Part shown: positions 1 through 64,000 of the stretch, in pieces
Position numbering within the stretch: the first letter of the stretch is position 1
Layout: every line of letters starts with the position of its first letter
NCBI GenBank assembly: GCA_947442105.1
Contig: CANEVH010000016.1
Span: forward strand, 1 to 64,000
Source: Comamonadaceae bacterium
Lineage (GTDB): Bacteria; Pseudomonadota; Gammaproteobacteria; Burkholderiales; Burkholderiaceae_C
DNA: 64,000 nucleotides
Direction: 5' to 3'
Program-made: the position numbers and the translations under genes
The notes under the pieces: model-generated
Seen by the model: only the letters and a program-made list of their open reading frames with translations
Databases searched by the model: none
Told to the model about the DNA's origin: nothing

Positions 1-80
1 CCACTGCGACTGCGCGACATGCGTTCAAGTTCGGCCATTACATCCGCCGTACACGACAGTGCCACAGCAACTCGTGCCAT
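1..80 (-). CDS. Possible IS630-type transposase, N-terminal 26 residues only (runs off left edge)
   Basis: A minus-strand reading frame opens with ATG at 78-80, preceded by a good ribosome site (GGAGAA at 85-90), and continues to the window edge. The peptide begins MARVAVALSC and contains LERMSRSRS. This resembles the N-terminal helix-turn-helix leader of IS630-family transposases, which often read LERWARSRS-like. The gene next to it stops abruptly at 125, which suits an insertion boundary. The identification rests on a very short stretch, so another DNA-binding protein remains possible. Confidence 0.45.
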   Translation of the reverse strand, partial: MARVAVALSCTADVMAELERMSRSRS

Positions 81-124
81 CGCATTCTCCTATGACTGAA
101 CATAGGGGTATCATAATACTATCG

Positions 125-448
125 TCAATAAATGCAATTAGACACTAGCACCATCATGGCGGCGGGTATCAACTTAGGCCAATACGAAGGCGCGCTGGTT
201 CGCAATACATCGCTGAACACAAAGCGCGCGACGTCGGTAAACAGCCAGATGGAAGTGGATGTTGCATACGAATACACCATGGCCACCGCCAGGCTGTTGT
301 GTGCCGCATCACCCCGGTGGCTGATCCAGTTGCCCAGGCCAATGGGCAAGGCGACCGCCCAAACGATGAGCAGGCGTTGCAGCAGGGGGCGGCGCTGCGC
401 AGGCGGCAACCAGGCGAAAAGTCGTTGAAGGTTCATCGGAGTGCGCAT
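125..448 (-). pseudogene. Truncated membrane sensor histidine kinase (LytS/YehU-like N-terminus)
   Basis: The frame encodes about 107 residues from ATG at 446-448 (a second ATG lies at 434-436). There is a hydrophobic segment near residues 24-35 (LLIVWAVALPIGLGNWI) and others further on, as in the N-terminal membrane domain of LytS-type histidine kinases common in Comamonadaceae. It ends with SNCIY and a stop about 45 bases from the start of the putative transposase. No dimerisation or ATPase domain follows, so the gene looks cut by an insertion. It may instead be a short membrane protein. It is the last gene of a minus-strand group that includes two other small membrane proteins. Confidence 0.5.
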
Positions 449-460
449 GGCGTTAAAGCG

Positions 461-505
461 GAAGAACTTGCATGGTGGGGGGCGCTTCGCGCCTTCATGG
501 AGGTT
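461..505 (-). repeat. Interspersed hairpin repeat, copy D
   Basis: Read on the minus strand this copy runs CATGAAGGCGCGAAGCGCC followed by a CATG and AAGTTCTTC, matching copies near 4.35, 6.9 and 14.6 kb. The central stem here is GGCGC/GCGCC instead of GGTGC/GCACC, so both arms changed together. It lies about 56 bases downstream of the end of the preceding minus-strand gene, in the same orientation as that gene, and upstream of the truncated kinase. Confidence 0.7.
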
Positions 506-560
506 GGTGCACAGAATAGCGCGAACTGGCGTAGGGCCGCCCAGTGGGGAAGCGCGCGGT

Positions 561-1055
561 TCACCGCGCATTCTTGAGCTTGAGCAAGGCCCAGGCTCTG
601 GCGTTCAGAATGCCGGAATACAGCCCATACAGCGCGCTGATGCCCACTACTGCGGCCATGTTGCGCAACTGTCCTGGCGCCATAGCGTCCGCCATGCCGA
701 TGGCGAACTTGGTCGCAAAGATCAGCATGAACAGGGCCATGGGCCACCAGCTACCGGGCACGGCAAAGCGCTTGGTTTGCGCGTCATAGGCGGCGCCCGG
801 CGGCGCAGCGCGCTGGCCCAGCACGAAGGTAACCAACAGACAGCCGCAAGCCCAGCTTGCGATCGCCAAGGCCAGCCACGGCGTGCCGCGCCATTGCTGG
901 GTAACACCCACGAGCGTGACCACGCTGAGCACAATATTCATCGCCAGCAAGCGACGGACCGATAACACACGCGCACGGGATTGCTGCAACCCAAGGGCCA
1001 CGAGAGCGAGCAGGATGATGGGCACATAAAAAGGAATCTGCTGGAAAACGTTCAT
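561..1055 (-). CDS. Small integral membrane protein, DUF6622-like
   Basis: The product has 164 residues from ATG at 1053-1055; longer upstream extensions in this frame overlap the next gene and look spurious. Four or five hydrophobic segments are visible (about residues 8-24, 40-60, 66-86, 112-130 and 135-152) and there are no catalytic motifs. It resembles the uncharacterised DUF6622 membrane family. It sits 10 bases after a DUF2306-like membrane gene, so both are probably translated from one message that begins at the alpha/beta hydrolase. The function is unknown; an inner-membrane location is inferred from hydrophobicity alone. Confidence 0.65.
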   Translation of the reverse strand: MNVFQQIPFYVPIILLALVALGLQQSRARVLSVRRLLAMNIVLSVVTLVGVTQQWRGTPWLALAIASWACGCLLVTFVLGQRAAPPGAAYDAQTKRFAVPGSWWPMALFMLIFATKFAIGMADAMAPGQLRNMAAVVGISALYGLYSGILNARAWALLKLKNAR

Positions 1056-1065
1056 TGCAAACCCC

Positions 1066-1479
1066 TTACATCCACGCGCGCAGGCCAGACCAGAGCAAAT
1101 TACCCAGGTAGCGGTGCGGGAGCAAGCTAAACGCCCCCGCCACGATGCAGGCGCTGAAATACAGCCATTGCATGGCGCGCCGATGGCCTTGAACATTGCC
1201 CGCGCGCAAGTGGGCGAACGCGCGGTACAAAAGTGCAAAGGTAAGCGGCACAAAAAGGTGGATGGGCGTGAAGCCGGCTATGTTTGGCAGCCCAAAGTCG
1301 CGGATAAACAGGCTGCTGAGGGCTGCGCCCAGCATGCAGGTAACAAAGGCGTAGCCCAGGGCGCGGTGCCACTGGGGGCGCACCGTGCGCCCTAGCCGCG
1401 CCCAAAGCGCAAAAGGACCGATCAGCAACGCGGTCAGCGCAGCGCTCATGTGGATGGCGATGGTGGGTGTCATTTGCAT
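1066..1479 (-). CDS. DUF2306-like inner-membrane protein
   Basis: The protein has 137 residues with four predicted membrane helices (about residues 10-27, 41-60, 72-90 and 107-125). Conserved-looking histidines occur at the helix edges (IAIHMSAALTALLIGP, QWHRALGYAF, GHRRAMQW, LPHRYLG). This helix-histidine pattern is typical of DUF2306 proteins, which look like small cytochrome b561-type membrane proteins, although haem binding is not shown. Two ATGs (1477-1479 and 1471-1473) are possible starts. It lies between the alpha/beta hydrolase and the DUF6622-like gene on the same strand with short gaps. Confidence 0.7.
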   Translation of the reverse strand: MQMTPTIAIHMSAALTALLIGPFALWARLGRTVRPQWHRALGYAFVTCMLGAALSSLFIRDFGLPNIAGFTPIHLFVPLTFALLYRAFAHLRAGNVQGHRRAMQWLYFSACIVAGAFSLLPHRYLGNLLWSGLRAWM

Positions 1480-1530
1480 GGGGTGGTTTCTCGTGACAGG
1501 ACAAAAAGTGCTTGAAGGTTCATAAGGGCA

Positions 1531-2718
1531 TCAGAGCATTTGGGCAAAAAACACCGCGATGGCGTCAAAAGCCTTTTGGCGTTCTGCTGGTGTGAACTGG
1601 GGGTTGGGCAAACCACCGCGCATCTGCGTGGCGGCCACCGTCTGTGCCACGGCTGCTGGCCAGGGAGACAGCCAGTCAAAATGCCCGGCGCTGGGGTGCG
1701 CAGACAAGCGGCAGCAGGTTTTGCAATAGTCCAACACGCGTTCGCTGTGGTAGCGGGGCGCCAAGACGCCATCATTGCCCGCCGTGGTCAAACCCACAGG
1801 AATCGCGATGCGCGCCAGACTCTCTGCGGTAAAGAGGGCAGCCACTGGCACGGCCAGGCTCACGGCGGCCACGCGGGCGTCGGGCCGCGGATCGGCGGCG
1901 GCGCTGCTGCTACTTCCGCCCCTACCGCCTTCCAGTACTTTCATACTTTCGGGCGCACGGTCCTCGGACAAGGCCTTTGCCGCCATGAACTGCGCCTTGC
2001 GCATCGCTTGTTGCACGGGCTTGTCGCCCAGACCGTTCAGGCAAAAGCCAATGTCATCCTCCAAGTTGCGGGCGCAGTGCTGCACCAGGTCTAGCATGCG
2101 CCACTGCGCACCGGCCAAGGCCAAACCGGTGACGCCACCGGCCGACATGCCGTGCACGCCTACGCGCTGGGTGTTGACTTGCGTTGACAACGCGGGGTCG
2201 TGGGCCACGGCGTCTAGGGTGTCAATCACATCGCTGGGGCGGGTGCGCCAGCTATCAGGCCCGGCCTTGCTGAAGTCCAGGTAGTTGTCGCCCCGGTGCA
2301 GGGGCTGCGCCACCACAAAACCGGCACGCATCAGGGTGAGCGCCAAGTCGTAGTCAGGCAACTGGCTGCCTGCGGTGCCATGCGACAACACAACCAGGCG
2401 GCGCTTTTCGGGTGCGGGCGCGGCAAGCAGCGGCGCATTCATCGCCACCTGCAAAGTCCACCGCCCCCGCTCCACGGTTTGCGCCACTGCTGCCGTGGGG
2501 TACAGCAAAGTAATGGGCATGTTGCCCGACTGCATCTCCCGCATGGCGACCTGGGCTTGGCCCGCGCCACCACACAGATACAAACCGAGCACCAAAGCCA
2601 AGCGTGGCCAGTTGGCCCGCTTTGGCTTGGTGTGCTGCGCGTCGGCTCGCTGCGCTAGCCCGCCAGTGCTTTGCATGCCGCAGTCAGTGCGTTGGTATTC
2701 CTTGCTTTTCGTATGCAC
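1531..2718 (-). CDS. Secreted alpha/beta hydrolase (dienelactone hydrolase/PAF-acetylhydrolase-like)
   Basis: A predicted periplasmic serine hydrolase of 395 residues. The GTG at 2716-2718 is chosen because AAGGAGAG sits just upstream; the longer frame to 2835 has no such site, and an ATG at 2674-2676 is also possible. A signal segment (LALVLGLYLCGGAGQAQ) follows about 40 polar residues. The fold signatures are the oxyanion strand LVVLSHGTAGS, the nucleophile elbow GVHGMSAGG (Ser), an acid strand with AGNDGVL and a terminal His in SAGHFDWLSPW. A Ser/Ala-rich insert (GGRGGSSSSAAADPRPDA) may be a loop. The substrate is unknown. It is first in a minus-strand group with the two small membrane proteins. 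Confidence 0.8.
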   Translation of the reverse strand: MHTKSKEYQRTDCGMQSTGGLAQRADAQHTKPKRANWPRLALVLGLYLCGGAGQAQVAMREMQSGNMPITLLYPTAAVAQTVERGRWTLQVAMNAPLLAAPAPEKRRLVVLSHGTAGSQLPDYDLALTLMRAGFVVAQPLHRGDNYLDFSKAGPDSWRTRPSDVIDTLDAVAHDPALSTQVNTQRVGVHGMSAGGVTGLALAGAQWRMLDLVQHCARNLEDDIGFCLNGLGDKPVQQAMRKAQFMAAKALSEDRAPESMKVLEGGRGGSSSSAAADPRPDARVAAVSLAVPVAALFTAESLARIAIPVGLTTAGNDGVLAPRYHSERVLDYCKTCCRLSAHPSAGHFDWLSPWPAAVAQTVAATQMRGGLPNPQFTPAERQKAFDAIAVFFAQML

Positions 2719-2994
2719 AGTGTTCTCTCCTTGGTAAAAAATGACCCTGCCCCATGGGTGAAAGCATCCGAGTGCCATCAATGCTTGGTTGTGGTGATGC
2801 CACGGAACGCGGGTGACGGAAGTCAGTGTCTGCAAACGCTACGCTGGTGGGAAGCTATGTGCGATGGACGCACGCTTTGGTAGCGCCAATGGCAGAAATC
2901 AGGCGCCAAGATGCCGCCCGCCCTGCCCTACCCCAGCGCTGCTGCGCGGCGTGTGCATGCAGGCGCTGTGGCTTGCGCAGCGCCTCGCCGGCCT

Positions 2995-4207
2995 TTACTT
3001 TGGTCCGTTGGGCATGCGCCCCACCCAGCTGCCGCGTACCACCCAGCTATAGGTAAGCAGCACGGCGGCAAACTTGGCAATCGGCCCCAGCGCCACAGCA
3101 AGCAGCAGCGTCTGCAAGGCAATCACCAGCGGCAGGTGTGCCAAGTACATCCAGTACGAGGCCTCGGCCAGCCAGCGGATGACCAGGCGTTCACGCGTGA
3201 TCAGCGCGCCGCAAAGGCCTGTGGCGCCCAGGCAAGCAAGCCACGCATAGGCCGATTGCCCAAGCAATGCAGCCATGCGTCGCACTGGCGGGTCGGGCAC
3301 CCAGGACGCCAGCTCGACCGCGTGCACACTCAAGCTCAGCGCCAGAGGGAAGATGAGGCAGGCTGCGGGCAGCGTCAGCCACCAGCGCCTACCCAGCCCC
3401 TGCATGGCCTGCGGCATAGCGACGCACGGCGCTCCAAACCCAAAAAACACCGCAAAATAGCCAAGCACGCGCGGCATGGGCAAGATGCCCGCCGAAGTCT
3501 CCGGCCCGAAGCCAGTCTGCATGCCAAACCCGTACATGGGGACAGACATCAACGCCGTGAGTGGCACCAGCCACAGCAGCGCCAGCGGCGTGGCCAACAG
3601 CAAGCCGCGCACCTGGGACGAAAGGCCCGAGGGCAAACGCAGGCCCACAGCCCAACGCTGCACCACGGGTGCAAGCAACGCGAAGGCCAGGGTCAGCCAG
3701 CAGAGAAACCACAAAAACCAGAGGTGACCGAAAAACGGGAACACCACCATCCCCACAACTGGACCCATGGCCTGCGCCTGCGCAAAGAGCCAGCGCGGCG
3801 CATCACCGCTTGTGGCCCACCACACGGCAGCCCAATGCAGCGGCAAGACCGTGAACAAAGCCAGGCCCAGCGGCAGGGCGATGCGCGCTGCCGCAACAGG
3901 GCGCGCATGCCACGGCGCTGCCAAAGCAAACCGGTGAAATAGCTGCTCAGAAGAAAGAAAAGCGGCATGCGAAAGCCATGGATTGCCGCGAAGGCGACGC
4001 CCAAAATTCGGACGAAACGCGGTCCTGCGGCACCCAGGGAATGCCGGCATAGGCCAGCATCGCGTGCAAAGCCAGCCCCAGCAGCATGGCCGCTGTGCGC
4101 AGCGCATCCAGGTGGTGCAGGCGAGCCGGGGCTTGGGAGGAGGGGGATACATAGTCGGCGAAGGCGAAAGCAGGGATGCTGATTTCCACCACGAGATTGA
4201 AAATCAC
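2995..4207 (-). pseudogene. Frameshifted acyltransferase-3 (OpgC/OafA-like) membrane protein
   Basis: Three overlapping minus-strand frames together spell one acyltransferase-3 protein. The N-terminal frame gives LHHLDALRTAAMLLGLALHA, the hallmark His/Asp-Arg start of the family. Near 4002 a missing G shifts it to the frame reading FAAIHGFRMPLFFLLSSYFT. Near 3880 a second shift leads to the long frame, which carries about eight membrane helices to the stop at 2995. The family acetylates or succinylates sugars in the envelope. Two shifts in 130 bases mean a decayed gene or assembly errors. The start is uncertain; GTG at 4205-4207 fits best. It is flanked by ribonuclease R upstream. Confidence 0.75.
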
Positions 4208-4271
4208 CCCTTTTTGCCCGCCCTGCGCCAGCCTACCGCCTGCCCTGAGAATCCTGCGCCGCGTCCTGGCA

Positions 4272-4315
4272 ACGCACGCGCCGCGCCCTTGGGACGTGGC
4301 GCGTGCGTGTTTTTG
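4272..4315 (+). terminator. GC-rich hairpin followed by T-run, plus-strand polarity
   Basis: The arms ACGCACGCGCC (4272-4282) and GGCGCGTGCGT (4298-4308) pair perfectly over 11 bases and are followed by GTTTTT on the plus strand. This is the form of an intrinsic terminator. The genes on both sides are on the minus strand, so its polarity is opposite to expected transcription. It may stop antisense transcription toward rnr or be a relic. Confidence 0.5.
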
Positions 4316-4330
4316 CTGGGTGCGCGTTAG

Positions 4331-4377
4331 CTTGAGAGAGCTTTCATGATGGAGGTGCTGCGCACCTTCATGAAAGT
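4331..4377 (-). repeat. Interspersed hairpin repeat, copy A
   Basis: Read on the minus strand it begins TGACTTTCATGAAGGTGC; the TGA is the rnr stop codon. The outer arms ACTTTCATG and CATGAAAG pair, as do the inner arms GGTGC and GCACC around a three-base loop. It is the most symmetric of the four copies and directly abuts the 3' end of rnr. Confidence 0.8.
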
Positions 4378-6605
4378 CAGCGCCGCGTGCGCGGCGTCTT
4401 GCTTTTGGCTGCGGCCTTTTTTTCTGCTGTCGCAGCCTTGGCGCTGGCGCCCTTGGCCGACTTTCCACGTGCGGTCTCCTGCGCTCGGCTGCCCCGGTTG
4501 CGTGGGCTGCGGTCAGCGTCTGAAGCCTTGTCGAGCAATGTCTTGGAGGTAAGCGGCTGGCCGTTTTGCACCAAGCGGAAATCGATCTTGCGACCGTCCA
4601 GGTCCACGCGGCTGACCTGGATGTCGACCCGCGTGCCAATGGCGTAGCGCATGCCGGTGCGCTCGCCGCGCAGCTCTTGGCGCACTTCGTCAAAGCGGAA
4701 GTATTCGCCGCCCAGCTCTGTGATGTGCACCAGGCCTTCAACGTACATGGCGTCCAGCGTCACAAACAGGCCAAACGAGGTGGCCGAGGTGACCACACCG
4801 CTGTATTCCTCGCCCAAGTGCTCGTACATGTACTTGCACTTGAGCCAGGCTTCCACATCGCGGCTGGCCTCGTCGGCGCGGCGCTCATTGGCGCTGCAAT
4901 GCAGGCCCGCCGCCTCCCAGGCCAGGTTTTCGGCACTGGCCTTTTTGGGCTTGGCGCCTACCTCTTGCGCCTTGGCGGCCTTGCCTTTTTCCAGGCGGCG
5001 CGCCAGCTTGGCGTGCGCTTCGCCCGGAATCGGCAACGCTGGCAAGTGGTATTTGGCGTTGGCCAGCACGGCTTTGATCACCCGGTGCACCAGCAAGTCG
5101 GGGTAGCGCCGGATCGGGCTGGTAAAGTGGGTATAGGCGTCAAACGCCAAACCAAAGTGGCCGTTGTTGCCGGGCGTGTAAATCGCCTGTTGCATGGAGC
5201 GCAGCAGCATGGAATGGATTTGCGCGGCATCGGGCCGGTCTTTGGTGGCGTTGGCAATCGCCTGAAACTCGCCCGGCTTGGGCGTGTCGCTCACATTCAA
5301 TCCAATGCCCATGGCCTTGAGGTAGGCCCGAAGCGCCTCCACTTTCTCCGCCGTCGGTCCTTCGTGCACCCGAAACAGGCCCGCGTGCTTGCTCTGCGCA
5401 ATAAAGTCCGCGCTGCACACATTGGCCGCAAGCATGGCCTCTTCGATCAGCTTGTGCGCGACGTTGCGGGTGCGCGGCATGATTTTTTCGATGCGCCCGT
5501 TTTCGTCGCACACGATTTGCGTTTCGGTGGTCTCAAAGTCCACCGCGCCACGGCGCTGGCGCGACTTGAGCAGCGACTCGTAAACCCCATGCAAATTGAG
5601 CAAATCCCCCACCAAGGCCTTGCGTTTTTGCGCCTCCGGTCCGCGGGTATTGCCCAGTATGGCCGCGACCTCGTTGTAGGTGAAACGCGCATGGCTCCAC
5701 ATCACGGCCGAATAGAACTGGTAGGCGCTGACCTCGCCGTCGAGCGTCACGAACATATCGCACACCATGCACAAACGCTCTACCTCAGGCTTCAAAGAGC
5801 ACAGGCCGTTGGAGAGCTTTTCCGGCAGCATGGGAATCACCCGGCGCGGAAAGTACACGCTGGTGGCCCGGTCATAGGCGTCGATGTCGATGGCCGATCC
5901 GTTTTCCACGTAGTGGCTCACATCCGCAATGGCGACAAGCAAGCGCCAGCCCTTCACCGCAGACTTGCCGCGCCCCTGGGTGGCAGGCTCGCAATAGACG
6001 GCGTCGTCAAAGTCGCGCGCGTCTTCCCCGTCAATCGTGACCAGGGGAATATCGGTCAAATCAACGCGGTGGGCGTGGTCTTGCGGGCGCACCGCATCCG
6101 GCAGGCTTTTGGCAAGTGCCATGCAGGCCACGGAGAACTCATGGGGCACACTGTACTTGCGCACCGCAATTTCGATTTCCATGCCCGGGTCGTCCACTTC
6201 ACCCAGCACCTCTTGCACGCGGCCTACCGGCTGGCCAAACAGAGCGGGCGGCTCGGTGAGTTGCACCACCACGACTTGGCCGGTCTTGGCGTTGCCCGTA
6301 CCACCGCGCGGGATCAAAATGTCCTGGCCGTAGCGCTTGTCCTCGGGCGCCACCAACCAAACGCCACTCTCTTGCAACAGGCGGCCAATGATGGGTTGGG
6401 TCGACCGCTCCACAATTTCCACCACCCGGCCCTCCGGGCGACCGCGGCGATCACTGCGGACAATGCGCGCTTTCACACGGTCTTTGTGCAAGACGGCACG
6501 CATCTCGTTGGGGGGCAAATAGATGTCTGGGCCTCCGTCATCGCGCGACACGAATCCGTGTCCATCGCGGTGGCCTTGCACAACACCTTCGACTTCGTCC
6601 AGCAA
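4377..6605 (-). CDS. rnr: Ribonuclease R, 3'-5' exoribonuclease
   Basis: A processive hydrolytic exoribonuclease of about 742 residues acting on structured RNA. Domains in order: cold-shock OB domains (about residues 5-160; GHRDGHGFVSRDDGGPD, IYLPPNEMRAVLHKDRV), an RNB catalytic domain (about 190-520) with the acidic motif IDGEDARDFDDAV that binds magnesium, an S1 domain (about 620-705) and a basic Lys/Ala/Ser tail. The only upstream ATG (6681-6683) lies inside the tRNA-Leu gene on the opposite strand. The TTG at 6603-6605, giving LLDEVEGVVQGHRDG, is therefore taken as the start because relatives begin near there; no clear Shine-Dalgarno precedes it. The stop merges with repeat copy A. Confidence 0.92.
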   Translation of the reverse strand: MLDEVEGVVQGHRDGHGFVSRDDGGPDIYLPPNEMRAVLHKDRVKARIVRSDRRGRPEGRVVEIVERSTQPIIGRLLQESGVWLVAPEDKRYGQDILIPRGGTGNAKTGQVVVVQLTEPPALFGQPVGRVQEVLGEVDDPGMEIEIAVRKYSVPHEFSVACMALAKSLPDAVRPQDHAHRVDLTDIPLVTIDGEDARDFDDAVYCEPATQGRGKSAVKGWRLLVAIADVSHYVENGSAIDIDAYDRATSVYFPRRVIPMLPEKLSNGLCSLKPEVERLCMVCDMFVTLDGEVSAYQFYSAVMWSHARFTYNEVAAILGNTRGPEAQKRKALVGDLLNLHGVYESLLKSRQRRGAVDFETTETQIVCDENGRIEKIMPRTRNVAHKLIEEAMLAANVCSADFIAQSKHAGLFRVHEGPTAEKVEALRAYLKAMGIGLNVSDTPKPGEFQAIANATKDRPDAAQIHSMLLRSMQQAIYTPGNNGHFGLAFDAYTHFTSPIRRYPDLLVHRVIKAVLANAKYHLPALPIPGEAHAKLARRLEKGKAAKAQEVGAKPKKASAENLAWEAAGLHCSANERRADEASRDVEAWLKCKYMYEHLGEEYSGVVTSATSFGLFVTLDAMYVEGLVHITELGGEYFRFDEVRQELRGERTGMRYAIGTRVDIQVSRVDLDGRKIDFRLVQNGQPLTSKTLLDKASDADRSPRNRGSRAQETARGKSAKGASAKAATAEKKAAAKSKTPRTRR

Positions 6606-6655
6606 GCCGCTGGTTTGACTAACTTGTTTGATACAATTGCTCTCTTTCCTGAAAT

Positions 6656-6740
<85 letters not shown>

Positions 6741-6884
6741 AATTTTCTGTTTTCTTTGCGGGCGCAATGCTTGCAAAGCGAGAGATAAGAAAGAAGATCA
6801 AGGCCCCAGCGCCCCTGAGTCTACGGTAGTTTGTCGGCACACTCACGGTGGTGAGCGCATACTTCAACATTTAGAAGACCAGCT

Positions 6885-6939
6885 AACTTTCATGAAGGTG
6901 CGCAGCACCCGCAGTCACGAGAGTTCTTCCACGTCAGCG
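6885..6939 (+). repeat. Interspersed hairpin repeat, copy B
   Basis: It begins TAACTTTCATGAAGGTGCG, matching copy A base for base over this stretch, then GCACCCGCAGTCACGAGAG and GTTCTTCCACGTCA. The 3' outer arm is degraded compared with copies A and C. It lies 145 bases downstream of tRNA-Leu in the same orientation. The rest of 6741-6980 shows no gene. Confidence 0.75.
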
Positions 6940-6980
6940 TACGCGAGCCAAACAGGCTGCCTGCTACTAATCCACATATA

Positions 6981-7011
6981 AAAAAACCGCTTTGGAAACA
7001 AAGCGGTTTTT
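6981..7011. terminator. Bidirectional intrinsic terminator
   Basis: AAAACCGCTTT (5' arm) and AAAGCGGTTTT (3' arm) form a perfect hairpin with an A-run before and a T-run after. It therefore works in both directions, ending tRNA-Thr transcription from the right and tRNA-Leu transcription from the left. Confidence 0.88.
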
Positions 7012-7020
7012 ACATTTGCG

Positions 7021-7096
7021 TGGTGCCGATTATCGGATTCGAACTGATGACCTACCGCTTACAAGGCGGTTGCTCTACCAACTGAGCTAAATCGGC
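7021..7096 (-). tRNA. tRNA-Thr(TGT)
   Basis: A 76-base gene on the minus strand with encoded CCA. The acceptor arms GCCGATT and AATCGGC pair, the anticodon arm is CCGCC-TTGTAA-GCGG type with anticodon TGT, and GTTCGAATC is the T-loop. It decodes ACA threonine codons. TAGAAT 13 bases upstream is a possible -10. The strong terminator follows 10 bases downstream. Confidence 0.96.
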
Positions 7097-7181
7097 GCGT
7101 TATCCATTCTACTCCGAGGTCGATTCAAGGCGCCCCGAAAAACGGCGCTAAAGACAGCATATTTGGTGGCGCCTGTAACGC

Positions 7182-7673
7182 CTATTTCACTCGCTTCAGT
7201 GAGGGGCGAGGAGGCGTTGGCGGTTTCGGGTCGGTATCTTTTGCGCTGTCGTCGGGCGTTACGATAGCCCTCAAGGGTGGCGTTGATTCAGGCGCTGCGG
7301 TGGGGGAACGAGCGATTGCAGGCTTGGCGCGCAACAGATCGTCGGGGCTTGCGGTCTCCACCGGGAATGTCATTCCTTGGCCGTTTTCGCGGGCGTAAAT
7401 GGCGGACACCCGACCGAGTGGGACACAAATGTCACGCGCCACGCCACCAAATCGGGCCTTGAACTCTATGTAATCGTTGCCCAAGGACAAACTGCTAGTA
7501 GCACCCATGCTGACGTTGAGCACAATCTCACCGTTTTGCACAAACTCCTGAGGGACACGCACCGTCCCATCCACCGCCACCACGATAAACGGCGTGCAGT
7601 TGTTGTCAACACACCAGTCGTACATGGCGCGAACCAGATAAGGGCGGGTGGATGTCGTGGACGGGGCTTGCAT
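7182..7673 (-). CDS. sspB: ClpXP adaptor SspB
   Basis: An adaptor that delivers ssrA-tagged peptides from stalled ribosomes to the ClpXP protease. It has 163 residues: a folded substrate-binding domain to about residue 105 (STRPYLVRAMYDWCVDNNCTPFIVV, VSMGATSSLSLGNDYIEFKARFGG), a flexible Pro/Ala/Thr-rich linker, then the C-terminal ClpX-docking peptide PPRPSLKRVK, equivalent to the RPALRVVK tail of E. coli SspB. It follows sspA on the same strand, the usual pairing. The 44-base gap between them holds a GGCGCC-loop-GGCGCC hairpin. Confidence 0.93.
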   Translation of the reverse strand: MQAPSTTSTRPYLVRAMYDWCVDNNCTPFIVVAVDGTVRVPQEFVQNGEIVLNVSMGATSSLSLGNDYIEFKARFGGVARDICVPLGRVSAIYARENGQGMTFPVETASPDDLLRAKPAIARSPTAAPESTPPLRAIVTPDDSAKDTDPKPPTPPRPSLKRVK

Positions 7674-7717
7674 AAGGCCTGGGTTTGAGGGCGAGGTTGG
7701 GCGCCTTGCTGGGCGCC

Positions 7718-8329
7718 TTATTTGCGCATGACCTTTTCAGAGGGCGTGAGCGCTTCAATGTATGCCGGACGCGAAAAAATACGTTCTGCATATTTGAGCA
7801 AGGGCGCAGCATTTTTACTCAGATCAATGCCGTAGTACTCCAGGCGCCACAGCAGCGGTGCAATGGCAACGTCCAACATGGAGAAGCTATCGCCCATCAT
7901 GAACTTGTTTTTCAGGAACACCGGAGCGAGCTGGGTCAAGCGGTCACGAATGTGGGCGCGGGCTTTTTCCAGCGCTTTTTCATTGCCTTTGCTGCTGCGC
8001 GACTCCAGCGTAGTGACGTGCACAAACAATTCCTTCTCGAAATTGAGCAAAAACAAGCGCACGCGGGCGCGGTCCACTGGGTCCCCAGGCATCAGCTGGG
8101 GGTGCGGGAAGCGCTCATCAATGTACTCGTTGATGATGTTGGACTCGTACAAGATCAAATCACGCTCGACCAGAATAGGTACCTGGCCGTAGGGGTTCAT
8201 CACATTGATGTCCTCGGGCTTGTTGTACAGATCGACGTCACGGATCTCAAAGTCCATGCCTTTTTCGAACAGCACGAAACGGCAGCGGTGAGAAAACGGG
8301 CAGGTGGTTCCTGAATACAGCACCATCAT
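7718..8329 (-). CDS. sspA: Stringent starvation protein A, GST-fold RNA polymerase-associated regulator
   Basis: 203 residues with an N-terminal thioredoxin-like GST domain (MVLYSGTTCPFSHRCRFVLFEKG) and a helical C-terminal domain (from about residue 85). The conserved stretch NPYGQVPILVERDLILYESNIINEYIDERFPHP, read in short pieces (PYGQVPILVER, ESNIINEYI), matches SspA. The family binds RNA polymerase during stationary phase and acid stress and lacks glutathione transferase activity. It is cotranscribed with sspB. AGGAG stands upstream of the paired ATGs at 8324-8329. Confidence 0.92.
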   Translation of the reverse strand: MMVLYSGTTCPFSHRCRFVLFEKGMDFEIRDVDLYNKPEDINVMNPYGQVPILVERDLILYESNIINEYIDERFPHPQLMPGDPVDRARVRLFLLNFEKELFVHVTTLESRSSKGNEKALEKARAHIRDRLTQLAPVFLKNKFMMGDSFSMLDVAIAPLLWRLEYYGIDLSKNAAPLLKYAERIFSRPAYIEALTPSEKVMRK

Positions 8330-8343
8330 GGCGGGGGACTCCT

Positions 8344-8384
8344 AAAAAATAAAAAGAGTGGGCTGCATTTGGCGAGCCCACTCT
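8344..8384 (-). terminator. Intrinsic terminator of the petABC operon
   Basis: AGAGTGGGCT and AGCCCACTCT (8355-8384) form a perfect ten-base stem with a ten-base loop. On the minus strand it is followed by a T-rich run (8344-8354). It lies 52 bases past the cytochrome c1 stop and just before the sspA ribosome site. Confidence 0.9.
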
Positions 8385-8435
8385 GTGACGAGCGACAACC
8401 GAAAACCACGGTTGCGCAAGGGATTGGGGTGCTGC

Positions 8436-9191
8436 TTACTTGACGTCTTTCCAGTAGGCCGCATTCAAGCGCCAGGTGAACACAGTCATGACGAGCAAAA
8501 ACAGCAGAACCCACACGCCGACCTGGACGCGTTTGGCTTGCGACGGCTCGGACATCCATTGCAAATAACCCACCAAATCACCGATGGTTTGGTCATATTC
8601 CAAGGGAGTCATTTTACCGGGGGTCAATTGCTCCCAGCCTTTGAAAACCTCGGTTTCATGACCGTGCACAATTTCCGTGGCGTAGATCGGCGCGCGCTTG
8701 CCCTGCAACTCCCAAAGCACATGGGGCATCGCCACATTAGGGAAGGCCAGGTTATTCCATCCCGTGGCCTTGTCCCCGTCCACGTAAAAGGTGCGCAAAT
8801 AGGTGTACAGGTAATCAGCGCCCGTACCGTTTGCACCCGAGCGTGAACGTGCCATCACTGTCAGGTCAGGCGGGTTGCCACCGAACCATTCTTTCGCCTG
8901 GCGTGGATCGACGGTGACTTTCATGGTTTCACCGACCTTGTCGGTGGCGAAGAGCAGGTTGTCCTTGATTTCCTGCTCGGTCAGGCCAAGGTCCTTCAAG
9001 CGGTTAAAGCGCATGTAGGCCGCAGCGTGGCAGTTCAGGCAGTAATTGACAAAGGTTTTGGCGCCGTTTTGCAGCGCTGCCAAGTCGTTGATATTGTTGG
9101 GCGCCTTGTCCCAGGCAATGCCACCGGTGTTGGCATGCGCCACCACCACGAGGCTCAGAGCGGTGATCAAGCTGAGTACGATTTTTTTCAT
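8436..9191 (-). CDS. petC: Ubiquinol-cytochrome c reductase, cytochrome c1 subunit
   Basis: The membrane-anchored c-type cytochrome of the bc1 complex, which passes electrons from the Rieske centre to soluble cytochromes. 251 residues from ATG at 9189-9191: signal peptide (KKIVLSLITALSLVVVAHA), haem motif CLNCH near residue 53, sixth-ligand region FPNVAMPHVLW with the axial Met, and a C-terminal membrane anchor (VGVWVLLFLLVMTVFTW). The start is chosen at the signal peptide, 16 bases after the petB stop, with GGAG upstream. It is third in petABC, followed by a strong terminator. Confidence 0.96.
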   Translation of the reverse strand: MKKIVLSLITALSLVVVAHANTGGIAWDKAPNNINDLAALQNGAKTFVNYCLNCHAAAYMRFNRLKDLGLTEQEIKDNLLFATDKVGETMKVTVDPRQAKEWFGGNPPDLTVMARSRSGANGTGADYLYTYLRTFYVDGDKATGWNNLAFPNVAMPHVLWELQGKRAPIYATEIVHGHETEVFKGWEQLTPGKMTPLEYDQTIGDLVGYLQWMSEPSQAKRVQVGVWVLLFLLVMTVFTWRLNAAYWKDVK

Positions 9192-9207
9192 TGCTTCAAA
9201 CTCCAGC

Positions 9208-10608
9208 TCAGTGGGCGACGAAGGTGACGCGCTGGGGAACGGTCTTGGTCTCACCCATCTTGCTCCACCAAGGCATCAGCAGGAAGAAGCCGAAGTAAAA
9301 CAGGGTGCCCACTTGCGATACGCGTTCACCGATGGCCGACGGTGGCTGCACACCAAGGTAGGCCAGCACGATGAAATTGACCACAAAAATGCCATACATG
9401 TATTTGTGCCAGCTCGGGCGGTAGCGGATCGACTTGACCGCGCAGTTGTCCAGCCAGGGCAGGAAAAACAGAATCACCACTGCGCCACCCATGATTACCA
9501 CGCCCCAGAACTTAGCGTCGATCGACAGCATCATGGCGGTGACCGCAGCGGCGGCGCAAACAATGACGATCTTGAAGATGGCGGGCATCTTGATCTTCAA
9601 GACGCTGAAGGCGGCGGCACCGACCACGCAGGCAATGAGCACCAGCACCATTTCTCCGGTGATGGCACGCAGCATGGAGTAGTAAGGCGTGAAGTACCAA
9701 ACCGGCGCAATGTGCAACGGAGTTTTTAACGGATCGGCCGGGATGAAGTTGTTGTATTCCAAAAAGTAGCCGCCGAACTCAGGCGCAAAGAAGATGATGG
9801 CAGTAAACACCATCAAGAACATGCACACGGCAAAAATGTCGTGCACTGTGTAGTAAGGGTGGAAAGGAATGCCGTCCAGTGGATGGCCGTCCGCGCCCTT
9901 GGTCTCCTTGATTTCCACGCCGTCCGGATTGTTCGACCCCACTTCGTGCAAGGCGATGATGTGCGCTGCCACCAGGCCCAAAAGCACCAGCGGCACAGCA
10001 ATCACGTGGAAGCTGAAAAAGCGGTTCAGCGTAGCGTCACCGACCACGTAGTCACCGCGAATCAGCAAGGCCAGATCGGGGCCGACAAAGGGCACAGCGG
10101 CGAACAAATTCACAATCACCTGCGCGCCCCAGTAGCTCATCTGGCCCCAAGGCAGCAAATAACCCATAAAGGCCTCTGCCATAAGGCACAAGAAAATACC
10201 GCAGCCAAACAGCCACACCAGTTCGCGCGGCTTGCGGTAGCTGCCATAAATCAGGCCGCGGAACATGTGCAAATAGATCACTACAAAAAACGCCGACGCG
10301 CCAGTGGAGTGCATGTAGCGAATCAACCAGCCCCATGGCACGTCGCGCATGATGTATTCCACCGAGCCAAACGCCAATGCGGCGTCCGGCTTGTAATGCA
10401 TCACCAGAAAAATGCCGGTAACGATCTGAATGACCAGCACCAAGGTGGCCAGGCCGCCGAAGATGTAGAAAAAGTTGAAGTTCTTGGGTGCGTAGTACTG
10501 ACCCAGATGGTCGTTGTACAACTTGCTCAAGGGAAAGCGGTTGTCAACCCAGTTCAGCAGCTTGGCGCCTGCGGGTGCGTTGGGGGATATTTCTTTCATT
10601 TCAGCCAT
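9208..10608 (-). CDS. petB: Ubiquinol-cytochrome c reductase, cytochrome b subunit
   Basis: The membrane core of the bc1 complex, carrying two b haems and both quinone sites. 466 residues from ATG at 10606-10608, preceded by GGAG; the longer frame to 10641 would overlap petA. Diagnostic stretches are [16 protein letters not shown] with haem histidines, [31 protein letters not shown] and the quinol-site motif just before YVVG. About eight or nine helices are visible, plus two extra C-terminal ones ending near the FFLLMPWW segment, as is usual in betaproteobacteria. It is the second gene of the operon. Confidence 0.97.
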
Positions 10609-10621
10609 GCTGTGCTCCGCT

Positions 10622-11236
10622 TCAGGCTTTGGTGTCTTCACCGATCAGCAAGCGGCTGTCGGTCAGGTACATATGGGGCGGAATTTCCAGGTTGTCCGGC
10701 GCAGGCTTGTTCTTGAAAACGCGCCCCGCCATGTCAAAGGTCGATCCGTGGCAAGGGCACAAGAAACCACCCTTCCAGTCGTCCGGCAAGGAGGCTTGTG
10801 GGCCGCTTTGGAATTTGTCGGATGGCGAGCAACCCAAGTGGGTGCAAATACCAACGGCAACAAAAAATTCCGGCTTGATGGATCGACCCACGTTGCGGGC
10901 GTACACCGGTGTGAATTCGTCTTGCTTGCGCTTGGAATCAGGATCGGCCAAAGCGCCGTTCAATTCGGGCAACGCGGCCAGCTGTTCGGGTGTGCGGCGC
11001 ACCACCCAAACCGGTTTGCCACGCCACTCCACCGTGATTTTTTCGCCTGGCTTGATGGCAGAAATATCCACCTCTACCGCAGCACCGGCCGCTTTCGCGC
11101 GCTCCGAAGGCTGGAAAGTGCTGACAAAAGGCACTGCAGTAGCTGCTGCGCCCGCGATGCCTGCGCAGCTAGACCAAATGATCCAAGTGCGTTTGCTGGG
11201 GTCGTTCGGCGTGGCGCCGACGAGGGTGTCGCTCAT
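10622..11236 (-). CDS. petA: Ubiquinol-cytochrome c reductase, Rieske iron-sulfur subunit
   Basis: The 2Fe-2S subunit of the bc1 complex; it accepts an electron from ubiquinol at the periplasmic face. 204 residues with an N-terminal [19 protein letters not shown] anchor, a K-R variant of a Tat signal-anchor, and the cluster-binding motifs CTHLGC and CPCHGS near residues 130-160. It starts with ATG at 11234-11236 and leads petABC. The 85-base gap to pdxA is the only upstream space for an operon promoter. Export probably uses the tatABC genes in this window. Confidence 0.96.
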
Positions 11237-11321
11237 GAGAATCCTCAGGAAAAATCACTACGTGGGAAGCCTTCCATTGTAGCTGAGCGAAGTATCCCTA
11301 GCGCAAGGTCTGCCGTAGCGC

Positions 11322-12404
11322 TCAGCAAGGCGTCTGTGCTGGAGCCGCCAGTGTTTGCGCCATGCGCACGGCGGCGATCAAACTGGCCGGGTCGGCGCGG
11401 CCTTGGCCGGCAATGTCAAACGCGGTGCCGTGGTCCGGGCTGGTACGCACCAGCGGCAAGCCCAGTGTGACATTCACCCCCTGCTCCACGCCCAGGTACT
11501 TCACAGGAATAAGGCCCTGGTCGTGGTACATCGCCAGCACCACGTCGAATTCGGGTTCTTTGCCATTCCGGGCCCGCGCCCGCATGAACACGGTGTCAGG
11601 TGCCCAGGGGCCGCTGGCGTCGCAGCCCTGCACGCGCGCCGCAGCGATGGCCGGGGCAATGGTGCGGATTTCTTCGTCGCCAAACAGACCGCCCTCGCCT
11701 GCATGGGGATTCAGACCTGCCACCGCAATGCGCGGCGCGCGACCTAGTAGCTGCTGCATGGCGCTGTGGGTAATCATCAGCGACTGCAGCACGTTGTCGT
11801 GGGTCACTGCCGCCAAGGCATCGCGCAGCGACAGGTGGATGCTCACCAACACCGTGCGCAACTCTGGGTTGGCCAGCATCATGCGCACCGGGAGTTGTGC
11901 CACCGACACGTGGGCATGTTGGGCGGCGATGGCTTGGAGCATTTCGGTATGGCCGGGGTACTCGTCGTACGGAGCACCGGCGGCGTGCAGCGCCTCTTTG
12001 TGCAAGGGCGCGGTCACCAAGGCAGCGATCTCGCCCTCCAGCGCGAGCTTTGCCGCCCAAACCACGCAACGCCCGGCGAATTCACCCGCCACGGCGCTCA
12101 CCTGCCCCATCGCCACGGTCGCTAATGGGGCGCCCACTTGGAGCACCGGCAGACAGCGCAGGGGCACCTGCTGCCAGTCACGGGAGTCGCTGATGTGCGC
12201 CACCGGCCAGGCGGGAACGCCTGCGGGCGTAACAAGCGCCATGGCGCGGCGCATGGCGGCCACGTCGCCCGCCACCACGCATTGGCGCATAAAAACCGGC
12301 TCCGTGACAAAAGCCTTGGCGATGATCTCCGGCCCTATGCCTGCGGCGTCGCCCATGGTGATGGCGATCGGTTTTGCCTCATGGGGGGCGGCAATGGATG
12401 TCAT
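11322..12404 (-). CDS. pdxA: 4-hydroxythreonine-4-phosphate dehydrogenase
   Basis: Oxidises 4-phosphohydroxy-L-threonine with NAD in the DXP-dependent route to pyridoxal phosphate. 360 residues. Signature stretches include ITMGDAAGIGPEIIAKAF at the N-terminus, VTAPLHKEAL, the metal-site PGHTEMLQ, VAGLNPHAGEGGLFGDEE and AMYHDQGLIPVKYLG; the dispersed histidines are the metal ligands of the family. It follows the Nif3-like gene after a 68-base gap on the minus strand. Length and motifs are normal. Confidence 0.96.
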   Translation of the reverse strand: MTSIAAPHEAKPIAITMGDAAGIGPEIIAKAFVTEPVFMRQCVVAGDVAAMRRAMALVTPAGVPAWPVAHISDSRDWQQVPLRCLPVLQVGAPLATVAMGQVSAVAGEFAGRCVVWAAKLALEGEIAALVTAPLHKEALHAAGAPYDEYPGHTEMLQAIAAQHAHVSVAQLPVRMMLANPELRTVLVSIHLSLRDALAAVTHDNVLQSLMITHSAMQQLLGRAPRIAVAGLNPHAGEGGLFGDEEIRTIAPAIAAARVQGCDASGPWAPDTVFMRARARNGKEPEFDVVLAMYHDQGLIPVKYLGVEQGVNVTLGLPLVRTSPDHGTAFDIAGQGRADPASLIAAVRMAQTLAAPAQTPC

Positions 12405-12472
12405 GGGTGGCGGTCCCTCAAGAAATAAGTATTCGACGCGGCTGTTCGATGTCTGCGCGCGCCCTCAGCACG

Positions 12473-13234
12473 CTAGGCCGGGTTGTCAATGTCAATAAAC
12501 GTGTGCGAAAGCCCCAACTGCCAGGCCACCTGCTGCGCCACCGCTTGCACACCATAGCGCTCACTGGCATGGTGGCCACAGGCGATGTAGGCGACGCCGC
12601 ATTCTCGGGCGTAATGGGCTTGGGGCTCGGAAATTTCACCAGTGATAAAGGCCTGGGCGCCTGCTGCGATGGCCGCCTCAAAATAGCCCTGCGCGCCGCC
12701 GGTGCACCAGGCGATGCGCTGCACCGGCCCCGAATGTCCAGGCACCAGCACCACCGCGCGGCCCACTACCACCTCCACATGCGCCGCCAACGCCGCTGCA
12801 TCTGCGAAGAGCCCCTCGCGCGGCACGCCCAGCCAGCCCAACTGCTGCTCGCCAAAGCGCTCTTGCCCCACCAGGCCCAGGCGCGCGCCCAGTTGGGCGT
12901 TGTTGCCCCATTCTTCATGGGCATCCAGCGGCAAGTGGTAGGCAAACAGGTGAATGTCATGGGCCAGCAAGAGCGCCAGGCGCTGGCGCATCCAGCCAGT
13001 CACCCGTCCGTCGTGGCCGCGCCAGAAAAGGCCATGGTGAACAATGATGGCGTCGGCTTGCTGCGCTACCGCCGCTTCGATCAGCGCCAGACTGGCAGTG
13101 ACCCCGCTGATGATTTTTCGCACCGGGCGCCGGCCTTCGACCTGCAGGCCGTTGGGGCAGTAGTCCTTGAAGCGCGCGGGCTCCAACATGGCGTCCAAGG
13201 CGGCTAGCAGGTCAAGGTGGTGCGTCATGGTCAT
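12473..13234 (-). CDS. Nif3-like dinuclear metal-centre protein (YbgI/DUF34)
   Basis: A toroidal metal-binding protein of the Nif3/YbgI family; the substrate is unsettled, with GTP cyclohydrolase-like and chaperone roles proposed for relatives. About 254 residues. Metal-ligand motifs are IIVHHGLFWRG near residue 65, FAYHLPLDAHEEWGNNAQL and the C-terminal GHHASERYGV. Two ATGs (13232-13234 and 13226-13228) are possible starts and neither has a strong ribosome site. The frame extends to 13321 but into the divergent promoter region shared with the protease gene. Confidence 0.9.
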   Translation of the reverse strand: MTMTHHLDLLAALDAMLEPARFKDYCPNGLQVEGRRPVRKIISGVTASLALIEAAVAQQADAIIVHHGLFWRGHDGRVTGWMRQRLALLLAHDIHLFAYHLPLDAHEEWGNNAQLGARLGLVGQERFGEQQLGWLGVPREGLFADAAALAAHVEVVVGRAVVLVPGHSGPVQRIAWCTGGAQGYFEAAIAAGAQAFITGEISEPQAHYARECGVAYIACGHHASERYGVQAVAQQVAWQLGLSHTFIDIDNPA

Positions 13235-13435
13235 GGGTCTGGGCCGTAGGGTTGCAAGAGGCCCACAGTGCCACGCTGGGTGTGGCCAAGGGCCGGGTCT
13301 CGGGCTCAATCGAGTTTGCACCCATTATCGAACGGTCTAGCGGCATGGCATTGCGCGGGTAAACAGGCGAAGTCGCCGCCTAAAATTCGCAACATACGGC
13401 GCAAACGAGCGCTTCACTTTGTAGTTGGGACTGGC

Positions 13436-14578
13436 ATGAAGCGTTTTTGGCTCCTTTTTTCGCAAAGCACTACCGTCTTGCTGGCGGCGTATTTTGTGGT
13501 TTCGACGCTCAAACCGACTTGGATGGGACCACGCGGCGAAGGCACGGTCGCGTTATTGCAGGCGCCGGCCTTGCGCAGCGGCGAAGTTCCAGCCGGTAGT
13601 TTTCGGCTGGCAGCGCAAAGCGCCTCCAAGGCAGTGGTGAGCATTAACGTGAGCAAGACCAATCGCCAGTCGCCCGCAGGGGCCGACCAGTGGCACCGGT
13701 TTTTCAACGGCGAGCCCGATGGGGAGCCCGACGGTGCATCCGGCATGGGCAGTGGCGTCATCGTCAGCGACAGCGGCTATGTGCTGACCAACAACCACGT
13801 CGTGGAGGGCGCAGACCTGATTGAAGTGATTTTGAACGACCGCCGCCGCGCCCGCGCCAAAGTGGTCGGCACTGACCCGGACAGCGACTTGGCGGTGCTC
13901 AAAATTGAACTCGACCGCTTACCCGTGATGGTGCTGGGCGACTCTGACGACTTGCAGGTGGGCGACCAGGTACTGGCCATTGGCAACCCCTTTGGCGTGG
14001 GCCAAACGGTGACGGCCGGCATCGTTAGCGCACTGGGGCGCAACCAGCTGGGCATCAACACCTTTGAGAACTTCATTCAGACCGACGCGGCCATCAACCC
14101 TGGCAACTCTGGCGGCGCGCTGGTGGACGCCAACGGCAACCTGCTGGGCATCAACACAGCCATCTATTCCCGCACGGGCGGCAGTTTGGGTATTGGTTTC
14201 GCCATTCCGGTGTCCACTGCAAAACAGGTGCTTGATGGCATCGTCAAAGACGGCCGCGTCACCCGCGGCTGGATTGGCGTGGAGCCCAACGACCTGTCGC
14301 CTGAACTCAGTGAAACCTTTGGCGTGTCAGCGCGCAGTGGTGTGATCATCACCGGGGTATTGCAGGGCGGGCCAGCTGCCCAAGCTGGCATCGTGCCGGG
14401 CGATGTGATCGTGGCCATCACCGGCGCGCCGGTGGACGACGTGAGCCAACTGCTGTCGCAAGTGGCGGCGCTCAAACCTGGCGTGGCGGCACCGTTTTCG
14501 GTGCAGCGCAAAAAACAAACCCTGGAACTCAGTATCACGCCGGGCTTGCGACCTCGACCTCAGGACAGCAGGCGCTAA
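13436..14578 (+). CDS. DegS-type periplasmic serine protease (HtrA family, one PDZ domain)
   Basis: A membrane-anchored regulatory protease of 380 residues. One N-terminal helix (about residues 4-24) anchors it facing the periplasm. The trypsin-like domain has the triad His121 (LTNNHVVEG), Asp151 (DSDLAVLKI) and Ser225 (NPGNSGGAL). A single PDZ domain spans about 280-365 (GVIITGVLQGGPAAQAGIVPGDVI), matching DegS instead of two-PDZ DegP. DegS relatives cleave anti-sigma factor RseA on outer-membrane stress; no rpoE/rseA genes are nearby. It is divergent from the Nif3-like gene and convergent with tatC, with repeat copy C between. Confidence 0.9.
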   Translation: MKRFWLLFSQSTTVLLAAYFVVSTLKPTWMGPRGEGTVALLQAPALRSGEVPAGSFRLAAQSASKAVVSINVSKTNRQSPAGADQWHRFFNGEPDGEPDGASGMGSGVIVSDSGYVLTNNHVVEGADLIEVILNDRRRARAKVVGTDPDSDLAVLKIELDRLPVMVLGDSDDLQVGDQVLAIGNPFGVGQTVTAGIVSALGRNQLGINTFENFIQTDAAINPGNSGGALVDANGNLLGINTAIYSRTGGSLGIGFAIPVSTAKQVLDGIVKDGRVTRGWIGVEPNDLSPELSETFGVSARSGVIITGVLQGGPAAQAGIVPGDVIVAITGAPVDDVSQLLSQVAALKPGVAAPFSVQRKKQTLELSITPGLRPRPQDSRR

Positions 14579-14630
14579 GTTTCATGCGGGTGCGCAGCAC
14601 CCTCCATCATGAAAGTTCTTTCACGTCAAG
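14577..14630 (+). repeat. Interspersed hairpin repeat, copy C
   Basis: It begins TAAGTTTCATGCGGGTGCG and continues through GCACCCTCCATCATGAAAG to GTTCTTTCACGTCAAGG. The TAA is the stop of the DegS-type gene and the TCA near the far end is the tatC stop read from the other strand. The repeat therefore fills the whole convergent intergenic space. Inner stem GGTGC/GCACC and outer ATG/CAT arms are kept. Confidence 0.8.
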
Positions 14631-15429
14631 GCGCGCTGGTTTCGGCTGATTTGCCTTGCGGCTCCTCGGGCGCTTGCGTGTGCCGAATAAAGATCTGCGC
14701 AGCCCAAATACCCAACTCGTACAAAATGCACATGGGCACCAGCAGCGCCAGCATGGAGACCGGGTCCGGCGGCGTCACCAATCCGGCCACGGCCGCCGCT
14801 GCGACAATGAAGTAAGAGCGAAACGCCTTAAGCTGGGCTACTGTGACCATTTTCATGCGCGCCAAGATCACCACCACAATGGGCACTTCAAAAGCCACCC
14901 CAAAGGCGATGAACATGGTGATGACAAAGTCCAGATAGGCTTCAATATCGGGACTCACAGCCACCGATGTCGGTGCCATTTTCTGGATCGCCGGAAAGGC
15001 CTGGCCAAAGACGAAAAAATAGCAAAACGCCGCACCGGTATAAAACAGCACCGTGCTGGCGGCCACCAAAGGCAGCACCAGCTTCTTCTCATGCTTGTAA
15101 AGACCGGGCGCGACGAAAGCCCACATTTGGTAAAGAATCCAAGGAAGCGCGCAGGCAATAGCAGCCATGACGGACACCTTGATGGGCACCAGAAAGGGGG
15201 AGACCACGCCCACCGCAATCATTTTGGACCCTTCAGGCAGCGCTTTGACCAAGGGCATGGCTAGGTAGTCGTACATCTTGGACGGCCCTGGATAAATAAC
15301 CAGAACGGCAAATACCGCCCCGATGCCGTAAATGGCGCGCAACAAGCGGTCGCGCAATTCAAACAAGTGCTGGACAAAAGGCTGTTCGGAGCCCGCGAGT
15401 TCGTCGTCTTTGGAGCCGGAGTTGTTCAT
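14626..15429 (-). CDS. tatC: Sec-independent protein translocase subunit TatC
   Basis: The multi-spanning receptor of the twin-arginine translocase; it recognises RR signal peptides of folded proteins. 267 residues with six helices. The family stretch [20 protein letters not shown] opens the protein and [16 protein letters not shown] is a conserved core helix. ATG at 15427-15429 overlaps the tatB stop by four bases, suggesting coupled translation. The C-terminal tail is Glu/Pro-rich. MsrP in this window and possibly the Rieske protein are likely clients. Confidence 0.96.
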
Positions 15430-15884
15430 GAATTCGCTTTGGGTGGCCGAAAGCGCGCCACACGGGCTGCGCCTGACAAGGCCTTGGTCCGCACACCCGC
15501 GCGGGCTTTGTACCAGTTGGGGGTCGCGCTGACTTTGGCGCGCCAGCGCTTTTTGGGCGGCTGGCCTATCGAGTAATAAGGCTGGGGCGTGACGTCGCTG
15601 CTGATGGAGGTGGCTTGCGTCCAGGTTTGCTGCAGCTCATCGGCGCTGCTTTGAACGGAAGTTTGCACGGCTTGCGCGGCAGACTCCATGGTGTCCTTCA
15701 TCTTGCGCAGCTCTTCGAGGTCAATGGACCGGTTGACCTCTTCTTTCACGTCAGCCACATAGCGACGCGCACGCCCGAGCAAGGTGCCCAGGGTTCGGGT
15801 CAGACCCGGCAGCTTCTCGGGGCCAATGACAATCAGGGCAATGCCGCCGATGATGGCCAGTTTGGTGACACCAATATCAAACAC
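15426..15884 (-). CDS. tatB: Sec-independent protein translocase subunit TatB
   Basis: Partner of TatC in the signal-peptide receptor complex. 152 residues: a single N-terminal helix ([20 protein letters not shown], with the conserved Glu in the hinge), an amphipathic helix (residues 30-60), then an unusually basic, Arg/Lys-rich C-terminal tail. The start is GTG at 15882-15884. It follows tatA by 44 bases and overlaps tatC by four bases. Confidence 0.95.
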
Positions 15885-15928
15885 TAGGAACCCATATCTG
15901 CCACACCAGGTACCTCATGCGTCGGCAT

Positions 15929-16165
15929 TCAATGCTTGGCCTTGGATTCAACATCAATGGTTTCTTTGGCTGCCGTTGTGTTGGCTGCAACCTGCTGCGC
16001 GGGTGCTGCGGCTTCTGCCGACTTTTCGCCGCTGTCTTTCATGCCGTCCTTGAAGCCCTTGACTGCGCCACCCAAGTCGGAGCCGATATTGCGCAGCTTC
16101 TTGGTGCCAAAAATCACAACGATGATGACCAAAAATATGATCAGGTGGGTGGTTGAAAAGCCCAT
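15929..16165 (-). CDS. tatA: Sec-independent protein translocase subunit TatA
   Basis: The pore-forming small subunit. 78 residues with an N-terminal helix ([19 protein letters not shown]), the [20 protein letters not shown] amphipathic stretch typical of TatA, and an Ala/Lys/Glu-rich tail. AGGAGAAAC precedes ATG at 16163-16165. It heads tatABC at the end of the long his-associated gene series. Confidence 0.96.
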
Positions 16166-16230
16166 ATGTTTCTCCTAGGAAAGTGGTGGAATTCTAGTCG
16201 GCGGTCAGCATCTCTGCGCAGGCTTCGTGT

Positions 16231-16605
16231 TTAGCCGCGCAACCAGGGGCGCGGGCCGCCCATGACGTGAAAGTGCAGGTGCCGCACTTCCTGGCCGCCT
16301 TCAACGCCGGTGTTGGTAACAAGCCTATATCCACCGTCAGGATAAGGCCTGCAGCCCGCCTGCAATGCCAGCACGGGCACCAGGGCCATCATGCGGCCCA
16401 TCAAAGCGGCGTGCGCTTGCGTGACGTGCGCCATGGACGCAATGTGCGCCTTGGGGATCAGCAAAAAATGCACCGGCGCCCAGGGGGCGATGTCGTGAAA
16501 AGCGTAAAACTCGTCGTCCTCAAACACCGCGCGCGAAGGAATTTGCTTGGCGACGATTTTGCAAAACAGACAGTCGGGGTCGTGGTCAGGGCTGTGGTCG
16601 GTCAT
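16231..16605 (-). CDS. HIT-family nucleotide hydrolase/transferase (HinT-like)
   Basis: A histidine-triad protein, probably a purine nucleoside phosphoramidase. 124 residues from ATG at 16603-16605; a TTG extension to 16617 is possible. It has an N-terminal CLFCKIV zinc-site-like start, the helix IPKAHIASMAHV and the active-site triad HLHFHVMGG near the C-terminus. It lies between hisE and tatA, the usual arrangement in betaproteobacterial his clusters. Confidence 0.92.
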   Translation of the reverse strand: MTDHSPDHDPDCLFCKIVAKQIPSRAVFEDDEFYAFHDIAPWAPVHFLLIPKAHIASMAHVTQAHAALMGRMMALVPVLALQAGCRPYPDGGYRLVTNTGVEGGQEVRHLHFHVMGGPRPWLRG

Positions 16606-16645
16606 GGTAGGCAACAAAGTCCATCAAAAATACAAAACACGGCAC

Positions 16646-17044
16646 TTAGCCGCCCTGTGCGTCGCGCAGCACCGCCTTGCGCAGCGCCTTTTCCTCCATG
16701 CCGCTGGTGCCAGCGCGGCGCTCCAGTTCGGCAATCACGTCGGCAGGGGTGAGGTCGTAGTGGGCCAAGGCAATCAGGCAATGGAACCATAAATCGGCGA
16801 CTTCACTGACTATTTTTTCTTTAGCGCCACCGTGGTCGGCGTCTTTGGCGGCCATCACCACCTCGGTGGCCTCTTCGCCAATCTTCTTCAAAAACGCATC
16901 AGGCCCTTGGTGCAGCAGCCGCGCCACATAGCTGGCCGTCGGGTCGCCTCCCTTGGCCGCTTTGCGGCTTTCAATGACGGCGGCCAGGCGCGCCAGGGCG
17001 TCCTGGGAAGCATTGGCAAGGGCGGGCGCGGGCACGGCGGTCAT
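16646..17044 (-). CDS. hisE: Phosphoribosyl-ATP diphosphatase
   Basis: Second histidine step: hydrolyses phosphoribosyl-ATP to phosphoribosyl-AMP. 132 residues with an Ala/Pro-rich N-terminal extension, then [20 protein letters not shown] and [11 protein letters not shown]. The acidic helices [13 protein letters not shown] match the all-alpha MazG-like fold and coordinate magnesium. HisE and HisI are separate proteins here, not fused as in enterobacteria. The gap to hisI is four bases. Confidence 0.95.
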
Positions 17045-17048
17045 GGAA

Positions 17049-17438
17049 TCACTTGTAAATGGAATCGGGGTTTTTCAGCACCGGGTCAACGGCCTGCCAC
17101 TGGTCGTCTTTCAGAACACTGAAAAAGCAGCTATGGCGCCCCGTGTGGCACGCGATGCCCGGAGTATGCCCTTGCTGGGTGACAGTAAGAAGCACCACGT
17201 CGGTATCGCAATCGACCCGGATTTCGTGCACCAGTTGCACATGGCCGGACTCTTCGCCCTTGAACCAGAGTTTGTTGCGCGAGCGGCTGAAATACACCGC
17301 GCGGCCCAACTCGGCGGTTTTTTGCAGCGCCTCGCGGTTCATCCAGGCAAACATCAGCACGTCTTTGCTGCCCTGCTCTTGCGCAATCGCGGGCACCAGG
17401 CCCTGGGCGTCCCAGCGAATTTCATCCAGCCAGCCCAT
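17049..17438 (-). CDS. hisI: Phosphoribosyl-AMP cyclohydrolase
   Basis: Third histidine step: opens the adenine ring of phosphoribosyl-AMP. 129 residues. Motifs are [16 protein letters not shown], the stretch [19 protein letters not shown], the Asp cluster [13 protein letters not shown] for magnesium, and the Cys/His zinc site [10 protein letters not shown]. It starts two bases after the hisF stop region and precedes hisE. Confidence 0.96.
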
Positions 17439-17440
17439 AG

Positions 17441-18223
17441 TCAGTCCAAGCGCACGGGAATGCCGCGTGCGGCCATGCGTGCTTTGGCCTGGCCCACGGT
17501 GAATTCGCCGTAATGAAAAATGCTGGCCGCCAGCACCGCGTCGGCACCGCCTAGGCTCACGCCGTCGGCCAAGTGGTCCAGCGTGCCCACACCGCCCGAG
17601 GCGATGACCGGCACCGGCACGGCGTCGGCCACTGCGCGCGTCAGCTCCAGGTCAAAACCACTTTTGGTGCCGTCGCGGTCCATGCTGGTGAGCAAGATCT
17701 CGCCCGCGCCCCGGCGCGCCATCTCGGTGGCCCAGGCGACGGCGTCCAGGCCGGTGTTTTGGCGTCCGCCGTGGCTGAACACGTCCCAGCCCGGCCCGCG
17801 CAGTTGTAGCGCCTCGCCCACGCGGCGCTTGGCGTCAATGGCTACCACGATGCATTGGGCGCCGTACTTGTGCGAGGCGTCCTCAATCACCTGGGGCTTG
17901 GCAATTGCAGCCGAGTTAAAGCTCACCTTGTCGGCCCCGACGTTGAGCAGGCGGCGCACATCATCCACGGTACGCACGCCGCCGCCCACCGTCAAAGGAA
18001 TGAAGACTTGCGATGCCACGGCTTCGATGATGTGCAAAATGACGTCGCGCGCGTCGCTGGTGGCGGTAATGTCCAGAAAAGTGAGTTCGTCGGCGCCCTG
18101 CTCGTTGTAGCGTGCAGCGATTTCCACCGGGTCGCCCGCGTCGCGCAGCTCGACAAAGTTCACGCCTTTGACGACGCGCCCACCAGTCACATCCAGGCAA
18201 GGAATGATGCGTTTGGCCAGCAT
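17441..18223 (-). CDS. hisF: Imidazole glycerol phosphate synthase, cyclase subunit
   Basis: Works with HisH: uses ammonia to form imidazole glycerol phosphate and AICAR. 260 residues, (beta-alpha)8 barrel. The catalytic Asp residues lie in [15 protein letters not shown] (N-terminus) and [13 protein letters not shown] (about residue 130); phosphate-binding loops include [14 protein letters not shown] and [14 protein letters not shown]. It follows the mutarotase gene by three bases and precedes hisI by two. Confidence 0.97.
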
Positions 18224-18226
18224 GGT

Positions 18227-19084
18227 TCAGTCCGTCAACACTTGAAACCGCTGCCAACCCTGCCAGTTCGTGGCGGCGGCAACGGTGATGGGGGCAAACA
18301 CCTGCGCCGCTTCTACGCACACAAAGTGGGTAAAGCCGTCGGGCGGCAAATCGGCCATGGCGGCGCACTTGTCCGCTCCAGGGTTCCACACCACGCTGTT
18401 TGCCCAGCTCGGGCTCTGGCTGATCTCTAGCCGCTGCGCGCCATCGCGCAATTGCAAGGCTTCGGGTGCGGCGCTGTAGACGCGGTCAAACTCGCCGTCA
18501 AACTGCAACTCGGCGGCGGCGCTGGCGTGGCGGTCGGTCAGAGCATCCCACTCGGGCTGGCCTTGCAGGCCGTGCAGGCGCGCATGCGCAATATCGTCTA
18601 CCGCCAAATAGCTATGCAAAGCGCCTGAGAACGCGAAGGGTCGGGTGTCGAGGTTGTGCACGGTGAGCGTCACGGTCAATTCGTTAGTGGCCAGCGCTAC
18701 CCTCAGGCGCGCCTCAAAGCGCGGCTGCCAAATGGCCAGGGTTTGAGCGCTCCAGGACAGGGTGAAATCTTGCTGCACGCGGTCATCGTGCACCGTGGAC
18801 TGGCCTGTCGTCCAAACGCTGTTGCGGGCAAAACCGTGCTTGGGCAGGCCGCCGCGCTGGTTGAACTGGGGAAAACACACGGGTATGCCGCCACGGATGG
18901 CGCTGTCGCCGTCCCAGGGGTTGCGCGGGCTCAGGTACAGGCGCTCACGGCCCGCTGCCTGCCACGACACCACGTGCGCGCCCTGCAAGGCCACCCACAC
19001 CGTGTCGCCATTGGTCAGCGTAAGGCGTTGGCCCGGCTGGCCGTGCTGGGTTTCGCTGCGGCACAGCGCGCCGCCATCAGCCAT
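18227..19084 (-). CDS. D-hexose-6-phosphate mutarotase (aldose-1-epimerase family, YeaD-like)
   Basis: Predicted to interconvert anomers of glucose-6-phosphate or related sugars. 285 residues, beta-sandwich: [48 protein letters not shown] (with the catalytic His) and the later [13 protein letters not shown], with Glu in [15 protein letters not shown] at 19082-19084 overlaps the hisA stop by eight bases. It interrupts the his series between hisA and hisF, with no obvious role in the pathway. Confidence 0.88.
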
Positions 19085-19817
19085 TGATTTCGTCAGCGCG
19101 CGCTTGTCCGGCAGCAAAGTCGAGGTCGCCGGTGTAGATGGCGCGGCCACAAATCACGCCTTCCACGCCGTGCTCTTCCACCGCGCACAGGGCCTCAATG
19201 TCGGCCAGGTTGCTCAGGCCGCCCGATGCGATCACCGGAATCGACAAGGCCTGGGCCAATTTGACGGTCGCTTCGATGTTGATGCCACTAAGCATGCCAT
19301 CGCGGCCAATGTCGGTGTAGATGATGGATTCGACGCCGTAGTCTTCAAATTTCTTGCCCAGGTCCACCACGTCGTGGCGGGTGAGCTTGCTCCAGCCGTC
19401 GGTGGCGACTTTGCCGTCGCGCGCGTCCAGGCCGACGATGATGTGGCCGCCAAAAGCGGTACATGCGTCCTGAAGGAAGCCGGGGTTTTTTACCGCGGCG
19501 GTGCCAATGATGACGTAGCGCAAACCGGCGTCCAGGTAGCGCTCAATGGTGTCCAAGTCCCGAATACCGCCGCCGAGCTGCACATCGACCTCGCTGCCGA
19601 CTTCTTTCAGAATTTTGCGGATCGCCGCCTCGTTCTTGGGGTGCCCAGCAAACGCGCCGTTCAAATCCACCAGATGCAAACGCCGCGCGCCCTTGTCCAC
19701 CCAGCTGCGCGCCATGACCGCCGGGTCTTCGCCGAAAGTGGTGGATTGGTCCATATCGCCCTGTTTGAGGCGAACGCAGTGGCCGTCTTTGAGGTCAATC
19801 GCGGGAATTAACAGCAT
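19077..19817 (-). CDS. hisA: ProFAR isomerase
   Basis: Fourth step: isomerises the aminoaldose to the aminoketose. 246 residues, (beta-alpha)8 barrel. The catalytic Asp residues lie in [19 protein letters not shown] and in [11 protein letters not shown]; the phosphate loops are [13 protein letters not shown] and [14 protein letters not shown]. The ATG is at 19815-19817. Its stop lies inside the start region of the mutarotase gene. Confidence 0.97.
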
Positions 19818-19862
19818 GGTGCTTAGAGCTTGAGTGAAGGAATTGGCAAGAAAGAAAGGAAA

Positions 19863-20519
19863 TCACGGGTTCCAGCGCAAAAAATTGCGGTACAGGGCCA
19901 GGCCCTGCTTGGCGCTTTTTTCGGGGTGGAACTGGGTGGCAAAAATATTATCGCGCGCAATTGCGGAGCTAAAGCGCGAACCATAGTCGGTTTCGCCCAC
20001 GCTGTGGCGCGCATCGGACGGTTTGGCGTAGTAACTATGTACAAAATAGAAATAACTGCCGTCGGGCACCTCGCCCCAGACCGGATGGGGCGCGTGGCCA
20101 TGGTTGTTGCGCCACACCTGGTTCCAGCCCATTTGCGGCACCTTGAAGCGGCTGCCATCGGCCTGCAGTTGGCCAAGCAGGTCAAACTTCACCACATTGC
20201 CGGGCAGCAAGCCCAGGCACTTTGTGTCCAACTCTTCGCTGTGGTCTAGCAGCATTTGCATGCCCACGCACACGCCCATCAATGGTTTGTGGGCGGCGGC
20301 GTGCAAAACGGCGGGCAGCATGCGGGAATCATGCAACTCGCGCATGCAGTCGCGCATGCCGCCTTGGCCGGGCAGCACCACGCGGTCGGCGTCCATCACC
20401 TCTTGCGGCGTCCGTGCCCACACCGCCTGCACGCCCACGTGCTCGGCGGCGTGCATCACCGCCTGGGTGACGGAGCGCAAATTGCCCATGCCGTAATCGA
20501 CGATGGCGACGGTTTTCAT
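19863..20519 (-). CDS. hisH: Imidazole glycerol phosphate synthase, glutamine amidotransferase subunit
   Basis: Class I glutaminase that feeds ammonia to HisF. 218 residues. The nucleophile Cys lies in [18 protein letters not shown] and the His-Glu pair in ATQFHPEKS near the C-terminus; [11 protein letters not shown] is the usual opening. It lies between hisB (27-base gap) and hisA (45-base gap). Confidence 0.96.
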
Positions 20520-20546
20520 GGCAAACGCACGGTGGCAGGCAAGGGG

Positions 20547-21188
20547 CTAGAGCGAGCCCTTGGTGGAGGGAATGGCGTCCAGCGCGCGCGGGTCGTACTC
20601 CAGCGCGCTGCGCAGAGCTCGGGCAAAGGCTTTGAACACGGTTTCGGCCTGGTGGTGGGCGTTGTCGCCCTTGAGGTTGTCAATGTGCAGCGTGACGCCA
20701 GCATGGTTGACAAAACCCTGGAAAAACTCGTGCGTGAGCTGGGTGTCAAAGCCGCCAATGCTGCCACTGGTGAATGGGATGTTCATGGTCAAACCCGGGC
20801 GGCCAGAGAGGTCGATCACCACGCGCGACAGCGCTTCGTCCAAGGGCACATAGGCGTGGCCGTAGCGGCGAATGCCTTTTTTGTCGCCCACGGCCTTCAA
20901 CACGGCCTGTCCCAGGGTGATGCCCACGTCTTCCACCGTGTGGTGGCCGTCGATGTGCAGGTCGCCTTCGGCCTCAATGTCCAGGTCCATCAAGCCATGG
21001 CGGGCAATCTGGTCGAGCATGTGGTCAAAAAAGCCAATGCCGGTGGACAAGCGGGAGTGGCCGCTGCCGTCGAGGTTTACTTTGACGTGAATACGCGTTT
21101 CGGCGGTGTTGCGCACCACCTCGGCGGTGCGGGCGGCGCGCGGCTGGCCTGCGGCGGCGGGCACTTCAATCAGAGCATTTTGGGTCAT
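20547..21188 (-). CDS. hisB: Imidazoleglycerol-phosphate dehydratase
   Basis: A manganese-dependent dehydratase in its single-domain form, without the histidinol phosphatase fused in enterobacteria. 213 residues, about 15 longer than usual at the N-terminus. Conserved segments are [32 protein letters not shown] and the second repeat [17 protein letters not shown], carrying the His/Glu metal ligands. Its start overlaps the hisC stop by four bases. Confidence 0.96.
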
Positions 21189-22330
21189 AACGAAGCCTCT
21201 AATGCCGCGAGCAGCAGCGTGTTTTCATCGGCGGTGCCCACCGTCAGGCGCAGGCAGTCGGCCAGCAGTGGATGCATTTTTGCCACGTTTTTTACCAGCA
21301 CGCCACGCGCGCGCAGGGCGTCGAACACCTGGGCTGCCGCGTCAGCACCCGCGCGCGCGGCAACGCGCACCAACACCATATTGGCGTCGCTGTCCCACAC
21401 TGTCAGGCGGGGCAGCTGGCGCAGCGCTTGCAGCAAGCGCTTGCGCTCGTCGCAAATCGCTTGCGCCTGGGCGGCAAAGGCGTCGGCGTGCTCAAGCGCA
21501 AACAGAGCGCACTCGCAGTTGAGCACGCTGATGTTGTAGGGCGGGCGCACCTTGTCCAACTCAGCCACCAGCGCCTGCGGGCCCATCAAGTAGCCCAAAC
21601 GCACACCGGCCAGACCGAACTTGCTCAGGGTGCGCATCAGCAGCACGTGGGCGTGGGCTTGAGGCTGGGCGCGGATGGTGTCCAGGTAGCTGCGGCTCGA
21701 AAATGGCTGGTAGGCCTCGTCCAGCACCACCAGACTACCGGTCTGGGCAGCAGCGGCAACGACTTGGGCCATATCGGCCTCGCTCCACAAATTGGCCGTG
21801 GGGTTGTTCGGGTAGGCCAGATACACGATCGCAGGCTGGGTGTCTGCAATGGCCGCAAGCATGGCGGGCAGGTCGAGCGCAAAGTCTGCGGTCAGGGGCA
21901 CTCCAACAAAGTCCAAGCCCTGGAGTTGCGCGCTCATGGCGTACATCACAAACCCCGGCACCGGCGCTAGCACCACGGGCCGCTTGCCAGTCACGGGGTC
22001 GGTGCCCACGGCGCAGGCCAGAGCCAGCAGGGAAATCAGCTCGTCGGAGCCATTGCCCAGCATGATGTCGTAGCCCGCAGGCATTTGCGCGTAGTGCGCC
22101 AAGGCGTGGCGCAAATCCTGCACCCGCGCACCGGGATAGCGGTTGAGTGCCACCGCACCCAGGCGTGTGCCCAAGGCGGCTTGCAACCCAGCGTTCAGGC
22201 GATAGGGGTTCTCCATGGCGTCGAGCTTGACCATGCCCTGCGGGTCTTGCACGGCATAGGCGTGCATGGCGCGCACGTCAGCGCGGATGCGGTGCGCCAC
22301 TAAGCCCTCGGAAGTGCGCGAATTGGTCAT
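21185..22330 (-). CDS. hisC: Histidinol-phosphate aminotransferase
   Basis: A PLP enzyme that transaminates imidazole acetol phosphate. 381 residues, fold type I. Visible features are [10 protein letters not shown] near the start, [30 protein letters not shown] with the PLP-binding Asp, and [16 protein letters not shown] with the Schiff-base Lys. It overlaps hisD upstream and hisB downstream by four bases each. Confidence 0.96.
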
Positions 22331-23655
22331 TCAAGTCTCATTTCTGCCGCGCGCGCATGGGCTTGCAGGCCTTCGCCATAGGCCAAAACGGCGGCTACCG
22401 GCCCCAGCACGCGGGCACCGGCGGCGCTCACCTCAATCAGGCTGCTGCGCTTTTGGAAGTCGTAAACGCCCAGCGGGCTAGAAAAGCGCGCCGTGCCGCT
22501 GGTGGGCAACACATGGTTGGGCCCGGCGCAGTAGTCGCCCAGCGACTCGCTGGTGTAGGCGCCCAAAAAGATCGCGCCAGCGTGCACCAGCAGCGGCTCC
22601 CAGCGGTGCGGGTCGGCGCTGGAGACTTCCAGGTGCTCGGGCGCAATGCGGTTGCTCAACGCACAAGCCTCTTCCATGCTGCGGGTGTGCACCAAGGCAC
22701 CCCGACCGCTGAGCGACTTGGCGATGATCTCGGCGCGCGGCATCTGCGGCAGCAGCCGGTCAATGGCAGCTTGCACGCGATCGATATAAGCGGCGTCGGG
22801 GCAGAGCAAGATGCTTTGCGCCAGCTCGTCGTGCTCGGCCTGGCTGAACAAGTCCATGGCCACCCAGTCCGGCGGCGTGCTGCCGTCGGCCAGCACCAAA
22901 ATCTCACTCGGGCCGGCAATCATGTCAATGCCCACGGTGCCAAACACCCGGCGCTTGGCAGCAGCCACATAGGCGTTACCGGGGCCCGTGATTTTGTTGA
23001 CCGCAGGAATGGTGGCCGTGCCATAGGCCAGGGCGGCCACTGCCTGCGCGCCACCCACGGTAAAAGCACGGCTCACACCTGCCACATAGGCCGCAGCCAG
23101 CACCAGCGGGTTTTTGACGCCCTGGGGCGTGGGCACGACCATGATGATTTCGCCCACCCCGGCCACATGGGCGGGAATGGCGTTCATCAGTACGCTGGAT
23201 GGATAAGACGCCTTGCCGCCGGGCACATAAATCCCCACCCGGTCCAAGGGCGTGACTTTTTGGCCTAACAGCGTGCCGTCGGCGTCGCGGTAACTCCAGC
23301 TTTGGCCGCAAGCCTGTTTTTGCGCCTCGTGGTAGCTGCGCACCCGCGCAGCGGCAAATTCCAAGGCCGCGCGCTGGGCTGCGGGAATGGCGTCAAACGC
23401 AGCCTTGAGTTCGGCCTGGGTCAGTTCGAGGGCAGAAACCGAGTCGGCGTTCAGGCCATCAAAACGCGCGGTGTAGTCCAGCACGGCGGCGTCGCCGCGC
23501 GTTTGCACATCGGCCAGGATGGCGGCCACGCGCTGCTCAATGGCCGCGTCGGTGTCGGCCGACCAGTGTAGGCGGGCCTTGAACTGGGCTTCGAAGTCGG
23601 CGTCCGTGGTGGACAGACGTACAGGCTTGGCGGCGAACGGCATTTGCAGACTCAC
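22327..23655 (-). CDS. hisD: Histidinol dehydrogenase
   Basis: Catalyses the last two oxidations to L-histidine, NAD- and zinc-dependent. 442 residues. Motifs are [47 protein letters not shown], the zinc and catalytic region [13 protein letters not shown] and the C-terminal [14 protein letters not shown]. The start is GTG at 23653-23655, forming a GTGA overlap with the hisG stop. Confidence 0.97.
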
Positions 23656-24317
23656 GAGGTGCCAATGGCGCGGGCAAAGGCGTTGATGATGTTGCGAATC
23701 GGCTCGCGCTTGAGCTTGAGCGCCGCTTGGTTCACCACCAAGCGCGCGCTGATGTCCATGATGTGCTCCACCTCGACCAAATTATTGGCTTTAAGCGTGT
23801 TGCCAGTCGACACCAGGTCCACGATGGCGTCGGCCATGCCCACCAGGGGGGCCAATTCCATGCTGCCGTAGAGCTTGATCAGGTCCACGTGCACGCCCTT
23901 GGCGGCGAAAAAATCGCGCGCAATCGCCACGTACTTGGTGGCAACCTTCAGGCGCGCACCCTGGCGCACCGCGTGGGCGTAGTCAAAGTCGGCGCGCACC
24001 GCCACGCTGATGCGGCACTTGGAGATTTGCAGGTCCAGCGGCTGAAACAGCCCGGCGCCGCTGGTGGCGCTGCCCCAGTCGCCGCCATGCTCAAGCAAGG
24101 TGTCTTTGCCGGTGATGCCCATGTCCGCACCGCCAAACTGCACATAGGTGGGCACGTCGGTGGCGCGCACCACCAGCACGCGCACGTCGGCGTGGTTGGT
24201 GTCCAAAATCAGCTTGCGCGATTTTTCCGGATCGTCCAGCACCTCAATGCCTGCGGCGCGCAAGAGCGGCAAGGTTTCTTCAAAAATGCGGCCTTTGGAC
24301 AAGGCGATGGTGATCAT
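23652..24317 (-). CDS. hisG: ATP phosphoribosyltransferase, short form
   Basis: First committed step of histidine synthesis. 221 residues from ATG at 24315-24317, the short HisG(S) type that lacks the C-terminal ACT-like regulatory domain. Recognisable segments are [38 protein letters not shown] and the PRPP loop [16 protein letters not shown]. Short forms need HisZ for activity and histidine feedback; no hisZ is in this window. The frame extends upstream to 24479, but that part overlaps murA and is not conserved. Confidence 0.95.
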
Positions 24318-24357
24318 GGGGGGACTCGGTGGAGGTTCAGGGCTGAAATAAAACTGT

Positions 24358-25623
24358 CTATTTGATGCGCTCAATGTCCGCGCCCAAGCCACGCAGCTTG
24401 GATTCCATCTGGTCGTAACCCCGGTCCAGGTGGTAAATGCGCTCGACCACCGTCTCGCCCTGGGCGACCAGACCGGCAATCACCAGCGAGGCTGAGGCGC
24501 GCAAATCGGTGGCCATGACGGTTGCGCCCGAGAGCGCCGCCACACCTTGAACCAGCGCCACTTTGCCTTCGATCTGGATGTTGGCGCCCAAACGCACCAG
24601 CTCGTTGACGTGCATAAAGCGGTTCTCAAAAATCGTCTCGGTGGCCTTGGACGCACCCACCGAGATGCAGTTCAGCGCCATGAACTGCGCCTGCATGTCG
24701 GTCGGGAAACCGGGGTATTCGGTGGTACGAAAGCCCTGCGCCTGCAAGCGCCCGCCGGACTGAACGCGAATGCCGCCGTCCACCACCGTGACCGTGGCCC
24801 CAGCGGCAATCAGCTTCTCGATCACCGCGTCCAAGTGGTCGGCGCGACCGTGCTGCAAAACCACGTCGCCCCCGGTGGCGGCCACGGCGCACAGAAAAGT
24901 GCCGGCTTCAATGCGGTCGGCCACCACCTGGTGGTCGCAGCCGTGCAAGGCCTCCACGCCCTGGATGCGGATGCGGCTGCCGCCGTGGCCCTCAATGCGC
25001 GCGCCCATAGCGATCAGCATCTCGGCCAGGTCAGGGATTTCCGGCTCTTGCGCGGCGTTTTCCAGGATGGTTTCACCCTCGGCCAGCGCGGCGGCCATCA
25101 AAAAGTTCTCGGTGCCAGTGACGGTCACCATATCGGTGGTGATGCGCGCACCTTTGAGGCGTGCGCGCCCGCCGCCCACGCGGGCGACCATGTAGCCATG
25201 CTCCACCACGATATCCGCGCCCATGGCTGCCAGCCCCTTGAGGTGCTGATCCACCGGGCGCGAGCCAATCGCGCAGCCGCCGGGTAGCGACACCTTGGCG
25301 TGGCCAAAGCGCGCCAGCAGCGGCCCCAGCGCCAACACCGAGGCGCGCATGGTTTTCACCAGCTCATAGGGCGCTTCTGGCAAGGTGAGCGTGCCCGCGT
25401 TGGCGCCGACACTGCCATCGGCGTGTTGCTCGATCTGCACGCCCATATGGCGAATCAACTTGAGCATGGTGGAGACGTCTTGCAGGCGCGGCACGTTGCG
25501 CAGCATCACCGGCTCGGCGGTCAGCAGCGTGGCGCACAGCTCGGGCAAGGCGGCGTTCTTGGCGCCAGAAATCGGCACCGTGCCGTGCAGGCGGCGCCCG
25601 CCCCGAATGCGTAGTTTGTCCAT
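24358..25623 (-). CDS. murA: UDP-N-acetylglucosamine 1-carboxyvinyltransferase
   Basis: First committed step of peptidoglycan synthesis: transfers enolpyruvate from PEP to UDP-GlcNAc; target of fosfomycin. 421 residues, two inverted alpha/beta domains. [20 protein letters not shown] and the substrate Lys-Asn pair in [12 protein letters not shown] open the protein. The catalytic Cys is in [36 protein letters not shown] closes it. It lies between a BolA gene and hisG, the standard order in this group. Confidence 0.97.
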
Positions 25624-25639
25624 GGTGGTTCTTGGTGGC

Positions 25640-25882
25640 TCAACGTGCCTGCTGCGCCCACTCAGACGGGGTGTAGGTTTTCATGGACAGCGCGTGCACC
25701 TCATCGGTCTGCATGCGCCCGCCCAGCGTGGCGTACACCTGCTGGTGGCGCGCGATCAGGCGCTTGCCCTCGAAGGCGCTAGACACAATGGTGGCGTACC
25801 AGTGGCGGCCATCGCCTTCCAGCATGCAGTGGTCGCAGGGCAGTCCGGCGGTGATCAGGGCTTGGAGTTGGTCGGCAGTCAT
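25640..25882 (-). CDS. BolA/IbaG-family protein
   Basis: 80 residues from ATG at 25880-25882. The BolA-like fold is shown by [34 protein letters not shown], read in parts ([24 protein letters not shown]), followed by the conserved C-terminal [15 protein letters not shown]. Relatives pair with monothiol glutaredoxins to handle 2Fe-2S clusters. This murA-linked type corresponds to IbaG/YrbA, which is associated with mla/murA loci in E. coli too. A Cys pair (CDHC, residues 17-20) is present. Confidence 0.9.
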
Positions 25883-25904
25883 GGGCGAATAGGAAAAAAG
25901 TAAA

Positions 25905-26729
25905 TCAGCTGCGGATCTTGTAGCCGCTGCGCAGCAGCTGCAAGGCAATGCCGCTGACCAAAACCAGCACGCTGCCGACCACGCCCAGGCTCAGCCAGGG
26001 CGACACATCGCTCACGCCAAAAAAACCGTAGCGAAACCCGTCAATCATGTAGAAGAAGGGGTTGAAGTGGCTCACGTCCTGCCAAAAGCTCGGCAGCGAA
26101 TGGATGGAATAGAACACGCCGCTCAAAAAAGTCATGGGCATGACCACGAAGTTCTGGAAGGCCGCGAGTTGGTCAAACTTTTCGGCCCACAAACCCGCAA
26201 TCAGACCTAAGGTTCCCATCAAGGCCGCGCCCATGACGGCAAAGGCTGCGATAAACAGCGGCTGCGCAAAACCGATGTGGGTAAAAAACGCGGCAATCAC
26301 AAACACTCCGGCCCCCACCACCAGGCCGCGCACCACGGCCGCGCCCACATAGGCCACATACCAGTGCCAGTAAGACAGCGGCGTGAGCAAGATAAACACC
26401 AAATTGCCCATGACCTTGCTCATGATCAGCGAAGACGAGCTGTTGGCAAACGCGTTTTGCAGCAGGCTCATCATGGCCAGGCCGGGCACCAAAAAGGCGG
26501 TATAACTGACTTGGTCGTAGACCTTGACATGGTCTTCGAGCGCGTGGCCGAAGATCAGCAAATACAGCATGGCCGTGAGCACCGGCCCCGCGATGGTCTG
26601 AAACGCCACCTTCCAAAAGCGCAGCACTTCTTTGTAGATGAGGGTTCGCAAGCCGGTCATCGTGCCCCCACCCATGGCCACGCCGCCCGAGCGCGTCTTC
26701 GTGGCTTGGTCGGACCCGACCGCGCTCAT
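25905..26729 (-). CDS. ABC-2 type exporter permease (YadH/NodJ-like)
   Basis: Inner-membrane subunit of a two-gene ABC exporter. Up to 274 residues; a second start at Met24 is possible. Six helices are visible with the ABC-2 permease features ALMGTLGLIAGLWAEKFDQ and FVVMPMTFLSGVFYSIHSLP, then HFNPFFYMIDGFRYGFFG. This matches YadH-like permeases. Its ATG overlaps the ATPase stop by four bases. The exported substrate is not known; placement after mlaB hints at lipid or envelope material. Confidence 0.92.
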   Translation of the reverse strand: MSAVGSDQATKTRSGGVAMGGGTMTGLRTLIYKEVLRFWKVAFQTIAGPVLTAMLYLLIFGHALEDHVKVYDQVSYTAFLVPGLAMMSLLQNAFANSSSSLIMSKVMGNLVFILLTPLSYWHWYVAYVGAAVVRGLVVGAGVFVIAAFFTHIGFAQPLFIAAFAVMGAALMGTLGLIAGLWAEKFDQLAAFQNFVVMPMTFLSGVFYSIHSLPSFWQDVSHFNPFFYMIDGFRYGFFGVSDVSPWLSLGVVGSVLVLVSGIALQLLRSGYKIRS

Positions 26730-27673
26730 GCTGCCACCCCCACACCGTGCGCAGAACCCTTGTTCTGCGCCATGACATCCAGAAACACATCTTCGAGATC
26801 GGCCTTGCGAATCTCGACGTCCTGGGCGACCAGCCCGGACTCCCGCACCGCAGACAAAAAGTGCTCAATTTCCAGGGCATCATGCGCCGGGAACTGCACG
26901 ATGCGCCCGGTAATGCGCGCCTGCGCAGCCAGCGCCGGGGGCAAGTCGCCATCGACCTTGAAGCGCAGCACATTGCTAGACGCCGCCTTGAGCAGCGTGC
27001 TGGTGTGGTCCAGCGCCACGATGCGGCCCGACTTGAGCATGGCAATACGCCCGCACAAGGCCTCGGCTTCTTCCAGGTAATGGGTGGTTAACAAAACGGT
27101 GTGGCCTTGTTTGTTGAGTTTGGCGATGAATTGCCACAAGGTCTGGCGCAGTTCCACGTCCACGCCGGCCGTGGGTTCGTCCAGCACAATGACTGGCGGC
27201 TTGTGCACCAAGGCCTGGGCGACCAGCATCCGGCGCTTCATACCGCCGGAGAGCTGGCGCATATTGGCATTGGCCTTGTCGGCCAAGCCCAAGCTTTCCA
27301 GCAGCTCGTCGATCCAGGCCTCGTTGTTTTTGACACCAAAGTAACCCGACTGGATGCGCAAGGCCTCGCGCACGTTGAAAAACGGGTCAAACACCAGCTC
27401 TTGCGGCACCACGCCCAAATGGCGCCGGGCGGCGGCATAGTCTTTTTGTACATCGTGACCCAACACACTGGCAGAGCCCGAACTCGCGCGCGTTAGGCCC
27501 GCGAGCATGCTGATCATGGTGGTTTTGCCCGCGCCGTTAGGCCCCAACAGTCCGAAAAACTCGCCCTCCTCGATACCGAGGCTGACATGGTCAACCGCTA
27601 GAAACGTGGTGCCGGGCGGACCCTTGGGGGACGAATAGGCTTTGGAGATCGATTGGAAGGAGATGGCGAGCAT
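26726..27673 (-). CDS. ABC exporter ATP-binding protein (YadG-like)
   Basis: 315 residues from ATG at 27671-27673. Walker A GPNGAGKTTMISML, signature LSGGMKRRMLVAQALVHKP, Walker B VIVLDEPTAGVD and switch His in LLTTHYLEEAEAL are all intact. The C-terminal 90 residues form the extra domain typical of ABC-2 exporters. It drives the permease encoded directly downstream. It lies 89 bases after mlaB, within the same minus-strand series. Confidence 0.94.
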   Translation of the reverse strand: MLAISFQSISKAYSSPKGPPGTTFLAVDHVSLGIEEGEFFGLLGPNGAGKTTMISMLAGLTRASSGSASVLGHDVQKDYAAARRHLGVVPQELVFDPFFNVREALRIQSGYFGVKNNEAWIDELLESLGLADKANANMRQLSGGMKRRMLVAQALVHKPPVIVLDEPTAGVDVELRQTLWQFIAKLNKQGHTVLLTTHYLEEAEALCGRIAMLKSGRIVALDHTSTLLKAASSNVLRFKVDGDLPPALAAQARITGRIVQFPAHDALEIEHFLSAVRESGLVAQDVEIRKADLEDVFLDVMAQNKGSAHGVGVAA

Positions 27674-27761
27674 GGGAGGGCGCGATTTTACGCGCCGCAA
27701 GATAGAGGACAGTAGAAGTAAGTCAAGTTCAGAAAGCCCGGCCTGTGCCGAGGCGGGCAGA

Positions 27762-28046
27762 TCACACCGATGCTCGTTGCGCCTGGGCACCCATTAGCGT
27801 TTGCACTCCGTACAAGGTGGCCAGCGCCAGCAGTTGCGCTGGCAGACCCTGCACCACCAGCTCTTTGCCCACACGTGCGCAGGCGCGGCGTAGTTCCAGC
27901 ACCACCGCCAGCGCCGAGGAGTCAAAACTGGTCAAGGCAGCCGCGTCCAGCACTGCGGCTGCTGGCTCATTGGCCAGGCCGCGCACCAAATCTTTCACAC
28001 AGGCCGCGGCCTGGTCATGGGTCAAGGTGGCGGGAAGCTGCAGCAC
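27762..28046 (-). CDS. mlaB: Phospholipid transport STAS-domain protein MlaB
   Basis: Small cytoplasmic subunit that binds MlaF and stabilises the MlaFEDB complex. 94 residues, STAS fold, with the loop LTSFDSSALAVVLELRRAC carrying the conserved Asp-Ser. The start is GTG at 28044-28046, one base after the mlaC stop. The low sequence complexity of such domains makes the name depend partly on position. Confidence 0.85.
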   Translation of the reverse strand: MLQLPATLTHDQAAACVKDLVRGLANEPAAAVLDAAALTSFDSSALAVVLELRRACARVGKELVVQGLPAQLLALATLYGVQTLMGAQAQRASV

Positions 28047-28047
28047 A

Positions 28048-28683
28048 TTAGCCCTTTTTCGCGTTGGATTTGTTGCGTGCCGCCAGGGAATCGATCAAGC
28101 CATCCACCCCTTTGGCGTTGATTTCCTGCGAAAACTGGCTTTTGTAGGTTTCCACCAACCACACACCCAGCACATTGAGGTTGTAAATGCGCCAACCTGC
28201 GCCCTCGCCCGGCGTCTTTTCCAGCCGGTAGTCCAGCTGTATCGGGTCGCCGCTGCCGCGCACTTCGCTGCGCACAATCAGTTCCTTGTCGTCGGGCGAG
28301 GCGCGCAGCGGCTTCATGGCCACCGTTTGGTCACTCACCTGCGAAAGTGCGCCGGCGTAGGTGCGTACCATCAGGATTTTGAACTCTTCTTGCAAGCGCT
28401 TTTGTTGCTCAGGCGTCGCTTGGCGCCACGCTGGGCCCACGGCTGACGCCGTCATGCGCTGAAAGTTGACGTGCGGCATGATGCGCGTGTCCACCAGAGT
28501 GATAACTTTTGCGATGTCACCGGTGCGCATGGATTTGTCTGCCTTGATGGTGTCGAGCACGTCCACCGAAATGCGCTTGATAAAGGCGTCTGGCGCCTCG
28601 TCCTCGGCCTGCGCTGCGGTGCTGCCCAAGCAGGCAGCGAGCGCAAACAGGGCCACGACACGGTTGAAATACTTGCGGTTCAT
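28048..28683 (-). CDS. mlaC: Periplasmic phospholipid carrier MlaC
   Basis: Shuttles phospholipid between MlaA at the outer membrane and MlaFEDB at the inner membrane. 211 residues from ATG at 28681-28683: signal peptide (VVALFALAACLGSTAAQA) and the Tol_Tol_Ttg2 domain with VDTRIMPHVNFQRMTASAVG, KRLQEEFKILMVRTYAGAL and VWLVETYKSQFSQEINAKG. It lies between mlaA and mlaB. Confidence 0.94.
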   Translation of the reverse strand: MNRKYFNRVVALFALAACLGSTAAQAEDEAPDAFIKRISVDVLDTIKADKSMRTGDIAKVITLVDTRIMPHVNFQRMTASAVGPAWRQATPEQQKRLQEEFKILMVRTYAGALSQVSDQTVAMKPLRASPDDKELIVRSEVRGSGDPIQLDYRLEKTPGEGAGWRIYNLNVLGVWLVETYKSQFSQEINAKGVDGLIDSLAARNKSNAKKG

Positions 28684-28784
28684 ACAGTTCTCTTTTCCCA
28701 TTTTGGATTGATCGTCCTTCAGTTAACGCAGCCGCTGGCACGTCGACTGACAAGGACCGGAATTTATCTTAATAGCTCGCCCGT

Positions 28785-29522
28785 TCATTGCGGCGCTTCC
28801 GGCTCCTCAGGCACCTCGCCGTCGTACTGCCGGTAGCGCTGGCGCTGCAAATAAGAGTCGCGGGTGAATGCGTAGGAGTCCAGCGCAGCAGCGTCAACCA
28901 CATCGCCGGCTTTCAGGTAGCTTGCACGTATATCGGTGATGTTCAAAACCGTCAAACCGTCGCGTGTGTTTTGATCATCCACATGGTTCACCAAGTTGCC
29001 TTGACGGTCTACCGGCAGTGCCACAATTTCTCGCAAGGTATACGGGCCCAGCAAGGGCAAAACCACGTACGGGCCAGGGCCTACCCCCCAGCGCCCCAAA
29101 GTCATGCCGAAATCTGCGGGGTGCTTTTGGATGTCCATTTCGCTGGCCACGTCGATCAGGCCCAACAGGCCTATCGTGCTATTGACCAACACGCGTCCCA
29201 CGCTGTCGCCAGTGGCTTGGCCGCGCCCTGTGGCGGCGTTGTTGACCACGGACCACACGTCGCCCAAATTACCAAAAAAATTGCCTACGCCCTTTCTGAT
29301 GACAGGCGGCACCACTTTGCTGTAGGCCTGCGCCACGGGTTTGACCAGGGCACGGTCCAAGACGTCGTTGAAGGCGTACACCGCGCGGTTAAAACCCTCA
29401 AACGGGTCGCGCGGATCGGCCGTTGTGGTTTGCGCATGCGCACCCGCCAAGCAGGTGGCTAGCAGCACTGCGGCGCCAAGGCGCTTAGTCCGGGTCGCGC
29501 TTTGCCCCTCCATGGCCTTCAT
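28785..29522 (-). CDS. mlaA: Outer-membrane phospholipid-removal protein MlaA (VacJ)
   Basis: Removes mislocalised phospholipid from the outer leaflet. 245 residues. Core motifs are DPFEGFNRAVYAFNDVLDRAL, VGRVLVNSTIGLLGLIDVAS and FGMTLGRWGVGPGPYVVLPL. The N-terminus is LLATCLAGAHA: a Cys is present, but Thr precedes it, so the lipobox is poor and a signal peptidase I cut after AHA is possible. Its ATGA overlaps the mlaD stop. In enterobacteria mlaA is unlinked; here it sits inside the operon. Confidence 0.94.
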   Translation of the reverse strand: MKAMEGQSATRTKRLGAAVLLATCLAGAHAQTTTADPRDPFEGFNRAVYAFNDVLDRALVKPVAQAYSKVVPPVIRKGVGNFFGNLGDVWSVVNNAATGRGQATGDSVGRVLVNSTIGLLGLIDVASEMDIQKHPADFGMTLGRWGVGPGPYVVLPLLGPYTLREIVALPVDRQGNLVNHVDDQNTRDGLTVLNITDIRASYLKAGDVVDAAALDSYAFTRDSYLQRQRYRQYDGEVPEEPEAPQ

Positions 29523-29998
29523 TCCGGCTGCTTGGTGCCCGCACCGTCGGCCGCTTTGCTGTACAGAAACTGGCTGATCAGGCTCTCCAGCACCACGGCC
29601 GACTGTGTGCTGGAAACCGTGTCGCCCGCAGCGAGCAGCACGTCGGAAGCACCGGCCTCAATGCCCAGGTATTGCTCGCCCAGCAGGCCACTGGTCAAAA
29701 TTTTGAGCGAACTGTCCTTGGGAAAGCTGTAGCGACTCTCCATGGCCAAAACCACGCGCGCCTGGAAAGACTTGTCATCAAACACAATCTTCTCGACCCG
29801 GCCCACCACCACCCCGGCGCTGCGCACGGCCGCCTTGGGTTTGAGGCCGCCTACGTTGTCAAACTTGGCGCTTACGACATAGGTTTTCTGGAAGTTCAGG
29901 CTAAGCAAATTGGCTGACTGGAGGGCCAGAAAAAGAATGGCGACTGCCCCGATAAGGACAAAAAGCCCCACCCAAATATCATTCTTGGAGCGCTGCAT
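29519..29998 (-). CDS. mlaD: MCE-domain phospholipid transport protein MlaD
   Basis: Inner-membrane-anchored hexameric MCE ring that receives lipid from MlaC. 159 residues: a single N-terminal helix (DIWVGLFVLIGAVAILFLAL), then the MCE domain with YVVSAKFDNVGGLKPKAAVR, SAGVVVGRVEKI and SGLLGEQYLGIEAG. It follows mlaE by 21 bases. Confidence 0.96.
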   Translation of the reverse strand: MQRSKNDIWVGLFVLIGAVAILFLALQSANLLSLNFQKTYVVSAKFDNVGGLKPKAAVRSAGVVVGRVEKIVFDDKSFQARVVLAMESRYSFPKDSSLKILTSGLLGEQYLGIEAGASDVLLAAGDTVSSTQSAVVLESLISQFLYSKAADGAGTKQPE

Positions 29999-30019
29999 GC
30001 AACACCTTTCTTATCACCG

Positions 30020-30802
30020 TTAAATCGTAAACATCATGGCGGTCAGGATGAAATCCAGCGCCAAAACCGACAAAGACGCCACCACCACCGTGCGCGTGGT
30101 CGCACTGGCCACCCCTTCGGGCGTGGGCTGGGCCTCAAAACCTTGCAAGAGCGCCACAAATGTGACGGTGAATCCGAAGACCACGCTTTTGATAATGCCG
30201 TTGCCCACATCGCGCCACACATCCACGCCACCCTGGATTTGGCTCCAGAAGGAACCTGAATCAACGCCAATCATCAGCACGCCCACCACCCAGCCGCCAA
30301 TAATGCCCATGGCGCTGAACACTGCGGCCAAAAGCGGCATGGTGATGACGCCCGCCCAAAACCGCGGCGCCAGTATCCTTTGCACCGGGTCCACCGCCAT
30401 CATCTCCATCACGCTGATTTGCTCGCCTGCCTTCATGAGGCCGATTTCGGCCGTGAGCGAGGTGCCCGCACGCCCGGCAAACAGCAAAGCAGTGACTACT
30501 GGCCCCAGCTCGCGCACCAGGCTCAGGGTCACGAGCAAGCCAAGCGCCTCTGAGGAGCCGTAGCGCTGCAAGGTGTAGTAGCCCTGCAAGCCAAATACAA
30601 ATCCCACAAACAAGCCAGATACGGCGATGATGACCAGCGAGTAATTGCCCAAAAAGTGAATTTGGTCACGGATCAGGCCAAACCTGCGCAAGCTGCCCGG
30701 CAGAGTGCTTAGCAAGCGGAAAAACAGGCGCGCGCCGCTGCCCAGTTCCGCCAACTGGCGCCGGGTAGCAAAACCAACATCACGGGGTTTGATCCAACTC
30801 AT
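30020..30802 (-). CDS. mlaE: Phospholipid ABC transporter permease MlaE
   Basis: Integral membrane subunit of MlaFEDB. 260 residues with five or six helices. Family stretches are LVTLSLVRELGPVVTALLFA, GRAGTSLTAEIGLMKAGEQI and GVASATTRTVVVASLSVLAL. ATGA overlaps the mlaF stop by four bases. Confidence 0.96.
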   Translation of the reverse strand: MSWIKPRDVGFATRRQLAELGSGARLFFRLLSTLPGSLRRFGLIRDQIHFLGNYSLVIIAVSGLFVGFVFGLQGYYTLQRYGSSEALGLLVTLSLVRELGPVVTALLFAGRAGTSLTAEIGLMKAGEQISVMEMMAVDPVQRILAPRFWAGVITMPLLAAVFSAMGIIGGWVVGVLMIGVDSGSFWSQIQGGVDVWRDVGNGIIKSVVFGFTVTFVALLQGFEAQPTPEGVASATTRTVVVASLSVLALDFILTAMMFTI

Positions 30803-31614
30803 GCGATGCGCTCCGCTCCAAAATCTTGCTCCACACTCACGCCGGGGTAATGAAAGCGCACCGGGCCGTCCGTCAAGGCATGCACGTATTGGTACACCAG
30901 CGGGTCGGTGCTTTGGCGCACCTCGTCGGGCGTGCCCTGGGTGGCAATTTTGCCGTTGGCCAAAATAATCACGTGGTCAGCAATCGCAAAGGTTTGCTCC
31001 AGCTCGTGCGATACAAAAATGCTGGTCAAGCCCATGGAATCATTGAGTTGGCGGATCAATTGCGCCGCCGTACCCAGGGAAATCGGGTCCAGGCCGGAAA
31101 AAGGCTCGTCGTACATCACCAACTCGGGGTCCAGCGCAATCGCACGCGCCAGGGCAATGCGACGGGCCATGCCGCCCGAGACCTCGCTGGGCATCAGGTC
31201 GCGGCCGCCGCGCAGACCCACGGCGTTGAGCTTCATTAGCACAATGTCGCGAATCATTGCCTCGGGCAGGTCGGTGTGTTCGCGCAGCGGAAAAGCCACG
31301 TTTTCAAACACCGACAAATCCGCAAACAATGCACCAAACTGAAACAGCATGCCCATGCGCCGGCGCGCGGCGTAAAGCTCCTTTTGGTTCATGGGGGTAA
31401 TGTCTTGTCCGTCAAACAGCAAGGTGCCGGACTGCGCGCGGTTTTGGCCCCCTATCAGGCGCAATATGGTGGTCTTGCCGCCGCCGGACGCGCCCATGAG
31501 CGCGGTGACCTTGCCACGCGGCACCTTCAGCGATACGTCGTCAAGAATGACTCGGTCGCCATAACCAAAAGTCAGGCGATTGAGTTCGACGAGTGCAGGG
31601 GGAAAAGTTTGCAT
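30799..31614 (-). CDS. mlaF: Phospholipid ABC transporter ATPase MlaF
   Basis: Energises retrograde lipid transport. 271 residues. Walker A GASGGGKTTILRLIGG, signature VSGGMARRIALARAIALDP, Walker B LVMYDEPFSGLDP and switch His in FVSHELEQTF. It is the first gene of mlaFEDACB; the 119-base gap to gltD is the likely promoter site for the operon. Confidence 0.96.
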   Translation of the reverse strand: MQTFPPALVELNRLTFGYGDRVILDDVSLKVPRGKVTALMGASGGGKTTILRLIGGQNRAQSGTLLFDGQDITPMNQKELYAARRRMGMLFQFGALFADLSVFENVAFPLREHTDLPEAMIRDIVLMKLNAVGLRGGRDLMPSEVSGGMARRIALARAIALDPELVMYDEPFSGLDPISLGTAAQLIRQLNDSMGLTSIFVSHELEQTFAIADHVIILANGKIATQGTPDEVRQSTDPLVYQYVHALTDGPVRFHYPGVSVEQDFGAERIA

Positions 31615-31733
31615 GCTGACAAGTTTATTTGAGCCGGATGATACGGGATTACCCGAAGCGCCCTGTGGCTACTGCGCCGTGTTCACCGCAGGTTTGCACT
31701 TGTAAGCGCCCGCCCGGCGGCGTTTTGTTGCGC

Positions 31734-33200
31734 TCATCGGGGCAAATCACTGCTGCCCATCAGATAGACATCCACCGCGCGCGCGGCCTGGCGGCCTTCG
31801 CGAATCGCCCACACCACCAGAGACTGGCCCCGGCGCATATCGCCTGCGGCAAACACTTTTTTCACGTTGGTGGCGTAGCCACCGCGCTCGTTGGTGCTGG
31901 CTTTGGCGTTGGCGCGGGCGTCTTTGTCCACGCCAAAGGCATCCAGCACAGTCGCCACCGGATTGACAAAGCCCATGGCCAGCAGCACCAAGTCGGCTTG
32001 GTGGTGTTTTTCTGTGCCAGGAATTTCAACCAGCTTGCCGTCCTTGAACTCCACATGCACGGTGGTCAGGCCGGTGACTTTGCCGTTGTCGCCGGTAAAG
32101 GCCTTGGTGGAGACGGCAAATTCACGCACGCAACCTTCTTCGTGGCTGGAACTGGTGCGCAGCTTCATGGGCCAGTAGGGCCAGGTCAGGGGGCGGTTTT
32201 CCTCCAGCGGGGGCTGAGGCATCACCTCGAATTGGGTGACACTGGCCGCGCCATGGCGGTTGCTGGTGCCCACGCAGTCGCTGCCGGTGTCGCCGCCGCC
32301 GATGACGATGACGTGCTTGCCGTCCGCACGCAACTGGCCCTTGAGTTTGTCGCCCGCGTTGACTTTGTTTTGCTGGGGCAAAAATTCCATGGCGAAGTGG
32401 ATGCCGTCCAGCTCGCGCCCCGGCACCGGCAGGTCGCGCGACTGCTCTGAGCCGCCGGATAGCAGGACTGCGTCAAAGTCGGCTTGCAACTGGGCGGCAG
32501 AGATGGTTTCTTTGGCCCAGTTGGTGACCTTGGATCCCTTGGGCATGTCACCCACCAGTACGCTGGTGCGGATGGTCACGCCTTCGGCCTGGAGCTGCTG
32601 GGCGCGGCGGTCGATGTGCGACTTTTCCATCTTGAAATCAGGAATGCCGTAGCGCAGCAGGCCGCCAATGCGGTCGTTTTTCTCGAACAAGGTCACGTCG
32701 TGGCCCACGCGCGCGAGTTGCTGGGCCGCCGCCATGCCGGCTGGGCCGGAGCCGACCACGGCGACTTTTTTGCCGGTTTTGGCTTGGGGTGGCTGGGGTG
32801 TGACCCAGCCTTCCGCCCAGGCGCGGTCGATGATGGCGTGCTCGATGGACTTAATGCCCACCGCGTCGTCGTTCACGTTGAGGGTGCAGGCCGCCTCGCA
32901 GGGCGCGGGGCAGATGCGGCCGGTGAACTCGGGGAAGTTGTTGGTGCTGTGCAACACATCGATGGCGTTTTTCCAGTCGCCCTGAAACACCAGCTCGTTG
33001 AAATCGGGAATGATGTTGTTGACCGGGCAGCCGTTGTTGCAAAACGGCGTGCCGCAGTCCATGCAGCGTGCGCTTTGCGTCTTGGCGTGCGCGTCGTCCA
33101 GGCCGATGACGAATTCTTTGTAGTTTTTCAGGCGCTCGGAGACGGGCTTGTAGCCCTCCTCGATGCGCTCAAACTCCATGAAACCAGTGATTTTTCCCAT
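31734..33200 (-). CDS. gltD: Glutamate synthase (NADPH) small subunit
   Basis: Supplies electrons from NADPH to GltB. 488 residues. N-terminal 4Fe-4S cysteines lie in [20 protein letters not shown] and [12 protein letters not shown], the FAD site in [20 protein letters not shown] and the NADPH site in [35 protein letters not shown] closes the FAD fold. It follows gltB by 33 bases. Confidence 0.97.
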
Positions 33201-33233
33201 GATGGTGTTCCTTGATCGGTGGTGAACGCGCGC

Positions 33234-37979
<4,746 letters not shown>

Positions 37980-38047
37980 AGCGCACTCCTGAAAATTAAC
38001 AAAGGTCAAAAAGCATACCGCACTGCAACAAAAGTGCCAAGCACTTT

Positions 38048-38068
38048 AATTGGGGTCAGATTCCAATT
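38048..38068 (+). repeat. Left inverted repeat of the transposase unit
   Basis: The repeat contains TTGGGGTCAGATTCCAA and is the exact reverse complement of 38858-38878. Each arm is itself an imperfect palindrome (AATT at both ends, TTGG/CCAA inside), so each could fold as a small REP-like hairpin. Confidence 0.9.
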
Positions 38069-38162
38069 AATTCAGCGCTTTGAATTCTTCAAAATAAATA
38101 GGGACAGGTTAAACCAAGCAGGCTTCGCTGGGGCGTGCCGAAGGAGATCGGCTTCATCCACC

Positions 38163-38855
38163 TTATTTCGCGGCCAGTGGGGGGCGTCCGGCGGTGGCTT
38201 TACTGACGCGCCTGAGCGTTTGTTTTTGCAAATTTGCAACAAACTCAGGCTCGCCCAAAGCCCAGCCGCGCAAGGTGGCTTCCGTCAAGGCGGCTTGTTG
38301 CACCGAAGCAATGCCAGATTGCACCAAATTGGCATACGCCATTTCCCGTGCGAACGGGGTGTTGCCCAACTCCCAATACAGCGGATGCGGGGTGAGCCAA
38401 GGCTCAGCGCGCTGCCCCGTGTGGTGGGCGTAACCCGACCAACGGTAGTTGCCCGGCTGCTGAACCATACCCGCACGCACCGGGTTCAGGTCGATGTAGG
38501 CCATGCAGGCAAGCAAATAGCGCTCGCTCTCGATCAGGCTGGATTTAAAGCGCCCTTCCCACAAGGTGCCGGTTCGGTTTTGCCGGTCGTTGAAGTAGCG
38601 CACGTAGCGGCGACCCACGGCTTGCATCATTTGCGCCAGTCCCTGGCTGGTGGCGGGCGTGGCCAACAAGTGAAAGTGGTTGTCCATCAGCACATAGGCA
38701 TGCACCGCCACATCGCAGGCTTTGGCGTGTTCAGCGAGCAAGTCCAGCAAGAACTGGCGGTCGGCGTCGGTGGCGAAGACCGCTTGCCGGTTGTTGCCGC
38801 GCTGAATCAGGTGGTGCGCGTAGCCCGGGACCGTGAGACGGGGAAGGCGGGCCAT
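38163..38855 (-). CDS. REP-associated tyrosine transposase (Y1/HUH, RAYT)
   Basis: A single-strand HUH endonuclease related to IS200/IS605 TnpA. 230 residues from ATG at 38853-38855 (a TTG in the same frame lies at 38874-38876, inside the repeat). Features: RLPRLTVPGYAHHLIQRGNN opening, the HUH motif as HFHLL in VLMDNHFHLLATP, and the catalytic Tyr region VGRRYVRYFNDRQNRTGTLW. The family signature LWEGRFKSSLIESERYLL and YIDLNPVRAGMV are present. Such proteins mobilise REP sequences and are usually single-copy domesticated genes. Confidence 0.93.
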   Translation of the reverse strand: MARLPRLTVPGYAHHLIQRGNNRQAVFATDADRQFLLDLLAEHAKACDVAVHAYVLMDNHFHLLATPATSQGLAQMMQAVGRRYVRYFNDRQNRTGTLWEGRFKSSLIESERYLLACMAYIDLNPVRAGMVQQPGNYRWSGYAHHTGQRAEPWLTPHPLYWELGNTPFAREMAYANLVQSGIASVQQAALTEATLRGWALGEPEFVANLQKQTLRRVSKATAGRPPLAAK

Positions 38856-38857
38856 TG

Positions 38858-38878
38858 AATTGGAATCTGACCCCAATT
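38858..38878 (-). repeat. Right inverted repeat of the transposase unit
   Basis: Exact reverse complement of 38048-38068. It covers the last two bases of the neighbouring lipoprotein stop codon (TAA at 38877-38879) and lies three bases from the transposase ATG, so it is also the 5' leader of the transposase. Confidence 0.9.
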
Positions 38879-39344
38879 AATTGGGGGCTCTGGAAACGCG
38901 CACTTTGCGACCGCTGGTGACAATGACCACCTTGTCACCGGCCAGCAAGGTCTCGCCGCCTTTGGCTTGCACAATGGCACGGCGCTCACCGTTGGTCAGT
39001 TGCACAACGACTTCAATCGCTTCTTCCTTGGTGCTTGCGCGTTCAATAGCATTGCCGGCGGCAGCACCTGCTACTGCACCAAGCACGCCCAGCACGTTTT
39101 GTTCGCGCTGCACACCACTGCCAGCCGAACCGGCTATGGCACCCACCACGCCACCTACGACCCCGCCGATACCACTTTGGCTGCCGTCCACTGTGACATT
39201 ACGCACCGACAAAACCACAGCATCTTGGATTTGGGACAAAGTCTGGGCGTCTTTGCGGCCAATCAGGTCAGGGCTGCTATTTGCGCAGGCTGCGAGCGTG
39301 GCAATGGCGGTGATAGTGAGAGTCAACGAAATCAGTTTTTTCAT
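38877..39344 (-). CDS. SlyB-like glycine-zipper outer-membrane lipoprotein
   Basis: 155 residues with a signal peptide and lipobox (IATLAAC, lipidated Cys about residue 20). A glycine-zipper segment follows (SGIGGVVGGVVGAIAGSAGS and VLGAVAGAAAGNAIE), then a small beta domain (EVVVQLTNGERRAIVQ). It resembles SlyB/PcP lipoproteins, a family linked to PhoPQ and outer-membrane integrity. Its final codons and stop (APN, TAA) run into the right repeat of the transposase unit, so the C-terminus may have been remade by that insertion. Confidence 0.88.
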   Translation of the reverse strand: MKKLISLTLTITAIATLAACANSSPDLIGRKDAQTLSQIQDAVVLSVRNVTVDGSQSGIGGVVGGVVGAIAGSAGSGVQREQNVLGVLGAVAGAAAGNAIERASTKEEAIEVVVQLTNGERRAIVQAKGGETLLAGDKVVIVTSGRKVRVSRAPN

Positions 39345-39387
39345 GGAAATTCCTCCGTAGGGTGGTTAACAAAAATTGTAGGTAGTA

Positions 39388-39412
39388 AACAAAGCGCCCA
39401 CAGATTGGGCGC
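39388..39412 (-). terminator. Probable intrinsic terminator after the methyltransferase gene
   Basis: GCGCCC and GGGCGC arms (39394-39412) form a short stem followed on the minus strand by TTTGTTT. It lies just past the methyltransferase stop at 39416 and before the lipoprotein gene. Confidence 0.65.
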
Positions 39413-39415
39413 CCT

Positions 39416-40375
39416 TCACACAACGCCCGAGTGCAGGGCTTGGTTGACCTCGAAATTGTCCCGCGCGCCTGTAAACCGCGTGTCAAGCAAGGCCTCCAGG
39501 CCAAATTCTTTCAGCACGGCATGCAGGCGCTCGGCCGCAGCGCGTTTTTTGTGGCCGGTGTAGCGCGCCACAATCAGCTCGTTTTTCATGCTGTGCTCCC
39601 AGCCCACCAGCTCGGTCACCGTCACTTGGTAGCCCATGGCCTCCAGGTACAGGCAGCGCAACACGTTGGTGAGTTGGCTGCCCAGCTCGCGGGCGTGCAA
39701 GGGGTGGCGCCACAGTTCGGCCACGGGCGTGCGCGCCAGCATGAGCGCCCGGCTGCCACCCAAATGCCGGGCCACCTCGGCCTGGCAACACGGCACCAGT
39801 GCAAAAGCACGCGCACGCTTGGCCAGGCCAAAGGCAATGGCGTCGTCGGTGGCGGTGTCGCAGGCGTGCAGCGCGGTGACCAGGTCGATTTGTGCTGGCA
39901 AGGCAGCAGAGTCGGTGGACTGGGCCACGCTCAGGTTCAAAAACACCATGCGCGGAAAACCCAGGCGCTGGGCGAGCGCCTGGGACTTTTCCACCAGTTC
40001 GGCCCGGGTTTCTATGCCGTAGATGTGGCCCGTGGACCGCACCTTGAAAAACAAGTCGTACAGGATAAAACCCAGGTAGGACTTGCCCGCCCCGTGGTCG
40101 GCTACGGTCAGGCCTGCATCTGCCAAGCCCTCGCCGTGGACGCGCTCGGGCAATTCCAGCAGCAGCTTTTCGATGAATTGGTAGAGGTGGTAGACCTGCT
40201 TGAGTTTGCGCCGAGAATCCTGGTTGAGCTTGCCCTCGCGGGTCAGGATGTGCAGCTCTTGCAAGAGTGCCACCGATTGGCCGGGGCGGATGGCCTGGCG
40301 CACTTCTTCGTTGAGCGCAGGCGTTTCGGTAAGAGCCTTGCGCAGTGACTGCTTGGCGGGTGCTTGATGGGTCAT
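39416..40375 (-). CDS. Class I SAM-dependent methyltransferase (Methyltransf_32-like)
   Basis: 319 residues. The SAM-binding fold is shown by LTVADHGAGKSYLGFILYD (motif I, GxGKxxL form) near residue 90 and IYGIETRAELVEKSQAL (acidic loop), with DLVTALHACDTATDDAI as motif IV. FALVPCCQAEVARHL carries the VPCCQ motif of this family, whose members include RNA methyltransferases and glutathione-related proteins. The target is not known. Its ATG overlaps the DUF1415 stop by four bases. Confidence 0.85.
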   Translation of the reverse strand: MTHQAPAKQSLRKALTETPALNEEVRQAIRPGQSVALLQELHILTREGKLNQDSRRKLKQVYHLYQFIEKLLLELPERVHGEGLADAGLTVADHGAGKSYLGFILYDLFFKVRSTGHIYGIETRAELVEKSQALAQRLGFPRMVFLNLSVAQSTDSAALPAQIDLVTALHACDTATDDAIAFGLAKRARAFALVPCCQAEVARHLGGSRALMLARTPVAELWRHPLHARELGSQLTNVLRCLYLEAMGYQVTVTELVGWEHSMKNELIVARYTGHKKRAAAERLHAVLKEFGLEALLDTRFTGARDNFEVNQALHSGVV

Positions 40376-40974
40376 GGTGCAGTATCGCTGCCTGAACCCG
40401 GCGCAGGCACGTCGGGTGCCGGACCCACATTAAGCGCTTTCCATCCAGCGTGGCCCAAGGCGCGCAGGGTTTGCATGTTGTGTTCGTAAATCAGGGCTGC
40501 GTCCGGGAAGGCCGCCACTGCGCGGTCTATGCTTTGTTCGCGCAGCAGGTGCAGGATGGGATAGGGCGCACGGTTGGTGAAGTGGCTGATGTCGTCTGGC
40601 GCGGCGTCGGCAAATTGAAACTGCGGATGAAAACTGGCGATCTGGAAGATTCCGTCCAAGCGCATTTTGCGTAGCAGGCGGTCGGCACGGTCTAGAAAAT
40701 CGTTGAAATCCAAAAAGTCAGGCAGCGCCAGCGGCGCGATTAGCAAGGTGGTGTCGCGCTGATCGGGCACGCAGGCTTGCAGGTCTAGCAAGGCCTGCTT
40801 CAGGTCTGCCAGCAGCGCCTGCGGGTTATCGGCTTGGCTCACCGCGTAAAACACTTGGCCCTTGGCTTGCACGCCTTTGGCAAAGGGGCATAGGTTCAGG
40901 CCGATGACGGCGCGCTCCACCCAGTGCTGGGTGGCGGCAATCACCGCCTCAGGGGATGGAAGTGCGTGCGTCAT
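40372..40974 (-). CDS. DUF1415 family protein
   Basis: 200 residues. Conserved stretches of DUF1415 are HWVERAVIGLNLCPFAKGV near the N-terminus and TLLIAPLALPDFLDFNDFLD, IFQIASFHPQFQFADAAPDD and NRAPYPILHLLREQSIDRAV. A Cys in NLCPFAK and dispersed His residues could bind metal, but no activity is established. It overlaps the genes on both sides by four bases (ATGA), suggesting coupled expression with dgt and the methyltransferase. Confidence 0.9.
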   Translation of the reverse strand: MTHALPSPEAVIAATQHWVERAVIGLNLCPFAKGVQAKGQVFYAVSQADNPQALLADLKQALLDLQACVPDQRDTTLLIAPLALPDFLDFNDFLDRADRLLRKMRLDGIFQIASFHPQFQFADAAPDDISHFTNRAPYPILHLLREQSIDRAVAAFPDAALIYEHNMQTLRALGHAGWKALNVGPAPDVPAPGSGSDTAP

Positions 40975-42146
40975 GCCAACAAACGCTGGCCGGTCAGGCG
41001 TTCGTGCTCGCGCGCGGCAAAGCGGTCCGTCATGCCGCCGATGTAGTCGGCCACCGCGCGCGGCACATCCGGCGCGGCCTCGCCTACCCAGCGCAACGTG
41101 CCGCCGGTTTGCATGGCCTTGGGGTCATTCAGGTAAGCGGCAAACAAGTCGCGCACCACTTGTTTGGCGCGCTCCATGGTGTCCACCACCTTGGGGTGGC
41201 GGTAGAGCGCGGCCATTAAAAATGCCTTCAGGGCCTGGCTGCCAGCGCGCATGCCGGGGCTGAAAACCACCAGCTCGGGGCAGTGGCGCACAGCGTCCAC
41301 GCTGCCCGGCTGGTGCGCCGCCAAAGCCGCCTCGGTGGCAGCAATCAGGTCATAGACCTGGTGGCTGAGCATCAGGCGAATGGTCTCGTACAGCCAGCGC
41401 CGCGCCTTGTGCGCCTCTCCCAGCGCCGGGTGCGCGGCCAGCGCCTGGGCGGCAAATTCGCCAAACAAGGGCACGGACTGCGCCTGCGCAAACGTGATCA
41501 GCCCAGAGCGCACGCCGTCGTCAATGTCGTGGGCGTTGTAAGCAATCTCGTCGGCCAGGTTGCACAGCTGGGCCTCCAGGCTGGGGCGCAGGCACTGCAA
41601 AAACCGCGCGCCCACGCCGCCCTGGCCGTCGGCATAGGCGGGCTCGCGCTGCTCAATGGCTACGGCGTTGGTACGTGAGCAGTGTTTCAAAATGCCCTCG
41701 CGTGTCTCAAAGCACAGATTCAGGCCGTCAAAGTCGGGGTAGCGCTCCTCCAATTGGTCCACCACGCGCAGGCTTTGCAGGTTGTGCTCGAAACCACCAA
41801 AGTCAGCCATGCAGGCGTTCAGGGCGTCTTGCCCGGCGTGGCCAAAGGGCGTGTGGCCCAAGTCATGGGCCAGGGCGATGGCCTCGACCAAGTCTTCGTT
41901 GAGGTACAGCGAGCGGGCCATGGACCGCCCAAGCTGCGCCACCTCCAGCGAATGCGTCAGGCGGGTGCGAAACAAATCGCCCTCGTGGTTCAAAAACACC
42001 TGGGTTTTATAGACCAGGCGTCTAAACGCGGTGCAATGCACGATGCGGTCCCTGTCGCGCTGGAACTCGGTGCGCGTGGGCGCCGGGCTTTGGGCAAAGC
42101 GGCGCCCGCGCGTGCGCGCCGGGTCGCTGGCGTAGGGTGCGAGCAT
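40971..42146 (-). CDS. dgt: Deoxyguanosine triphosphate triphosphohydrolase-like HD protein
   Basis: Predicted to hydrolyse dNTPs to deoxynucleosides and triphosphate. 391 residues from ATG at 42144-42146, overlapping the aroB stop. HD-domain ligands are in RTRLTHSLEVAQLGRSMAR, HDLGHTPFGHAGQDALN and LADEIAYNAHDIDDGV; YKTQVFLNHEGD is the family-specific nucleotide region. The longer frame to 42212 is unlikely. It follows aroB in the order common in betaproteobacteria. Confidence 0.94.
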   Translation of the reverse strand: MLAPYASDPARTRGRRFAQSPAPTRTEFQRDRDRIVHCTAFRRLVYKTQVFLNHEGDLFRTRLTHSLEVAQLGRSMARSLYLNEDLVEAIALAHDLGHTPFGHAGQDALNACMADFGGFEHNLQSLRVVDQLEERYPDFDGLNLCFETREGILKHCSRTNAVAIEQREPAYADGQGGVGARFLQCLRPSLEAQLCNLADEIAYNAHDIDDGVRSGLITFAQAQSVPLFGEFAAQALAAHPALGEAHKARRWLYETIRLMLSHQVYDLIAATEAALAAHQPGSVDAVRHCPELVVFSPGMRAGSQALKAFLMAALYRHPKVVDTMERAKQVVRDLFAAYLNDPKAMQTGGTLRWVGEAAPDVPRAVADYIGGMTDRFAAREHERLTGQRLLA

Positions 42147-43261
42147 CAGGCGCCGGCGCAACAGGCGTCGATCACCTGGCGCACCAGCGCCTCGGGGGCG
42201 CCGCGCACGCAAGCCCGGCCAGGCCCGTCAATCAGCACAAAGCGGATGGCGCCACCCTCGGCCTTTTTGTCCACCTGCATCAGCTCCAGGTATCGCCCAG
42301 CGTTGTGTTGCGCGTCCAGTACCGGCCCCACCGTCGGCAAGCCCGCCGCGTCAATCAGGCGCGTTAGCCGCTCCACAAATGCCGCATCCACCAGCCCCAA
42401 ACGGTACGAGAGTTGCGCCGCCATCACCATGCCGCAACCCACCGCCTCGCCGTGCAGCCATTGGCCATAGCCCAAACCGGCCTCTATGGCGTGGCCAAAG
42501 GTGTGGCCAAAATTGAGAATGGCGCGCAAGCCGCCTTCGCGCTCGTCCTGCGCCACCACATGGGCCTTGATCTCGCAGCTGCGCCGCACCGCGTGGGCCA
42601 GCGCCGCCACCTCACATGCGCGCAGGGCGTCCAAGTTGTCCTCAATCCAGCCCAAAAACGCCATATCGGCAATCGGTCCATACTTGATGATCTCTGCCAG
42701 CCCTGCGCTCACTTCGCGCGCGGGCAGGCTTTTGAGCGTGGACAGGTCGCACACCACCAACTGCGGTTGGCAAAAAGCGCCCACCATGTTCTTGCCCAAC
42801 GGGTGGTTGATGCCCGTCTTGCCACCCACCGACGAGTCCACCTGCGCCAGCAAAGTAGTGGGCACCTGCACAAAGGGCACGCCGCGCATATAGCTGGCTG
42901 CGGCAAAACCGGTCATGTCACCCACCACGCCGCCGCCCAGGGCAAAGAGCACAGTTTTGCGGTCACAGCCGTTCTCAAGCAGCGCGTCAAAAATCAGGTT
43001 CAGCGTCTGCCAGGTTTTGAATTCTTCGCCGTCAGGCAGCACCACCAAGTGCACCGCCTTGTAATTCGGCGCCAGTGCCGCCTGCAAAGCCGCCGCGTAC
43101 AAAGGCGCCACGGTGGTGTTGCTTACCACCAGGGCGGCAGCGGCTTGGGGCAAACCGGCAAAGGTGACGGCGTGACCCATAAGGTTGGCGCCAATGGCGA
43201 TGGTGTAGCTGCGGTCTTGCAGGTCAATAGACACTGCGTGCGTGGTGGGTGTGGCGCTCAT
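42146..43261 (-). CDS. aroB: 3-dehydroquinate synthase
   Basis: Second shikimate step: cyclises DAHP using NAD and zinc. 371 residues. Motifs are [55 protein letters not shown] (zinc Glu) and [20 protein letters not shown] with [13 protein letters not shown] (zinc His residues). The ATGA overlap with aroK indicates coupling of the two shikimate genes. Confidence 0.97.
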
Positions 43262-43788
43262 GCCCCCGAGTTTAGAGGCGCGCTGGGGTTGAGTTCGAGC
43301 TGCATCACGATCATATTGACCAGTGTGGCCACCGAGGGGCGCCCTGTCTCCACCACAAAGTGGGCAGTTTGGCGGTACAGCGGGTCGCGCGCGGCAAACA
43401 ACTCGCGCAGCTTGGCCATGGGGTCGGCCACTTGCAAGAGCGGCCGGTTGGTGTCGTGGCGCAGGCGGAGAATCAGTTCTTCGGGGTGCGACTTGAGATA
43501 GATCACCCGGCCCCGTGTACGCAAGCGCTCCCGGTTGACCGCCAGCAGCACCGCTCCGCCGCCGGTGGACAAAACACCAGCGCCTTGGGCGCTGAGTTGG
43601 TCAATCACCTCGGACTCCAGCTCCCGAAACTGCGACTCGCCCTCCCGCTCAAAAAACTCGCGAATCGGACAGCCCAGCCGGGCTTCAATCGCATGGTCGG
43701 AATCAACGAAAGGAAGCTGCAAGCGCCGAGCGAGCTGGCGGCCCACGGTGGATTTACCGGAGCCGGGAAGGCCTATGAGGGAGATCAA
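43258..43788 (-). CDS. aroK: Shikimate kinase
   Basis: Phosphorylates shikimate at O3. 176 residues with P-loop [15 protein letters not shown], shikimate-binding Asp in [30 protein letters not shown] and the second glycine loop [17 protein letters not shown]. The only start that keeps the P-loop N-terminal context is TTG at 43786-43788; there is no clear ribosome site. The gene is separated from pilQ by the Ig-like lipoprotein gene. Confidence 0.95.
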
Positions 43789-43840
43789 TAGCTGAAATAT
43801 CTACAGGCCAAACACGGTGGATGGGGTCCCGGTTTTTTCG

Positions 43841-45904
43841 TTATGGCAAGACAAAGGAATCCTCCGTGAAGGTATAGGAGGTCGAAGACCCATCCCCTAC
43901 AACGGAATTACCGGGCGTGATCACGGTGACCTTAACGGGAGTGGTCAGGCAATCATCAGCTCCGTTTAATCTCACCCCAATTTCAGTTGCATCCGTGGTA
44001 AACGGAATTTTTTCAATGCTGACAGAAACAACCGCGCACGCGGGTGGGCTTTTAGAATTTAAAGTTACCACCGCTGCAGAAACCTTTGACCCAGTGGGTA
44101 TGGAATTACGCCCCACCTCCTTTATATAGCTCTTCAACACTGGAGTCACGCCACTCAAATCCCAATACGAAAACGTCTGATTTACCGTTGATTTGATATT
44201 TCTATCCGATATCCAAACTCCAAAATAATCTAAATAGCGTGGAGTCGTTTGCACCATGTTGGCAAATTGCGTCGCTTGCACCAAGATGATTTGCTTGCGC
44301 ACAATCACATCGCCTTTCCAAGTAGATGCATTGCAGGTATCCGCCACCGATGGATAGCCGCCAGTGCAGGCTCCGGTATCCGTAGGCGCAAGACCTATTT
44401 TTTGCTCGCCATCGTCGAACTTTCCATTCTCGTTTAAATCGATATACGGCCATCCAATAGACACAAATTTTTCATCCGTTTGCCATATGTTGTCGCCGTT
44501 GACGTCAATAAAACTCTCTTCGCCATTGAGGTAGGCCAGAATGGCGTTACGACCATTGGCAGGGCGGTTGTCCGCATTAATGCTAGAGTACGTAATGCTG
44601 CAAGTCGAGTCGGCAGCCAAGGTACAGGTGCCGCCTGTGGTGCTTCCGATAATGCCGTTGTTGGTGACAAAGTTCACCACCGTACCCTTGGGTAAAGGGT
44701 TACCCAAGCGGTCTGACACCGACATCGTGAGCTGATTCTTGACGCCATCAAAACCCCAAGACTCCATACTCGCCACTTGAGAAGCCAGGGACATGGTACT
44801 TTGAGTAGCCTTTCCTGCAGTAACCGAAACGCCATAAGAGGTGGCCGACACTAAGCTGTTGTCTTTGAGGCTCGCAGTCACTACCACTGGCACAAAAACA
44901 TCACCAGAGACCACTCCGACGGTCGCTAGGCCATCAGCGCCTGTGATGATGGTTTGAGGAGAGGTGGTGGCGCCATCAAACTGAATACCCGCTCGAATGG
45001 ACGCCTCTGACAGCGTCGCAATAAGTTGCTGCGAGCCAGCGGCGCTACCGTCGCTTTTCGAAACCTTAAATGTCAGACGAGAGCGGGAAGATTCACCACC
45101 CACACTACGCGCCACCAACAGTGAAGTGGAAGCGCCATTGAAATTGACTGAACTGGCGGTTGCACCAGCCACCTTGACTACTTTGGTACTTGTGGCCGTT
45201 GAACCTATTGCAGTCGCGGTTATTGCTATGTCTTCACTTGGGCAAGTGCCTGCAGGTTGAAAGGTGCTGGTGATGACCCCCTTACCGTCAGATGAGGCAG
45301 TCGTCGGGCTAAAGCTTCCACACTTCGCAGTAAAGGTTGCAGAAACGACACCGGCGCTCGCTTCAACATTATTCACCAGTGCCTGCACCGTGACCGCAGC
45401 ATTTTGAAAGGCAGTAAGTTCGGCTGGAGTCGCAGACATAGTGCCCAGAGTCACATTGGATGCTGCAACTTGCACATTCACAGTACCAGTCACTGTAGTC
45501 TTCCCGACTACCGAGGTAGCCGTAAGCACCGCAGCTCCCCTGGCGGAGAGACTGGCGGGCTGGACTTTTGCTTGGGTCACTCCGAGCGCATTGGTAAGCG
45601 TACTTGAATCCACCAGTTTGACCACCGTGGCGTCGCTTACTGAATACGACACGAGAGCAGTATCCACAGCAGCGGACGCTGCATCCTTCACTGTCACCTT
45701 GGCGTAGTAGCTGTCACCACTACCGATCGCGTTACCGGAAACTTGTTCACCTTTGCTATCGACAATCACGACAGATATTGTCGGCGTACCAGTAACAGTA
45801 CCAGTACCAGTACCAGTACCGCTGCTCGCATTACCCCCCCCACCCCCACAAGCCACAAGCAACGCAGCAACCAAACCAAATAAAAAGTACTTGAATCTTT
45901 CCAT
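43841..45904 (-). CDS. Large Ig-like (Big_1/invasin-type) lipoprotein with EF-hand-like loops
   Basis: 687 residues. Signal peptide FGLVAALLVAC, lipidated Cys19, then a Gly5 run, a Gly-Thr repeat (residues 29-40) and several Thr/Ser/Val-rich beta domains of about 90 residues (for example PTISVVIVDSKGEQVSG, VTAGKATQSTMSLASQVAS). NPLPKGTVVNFVTNNGIIG is characteristic of Big_1/intimin domains. Calcium-loop-like motifs lie at residues 467-478 (DVNGDNIWQTDE) and 489-500 (DLNENGKFDDGE). The C-terminal third carries Cys pairs. An adhesin or pilus-associated surface role is inferred. The gene appears more A/T-rich than its neighbours. Confidence 0.82.
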   Translation of the reverse strand: MERFKYFLFGLVAALLVACGGGGGNASSGTGTGTGTVTGTPTISVVIVDSKGEQVSGNAIGSGDSYYAKVTVKDAASAAVDTALVSYSVSDATVVKLVDSSTLTNALGVTQAKVQPASLSARGAAVLTATSVVGKTTVTGTVNVQVAASNVTLGTMSATPAELTAFQNAAVTVQALVNNVEASAGVVSATFTAKCGSFSPTTASSDGKGVITSTFQPAGTCPSEDIAITATAIGSTATSTKVVKVAGATASSVNFNGASTSLLVARSVGGESSRSRLTFKVSKSDGSAAGSQQLIATLSEASIRAGIQFDGATTSPQTIITGADGLATVGVVSGDVFVPVVVTASLKDNSLVSATSYGVSVTAGKATQSTMSLASQVASMESWGFDGVKNQLTMSVSDRLGNPLPKGTVVNFVTNNGIIGSTTGGTCTLAADSTCSITYSSINADNRPANGRNAILAYLNGEESFIDVNGDNIWQTDEKFVSIGWPYIDLNENGKFDDGEQKIGLAPTDTGACTGGYPSVADTCNASTWKGDVIVRKQIILVQATQFANMVQTTPRYLDYFGVWISDRNIKSTVNQTFSYWDLSGVTPVLKSYIKEVGRNSIPTGSKVSAAVVTLNSKSPPACAVVSVSIEKIPFTTDATEIGVRLNGADDCLTTPVKVTVITPGNSVVGDGSSTSYTFTEDSFVLP
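45786..45820. repeat. Six-base tandem repeat encoding Gly-Thr dipeptides
   Basis: Nearly six copies of a TACCAG-type hexamer (one copy with TAACAG) lie within the lipoprotein gene and encode Gly-Thr repeats right after the lipid anchor. A change in copy number would keep the reading frame and alter linker length. Confidence 0.8.
45834..45847. repeat. Homopolymer tract C8-A-C5 (G8 on the coding strand)
   Basis: Eight C in a row (45834-45841), one A, then five C (45843-45847). On the coding strand this gives G5-T-G8 immediately after the lipobox Cys codon. It is the longest G/C homopolymer noticed in the window and sits where slippage would shift the whole protein out of frame. Confidence 0.85.
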
Positions 45905-45929
45905 GACCTACCCCTGTGATTTCGCTGCG

Positions 45930-48092
45930 TTACCGCACCACTGCCCGCTCTGACACCAGCTTGGGCGTGATGAAAATAAGCATTTCTTTTTTGGACGTTG
46001 TGCGCGATTTATTTCTGAACAGATAGCCTGCAACCGGCAGATCACCAAAAAACGGTACTTTGTTTTCGTTATCTTGTTCTTCCATCGTAAATATGCCGCC
46101 AATAACCACGGTGCCGCCGTTTTCCACCAGCACCTGGGTCTTTACCCGCTTGGTGTTGATAGCGATACCCGCATTGGTTGAGGCACCCACGCTGTCTTTG
46201 TTCACCTCAAGGTCCAGGTTGACATTGCCGTCGGGGGTAATTTGAGGCGTCACCTCCAGCCGCAGAGTGGCCTTTTTAAACGCGATGGAGGTAGCACCAC
46301 TGCTGGTGGCGACCTGGTAGGGGATTTCAACGCCTTGCTCAATCACCGCCTTGGCTTGGTCGGCGGTGATCACCCGCGGGCTTGACACCACTCTGCCTTT
46401 GCCATCGGACTCAATGGCCGAAATCTCCAGGGCCATGATGCGGTTCGACGCTGCGCTGAACAAGGAGATGCCCAGTGTGGCAACATTGGTGACGCCGCTG
46501 GTGGCGGGCAGGTTGACAAAGTTGGACGTCACGTCAGTGCTCCCACCCAATCCGCTGGAGCCCACGGCATTGGAGTAGTTGGTGCCAAAGGTGACCCGGT
46601 TTTCGCCGGAGACTTGGTAGCCACCGTCGCCGCCTTTGGAGGCCCGCACATCGGCGCCGCCGAGCTTGACCCCCAGCGACTTGCCAAAGCTGTCATCGGC
46701 CTCCACGATGCGTGCCTCAATCACGACCTGGCGCACGGCGATATCGATTTTGGCAATCAATTGCGCCACCTGTTCGAGTTTGCTGGGAATGTCGGTGACA
46801 AATAGCTGGTTGGTGCGTACTTCCGCAATGGCACTGCCGCGCGGACTCAATATCCGCGCGCTGCTGCCGGTGCCCGCGCTGCCACCTGCGCCAGCGCTCG
46901 GCGCGGCGGCGGCTGCGCCCCCTGCAGTCAGTTGGGGCGCAATGTCTGCTGCCTTGGCATAGTTGATCTGAAACGACTGGGTGCGCAAGGGCTCCAGGTT
47001 TTCCGATGAAATTTTGGATTCAAACTCCAGCTTTTCCTTGGCCGCAATTTCTTCTTTGGGGGCAATCCACAGGACTCGGCCGTTCTTGCGCACGCCAAGA
47101 CCTTTGCTCTGCAAAATGATGTCCAGCGCCTGGTCCCAAGGCACGTCTTGCAAGCGCAGCGTGACGCTGCCCGCGACGGAGTCGGAAGTGACGACGTTAA
47201 AGCCGGTGAAGTCAGCGATCACTTGCAGCACCTGGCGCACATCAATGCTCTGGAAATTCAGCGACAGCCTTTGGCCGTTGTAGCCTGCACCCTGGGTCAA
47301 CTTTTTGGGATCAACCTTTACGGGTTTAACTTCCACCACGAGTTCCGACTCAGTCTGGTACGAAGTGTGTTCCCACTCTCCCTGGGGTGCAATCACCATG
47401 CGAACCCGGTCGGCGGTCTCGGTCGTCGTGATGGTTTGGACAGGCGTGCCGAAGTCGTTGACATCCAGCCGCCGGCGTAGCCGCTCGGGCAAACTCACAT
47501 TCGACAGCTCCACGACAAGATTGCCGCCCAATTGCTTGATGTCGGCCGTTGCTTTTCCGTTCGGCAGGCCGATACGCACACGGCCAGCGCCTTCCTCGCC
47601 ACGCCGAAAATCAATGGCCCCCAAGGCGTCTGCACTGCGGCGCGGTGCGGCACTTAAATTTGACGGTGCCACAGCAAGATTTGTCGTGCTTGGTGCAGCT
47701 TCTAGCGAAACCACCAGGGCGGTACCTACCATTTGCAGGGAATACGAAGCGGGCCGCTTCAAGTTCAGCACAACCCGGCTACGCTCATCTGCCTGCACGA
47801 CGCTTGCGGACTGAACCGTTGCCTGGTTCATTTCAACTATAGAACGCCCCATTCCACCGGACACGCCTGGGAAGTCCAGCGAAATGCGCGCCGGACTTTG
47901 GGTTGCGAAAGCGGTGGGCAGACTGGTCAAAGGCTTGGAGAATTCAATCCGCACAGTGTCGACGTCCCCCTGGGCTGATCCGGTAAGCGCTACGATGGCG
48001 TTTTGGGCGAAGGCAAGGCAGCTTCCCCCAATCAGCCAGCCGACACCTAGCGCACGGGCTCCCGCCAAGGTCACCCGAAGTATTGACGTCAT
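45930..48092 (-). CDS. pilQ: Type IV pilus outer-membrane secretin PilQ
   Basis: Forms the outer-membrane pore for the pilus. 720 residues: signal peptide, AMIN domains (about 40-280), secretin N-domains (about 290-450, LSLNFQSIDVRQVLQVIADF, GFNVVTSDSVAGSVTLRLQD) and the secretin barrel (about 480-715; AIIEQGVEIPYQVATSSG-like entry, VENGGTVVIGGIFTMEEQD). A Gly/Ala/Ser insert near residue 400 is a linker. It ends with EMLIFITPKLV. ATGA overlaps the pilP stop. Confidence 0.97.
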   Translation of the reverse strand: MTSILRVTLAGARALGVGWLIGGSCLAFAQNAIVALTGSAQGDVDTVRIEFSKPLTSLPTAFATQSPARISLDFPGVSGGMGRSIVEMNQATVQSASVVQADERSRVVLNLKRPASYSLQMVGTALVVSLEAAPSTTNLAVAPSNLSAAPRRSADALGAIDFRRGEEGAGRVRIGLPNGKATADIKQLGGNLVVELSNVSLPERLRRRLDVNDFGTPVQTITTTETADRVRMVIAPQGEWEHTSYQTESELVVEVKPVKVDPKKLTQGAGYNGQRLSLNFQSIDVRQVLQVIADFTGFNVVTSDSVAGSVTLRLQDVPWDQALDIILQSKGLGVRKNGRVLWIAPKEEIAAKEKLEFESKISSENLEPLRTQSFQINYAKAADIAPQLTAGGAAAAAPSAGAGGSAGTGSSARILSPRGSAIAEVRTNQLFVTDIPSKLEQVAQLIAKIDIAVRQVVIEARIVEADDSFGKSLGVKLGGADVRASKGGDGGYQVSGENRVTFGTNYSNAVGSSGLGGSTDVTSNFVNLPATSGVTNVATLGISLFSAASNRIMALEISAIESDGKGRVVSSPRVITADQAKAVIEQGVEIPYQVATSSGATSIAFKKATLRLEVTPQITPDGNVNLDLEVNKDSVGASTNAGIAINTKRVKTQVLVENGGTVVIGGIFTMEEQDNENKVPFFGDLPVAGYLFRNKSRTTSKKEMLIFITPKLVSERAVVR

Positions 48093-48646
48093 TTAGACTT
48101 CTCCTGCAATTTGAGCGTGTTTGGGCGTACCACCCAGTCACCTAGTTCGTCTTGCACGATTTCGCGCAAGACAATTTTGGATTCCTCCACCTTGGTGACT
48201 TTTCCAAAGTGCTGCCCAAGGTAGTTGCCAACCACCACTTGGTGTAATTTGTTGTCGACACGCACCAGAGCAACGGCGCGGCCCTCTTTAAGAAGCACCC
48301 CCACCAGCGCCATGGATTCCAACGCGAACTCCTCCAAAGGCTCTTTGGTACGGGCTATCTCGGGCGTTGCGAGCGTAGGTTTGCCGTTTCGGGCCAAAAC
48401 CAAAAGCGACTGTGCAAAGGCAAGGCGGCTGAAGGGATCGCGCATTTCACCCTCGTCATAGGTGGCAGCTTCAAACAATTTAGGCGGAGGCAGCGGTTTG
48501 GCAACCGGGCGTATCGCAGCGCGCTCGGTCTCGATGAAGCCGCGCAAGTCTTCCTCCGAAGCGTAACCGCAAGCCGTAAGCGCTGTTAGCGCCATAGCCC
48601 AAAGGACAAGTTGGGGCAACAGAACCAGAACTCGCGTGGTCGTCAT
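48089..48646 (-). CDS. pilP: Type IV pilus lipoprotein PilP
   Basis: Inner-membrane lipoprotein linking PilNO to PilQ. 185 residues with a lipobox (ALTAC, Cys about residue 26), a Pro-rich segment (VAKPLPPPKLF) and the HR-fold domain with MRDPFSRLAFAQ, LEEFALESMALVGVLL and HQVVVGNYLGQHFGKVTKVE. It overlaps pilO and pilQ by four bases each. Confidence 0.95.
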   Translation of the reverse strand: MTTTRVLVLLPQLVLWAMALTALTACGYASEEDLRGFIETERAAIRPVAKPLPPPKLFEAATYDEGEMRDPFSRLAFAQSLLVLARNGKPTLATPEIARTKEPLEEFALESMALVGVLLKEGRAVALVRVDNKLHQVVVGNYLGQHFGKVTKVEESKIVLREIVQDELGDWVVRPNTLKLQEKSK

Positions 48647-49311
48647 TTCTTGGCCTCCAACGGAGCCTTGCCCTGGGCAGCCGCCTCGTCGGCATCCAGA
48701 TAGCGGTAAGTCTTTACCGTAGCATCGAACACCATGGCGGTATCGCTCTTGGCTGCGATGCTGATATTGCCCAAGGTTGCGATGCGCGGAAGAAACGCTA
48801 TATCCGATGCAAAGCGCGCGAAGTCGTGAAAGCCGCCGGTCACCCGGATGCTAATGGGCAGCTCTGCATAGTAGGGCTTGATAAGCATCTGCCCGGGCCG
48901 GAAAAGATCAAACTGCAAATTGCGCGTTCGGCCCGCTTGGTTGATGCTGGACAAGAGTGCAGCCATTTCCGCCCGGCTAGGCAGCTGGCCTTCAAGTTGC
49001 GCGACGAAGCCTTGTACTTCATCCCGCTGCTTCTTCAGAAATTCCAGGTTGGCGGCTTGGTTGAGCTTGGATTTGAAGTCGGACTTGAGCTGCACCTCCT
49101 TAGCCGCTTCAAGCTCCAGTTGCACCGCGAAGTCACTCACCCAGAAGTACCACGCACCACCGGCGACCAAGCACGTCACCAGCACCAGCACCAGTGCGCG
49201 GGGCAGGAGCGGCCATTCAGAGGGTTCATTCGGATCAAGCCCAGAAAATTGGCGACGAACGCTCTCCTGCAAGGCTGCAAAGTCAATGGAGATGCGTGGT
49301 TTTTTGGCCAT
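48643..49311 (-). CDS. pilO: Type IV pilus inner-membrane protein PilO
   Basis: Pairs with PilN in the alignment subcomplex. 222 residues from ATG at 49309-49311: one N-terminal helix (ALVLVLVTCLVAGGAWYFWV), a coiled coil (about residues 60-105, QLELEAAKEVQLKSDFK) and a ferredoxin-like domain (QMLIKPYYAELPISIRVTGG, FHDFARFASDIAFLPRI). The frame continues upstream into pilN, which is not used. Confidence 0.94.
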   Translation of the reverse strand: MAKKPRISIDFAALQESVRRQFSGLDPNEPSEWPLLPRALVLVLVTCLVAGGAWYFWVSDFAVQLELEAAKEVQLKSDFKSKLNQAANLEFLKKQRDEVQGFVAQLEGQLPSRAEMAALLSSINQAGRTRNLQFDLFRPGQMLIKPYYAELPISIRVTGGFHDFARFASDIAFLPRIATLGNISIAAKSDTAMVFDATVKTYRYLDADEAAAQGKAPLEAKK

Positions 49312-49342
49312 GTTGAGGGAGGGCGGAGAAGTGCCTATTTCA

Positions 49343-49984
49343 TCAAAGTGGGCTTTTCGAGGCTGGCGGACTGGCCAGTGGCGCAACGCCCGAGGCGGGG
49401 GCTGCAGGGGGCGTAATGGGCTCAGCAGTGCGTGTCAACGTAGCGCGCATACTGAAGTTAAACACCGGTCGCTGGTCCTTGGCCGACAGGCTTATGGTGG
49501 CTGCGGCTGTTTCAATTAACTCTGGCTTAGAAAACCAGGGGCTTCGCCCCCCTAAGTTTCGCAGCAGCTCAGAGACCTGGTCGTTAGTCTGTGCGGAGCC
49601 ACTAATGGATATCGTCTGTTCGCTTTGTACCAGTCTGGTCAGCAATACGCCGGGGGGCAATTGCCGCACCAGTTCTGCCAGTAGATGCACGGACTGATTG
49701 CGGTCGGACTGCACGTCTTCGACCGCGCGCTGGCGGGCCTGTAGCGCTTCAATCTGCGTTTGCAGGCCTTTGATGTCCTTGATTTTCTGATCCAGTGCTT
49801 TGATTTCAGTGTCCAAGATACCGTTATTCGACTGCTGACCGGCAATGGCGGCCTGAAGCCAGCCGTAGGCCAGAACGGCAATGCCAAGCCCAACCAGCGC
49901 CGCCAGCGCAATCGCAGCGTAAAACTGCTCTCGCCTTTTTTTGCGAGCCGCCTCGCGGTGGGGCAATAGGTTGAGCAGTATCAA
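49343..49984 (-). CDS. pilN: Type IV pilus inner-membrane protein PilN
   Basis: 213 residues. The start is taken as TTG at 49982-49984, giving LILLNLLPHREAARKKRREQ, the typical PilN opening that docks in a PilM groove. It overlaps the pilM stop (TTGA) and GGAG lies nine bases upstream. A membrane helix (AAIALAALVGLGIAVLAYGW), a coiled coil (about residues 45-90) and a C-terminal domain follow. The frame extends ten codons further upstream to a non-family sequence. Confidence 0.93.
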   Translation of the reverse strand: MILLNLLPHREAARKKRREQFYAAIALAALVGLGIAVLAYGWLQAAIAGQQSNNGILDTEIKALDQKIKDIKGLQTQIEALQARQRAVEDVQSDRNQSVHLLAELVRQLPPGVLLTRLVQSEQTISISGSAQTNDQVSELLRNLGGRSPWFSKPELIETAAATISLSAKDQRPVFNFSMRATLTRTAEPITPPAAPASGVAPLASPPASKSPL

Positions 49985-51057
49985 TTGAAAAATCTCCGCA
50001 ATGCCAGGCCGCAAGCACCAAGGTAGGAAGGCGCTTCTTGCAAGACGCGCGATCGTTGAACCGACGATCCCAAGGCCATGCCCTCGAAGGGATTAACCAC
50101 ACTGCATGGCACCTGGACGTGGCTTGCAACGGCCATGGCCAGCCCCGGCAAAAGCGCACTGCCGCCAGCCAGAAATACTTGATTGACCTTGTTGTACTGG
50201 GTGCTGTTGAAAAAGAACTGGAGCGCCCGACCCAGTTCTTGCACCATGCCGTTGATGTACGGGGTGAGGATGCTTGCCTCGTAGTCGTGGGCCAAGCTGC
50301 CCTGGCACTTTTTATTTTCCGCTTCGAGCAGTGAGAGTCCGTAGTAGCTGGCAATTTTTTGGGTGAGCTGGGTTCCGCCGACTGCTTGCTCCCGCTCGTA
50401 CACCAAGTCTCGTCCGCGCAGCACTTGCATCGTGGTTGTACTTGCACCCAATTTGAAGAGGACCGACAGGGTGCCAGGCGCCACCTTGGCCTGCACATCA
50501 ATGACTCTTCCCATCGCAAGCTGCAATGCGTATGAACTGACGTCCACCACCATCGGGGTCAGGCCGGCCGTTTCCAGCATGTCATTAATCCCATCCAAAC
50601 GCTCGCGTCGCGCTGCGGCGATAAGGACTTCAACACTGCCTGGCACATCGCTGCTGGGGCCGATTTCAACGAAATCGAGACGGACATCCTCTAAGGGAAA
50701 GGGAATGTATTGCTTGGCCTCGACTTCAACTTGGTCTTCCATTTCCCGCTCAGGAAGGCCCTCGGGGATCGTCAGCTTTTTGGTGATCACGGCAGAAGAT
50801 GGCAGGGCCAACGCGACATTTTTTGTTTTCGCTCCCGCTTGCTTAACTAATCGCCGCAACGCATCCGCAACATCGTCGGGTTTTTCGATCATGCCGTCCA
50901 CCACACAACCTTCGCGCAACAACTCGATGGCGCAATGCTCCAGCACCGGCTTATCAGATGTGCCTCCCAAACCCACCAGCTTGATTCCAGACGCACTAAT
51001 GTCAATGCCCAGAACGTCGTTCGTTTGTTTTCGAAAGAGTGATGCTAGATCAATCAA
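49981..51057 (-). CDS. pilM: Type IV pilus assembly ATPase-like protein PilM
   Basis: Cytoplasmic actin-like ring component that binds the PilN N-terminus. About 358 residues. Motifs are VLGIDISASGIKLVGLGG (phosphate 1), KLTIPEGLPEREMEDQVEVE (SHS2-like), VFLAGGSALLPGLAMAVASH (adenosine) and NPFEGMA. TTG at 51055-51057, six bases after GGAG, is preferred over the TTG at 51067-51069. It is the first gene of pilMNOPQ, divergent from mrcA. Confidence 0.94.
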   Translation of the reverse strand: MIDLASLFRKQTNDVLGIDISASGIKLVGLGGTSDKPVLEHCAIELLREGCVVDGMIEKPDDVADALRRLVKQAGAKTKNVALALPSSAVITKKLTIPEGLPEREMEDQVEVEAKQYIPFPLEDVRLDFVEIGPSSDVPGSVEVLIAAARRERLDGINDMLETAGLTPMVVDVSSYALQLAMGRVIDVQAKVAPGTLSVLFKLGASTTTMQVLRGRDLVYEREQAVGGTQLTQKIASYYGLSLLEAENKKCQGSLAHDYEASILTPYINGMVQELGRALQFFFNSTQYNKVNQVFLAGGSALLPGLAMAVASHVQVPCSVVNPFEGMALGSSVQRSRVLQEAPSYLGACGLALRRFFN

Positions 51058-51278
51058 ACTCCACTCCAATAAAGGATGTTTTGCATTTGTGTTTTATCGG
51101 AAATTTTTTGCCAATGCTATCAGTAAAAAAGTTACATCTAGCCGCAGTCAGGGCCTAAGCTAAGTTCCCGCCCTAAAATTGTGTTTTTGAGCGGTGGTTT
51201 GTCAAGCACTGCTTTTTCTCTCGTCTTGGGCACAGCCCACCCCTCCGGTTGGAGTGCTAACGCCCTTTGGAAGATTCC

Positions 51279-53669
51279 ATGCCACACCCCGCACCCTACC
51301 CACCTCCCCATCCTGAACAACCGCTGAGTCCGCGCTCGGCTGGGGTGTGGCTTTTGCGCGCACTTGCCATTATGGCGGGCTTAGGCCTTGCGGGATTGGC
51401 GTCTTTGCTGATTTTGGTGGCGATCACCATGGCTTTGGCCTACCCCAATTTGCCCGATATTTCTGACTTGGAGGACTACCACCCCAAGTTGCCGCTTCGC
51501 GTTTACTCGGTCGAGGGAGACCTGATCGGGGAGTTTGGAGAGGAGCACCGCACGCTCACACCGATTGCTGAAATTCCCGCCGCGATGAAGAACGCCATTC
51601 TTGCGGTAGAAGACGCGCGGTTTTTTCAGCACGGGGGTATTGACTACGTGGGCATGGTGCGTGCCGCGCTGGCCAATGTGGGGCGCTCTAAGAGCCAAGG
51701 TGCGTCCACCATCACCATGCAAGTGGCGCGCAATGTGTATTTATCGTCCGAAAAAACCTTTACGCGCAAGATTTATGAGGTGCTGCTGACCTTCAAGCTG
51801 GAGCACACCCTGAGCAAAGACCAAATTCTAGAAATCTACATGAACCAGATTTTTCTGGGCAACCGGGCCTATGGCTTCGCCGCTGCCTGTGAAACCTATT
51901 TTGGTAAACCCCTGAAAAACATCACCATTGCCGAGGCCGCGATGCTGGCGGGCTTGCCCAAAGCGCCCTCGGCCTACAACCCGATCAAAAACCCCAGGCG
52001 CGCGCGCATTCGCCAGCAGTACATCATTGACCGCATGCTGGAAAACGGTTTCATCACGGCTTCAGAGGCGGAAGCGGCAAAGAAAGAGGTGCTTCAGATC
52101 AAAACCGCCGCCACACGCAATCCTGTGCATGCCGAATACGTGGCTGAAATGGTGCGCCAGCTGATGTTTGCGCAGTACGGCGCTGATACTTACACGCGCG
52201 GCCTGGATGTGCGCACCACCCTGGTGACAGCCCAACAAGAAGCCGCCTACAAAGCACTGCGCCGCGGCATCATGGACTTTGAGCGGCGACAGGTGTACCG
52301 CGGGCCAGAGAAGTTCATTACCCTGCCTCAGGATGCGCAAGAACTGGAAGACGCAGTGGATGAAGTACTGGATGAACATCCAGACAACGGCGATGTGCAA
52401 TCCGCCGTGGTGCTGGAGGCGGACACCAAGCACATCCGCGCCATGCGCCAGGGTGGCGAAATAGTCACCATCACCGGCGACGGCCTCAAGCCTGCACAGT
52501 CGGGACTGTCCGACAAGGCTGCGCCCAACATCCGGTTGCGCGCAGGCGCCGTCATCCGCGTAGCCAAAACGCCCAAAGACAGCTGGGAAATCACCCAACT
52601 GCCCGAGGTGGAAGGGGCGTTTTTGGCGCTGGACCCGCGCGACGGCGCGATCAAGGCACTGGTGGGCGGCTTTGACTTCAACAAAAACAAGTTCAACCAC
52701 GTCACCCAGGCGTGGCGACAGCCAGGCTCTAGCTTCAAACCCTTTATCTATTCAGCGGCACTGGAAAAAGGCTTTACCGCGTCCACCGTGGTTAACGACG
52801 CTCCACTGTTTTTTGACGCCGGAGTGACGGGTGGCCAGCCCTGGGAGCCCAAGAACTACGACGGCACCTTTGAAGGCCCGATGACGCTGCGCAAAGGCCT
52901 AGCCAAATCCAAGAACATGATTTCCATCCAGATATTGCAGTCCATTGGCACCCCATATGCGCAGGAATGGGTGGGCCGTTTCGGCTTCGACCCGGAAAAG
53001 CACCCACCCTACCTGACCATGGCTCTGGGCGCTGGTTCGGTCACCCCCATGCAGATGGCCTCGGCTTATTCTGTGTTTGCCAACGGCGGCATTCGCGTGA
53101 GTCCTTGGTTAATCTCCAAGGTCAGCGAGCAGCGCGGCAAGGTGCTGGTGGAGACGCCCACGCCCGTGCTCAGCGAAGACAACCGCGCCATTGAGCCACG
53201 CAACGCCTTCATGATGACCAGCCTGCTGCAAGAGGTTGCGCGCTCCGGCACGGCCGCGCGTGCGCAAGCTATTCTGAAGCGACCGGACATCTACGGCAAA
53301 ACCGGCACCACCAACGACTCCATGGACGCCTGGTTCGCGGGCTACCAGCCCACCCTGGCAGCAGTCACTTGGATAGGCTACGACACGCCGCGCAAGCTTG
53401 GCGACCGCGAAACCGGTGGTGGGTTGAGCCTGCCGGTGTGGATCAGCTTCATGGAAACCGCGCTGAAAAACGTGCCCGTAATGGAACCTGAACCGCCCGA
53501 GGGCATCGTGCGCTTGAATAACGAGTGGTATTTCGAAGAGTTTGCGAAAGGCGCGGGCGTCAGTGCTATCGGAGTCGGCTCCACAACAGGGGCCGCTTCG
53601 CCTCCCCCGCCGCCGCCGCCGCCGGTCAGTGACGAGAAAAAATCAATCCTAGATCTGTTTCGCAACTGA
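51279..53669 (+). CDS. mrcA: Class A penicillin-binding protein 1A
   Basis: Bifunctional peptidoglycan glycosyltransferase and DD-transpeptidase. 796 residues from ATG at 51279 (a TTG four codons upstream is possible; GGAAG precedes the ATG). There is a Pro-rich cytoplasmic leader and an N-terminal helix ([20 protein letters not shown]). The GT51 domain has [20 protein letters not shown] (catalytic Glu) and an OB-like insert follows. The transpeptidase has [15 protein letters not shown] (Ser-x-x-Lys), KSKN and YGKTGTTND. It ends with a run of eight Pro. The 3' end overlaps cyaY by 21 bases. Confidence 0.96.
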
Positions 53670-53999
53670 TCCAGGGTGAAAGTCCAGCGCCAAGCCAGCC
53701 TGCGCGCTGGCGTCTCGGCTCAGCGCGGCAAAGAATTCGCCCTGGCCCTTGGTGTCCTGCCAGCTCCCGTCCACCCAGCGGTAGTGGTAGCCGCCCGAAC
53801 GTGCGGCCAACCACACCTCTTGCAGCGGTTTTTGCAGGTTCACGATGATTTGGCTGCGGTTGGCAAAGGTCAGCGTCACCATGCCGCCCACCCGCTGGTT
53901 GTCAATGTCCACATCGCTGCGGTCGTTAAAGAGGTCACATTGCGACTCCAGCGCTTGCAACAGGGATTCGGCACGGTCCAGGAACTCAAGGTCGGTCAT
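53649..53999 (-). CDS. cyaY: Frataxin-like iron donor CyaY
   Basis: Iron-binding regulator of iron-sulfur cluster assembly. 116 residues. The acidic helix [19 protein letters not shown] with the following [19 protein letters not shown] and the tryptophan-bearing strand [20 protein letters not shown] are typical. It is divergent from lptM with twelve bases between starts, and convergent with mrcA, overlapping its last seven codons. Confidence 0.95.
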
Positions 54000-54011
54000 T
54001 ACAATTTCACC

Positions 54012-54188
54012 ATGTTGAAAATCTCACAAAAACGGCTCGCCACCGCATGGGCGCTGGCCGGGGTGCTGAATCTAGCAGGCTGTGGGCAAACCGGGCCGCT
54101 GTACCTGCCGCAAAAGCTGACCCAAGCACCAAAATTGCAATTGCCCGTGGCCCCGCAGCCCATCATCGCCCCATTGCGGGCTTCCTGA
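54012..54188 (+). CDS. lptM: LPS translocon maturation lipoprotein LptM (YifL)
   Basis: 58 residues. Signal peptide and lipobox ([10 protein letters not shown], Cys about residue 24) lead into the signature [10 protein letters not shown], then a short Pro-rich tail. LptM assists LptD/LptE assembly. The frame remains open far upstream, but the lipoprotein signal fixes the start at ATG 54012. It lies ten bases before lysA, the conserved cyaY-lptM-lysA order. Confidence 0.92.
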
Positions 54189-54198
54189 AAACTTATTC

Positions 54199-55479
54199 AT
54201 GCAATCCACCCTCCCCGGCCAACCCCATTTCCATTACCTGGACAAGCAGCTCTACGCCGAGGGCTGCGCCTTGGGCGCCCTGGCGCAGGAATATGGCACG
54301 CCGCTGTTTGTCTATTCCAAGGCGTCCATGCTCAGCGCCCTGGCAGCCTACCAGCGCGGATTTGCCGGGCGCGACGCGCAGATTTGCTATGCCATGAAAG
54401 CCAACTCCACGCTGGCGGTGCTGCAAGTGTTTGCCCAGGCCGGGTGCGGATTTGACATTGTGTCTGCCGGCGAACTAGCCCGTGTGCAGGCGGCAGGTGG
54501 CGACCTGTCCAAGGTGATTTTTTCGGGCGTGGGCAAGACGCGCGACGAGATGCGCGAGGCGTTGGCTGCGGGCATTGGCTGCTTCAACGTCGAGAGCGAG
54601 GCGGAAATGGACGTGCTCAATGCGGTGGCCCTGGAGATGCATACCCGCGCGCCCATCAGCATCCGCGTCAACCCCAATGTGGACCCCAAGACCCACCCCT
54701 ATATTTCCACCGGCCTCAAGGGCAATAAATTTGGCATTGCCCATGAGCACACGCTGGCGGTGTACCAGCACGCTGCCACGCTTGCCGGACTGAAAATAGT
54801 GGGCATCGATTGCCATATCGGCTCACAAATTACAGAAGAAACACCCTACCTAGACGCCACGGACCGCATGCTGGACCTGGTGCAGGCGATTGAGGCCTGC
54901 GGCATCCCGATTGAACACATCGACTTCGGTGGCGGCCTGGGCATCAACTACCAGGGCGACGCGCCGCCCCAGGCGGATGACTTGTGGGCCAAGTTGCTGG
55001 CCAAGCTTGATGCGCGGGGCTACGGCCAGCGCAAACTCATGATCGAGCCCGGCCGCTCCCTGGTGGGCAACGCCGGTGTGTGCGTAACCGAGGTGCTCTA
55101 CCTCAAGCCCGGCGAGCTAAAAAACTTCTGCATCGTGGACGCCGCTATGAACGACCTGCCGCGCCCGGCCATGTACCAGGCCTTTCACGCCATTGCTCCC
55201 CTAGACGCCACGCCGTCCGCGCACACGGCCATGGTCTGCGATGTGGTGGGGCCCGTGTGTGAAAGCGGCGACTGGATTGGCCGCGACCGCGCGCTGCAAG
55301 TGGGCGCGGGCGACCTGCTGGCGGTGATGTCCGCCGGCGCCTACTGCATGAGCATGGCCAGCAACTACAACTCCCGGGGCCGCGCTGCCGAGGTACTGGT
55401 CGAGGGCAATCGCGCCACCGTAGTGCGGGCGCGCGAAGGCATCAAGTCGCTGTTTGCGCACGAGGCGCTGGTCGCCTAA
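54199..55479 (+). CDS. lysA: Diaminopimelate decarboxylase
   Basis: Last step of lysine synthesis; a PLP enzyme. 426 residues. PLP Lys in QICYAMKANSTLAVLQVFA, GCGFDIVSAGELARV, HIGSQITEETPYLDA, HIDFGGGLGINYQG and EPGRSLVGNAGV, with the C-terminal CESGDWIGRDRAL carrying the substrate Cys. It overlaps msrQ tail to tail by 38 bases. Confidence 0.97.
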   Translation: MQSTLPGQPHFHYLDKQLYAEGCALGALAQEYGTPLFVYSKASMLSALAAYQRGFAGRDAQICYAMKANSTLAVLQVFAQAGCGFDIVSAGELARVQAAGGDLSKVIFSGVGKTRDEMREALAAGIGCFNVESEAEMDVLNAVALEMHTRAPISIRVNPNVDPKTHPYISTGLKGNKFGIAHEHTLAVYQHAATLAGLKIVGIDCHIGSQITEETPYLDATDRMLDLVQAIEACGIPIEHIDFGGGLGINYQGDAPPQADDLWAKLLAKLDARGYGQRKLMIEPGRSLVGNAGVCVTEVLYLKPGELKNFCIVDAAMNDLPRPAMYQAFHAIAPLDATPSAHTAMVCDVVGPVCESGDWIGRDRALQVGAGDLLAVMSAGAYCMSMASNYNSRGRAAEVLVEGNRATVVRAREGIKSLFAHEALVA

Positions 55480-56080
55480 AGCGGCTCCAGAGCCGCCAAC
55501 CCAGCAGTACCGCCAGAATGGAGGCGTACACCGCCACTTCGGCAAAGTTGTTTTTACCCGCTCTCATCCAATAAAAGTGCAATATCGCCAGAGCCGCTAC
55601 CGCGTAGACGGCACGGTGCAATTGGCGCCAGCGCTTGGCCCCGAGTGCGCGAATCGCCGCGTTGAATGAGGTGGCAGCCAGCGCGGCAAGAAGCAATAAG
55701 GCCACAAAGCCGACCAAGATGAACGGGCGCTTGGCGATGTCTTTGGCGATATCGTCAAGCTCCAAGCCCATGTCCAGCCAGCCATAAGCCATGAAGTGCA
55801 GCAGCACGTAGAAAAACACAAACAAGCCCACCATGCGGCGCAGCCGCGCCAACGCGGGCAAACCCGCAGTGACCCTAAGAGGGGTGACCAACAACACCAA
55901 GCACAGCATGCGCAACGTCCAGTCGCCAGTAGCCCGCACCAAGGCTTCAGCGGGATTCGCACCCAGACGGTCGAACGCTGCGCCATAGACCAGCCAGGCC
56001 AAGGGCATCAGCAGCAGGCAAAAAAGCAGGGGCTTGGCGGCGCCACCTGCCAGAAACCGATTTACGGCGGGGCGCAACAT
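55442..56080 (-). CDS. msrQ: Haem-binding membrane subunit MsrQ
   Basis: Passes electrons from the quinone pool or flavin to periplasmic MsrP. 212 residues with five or six helices and haem-ligand histidines in FFYVLLHFMAYGWLDMGLE, WRQLHRAVYAVAALAILHFY. NFAEVAVYASILAVLLGWRL closes the membrane part. It lies 18 bases after msrP, forming a two-gene unit. Confidence 0.94.
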   Translation of the reverse strand: MLRPAVNRFLAGGAAKPLLFCLLLMPLAWLVYGAAFDRLGANPAEALVRATGDWTLRMLCLVLLVTPLRVTAGLPALARLRRMVGLFVFFYVLLHFMAYGWLDMGLELDDIAKDIAKRPFILVGFVALLLLAALAATSFNAAIRALGAKRWRQLHRAVYAVAALAILHFYWMRAGKNNFAEVAVYASILAVLLGWRLWSRFRRPAPRAQTAT

Positions 56081-56098
56081 ACAAGCCAGTGGCGCGGC

Positions 56099-57103
56099 CT
56101 AGTAGTTGGTCTTGAGGTCCATGCCAGCGTAGAGCTGCCCGACTTGGGCCTCGTAACCGTTGAACATCAAGGTTTTGCGCTTCTTGGAGAACAGGCTGTC
56201 CTCGCCAATGCGCCGCTCACTGGCTTGGCTCCACCGCGGGTGGTCAACCAGCGGGTTGACGTTGGAATAAAAGCCGTACTCGTTGGCGGCAGCCTTGTTC
56301 CAGGCGGTGGCGGGTTGTTTTTCGGTGAAGCGGATTTTGACAATGCTCTTGGCGCTCTTGAATCCGTACTTCCAGGGCACCACCAGGCGCACCGGCGCGC
56401 CGTTTTGGTTGGGCAGCACTTCGCCGTACATGCCAAAGGCCAGCAGGGTCAGGGGGTGCAAGGCCTCGTCAAGGCGCAGTGCCTCCACATACGGCCAGTC
56501 CAATACGCGGCTACCTACAAAGGGCATGGTTTTGGGGTCTGCCAAGGACACGAATTCGACGTACTTGGCGCTGCCCAGCGGCTGCACGCGCGCGATCAGT
56601 GCTGCCAGCGAATAGCCCACCCACGGAATGACCATGGACCAACCCTCCACGCAGCGCAGGCGGTAAATGCGCTCTTCCATGGGGCTGAGTTTGAGCAAAT
56701 CCTCCAGCGCGAACTTGCCGGGCTTTTGCACCAGGCCTTCTACGTCCACCGTCCAGGGCGTGGTCTTAAGGGTGTGGGCGTTGGCTGCCGGATCGGCTTT
56801 GTCGGTGCCGAACTCGTAAAAATTGTTGTAGCTGCTGGCGTCTTTGTAGGCCGTGGGCTTTTCTAGCACCGTGGCACCGGCAACTTTGGACGCGGTGTTG
56901 GGTAGGCGCGGCAGTTTGCCGGGTTTTTCGGTACTTGCCGATTGGGCGATGCCCTCGCGCGCGGCCCAGCTTGCGGCGCCCAGACCTGCGATACCGCTGG
57001 CTGCACGTTGCAACCAGAGCCTGCGGTTTTCAACCCAATAAGGGTCGGTAATTTCGCTGGAAAGAGGCATATGAGCCCCTTTAAAAAGATTTTTTGTTTT
57101 CAT
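56099..57103 (-). CDS. msrP: Periplasmic methionine sulfoxide reductase, molybdopterin subunit MsrP
   Basis: Repairs oxidised Met in envelope proteins. 334 residues from ATG at 57101-57103, seven bases after GGGAG; a later ATG (57068-57070) is also plausible. Twin-arginine signal [20 protein letters not shown] implies Tat export. The Mo-ligand Cys is in [20 protein letters not shown], and [19 protein letters not shown] belongs to the molybdopterin fold. tatABC is in the same window. Confidence 0.94.
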
Positions 57104-57148
57104 ATCCACGCTCCCGGCAAAGTAAGAAAGCCAGCGACGGAGGCGAAT

Positions 57149-57799
57149 TTAACGCAGACCGGCGACGTAATCGGCGAGGGCTTTGATCTCGCGATCGTTC
57201 AATTTTGCAGCCACTTGGGTCATCACAAGGTTGTTTTTACGCACGCCGTCGCGGAAAGCGGTCAATTGCGCAGCCGCGTATTCCGCATGCTGGCCGCTCA
57301 AACGCGGGTATTGCGCGGGAATGCCCGCGCCGTTGGGGCTATGGCAACCGGCGCACGCGGGTACCAAACGGTCGGCGATGCCGCCACGGTAAATGCGCTC
57401 GCCCAGGGCCACGGTGTCTTTGTCTTTGGCGAAGCCCGGTTTGGAAGCTTTGGTGGTGAGCCAGTAGGCGATGTTGCGCATATCTTCGTCCGACAGCGCG
57501 GTGGCCATGCCGCCCATCATGGGGTTGGCACGCTTACCCGATTTGAACTCTTGCAGTTGCTTAACCAGGTACTCGGGGTGTTGCTGGGCCAATTTGGGAT
57601 TGGCCGGTGTGCCTGAATTGCCGTCAGCGCCATGACAGGCTGCGCACACTGCGCCGAAACTGGCTTCGCCCTTGGCCAGATCGGGCTTGGCTGCTTTGGC
57701 CGCTTTGGCCGGGGCCTCAGGTGCTGCGGTGTTGGCGGATACCGCAAACGAGCCAGCAGCCAATGCTGCAACGAGAAACAGTTGTGCGATCGACTTCAT
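57149..57799 (-). CDS. Dihaem cytochrome c4
   Basis: Periplasmic electron carrier to terminal oxidases. 216 residues with signal peptide (LFLVAALAAGSFAVSA), an Ala/Lys-rich linker and two class I haem domains with CAACHG (about residue 53) and CAGCHS (about residue 150). The Met ligands lie in NPMMGGMATAL and KNNLVMTQVA. It may serve the bc1 complex encoded earlier. It is divergent from engB. Confidence 0.93.
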   Translation of the reverse strand: MKSIAQLFLVAALAAGSFAVSANTAAPEAPAKAAKAAKPDLAKGEASFGAVCAACHGADGNSGTPANPKLAQQHPEYLVKQLQEFKSGKRANPMMGGMATALSDEDMRNIAYWLTTKASKPGFAKDKDTVALGERIYRGGIADRLVPACAGCHSPNGAGIPAQYPRLSGQHAEYAAAQLTAFRDGVRKNNLVMTQVAAKLNDREIKALADYVAGLR

Positions 57800-57886
57800 A
57801 GGGCAATGGTGGTTCTGGTGGGCAAAAAAACACCCTCATTCTACAATGCCACTCCGGGTTTAACCGCCATAACAAGCATTACAAGA

Positions 57887-58639
57887 ATGACAGCCACCAC
57901 AAACCCCCATCCCCCAACACCTTCCAAAACAGCCACCGCCAGCCGCGAAAAGTCGCCCGGCGCGATTGCCATGGGCTGGTTGCACACCGCCAAATTTCTC
58001 ACCACCGCGCCGCAACTGCACTTTCTGCCCGCGCTGGACGTGCCCGAAATTGCCTTTGTCGGTCGCTCCAACGCTGGCAAATCCACCTGCATCAACACCC
58101 TTACCCAGCAAAAGCAGCTCGCGTTTGCCTCCAAGCGCCCCGGCCGCACGCAGCACATCAATTTGTTCTCTTTGGGCAAACAGGGCGTGATGGACGCGGT
58201 GCTGACCGACTTGCCCGGCTACGGCTACGCCGCAGTGCCCAAGCAAGACAAAATCCGCTGGCAGCAGGTGATGGCCAATTACCTGGTCAGCCGCGAGAAC
58301 CTCAAAGGCATCGTGCTGATGTGCGACCCGCGCCACGGCATGACCGAACTCGACGAGGTGCTGTTGGATGTGATACGCCCGCGCGTGGAAGAGGGTTTGA
58401 AATTCTTGGTGGTGCTGACCAAGGCCGATAAGCTGACCCGCGCCGAATCGACCAAAGCCCTGTCGATTGCCAAGCTGCAGGCCGGTGGCGGCGAGGTGCG
58501 CTTGTTCTCCGCGCCCAAGCGCACCGGGGTGGAAGAAGTCGCCACCTTGCTCTGGGATTGGGCCCATCCTCAGGGCGCCACCGTGGCTGCCGCCCCCTCG
58601 CCCGCGCCTCCTACGACCGAAGCCGAACCGCAAGCCTGA
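57887..58639 (+). CDS. engB: Ribosome biogenesis GTPase EngB (YihA/YsxC)
   Basis: A GTPase needed for large-subunit assembly and growth. 250 residues from ATG at 57887. G1 FVGRSNAGKSTCINTLTQ, G3 LTDLPGYGYA, G4 VVLTKADKL and G5 LFSAPKRTG are complete. It has a 30-residue Pro/Thr-rich N-terminal extension and an Ala/Pro-rich C-terminal tail beyond the usual ~200 residues. An open frame upstream of the start is antisense to cytochrome c4 and is not used. Confidence 0.95.
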   Translation: MTATTNPHPPTPSKTATASREKSPGAIAMGWLHTAKFLTTAPQLHFLPALDVPEIAFVGRSNAGKSTCINTLTQQKQLAFASKRPGRTQHINLFSLGKQGVMDAVLTDLPGYGYAAVPKQDKIRWQQVMANYLVSRENLKGIVLMCDPRHGMTELDEVLLDVIRPRVEEGLKFLVVLTKADKLTRAESTKALSIAKLQAGGGEVRLFSAPKRTGVEEVATLLWDWAHPQGATVAAAPSPAPPTTEAEPQA

Positions 58640-58663
58640 CAGAGCGCCGCCGCCTTGCAGGCC

Positions 58664-59530
58664 TCAGTACGGCGGTGCCTCGCCGTCGGGGCGGTCTTTG
58701 AAGCGCTTGTGCACCCAGTAGTACTGGGCGGGTGAAACGTCGATATAGGACTGCAAGCGCAGGTTCATCAGCGCCGTATCGGCCACCAGGTCGTCGCTGG
58801 GGTAGTCGGGCCAGGCCGGAGAAATTTCGATGTCATACCCCTGGGGCGTGATGCGGGCCACCATCACGATGACTTTGGCCCGGCCCAGGCGCGCCACCCG
58901 CGGCAGCGAGGGCACGGTGGCGGCCAACACGCCGTAAAAGGGCACAAATACCGACTCTTTGGGCTCGTAATTCATGTCAGGCAAAAGGCACAGGGGCTCG
59001 CCCGCGCGCAGCCCGGCCAGCACCGGCTTAAAGCCGTCTTTGCGGTCAAAAGGACGCCCGGTGCCAAAGCGCTGGCGGCCTTTCAATATCCACGCATCTA
59101 CCACCGCGTTGGTTTGGCGGGCGTACACGGTCATGAATTTGCGGGGTAGCTGCTGCGTCAAAGCCACCCAGCCGGCGTCCATGCCGACAAAATGCGGGGT
59201 AAATATCAAAGTCGGCGCGTTGCCATCGAGTTCATTCACGGCGCCCACGAGCTTGACGCGCTTAAGCGTGACCTCCGGCGCGCCAAACCACAACCAACCC
59301 CGGTCCAGCCAAGCCTGGGCGAAATAGACAAAGCACAAAAAGGTCTGCGCCCGGCGCTGCGCCACCGACCAGGCCGGGAAACACAGGCGCAAATTGGTCG
59401 CCACCACGCGTCGCCGGGAAACCAGAACGAGGTAGAGCAAAGCCCCCACCATCCAACCCAGCGCGCGCACCCATGCGAGGGGCAAAACGGCGAGCCACTG
59501 GGTCAGCAACAAGGGGATACGGGCCAGCAT
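58664..59530 (-). CDS. LpxL/HtrB-family acyltransferase, second copy
   Basis: Predicted lipid A late acyltransferase at the inner membrane. 288 residues from ATG at 59528-59530. N-terminal helix VRALGWMVGALLYLVLV, catalytic HX4D motif in TPHFVGMDAGW, then LPDMNYEPKESVFVPFYGV and RITPQGYDIEISPAWPDY. It starts eight bases after the stop of its paralogue, so the pair is one transcription unit. Which acyl position or substrate it uses cannot be told from sequence. Confidence 0.9.
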   Translation of the reverse strand: MLARIPLLLTQWLAVLPLAWVRALGWMVGALLYLVLVSRRRVVATNLRLCFPAWSVAQRRAQTFLCFVYFAQAWLDRGWLWFGAPEVTLKRVKLVGAVNELDGNAPTLIFTPHFVGMDAGWVALTQQLPRKFMTVYARQTNAVVDAWILKGRQRFGTGRPFDRKDGFKPVLAGLRAGEPLCLLPDMNYEPKESVFVPFYGVLAATVPSLPRVARLGRAKVIVMVARITPQGYDIEISPAWPDYPSDDLVADTALMNLRLQSYIDVSPAQYYWVHKRFKDRPDGEAPPY

Positions 59531-59538
59531 GCTTCGGC

Positions 59539-60408
59539 TCAGTGGACTGTGGGTGGCTGGGGCCGAGGCTCGGCACCGGGCGGCAAATCGGCACGCGGCT
59601 GTTTGTAGCGCGCGTAGCCCCACAGGTACTGGCCGGGGTGCTGCAATATCAGTGCTTCGAGTGCCTGGTTCATCTGCACCACGGCGTCGTCGCCCGAAGC
59701 AGCTGCAATGGCCTGGGTGGGCAGCACATGCACCACATAACCCCGGCCCCAGGGCAGGCGCTCGCCCCAGGCCAGCAAGCTCATCGCGCCGGTTTGCTGC
59801 GCCAAACGCGCCGCCAGTGTCATGGTGTAGGCCGCCTGGCCAAAAAAAGGCGCCCACACGCCTTGGTGCAGCGGCGGCACCTGGTCGGGCAAGAGGCCCA
59901 CGCACTCGCCGCGCTTGAGCGCTTTAAGCATTTGCTTGACGCCCGCCAGCGTGGTGGGCGCGGTGTGCAGGCCCGGTCGTGCCCGCGCGCTGGCCTCCAA
60001 TCTAGCCAGCCAGGCTTGGCGCGCCGGGCGGTACAGCGCGGTCATGGGGTGGGTCATGCCGTAGCGCGCGGCATAGGCCTGCGCGGCAATTTCAAAGCAG
60101 CCCAGGTGCGGCGTAACAAACACCACGCCCCGGCCCTGCGCCAAGGCCTCGTCCACCCAATGGGCGCCCTGCCAACGCACCGGCACCGGGCGGCCCAGCC
60201 ACAAGCGCGGCAACTCGCTGGTCAGGCAGCCCGCAGCGGCCACCGCTGCACGCCACTGACTGGCGCGCAGTCCGGCCTGGCGGGCGTTGGCTAGGAAACG
60301 GCAGCGGTAGCTGCCCGAGAACAAAAACACCGCCCAGCCCAACACGGCGCCCGCCCCATGCAGCAGCCACAGCGGCAGGAGTGCAAGCAGTTGGAGAACA
60401 AAAGCCAT
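59539..60408 (-). CDS. LpxL/HtrB-family acyltransferase, first copy
   Basis: 289 residues from ATG at 60406-60408. N-terminal helix LALLPLWLLHGAGAVLGWAV, catalytic motif TPHLGCFEIAAQAYA in the HX4E form, GVKQMLKALKRGECVGLLPD and the C-terminal LWGYARYKQPRAD. It is clearly related to, but divergent from, the gene that follows. It is divergent from metK; the long frame upstream of the chosen start overlaps the metK leader and is rejected. Confidence 0.9.
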   Translation of the reverse strand: MAFVLQLLALLPLWLLHGAGAVLGWAVFLFSGSYRCRFLANARQAGLRASQWRAAVAAAGCLTSELPRLWLGRPVPVRWQGAHWVDEALAQGRGVVFVTPHLGCFEIAAQAYAARYGMTHPMTALYRPARQAWLARLEASARARPGLHTAPTTLAGVKQMLKALKRGECVGLLPDQVPPLHQGVWAPFFGQAAYTMTLAARLAQQTGAMSLLAWGERLPWGRGYVVHVLPTQAIAAASGDDAVVQMNQALEALILQHPGQYLWGYARYKQPRADLPPGAEPRPQPPTVH

Positions 60409-60592
60409 GGGGTGCAGTAAGATTGCAGCGGTCGCTGAGTTATGAACTACTTGCAGGGCGACCACCGCAACGGCGGCCCGACAAGGGATGTCCATTGTGC
60501 ACTGTCCCCTTCGGGCAGATCTGCTAAAGCGTTCGCTGAAAGCTCCAAGGCCCAAGCAACGCGACCTGTTGTTTTTATTTGGAGTCACCCAC
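60409..60592. promoter_or_regulatory. Divergent control region between acyltransferase genes and metK
   Basis: About 184 bases with promoters for both directions expected. On the plus strand GGTCGC (60430s) can pair with GCGACC some 25 bases on, CCCCTTCGGG forms a small hairpin, and AGCGTTCGCT another. TTGTTTTTATTTGGAG supplies an A/T-rich stretch and the metK ribosome site. The leader does not match a SAM or SAH riboswitch that I can recognise. Confidence 0.4.
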
Positions 60593-61771
60593 ATGGCGAA
60601 CGATTTTCTATTCACCTCTGAATCCGTCTCTGAAGGCCACCCCGACAAGGTGGCCGACCAAATCTCGGACGCGATTTTGGACGCGATTTTCAAGCAAGAC
60701 CCCAAGTCCCGCGTAGCGGCCGAGACGCTGTGCAACACCGGCCTCGTGGTGCTGGCCGGTGAAATCACCACCAACGCGCATGTGGACTACATCCAGGTGG
60801 CGCGCGACACCATCAAGCGCATTGGCTACGACAACACCGAGTACGGCATTGACTACAAAGGCTGCGCGGTGCTGGTGGCCTATGACAAGCAAAGCAACGA
60901 CATCGCCCAGGGCGTGGACCATGCCAGCGACGACCACCTCAACACTGGCGCGGGCGACCAGGGCCTGATGTTTGGCTACGCCTGCAACGAGACGCCCGAG
61001 CTGATGCCCGCGCCGATTTACTACGCCCACCGCCTGGTGGAGCGGCAAGCGCAGTTGCGCAAAGACGGGCGCATGCCTTTTCTGCGCCCGGACGCCAAGA
61101 GCCAGGTGACGATGCGCTACGTGGACGGCAAGCCCCACAGCATTGACACCGTGGTCCTGTCCAGCCAGCACAGCCCGGAGATGAGCAATGGCACGACCAT
61201 GAAGCAAGAATTCATCGACGCGGTGATTGAGGAAATCATCAAACCGGTGCTGCCCAAAGAGTGGCTGATCAACACCCGCTATCTGGTCAACCCCACCGGC
61301 CGCTTTGTGGTCGGCGGCCCGCAAGGCGACTGCGGCCTGACCGGGCGCAAAATCATTGTCGACACCTACGGCGGCGCCTGCCCGCACGGCGGTGGTGCCT
61401 TCTCTGGCAAAGACCCCACCAAAGTGGACCGCTCTGCTGCCTACGCTGCGCGCTATGTGGCCAAAAACATCGTGGCGGCGGGCCTGGCCCGGCAATGCCA
61501 GATTCAGGTGGCGTATGCGATTGGCGTGGCCAAACCCATGAACGTCACCGTCTACACCGAAGGCACGGGCGTCATCTCCGACGAAAAAATCGCCGCCCTG
61601 GTCAACGAACACTTTGACCTGCGGCCCAAGGGCATCATCCAAATGCTCGATTTGCTGCGCCCCATCTACGAAAAAACTGCTGCCTACGGCCACTTCGGCC
61701 GCGAAGAGCCCGAGTTCACCTGGGAGCGCACAGACAAAGTAGCGACGCTGCGCGCAGCGGCGGGCCTGTGA
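60593..61771 (+). CDS. metK: S-adenosylmethionine synthetase
   Basis: Makes SAM from Met and ATP. 392 residues from ATG at 60593 with GGAG upstream. [18 protein letters not shown] (substrate and Mg), [26 protein letters not shown] and the P-loop-like [17 protein letters not shown] are intact. Its last nine codons and stop lie inside the first unit of an 81-bp tandem duplication, and the stop sits in a hairpin loop. Confidence 0.97.
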
Positions 61772-61902
61772 AACAGGCCATTGCGTCAGCAATCTGCGGG
61801 TTTGCGCCGCAGGCACAAAGCAGCGACGCTACGTGCAGCGGCGGGCCTGTGAAACAGGCCATTGCGTCAGCAATCTGCGGGTTTGCGCCGCAGGCACAAA
61901 GC
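61741..61902. repeat. 81-bp tandem duplication at the metK 3' end (two units)
   Basis: Units 61741-61821 and 61822-61902 are nearly identical, differing near the start (GCTGCGCGCAG against GCTACGTGCAG). Each contains two hairpins: GGCCTGT-GAA-ACAGGCC and CTGCGG-GTTTGCG-CCGCAG. Unit 1 includes the metK stop codon. A partial third start (AGCTACGTGGCAGGCCTG) follows at 61903. Confidence 0.92.
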
Positions 61903-61935
61903 AGCTACGTGGCAGGCCTGTAGTTAGAACGCCGA

Positions 61936-63162
61936 ATGAAACTCCAGACACAACGCTTTATTGACCGCTGGGTAGGCCAGTTGCTGTGCGCGGTGGTGTC
62001 GGGGTGGGTTCGGCTCACGGGTGCCAAGACGGCGGTGCTGGCTGCGCAGCCGCGCAATATTGTGGTGATTTTGCTGTCCGAGATGGGCAGCATTGTGCTG
62101 GCCGGGCCCATGTTTGCCGAGTTGCGCCGACGCTACCCCGGCGCCGCCATCCATGTCTTGCAGCTCAAGAAGAACCAAGAAGTCTCCAAACTGCTGCGTC
62201 TGAGCCAGGACGAGTACCTGCACAGTCTAGACGATAGTTCTGGGGCACGGCTGGTGGGCGACATACTGCTTTTTAGCCTGCGCATGCGCCGCCTGGGCGT
62301 GGACGCGGTGGTGGACTGCGAGCTGTTTTCGCGCGTGAGTAGCCTGCTGTCGTTTGCCTGCGGCGCGCCGCTGCGGGTGGGCTTTACGCCCCACACGCAA
62401 GAGGGGCTGTACCGGGGCAGTTTTATCAACCGCGCCATTCCTTACAACCCCTACCAGCACATCAGCAAGCAGTTTTTGTCGCTGGTGGACGCCTTGTCGG
62501 GCGACAGCGTGCCGCGCAACAAGGCCGCGCCGATTCGCCCCAAGCCCACGCAAACGGAACTTTCGGTGCCGTTTGCGGACACCGAGCTGGCCACCTACCG
62601 CACCCAGTTGCACCGCGACCACCCGGCCGCGGCCCAGCGCGCACTGGTGCTGCTGTACGCGGGCGGTGGCATCTTGCCCGAGCGCGCCTGGCCTGCAGCC
62701 CACTACGCGCGGGTGGCGCAAGGCTTGTGCGCGGCCGGGTTTGCCGTGGGGCTCATTGGCCTGAGAGACGATGCGCAACTGGCCAAGGAATTGCAGGCGC
62801 AGGTCCAAAGCGACTTTTGCATCGACCTGACCGGCTACACCCGCAGCATCCGCGAGCTGCTGATGCTGTTTTACGCCGCGCGGCTGCTGATTACCAACGA
62901 CGGCGGGCCGGGCCACTTTGCCACGCTCACGCCCATACAGACCATGGTGTTTTTTGGCCCGGAGACGGGACGCCTCTACGGTCCGCTGGGCGCACGCAAC
63001 CAGGTGATCGAGTCGGGCATTGCCTGCTCACCCTGCCTGAGCGCCTACAACCACCGCCTGACCTTTTGCGACGGCGACAACCAATGCCTCAAACGCATTG
63101 CGCCCGACCAGGTACTGGTCGATGCGCTGCGCTATTTGCAGGCTGCGCCCTCCACTGCATGA
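61936..63162 (+). CDS. Glycosyltransferase family 9 (heptosyltransferase-like)
   Basis: 408 residues, two Rossmann-like domains (GT-B). IVVILLSEMGSIVLAGPMFAE is the N-terminal GT9 strand-loop. SIRELLMLFYAARLLITNDG with GGPGHFATLTPIQTMVFFGP is the C-terminal sugar-nucleotide region (the Asp-Gly-Gly-Pro-Gly-His element). A C-terminal Cys cluster (IACSPCLSAY, TFCDGDNQCL) resembles other GT9 members. It probably adds a sugar to LPS core or a surface glycan. It overlaps the GtrA gene by four bases. Confidence 0.88.
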   Translation: MKLQTQRFIDRWVGQLLCAVVSGWVRLTGAKTAVLAAQPRNIVVILLSEMGSIVLAGPMFAELRRRYPGAAIHVLQLKKNQEVSKLLRLSQDEYLHSLDDSSGARLVGDILLFSLRMRRLGVDAVVDCELFSRVSSLLSFACGAPLRVGFTPHTQEGLYRGSFINRAIPYNPYQHISKQFLSLVDALSGDSVPRNKAAPIRPKPTQTELSVPFADTELATYRTQLHRDHPAAAQRALVLLYAGGGILPERAWPAAHYARVAQGLCAAGFAVGLIGLRDDAQLAKELQAQVQSDFCIDLTGYTRSIRELLMLFYAARLLITNDGGPGHFATLTPIQTMVFFGPETGRLYGPLGARNQVIESGIACSPCLSAYNHRLTFCDGDNQCLKRIAPDQVLVDALRYLQAAPSTA

Positions 63163-63650
63163 CCACAAACACCGCTTGGCAAGCCCGCGCCTTAGACGCC
63201 ATGGCGTGGCTAACACGCTTTCGCTACCTGAAGTTTGGCCTGGTGGGCGCCAGCGGCACGGTGGTCAATATGGTGGTGCTGTACTTGGGCCATGAGTACC
63301 TTTTTCAGTCCTTTGAAGGGCCGCACGGCAAGCCCTATGCGTCCCTGGGGCTGGCGATTGCGGTGGCCACGGTGAACAACTTCACCTGGAACCGGATGTG
63401 GACCTGGGCCGACCGCGTGCAGGCGCAGCGCGCAGCGGCGCTGGACGCGGTCGATGTTTCCGCGCCCACACTGGGGGCGCAGTTTCTCAGATACGCGCTG
63501 GCCTCGTGGTTTGGCATTGCGCTGCAATACACCCTGACGCTGTGGCTGGCGCACCTGATGCATTACATGCTGGCCAATGTGATTGCCATTGTGGTTGCCA
63601 GCGTGAGCAACTTCCTGGCCAACGACCGCTGGACTTTTCGCCGCCGCTGA
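63159..63650 (+). CDS. GtrA-family membrane protein
   Basis: 163 residues, four helices, with FRYLKFGLVGASGTVVNMVV as the GtrA opening and VNNFTWNRMWTW and SNFLANDRWTFRRR as the two conserved motifs. GtrA proteins are proposed to flip lipid-linked sugars. A longer hydrophilic loop (about residues 80-105) separates helices 2 and 3. ATGA overlaps the GT9 stop, and a GT39-type gene follows. Confidence 0.9.
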   Translation: MTTNTAWQARALDAMAWLTRFRYLKFGLVGASGTVVNMVVLYLGHEYLFQSFEGPHGKPYASLGLAIAVATVNNFTWNRMWTWADRVQAQRAAALDAVDVSAPTLGAQFLRYALASWFGIALQYTLTLWLAHLMHYMLANVIAIVVASVSNFLANDRWTFRRR

Positions 63651-63658
63651 GCACGCGC

Positions 63659-64000
63659 ATGGCGCCCACCCAAACCGCCCCCCAACGCGCCCACGATAGC
63701 GCCCACACCGCGCCGCTGTGGCCCTGTCTGGCGTTGCTGGTTTTGGCGGTAGGTCTTTATTTTTTCGGCCTGGGCAGCTTTTACGCGCCCACCAATGGCG
63801 ACGAGATGGTCTACATCCACATCGCCCGCCTCACCGCCGAGTCGGGCCACTGGCTGCCCTTGGTGTCCGACCTAGGCCAGATGCGCAACACCAAACCGCC
63901 GCTCTTGTTTTGGCAGGCACTGGTGGCGGGCGACTGGGGCGCGCACTGGTCGCTGTTTGCGCTGCGCCTGCCCAGCGTGGTCTACACGCTGCTCACGGCG
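63659..64000 (+). CDS. GT39/ArnT-like membrane glycosyltransferase, N-terminal part
   Basis: The first 114 codons are present, cut by the window edge. A membrane helix (LWPCLALLVLAVGLYFFGLG) precedes FYAPTNGDEMVYIHIARL, whose Asp-Glu pair is the usual catalytic loop of GT39/GT83 enzymes. SDLGQMRNTKPPLLFWQALV is the second family motif (KPPL). Such enzymes transfer sugar from undecaprenyl phosphate. It sits directly after gtrA, consistent with one envelope-glycosylation unit. Confidence 0.88.
   Translation, partial: MAPTQTAPQRAHDSAHTAPLWPCLALLVLAVGLYFFGLGSFYAPTNGDEMVYIHIARLTAESGHWLPLVSDLGQMRNTKPPLLFWQALVAGDWGAHWSLFALRLPSVVYTLLTA

Follow-up and report, generated by a model that had tools for sequence, protein, structure and literature searches.

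A family of hairpin repeats behind genes of a Comamonadaceae genome, probably an ageing miniature mobile element with a YTAA target

Why should one short hairpin recur behind genes and, in places, begin exactly on their stop codon? The question is raised by the window analysed here, a stretch of 64,000 nucleotides from a Comamonadaceae bacterium, in which a first-pass annotation had noticed four copies of such a hairpin. All four are matched by a covariance model of the repeat, and they lie among the following features.

453-506, minus strand: copy at 461 (model positions 9-62; match 457-514, 46.1 bits)
561-1253, minus strand: DUF6622 gene (Pfam)
4327-4379, minus strand: copy at 4331 (match 4331-4387, 68.9 bits)
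4377-6683, minus strand: rnr, ribonuclease R (TIGR02063), ended by the flush copy at 4331
6884-6937, plus strand: copy at 6885 (match 6876-6933, 68.9 bits)
13268-14578, plus strand: Do/DegS-type serine protease, ended by a flush copy (best NCBIfam match TIGR02037, just below its cut-off)
14576-14629, plus strand: copy at 14577 (match 14568-14625, 71.7 bits)
14626-15429, minus strand: tatC, convergent, its stop touching the right end of the copy at 14577

Of the four, two begin exactly on a stop codon. The copy at 4331 opens with the rnr TGA (4379-4377), and the copy at 14577, which fills the spacer between the convergent protease and tatC genes, opens with the protease TAA and overlaps the tatC stop with its right end (TCA, 14626-14628). 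The copy at 461 is the most diverged, starts 54 nt past the stop of the DUF6622 gene and carries a paired change in its inner stem (GGCGC/GCGCC), and the copy at 6885 sits in the spacer between tRNA-Leu (6656-6740) and tRNA-Thr. The letters A to D under which the first-pass annotation described the copies do not agree with its own list of coordinates, but each description holds for one copy: the start at the rnr TGA for that at 4331, the DegS-type TAA start with the tatC stop at the end for that at 14577, and the compensatory inner-arm changes for that at 461. All four are also oriented like the gene upstream, as had been observed, although for the copy at 6885 this gene is tRNA-Leu, about 140 bp away, and not a protein gene.

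A dispersed hairpin family

A search of the whole genome with the covariance model returned 147 matches, including the four window copies, so that the repeat is real and the proposed REP-like dispersed family is supported, with many copies rather than few. By a hand count of the match list they are spread over 57 of the 97 contigs of the assembly, and some are arrayed head to tail, the repeat unit being about 50 bp. Two matches, being opposite-strand readings of palindromic copies, were dropped, and 141 of the remaining 145 were placed relative to the calls of a custom-built gene finder (C52:15372, C54:10201, C58:12132 and C78:3319 were left out). Like REP sequences in the broad sense, the copies are short, palindromic, dispersed and mostly intergenic, with 7 of the 141 inside called genes, and the hairpin looks like a fresh addition to the known class of small bacterial repeats.

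The unit reads YTAACTTTCATGA-GGTGC-GCA-GCACC-n-CATGAAAGTTCTTTCACGTTAA, is 53-54 bp long in 90 of 108 copies, with a mean GC content of 49%, and folds into a nested two-part stem with a tail that ends in GTTAA. A position profile of 65 copies gives YTAAC as the left end and TTCTTTCACGTTAA as the right end, and it has no GTAG/CGTC tag of the REP superfamilies at the hairpin's end. When as many as 3 mismatches are allowed, the core pattern TTTCATGNNGGTGCNNNGCACC matches the window 4 times against 0.47 expected, a number reached in 0 of 100 shuffles; three of these matches are exact, the fourth reads the copy at 4331 on the opposite strand, and the copy at 461 is missed. Curated Rfam models gave no match at the window copies at gathering thresholds, and none up to E=1 at 14500-14720. 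No description of the hairpin sequence was found in open-access PMC text, and the portion consulted of the Rhodoferax ferrireducens genome paper mentions palindromic repeats only as CRISPR (PMC2755013).

The distribution of the family is narrow, as, of the 103 genomes searched in the genus, 6 have matches at E<=0.001. A link to phages was rejected on the grounds that neither core nor tail has an exact match in viral contigs and that a phage collection has 0 matches; two viral contigs match the outer arms only, around other inner sequence and without the tail.

Filled and empty sites and a candidate helper

For nine sites the C-terminus of the preceding protein could be compared with element-free relatives, and at seven of these the protein stops at the same codon in all the relatives or most of them. 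Relatives with this codon and no copy make up 9 of the 9 others whose 3' end was read for rnr (the sister genome G073 has the copy at 4331), 8 of 8 for the Do/DegS-type protease, 8 of 8 for a thioesterase, 1 of 1 for a dehydrogenase, 7 of 7 for secA, 5 of 7 for yacG and 7 of 8 for marC. A G073 homologue of the dehydrogenase, 71% identical and ending about 3 residues later, was regarded as a paralogue and kept out of the count, and the comparison omits C11:80393, where the end of the G114 match could not be aligned, and C17:42824, where the C-terminus is unchanged and the copy in G073 is shrunken. Between secA and argJ the filled site consists of the stop, 51 bp, 9 nt and ATG, the empty one in 7 of 7 relatives of the stop, 9 nt and ATG; this shows a clean 51-bp insertion. 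The copy at 6885 is likewise missing from the tRNA spacer in all six relatives with the whole spacer read, G073 included. A point against the mobile-element reading given below is that the filled rnr site seemingly lacks a few bases present behind the stop in relatives.

Together with the unchanged C-termini, the frame bias of the copies (39 are flush, 3 lie nine bases beyond that point and in frame with it, 2 are in a second frame and 7 are inside called genes) speaks against an element that supplies a stop at a random place in a gene. Two sites do not conform to this rejection: at C9:16576, a flush but weak copy (23.5 bits), the protein ends about 4 residues before its G114 homologue, and at C11:52238, a degenerate unit, 7 residues before its G073 relative.

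Our preferred explanation, to which we give a probability of roughly 0.64, is that the hairpins are an ageing, REP-like miniature mobile element of a few genomes of a Rhodoferax-type genus, which used a YTAA target and whose copies then drifted. The repeat has neither a gene of its own nor terminal inverted repeats nor a GTAG/CGTC tag; its left end would attach 3' of a short target, chiefly YTAA, and it would bring along its own right end, GTTAA, with no general sign of target duplication. On the coding strand behind genes, the stop codon is among the commonest YTAA sites, and an insertion there would leave the protein unchanged; many flush copies and few copies between divergent genes would follow from these two properties. 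Copies between co-directional genes run in the direction of the genes in 56 cases and against it in 20. A lone hairpin, ends that are not symmetric and a target on one side only are features that resemble single-strand HUH/Y1 transposition of the IS200/IS605 or RAYT type, with drift setting in after insertion. As the most similar pair of copies at different loci shares 94%, recent movement is unproven. The annotation's idea of a mobile element that ends up at stop codons fares well here, given the 39 flush copies and the native stop at seven of nine comparable sites, with the two weak copies just described against it.

A purely left-sided target is nevertheless insufficient, since at C3:25735 the stop at the right end is native, being present in 4 of 4 relatives without the copy, and 13 of 63 genes pointing at a right end stop exactly there. 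A possible, if doubtful, variant is a miniature single-strand transposon with stops at both ends (YTAA...TTAR) that can land flush between convergent genes and ends both reading frames natively, with an inner hairpin exchangeable between species and with a helper in trans that would be either a lone RAYT or an enzyme already lost. A distant relative of the hairpin, matched at 30.1 bits on a Polaromonas sp. JS666 plasmid, has kept the outer arms and the tail around a different inner stem.

A candidate for such a helper lies in the window itself:

38163-38876, minus strand: REP-associated tyrosine transposase, Y1/HUH (NCBIfam NF047646, 82.7 bits, cut-off 80)

It is the only Y1_Tnp match in the genome. 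Where a GTAG-REP/RAYT system would have the transposase flanked by repeat copies, this gene is flanked by inverted repeats of its own, GGGGTCAGATTCCAATT, at 38052-38068 (plus) and 38858-38874 (minus), which are unrelated to the hairpin and occur only at the two ends of the gene in the 568 kb and the window that were read. Its flanks, an inverted repeat with GGGGTCAG, fit the GGGGWSAS motif of TIRYT genes, as far as the excerpts of PMC3733652 and PMC2817692 describe it, and not the hairpin. Nor does the presence of RAYT/TIRYT genes follow that of the hairpin within the genus, a Y1-type transposase gene being found in 96 of the 103 genomes, with or without hairpin. As owner of the hairpin the enzyme is therefore rejected, and the search of the genome for Y1 transposases yielded no helper tied to the hairpin; it may be a candidate helper in trans. 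The listed matches include no hairpin copy split around a gene, though one could be missing from an assembly of 97 contigs.

Placement behind genes

Could the hairpin instead be a functional RNA element at the 3' end, blocking exonucleases or polymerase and placed or kept behind genes by selection? Placement would agree with this: 98 of the 141 placed copies lie behind a co-oriented gene, and convergent spacers are over-represented among those with copies (42 convergent, 76 co-directional and 15 divergent, against 38, 168 and 63 among element-free spacers of the same regions), a preference for gene 3' ends also known from REPs. In addition, the stems covary, with 31 cells changed on both sides against 8.1 in shuffles and 9-15 in slid controls, in an alignment (built from 90 of the 100 own regions, with 120 matches that include five or more opposite-strand readings of copies already counted) that leans towards the structure, having been fitted to the model; such covariation, however, also arises between copies if subfamilies of the hairpin multiply by DNA copying. 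In folding, two of the window copies stand far above shuffled sequences (z -3.8 and -3.1), and the other two are unremarkable (z -1.7 and, for the copy at 461, -0.45). Orthologous copies, of which 14 pairs could be formed from 30 relative loci, are no more conserved than their flanks: the nine pairs with G073 agree at 459 of 477 bases (flank pieces 77-98%), the five with G114 at 214 of 263 (flank pieces 81-95%). A role as RNA stabiliser, suggested by the first-pass annotation, is thus unsupported, the more so as 97 of the 103 genus genomes are without a match and 43 of the 141 placed copies are not behind a co-oriented gene, the seven intragenic copies among them. An intrinsic terminator was likewise rejected, as none of the terminator-like sites listed for window positions 1-15500 overlaps a copy and the one that abuts the copy at 4331 is on the other strand. 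Altogether, we consider a functional RNA element unlikely.

More improbable still is an enzyme that specifically recognises stop codons or gene 3' ends, for instance via terminating transcription or translation, and not a mere tetramer. It would account for the 39 of 98 copies behind co-oriented genes that begin exactly on the stop codon, and for the places where both ends touch native stops. Compared with all YT(AA/AG/GA) sites up to 150 nt behind genes, stops are indeed in excess (odds ratio 1.9, p=0.022), but with YTAA sites only as control the excess is non-significant, at 60 nt behind genes (28:10 vs 98:61, p=0.19) as at 150 nt (p=0.15), and a stop-like triplet stands at the same place in 45 of 92 copies away from stops. 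Among Y-preceded stops in the sampled regions, the ratio of used to unused is 28/98 for TAA, 4/68 for TAG and 4/164 for TGA. Since the excess over sites with the same tetramers is small or non-significant, the earlier notion of a repeat tuned to gene ends is weakened: the enrichment at stops that it predicted is there, as is the predicted stem covariation, but the tuning largely reduces to a YTAA target and tolerance behind genes. The frequent position right after stop codons most likely stems from insertion beside a short TAA-like sequence, and the interpretation of the first-pass annotation as a whole is partly supported. Short target and tolerance are thereby suggested to explain much of the placement at gene ends without a role at stop codons, and a narrow REP-like family with both filled and empty orthologous sites makes this placement readable from sequence.

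Ends and relation to known elements

IS5- and IS630-like elements duplicate a target of TAA or YTAR, and both ends of the hairpin read YTAA/TTAR. The secA-argJ and marC sites have the look of a stop-triplet duplication, and C1:149407 shows TGA at its right end as well as in the native stop, which is what duplication would give. A classic target-duplicating MITE of such an element is very improbable all the same. Across 106 copies the tetramers at the two ends (8-11 on the left, 59-62 on the right) show no covariation (231 matches vs 232.9 in shuffles, p=0.66), and this independence counts against target duplication; position 8 is mostly C and position 59 mostly T; and in place of the terminal inverted repeats and identical flanking targets of a MITE, the consensus profile has ends that are rather direct repeats (CTTTCATG/CTTTCACG), with no inverted repeat from end to end.

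The TAAC...GTTAA ends also resemble the core-site consensus of integron attC sites, which were rejected on the profile, where C predominates at position 6 and is the most frequent base at position 63.

Non-autonomous derivatives of IS200/IS605-type elements have a subterminal hairpin and no terminal inverted repeats, and they insert 3' of a short AT-rich target without duplicating it. The hairpin is like them in its structure and in lacking terminal inverted repeats, and it may share their mode of insertion: its left YTAA target and the independence of its ends fit, but its right ends at native reverse stops do not follow from such insertion. It is unlike them in consisting of a single hairpin of about 50 bp, and in that the sole Y1_Tnp match in the genome is of RAYT type.

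Of the readings weighed here, the one with the faintest chance equates the hairpin with the Beta-proteobacterial repeat element (BRE) that Hot et al. described in 2011: BREs, as portrayed in the passages available (PMC3110155), are likewise betaproteobacterial, mostly intergenic, partly in tandem and suspected of mobility, are reported from Comamonadaceae including Rhodoferax and Polaromonas, and are most numerous in strain JS666, home of the distant hairpin relative, but full BREs of Bordetella, shorter partial ones aside, are longer and GC-richer than the hairpin (75-91 bp, 63.7-78.9% GC), so that the two are set apart by description and not by sequence, and none of the 17 stretches with an exact core in a genome contig collection, which may lack both genera, is labelled Bordetella or Polaromonas.

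Closer are the REP families, especially the untagged ones, in the account of Di Nocera et al. 2013 as far as its text was available (PMC3733652). Both are short, dispersed, multicopy hairpins located mostly behind genes, in convergent and co-directional spacers and with some intragenic copies; our hairpin differs in its nested two-part stem, in a tail ending in GTTAA, in TAA instead of TAG at the end without a GTAG/CGTC tag, and in having no linked transposase. With one RAYT/TIRYT-type gene in the genome (38163-38876; compare PMC3733652 and PMC2817692, in the parts consulted), it represents an untagged family without a linked transposase, which is the question left open for CGTC REPs by Di Nocera et al. 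(PMC3733652).

Copies in the window and in the genome

The four hairpin repeats that the first-pass annotation reported are present where it had placed them, and each of its statements about gene ends and inner arms fits one of them, its lettering being out of coordinate order. Scored with a covariance model built from an alignment of 29 copies, and named by their start, they are:

461: carries a paired inner-arm change; 46.1 bits, folding z -0.45
4331: starts on the rnr TGA; 68.9 bits, folding z -3.8
6885: between tRNA-Leu and tRNA-Thr; 68.9 bits, folding z -1.7
14577: runs from the protease TAA through to the tatC stop; 71.7 bits, folding z -3.1

Profile searches confirmed the identities of RNase R, the Do/DegS-type protease and TatC, and the rarity of the core pattern was confirmed against chance expectation. 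Near the copy at 6885, a strong terminator-like hairpin with a T-run stands behind tRNA-Thr (window 6982-7011, reverse strand).

The copies belong to a dispersed family, as had been proposed. The full genome (3.64 Mb) has 147 model matches at E<=0.1, the four included, at least two of the 147 being palindromic copies read on the opposite strand. The core pattern with up to three mismatches matches 100 times on one strand and 80 on the other, where a reversed-pattern control gives 4 and 8. The consensus is Y-TAA-C-TTTCATGA-n-GGTGC-GCA-GCACC-n-CATGAAAG-TTCTTTCACG-TTAA. Conservation spans model positions 8 to 62 (profile of 65 ungapped copies), the stretch from 9 to 62 measures 53 or 54 bp in 90 of 108 copies scoring at least 40 bits, and mean GC is 0.49 over 141 copies. 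Head-to-tail tandems occur, with TTAA common to adjacent units. Three copies (C2:62381, C1:150131 and C4:78792, as contig:position in this genome) are variants close to perfect palindromes, matched by the model on either strand.

Stop codons and the probable insertion target

Why do so many copies begin on a stop codon? Gene context was read in 100 regions (568 kb), with genes called by a purpose-written hexamer-based finder, and 141 of 145 copies were placed. A co-oriented gene lies to the left of 98, and 39 of these genes end exactly at element positions 9-11, flush with the element (TAA 29, TAG 5, TGA 5); on the right, a gene points at the element in 63 copies, 13 of which have it ending exactly at positions 59-61. 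Seven copies lie inside called genes. Spacers with the element are convergent in 42 cases, co-directional in 76 and divergent in 15, compared with 38, 168 and 63 element-free spacers of the same regions, and co-directional copies run along rather than against the genes by 56 to 20 (35 to 14 with flush ones excluded).

Of the 92 copies that are not at a stop, 45 still have a stop-like triplet at positions 9-11, so the motif is a property of the element or of its target. Counted over all non-coding sites, YTAA shows a large apparent flush excess (28 copies flush, 32 elsewhere; background 92 and 543), but most sites of this background do not stand behind genes. Among like sites up to 150 nt behind co-oriented genes the ratio is 36:25 against 330:437 (odds ratio 1.9, p=0.022); for YTAA alone, up to 60 nt behind genes, it is 28:10 against 98:61 (p=0.19). 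The earlier reading of a family tuned to gene ends is weakened by these comparisons. Among stops preceded by Y, use per site is higher for TAA (28 of 126) than for TAG (4 of 72) or TGA (4 of 168), in regions that were selected because they contain copies. Most of the pattern is explained by a short YTAA-like target together with tolerance behind genes.

Comparison of our filled sites with relatives lacking the copy bears on whether the stops are native. The end codon is the same in all relatives read at rnr (9/9), the protease gene (8/8), a thioesterase gene (C13:71165; 8/8), secA (C21:57113; 7/7) and a dehydrogenase gene (C13:69984; 1/1), whose copy is also present in the relative G114 and whose 71% homologue in the relative G073, ending about 3 residues later, was taken as a paralogue. 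It is the same in 5 of 7 at yacG (C21:54417), the other two having diverged at the end, and in 7 of 8 at marC (C1:149407), the eighth ending one codon later. The marC codon at positions 9-11 is GGA here and TGA, TAG or TAA in relatives, so that this copy falls outside the 39 flush ones; the protein runs three residues into the element here (locus L117, about 2601-2658), to an internal TGA, and does likewise in G073. Two sites are contrary: at C9:16576, a weak flush copy (23.5 bits), the protein stops about 4 residues before its G114 homologue, and at C11:52238, a degenerate unit, it ends 7 residues before its G073 relative. By this comparison, the stop predates the element at 7 of the 9 sites, or at 6 of 7 when flush copies are counted alone. 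The mobile-element part of the first-pass interpretation stands.

The clearest filled and empty site is the secA-argJ spacer: here the stop is followed by a 51-bp element and, after another 9 nt, by ATG, whereas 7/7 relatives have just the 9 nt between stop and ATG. The filled rnr site seemingly lacks the few post-stop bases present in relatives. On the right side, a TonB-dependent receptor gene (C3:25735) has its native end at the element (4/4 relatives without the copy), a CorA-like gene (C1:150131) has last residues unlike those of all 8 relatives read, and the tatC 3' end is too variable among relatives to judge.

A probable mobile element and its possible helper

We read the repeat, with close to two chances in three, as a REP-like miniature mobile element with a YTAA-like target and tolerance behind genes. 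The repeat has a single hairpin, ends that differ from each other and a target on one side only, which is reminiscent of single-strand transposition of the IS200/IS605 or RAYT type. The element may join a one-sided YTAA-like target by this route, which would not account for the native reverse stops at the right end. Considered singly, the secA-argJ and marC sites would be compatible with a duplicated target; over 106 copies, however, the left and right end tetramers are independent (231 matches, where shuffles give 232.9; p=0.66), which argues against it. The consensus ends carry no inverted repeat. The window holds one candidate helper, the transposase, listed here with its neighbour:

33234-38009: glutamate synthase gene, adjoining the transposase
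38163-38876, reverse strand: REP-associated tyrosine transposase (NCBIfam name), the genome's only Y1_Tnp match

On either side of the transposase stands an inverted repeat with GGGGTCAGATTCCAATT, absent from the rest of the sequence read; these repeats fit the GGGGWSAS motif that Di Nocera et al. (PMC3733652) give for transposases flanked by inverted repeats. A Y1/RAYT-type gene is present in 96 of the 103 genomes searched in the genus, so its distribution is not that of the hairpin.

That paper describes hairpin repeats behind genes and GTAG REP ends that often supply a TAG stop, so stop-codon contact has precedent. Our repeat resembles GTAG and CGTC REPs in placement relative to genes; it is neither, since it lacks both the GTAG/CGTC tag and a linked RAYT. 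BRE (PMC3110155), compared by length and GC content, is longer when complete and GC-richer. No Rfam family matches the copies at gathering thresholds, or up to E=1 at window 14500-14720.

Distribution, function and age

In a first sample, 0 of 24 genomes of the genus had a model match. At E<=0.001, 6 of 103 do: 57 matches in the own genome, 35 in G073, 18 in G114, 5 in G104, 3 in G103 and 1 in G116, counts that include opposite-strand readings, the 57 reflecting the stricter filters of this search. Two genomes searched one at a time yielded 42 and 25 matches, at the same coordinates as in G073 and G114; public records list them as Rhodoferax sp. D15.bin.5 and Comamonadaceae bacterium Jr-20nov17-158. 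The exact 20-base core occurs in 17 stretches of public species genomes, 8 in the former, 5 in the latter and 4 singly in unrelated bacteria, among them a Pseudomonas putida genome without a model match. In other families of the order, 2 of 16 genomes have a single match, marginal in both (E 0.003 and 0.01). A distant copy on plasmid 2 of Polaromonas sp. JS666 (locus L345, 1500-1566; blastn E 0.09, model 30.1 bits) has matching outer arms and a nearly identical tail with a short insertion, but a different inner stem, which suggests that inner hairpins are exchangeable. As the model draws heavily on the inner stem, relatives in which that stem differs may escape detection elsewhere.

Stem covariation, which the annotation had named as a test, is present: 31 cells changed on both sides against 8.1 in shuffles, also above slid controls. 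This suggests that the hairpin mattered while copies spread; covariation does not imply an RNA use. Across 9 orthologous pairs, 459 of 477 bases are the same in G073, and across 5 pairs 214 of 263 are the same in G114, no better than in the flanks of these pairs; the 3'-end RNA stabiliser once proposed gains nothing from them. Neither a special role of stop codons nor an RNA function gains support. Copies at different loci are at most 94% identical (median 74%), which indicates an ageing family. At the G073 site orthologous to C17:42824 (locus L077), the copy has shrunk to one TTTCATG arm, probably by deletion between the end repeats CTTTCATG and CTTTCACG.
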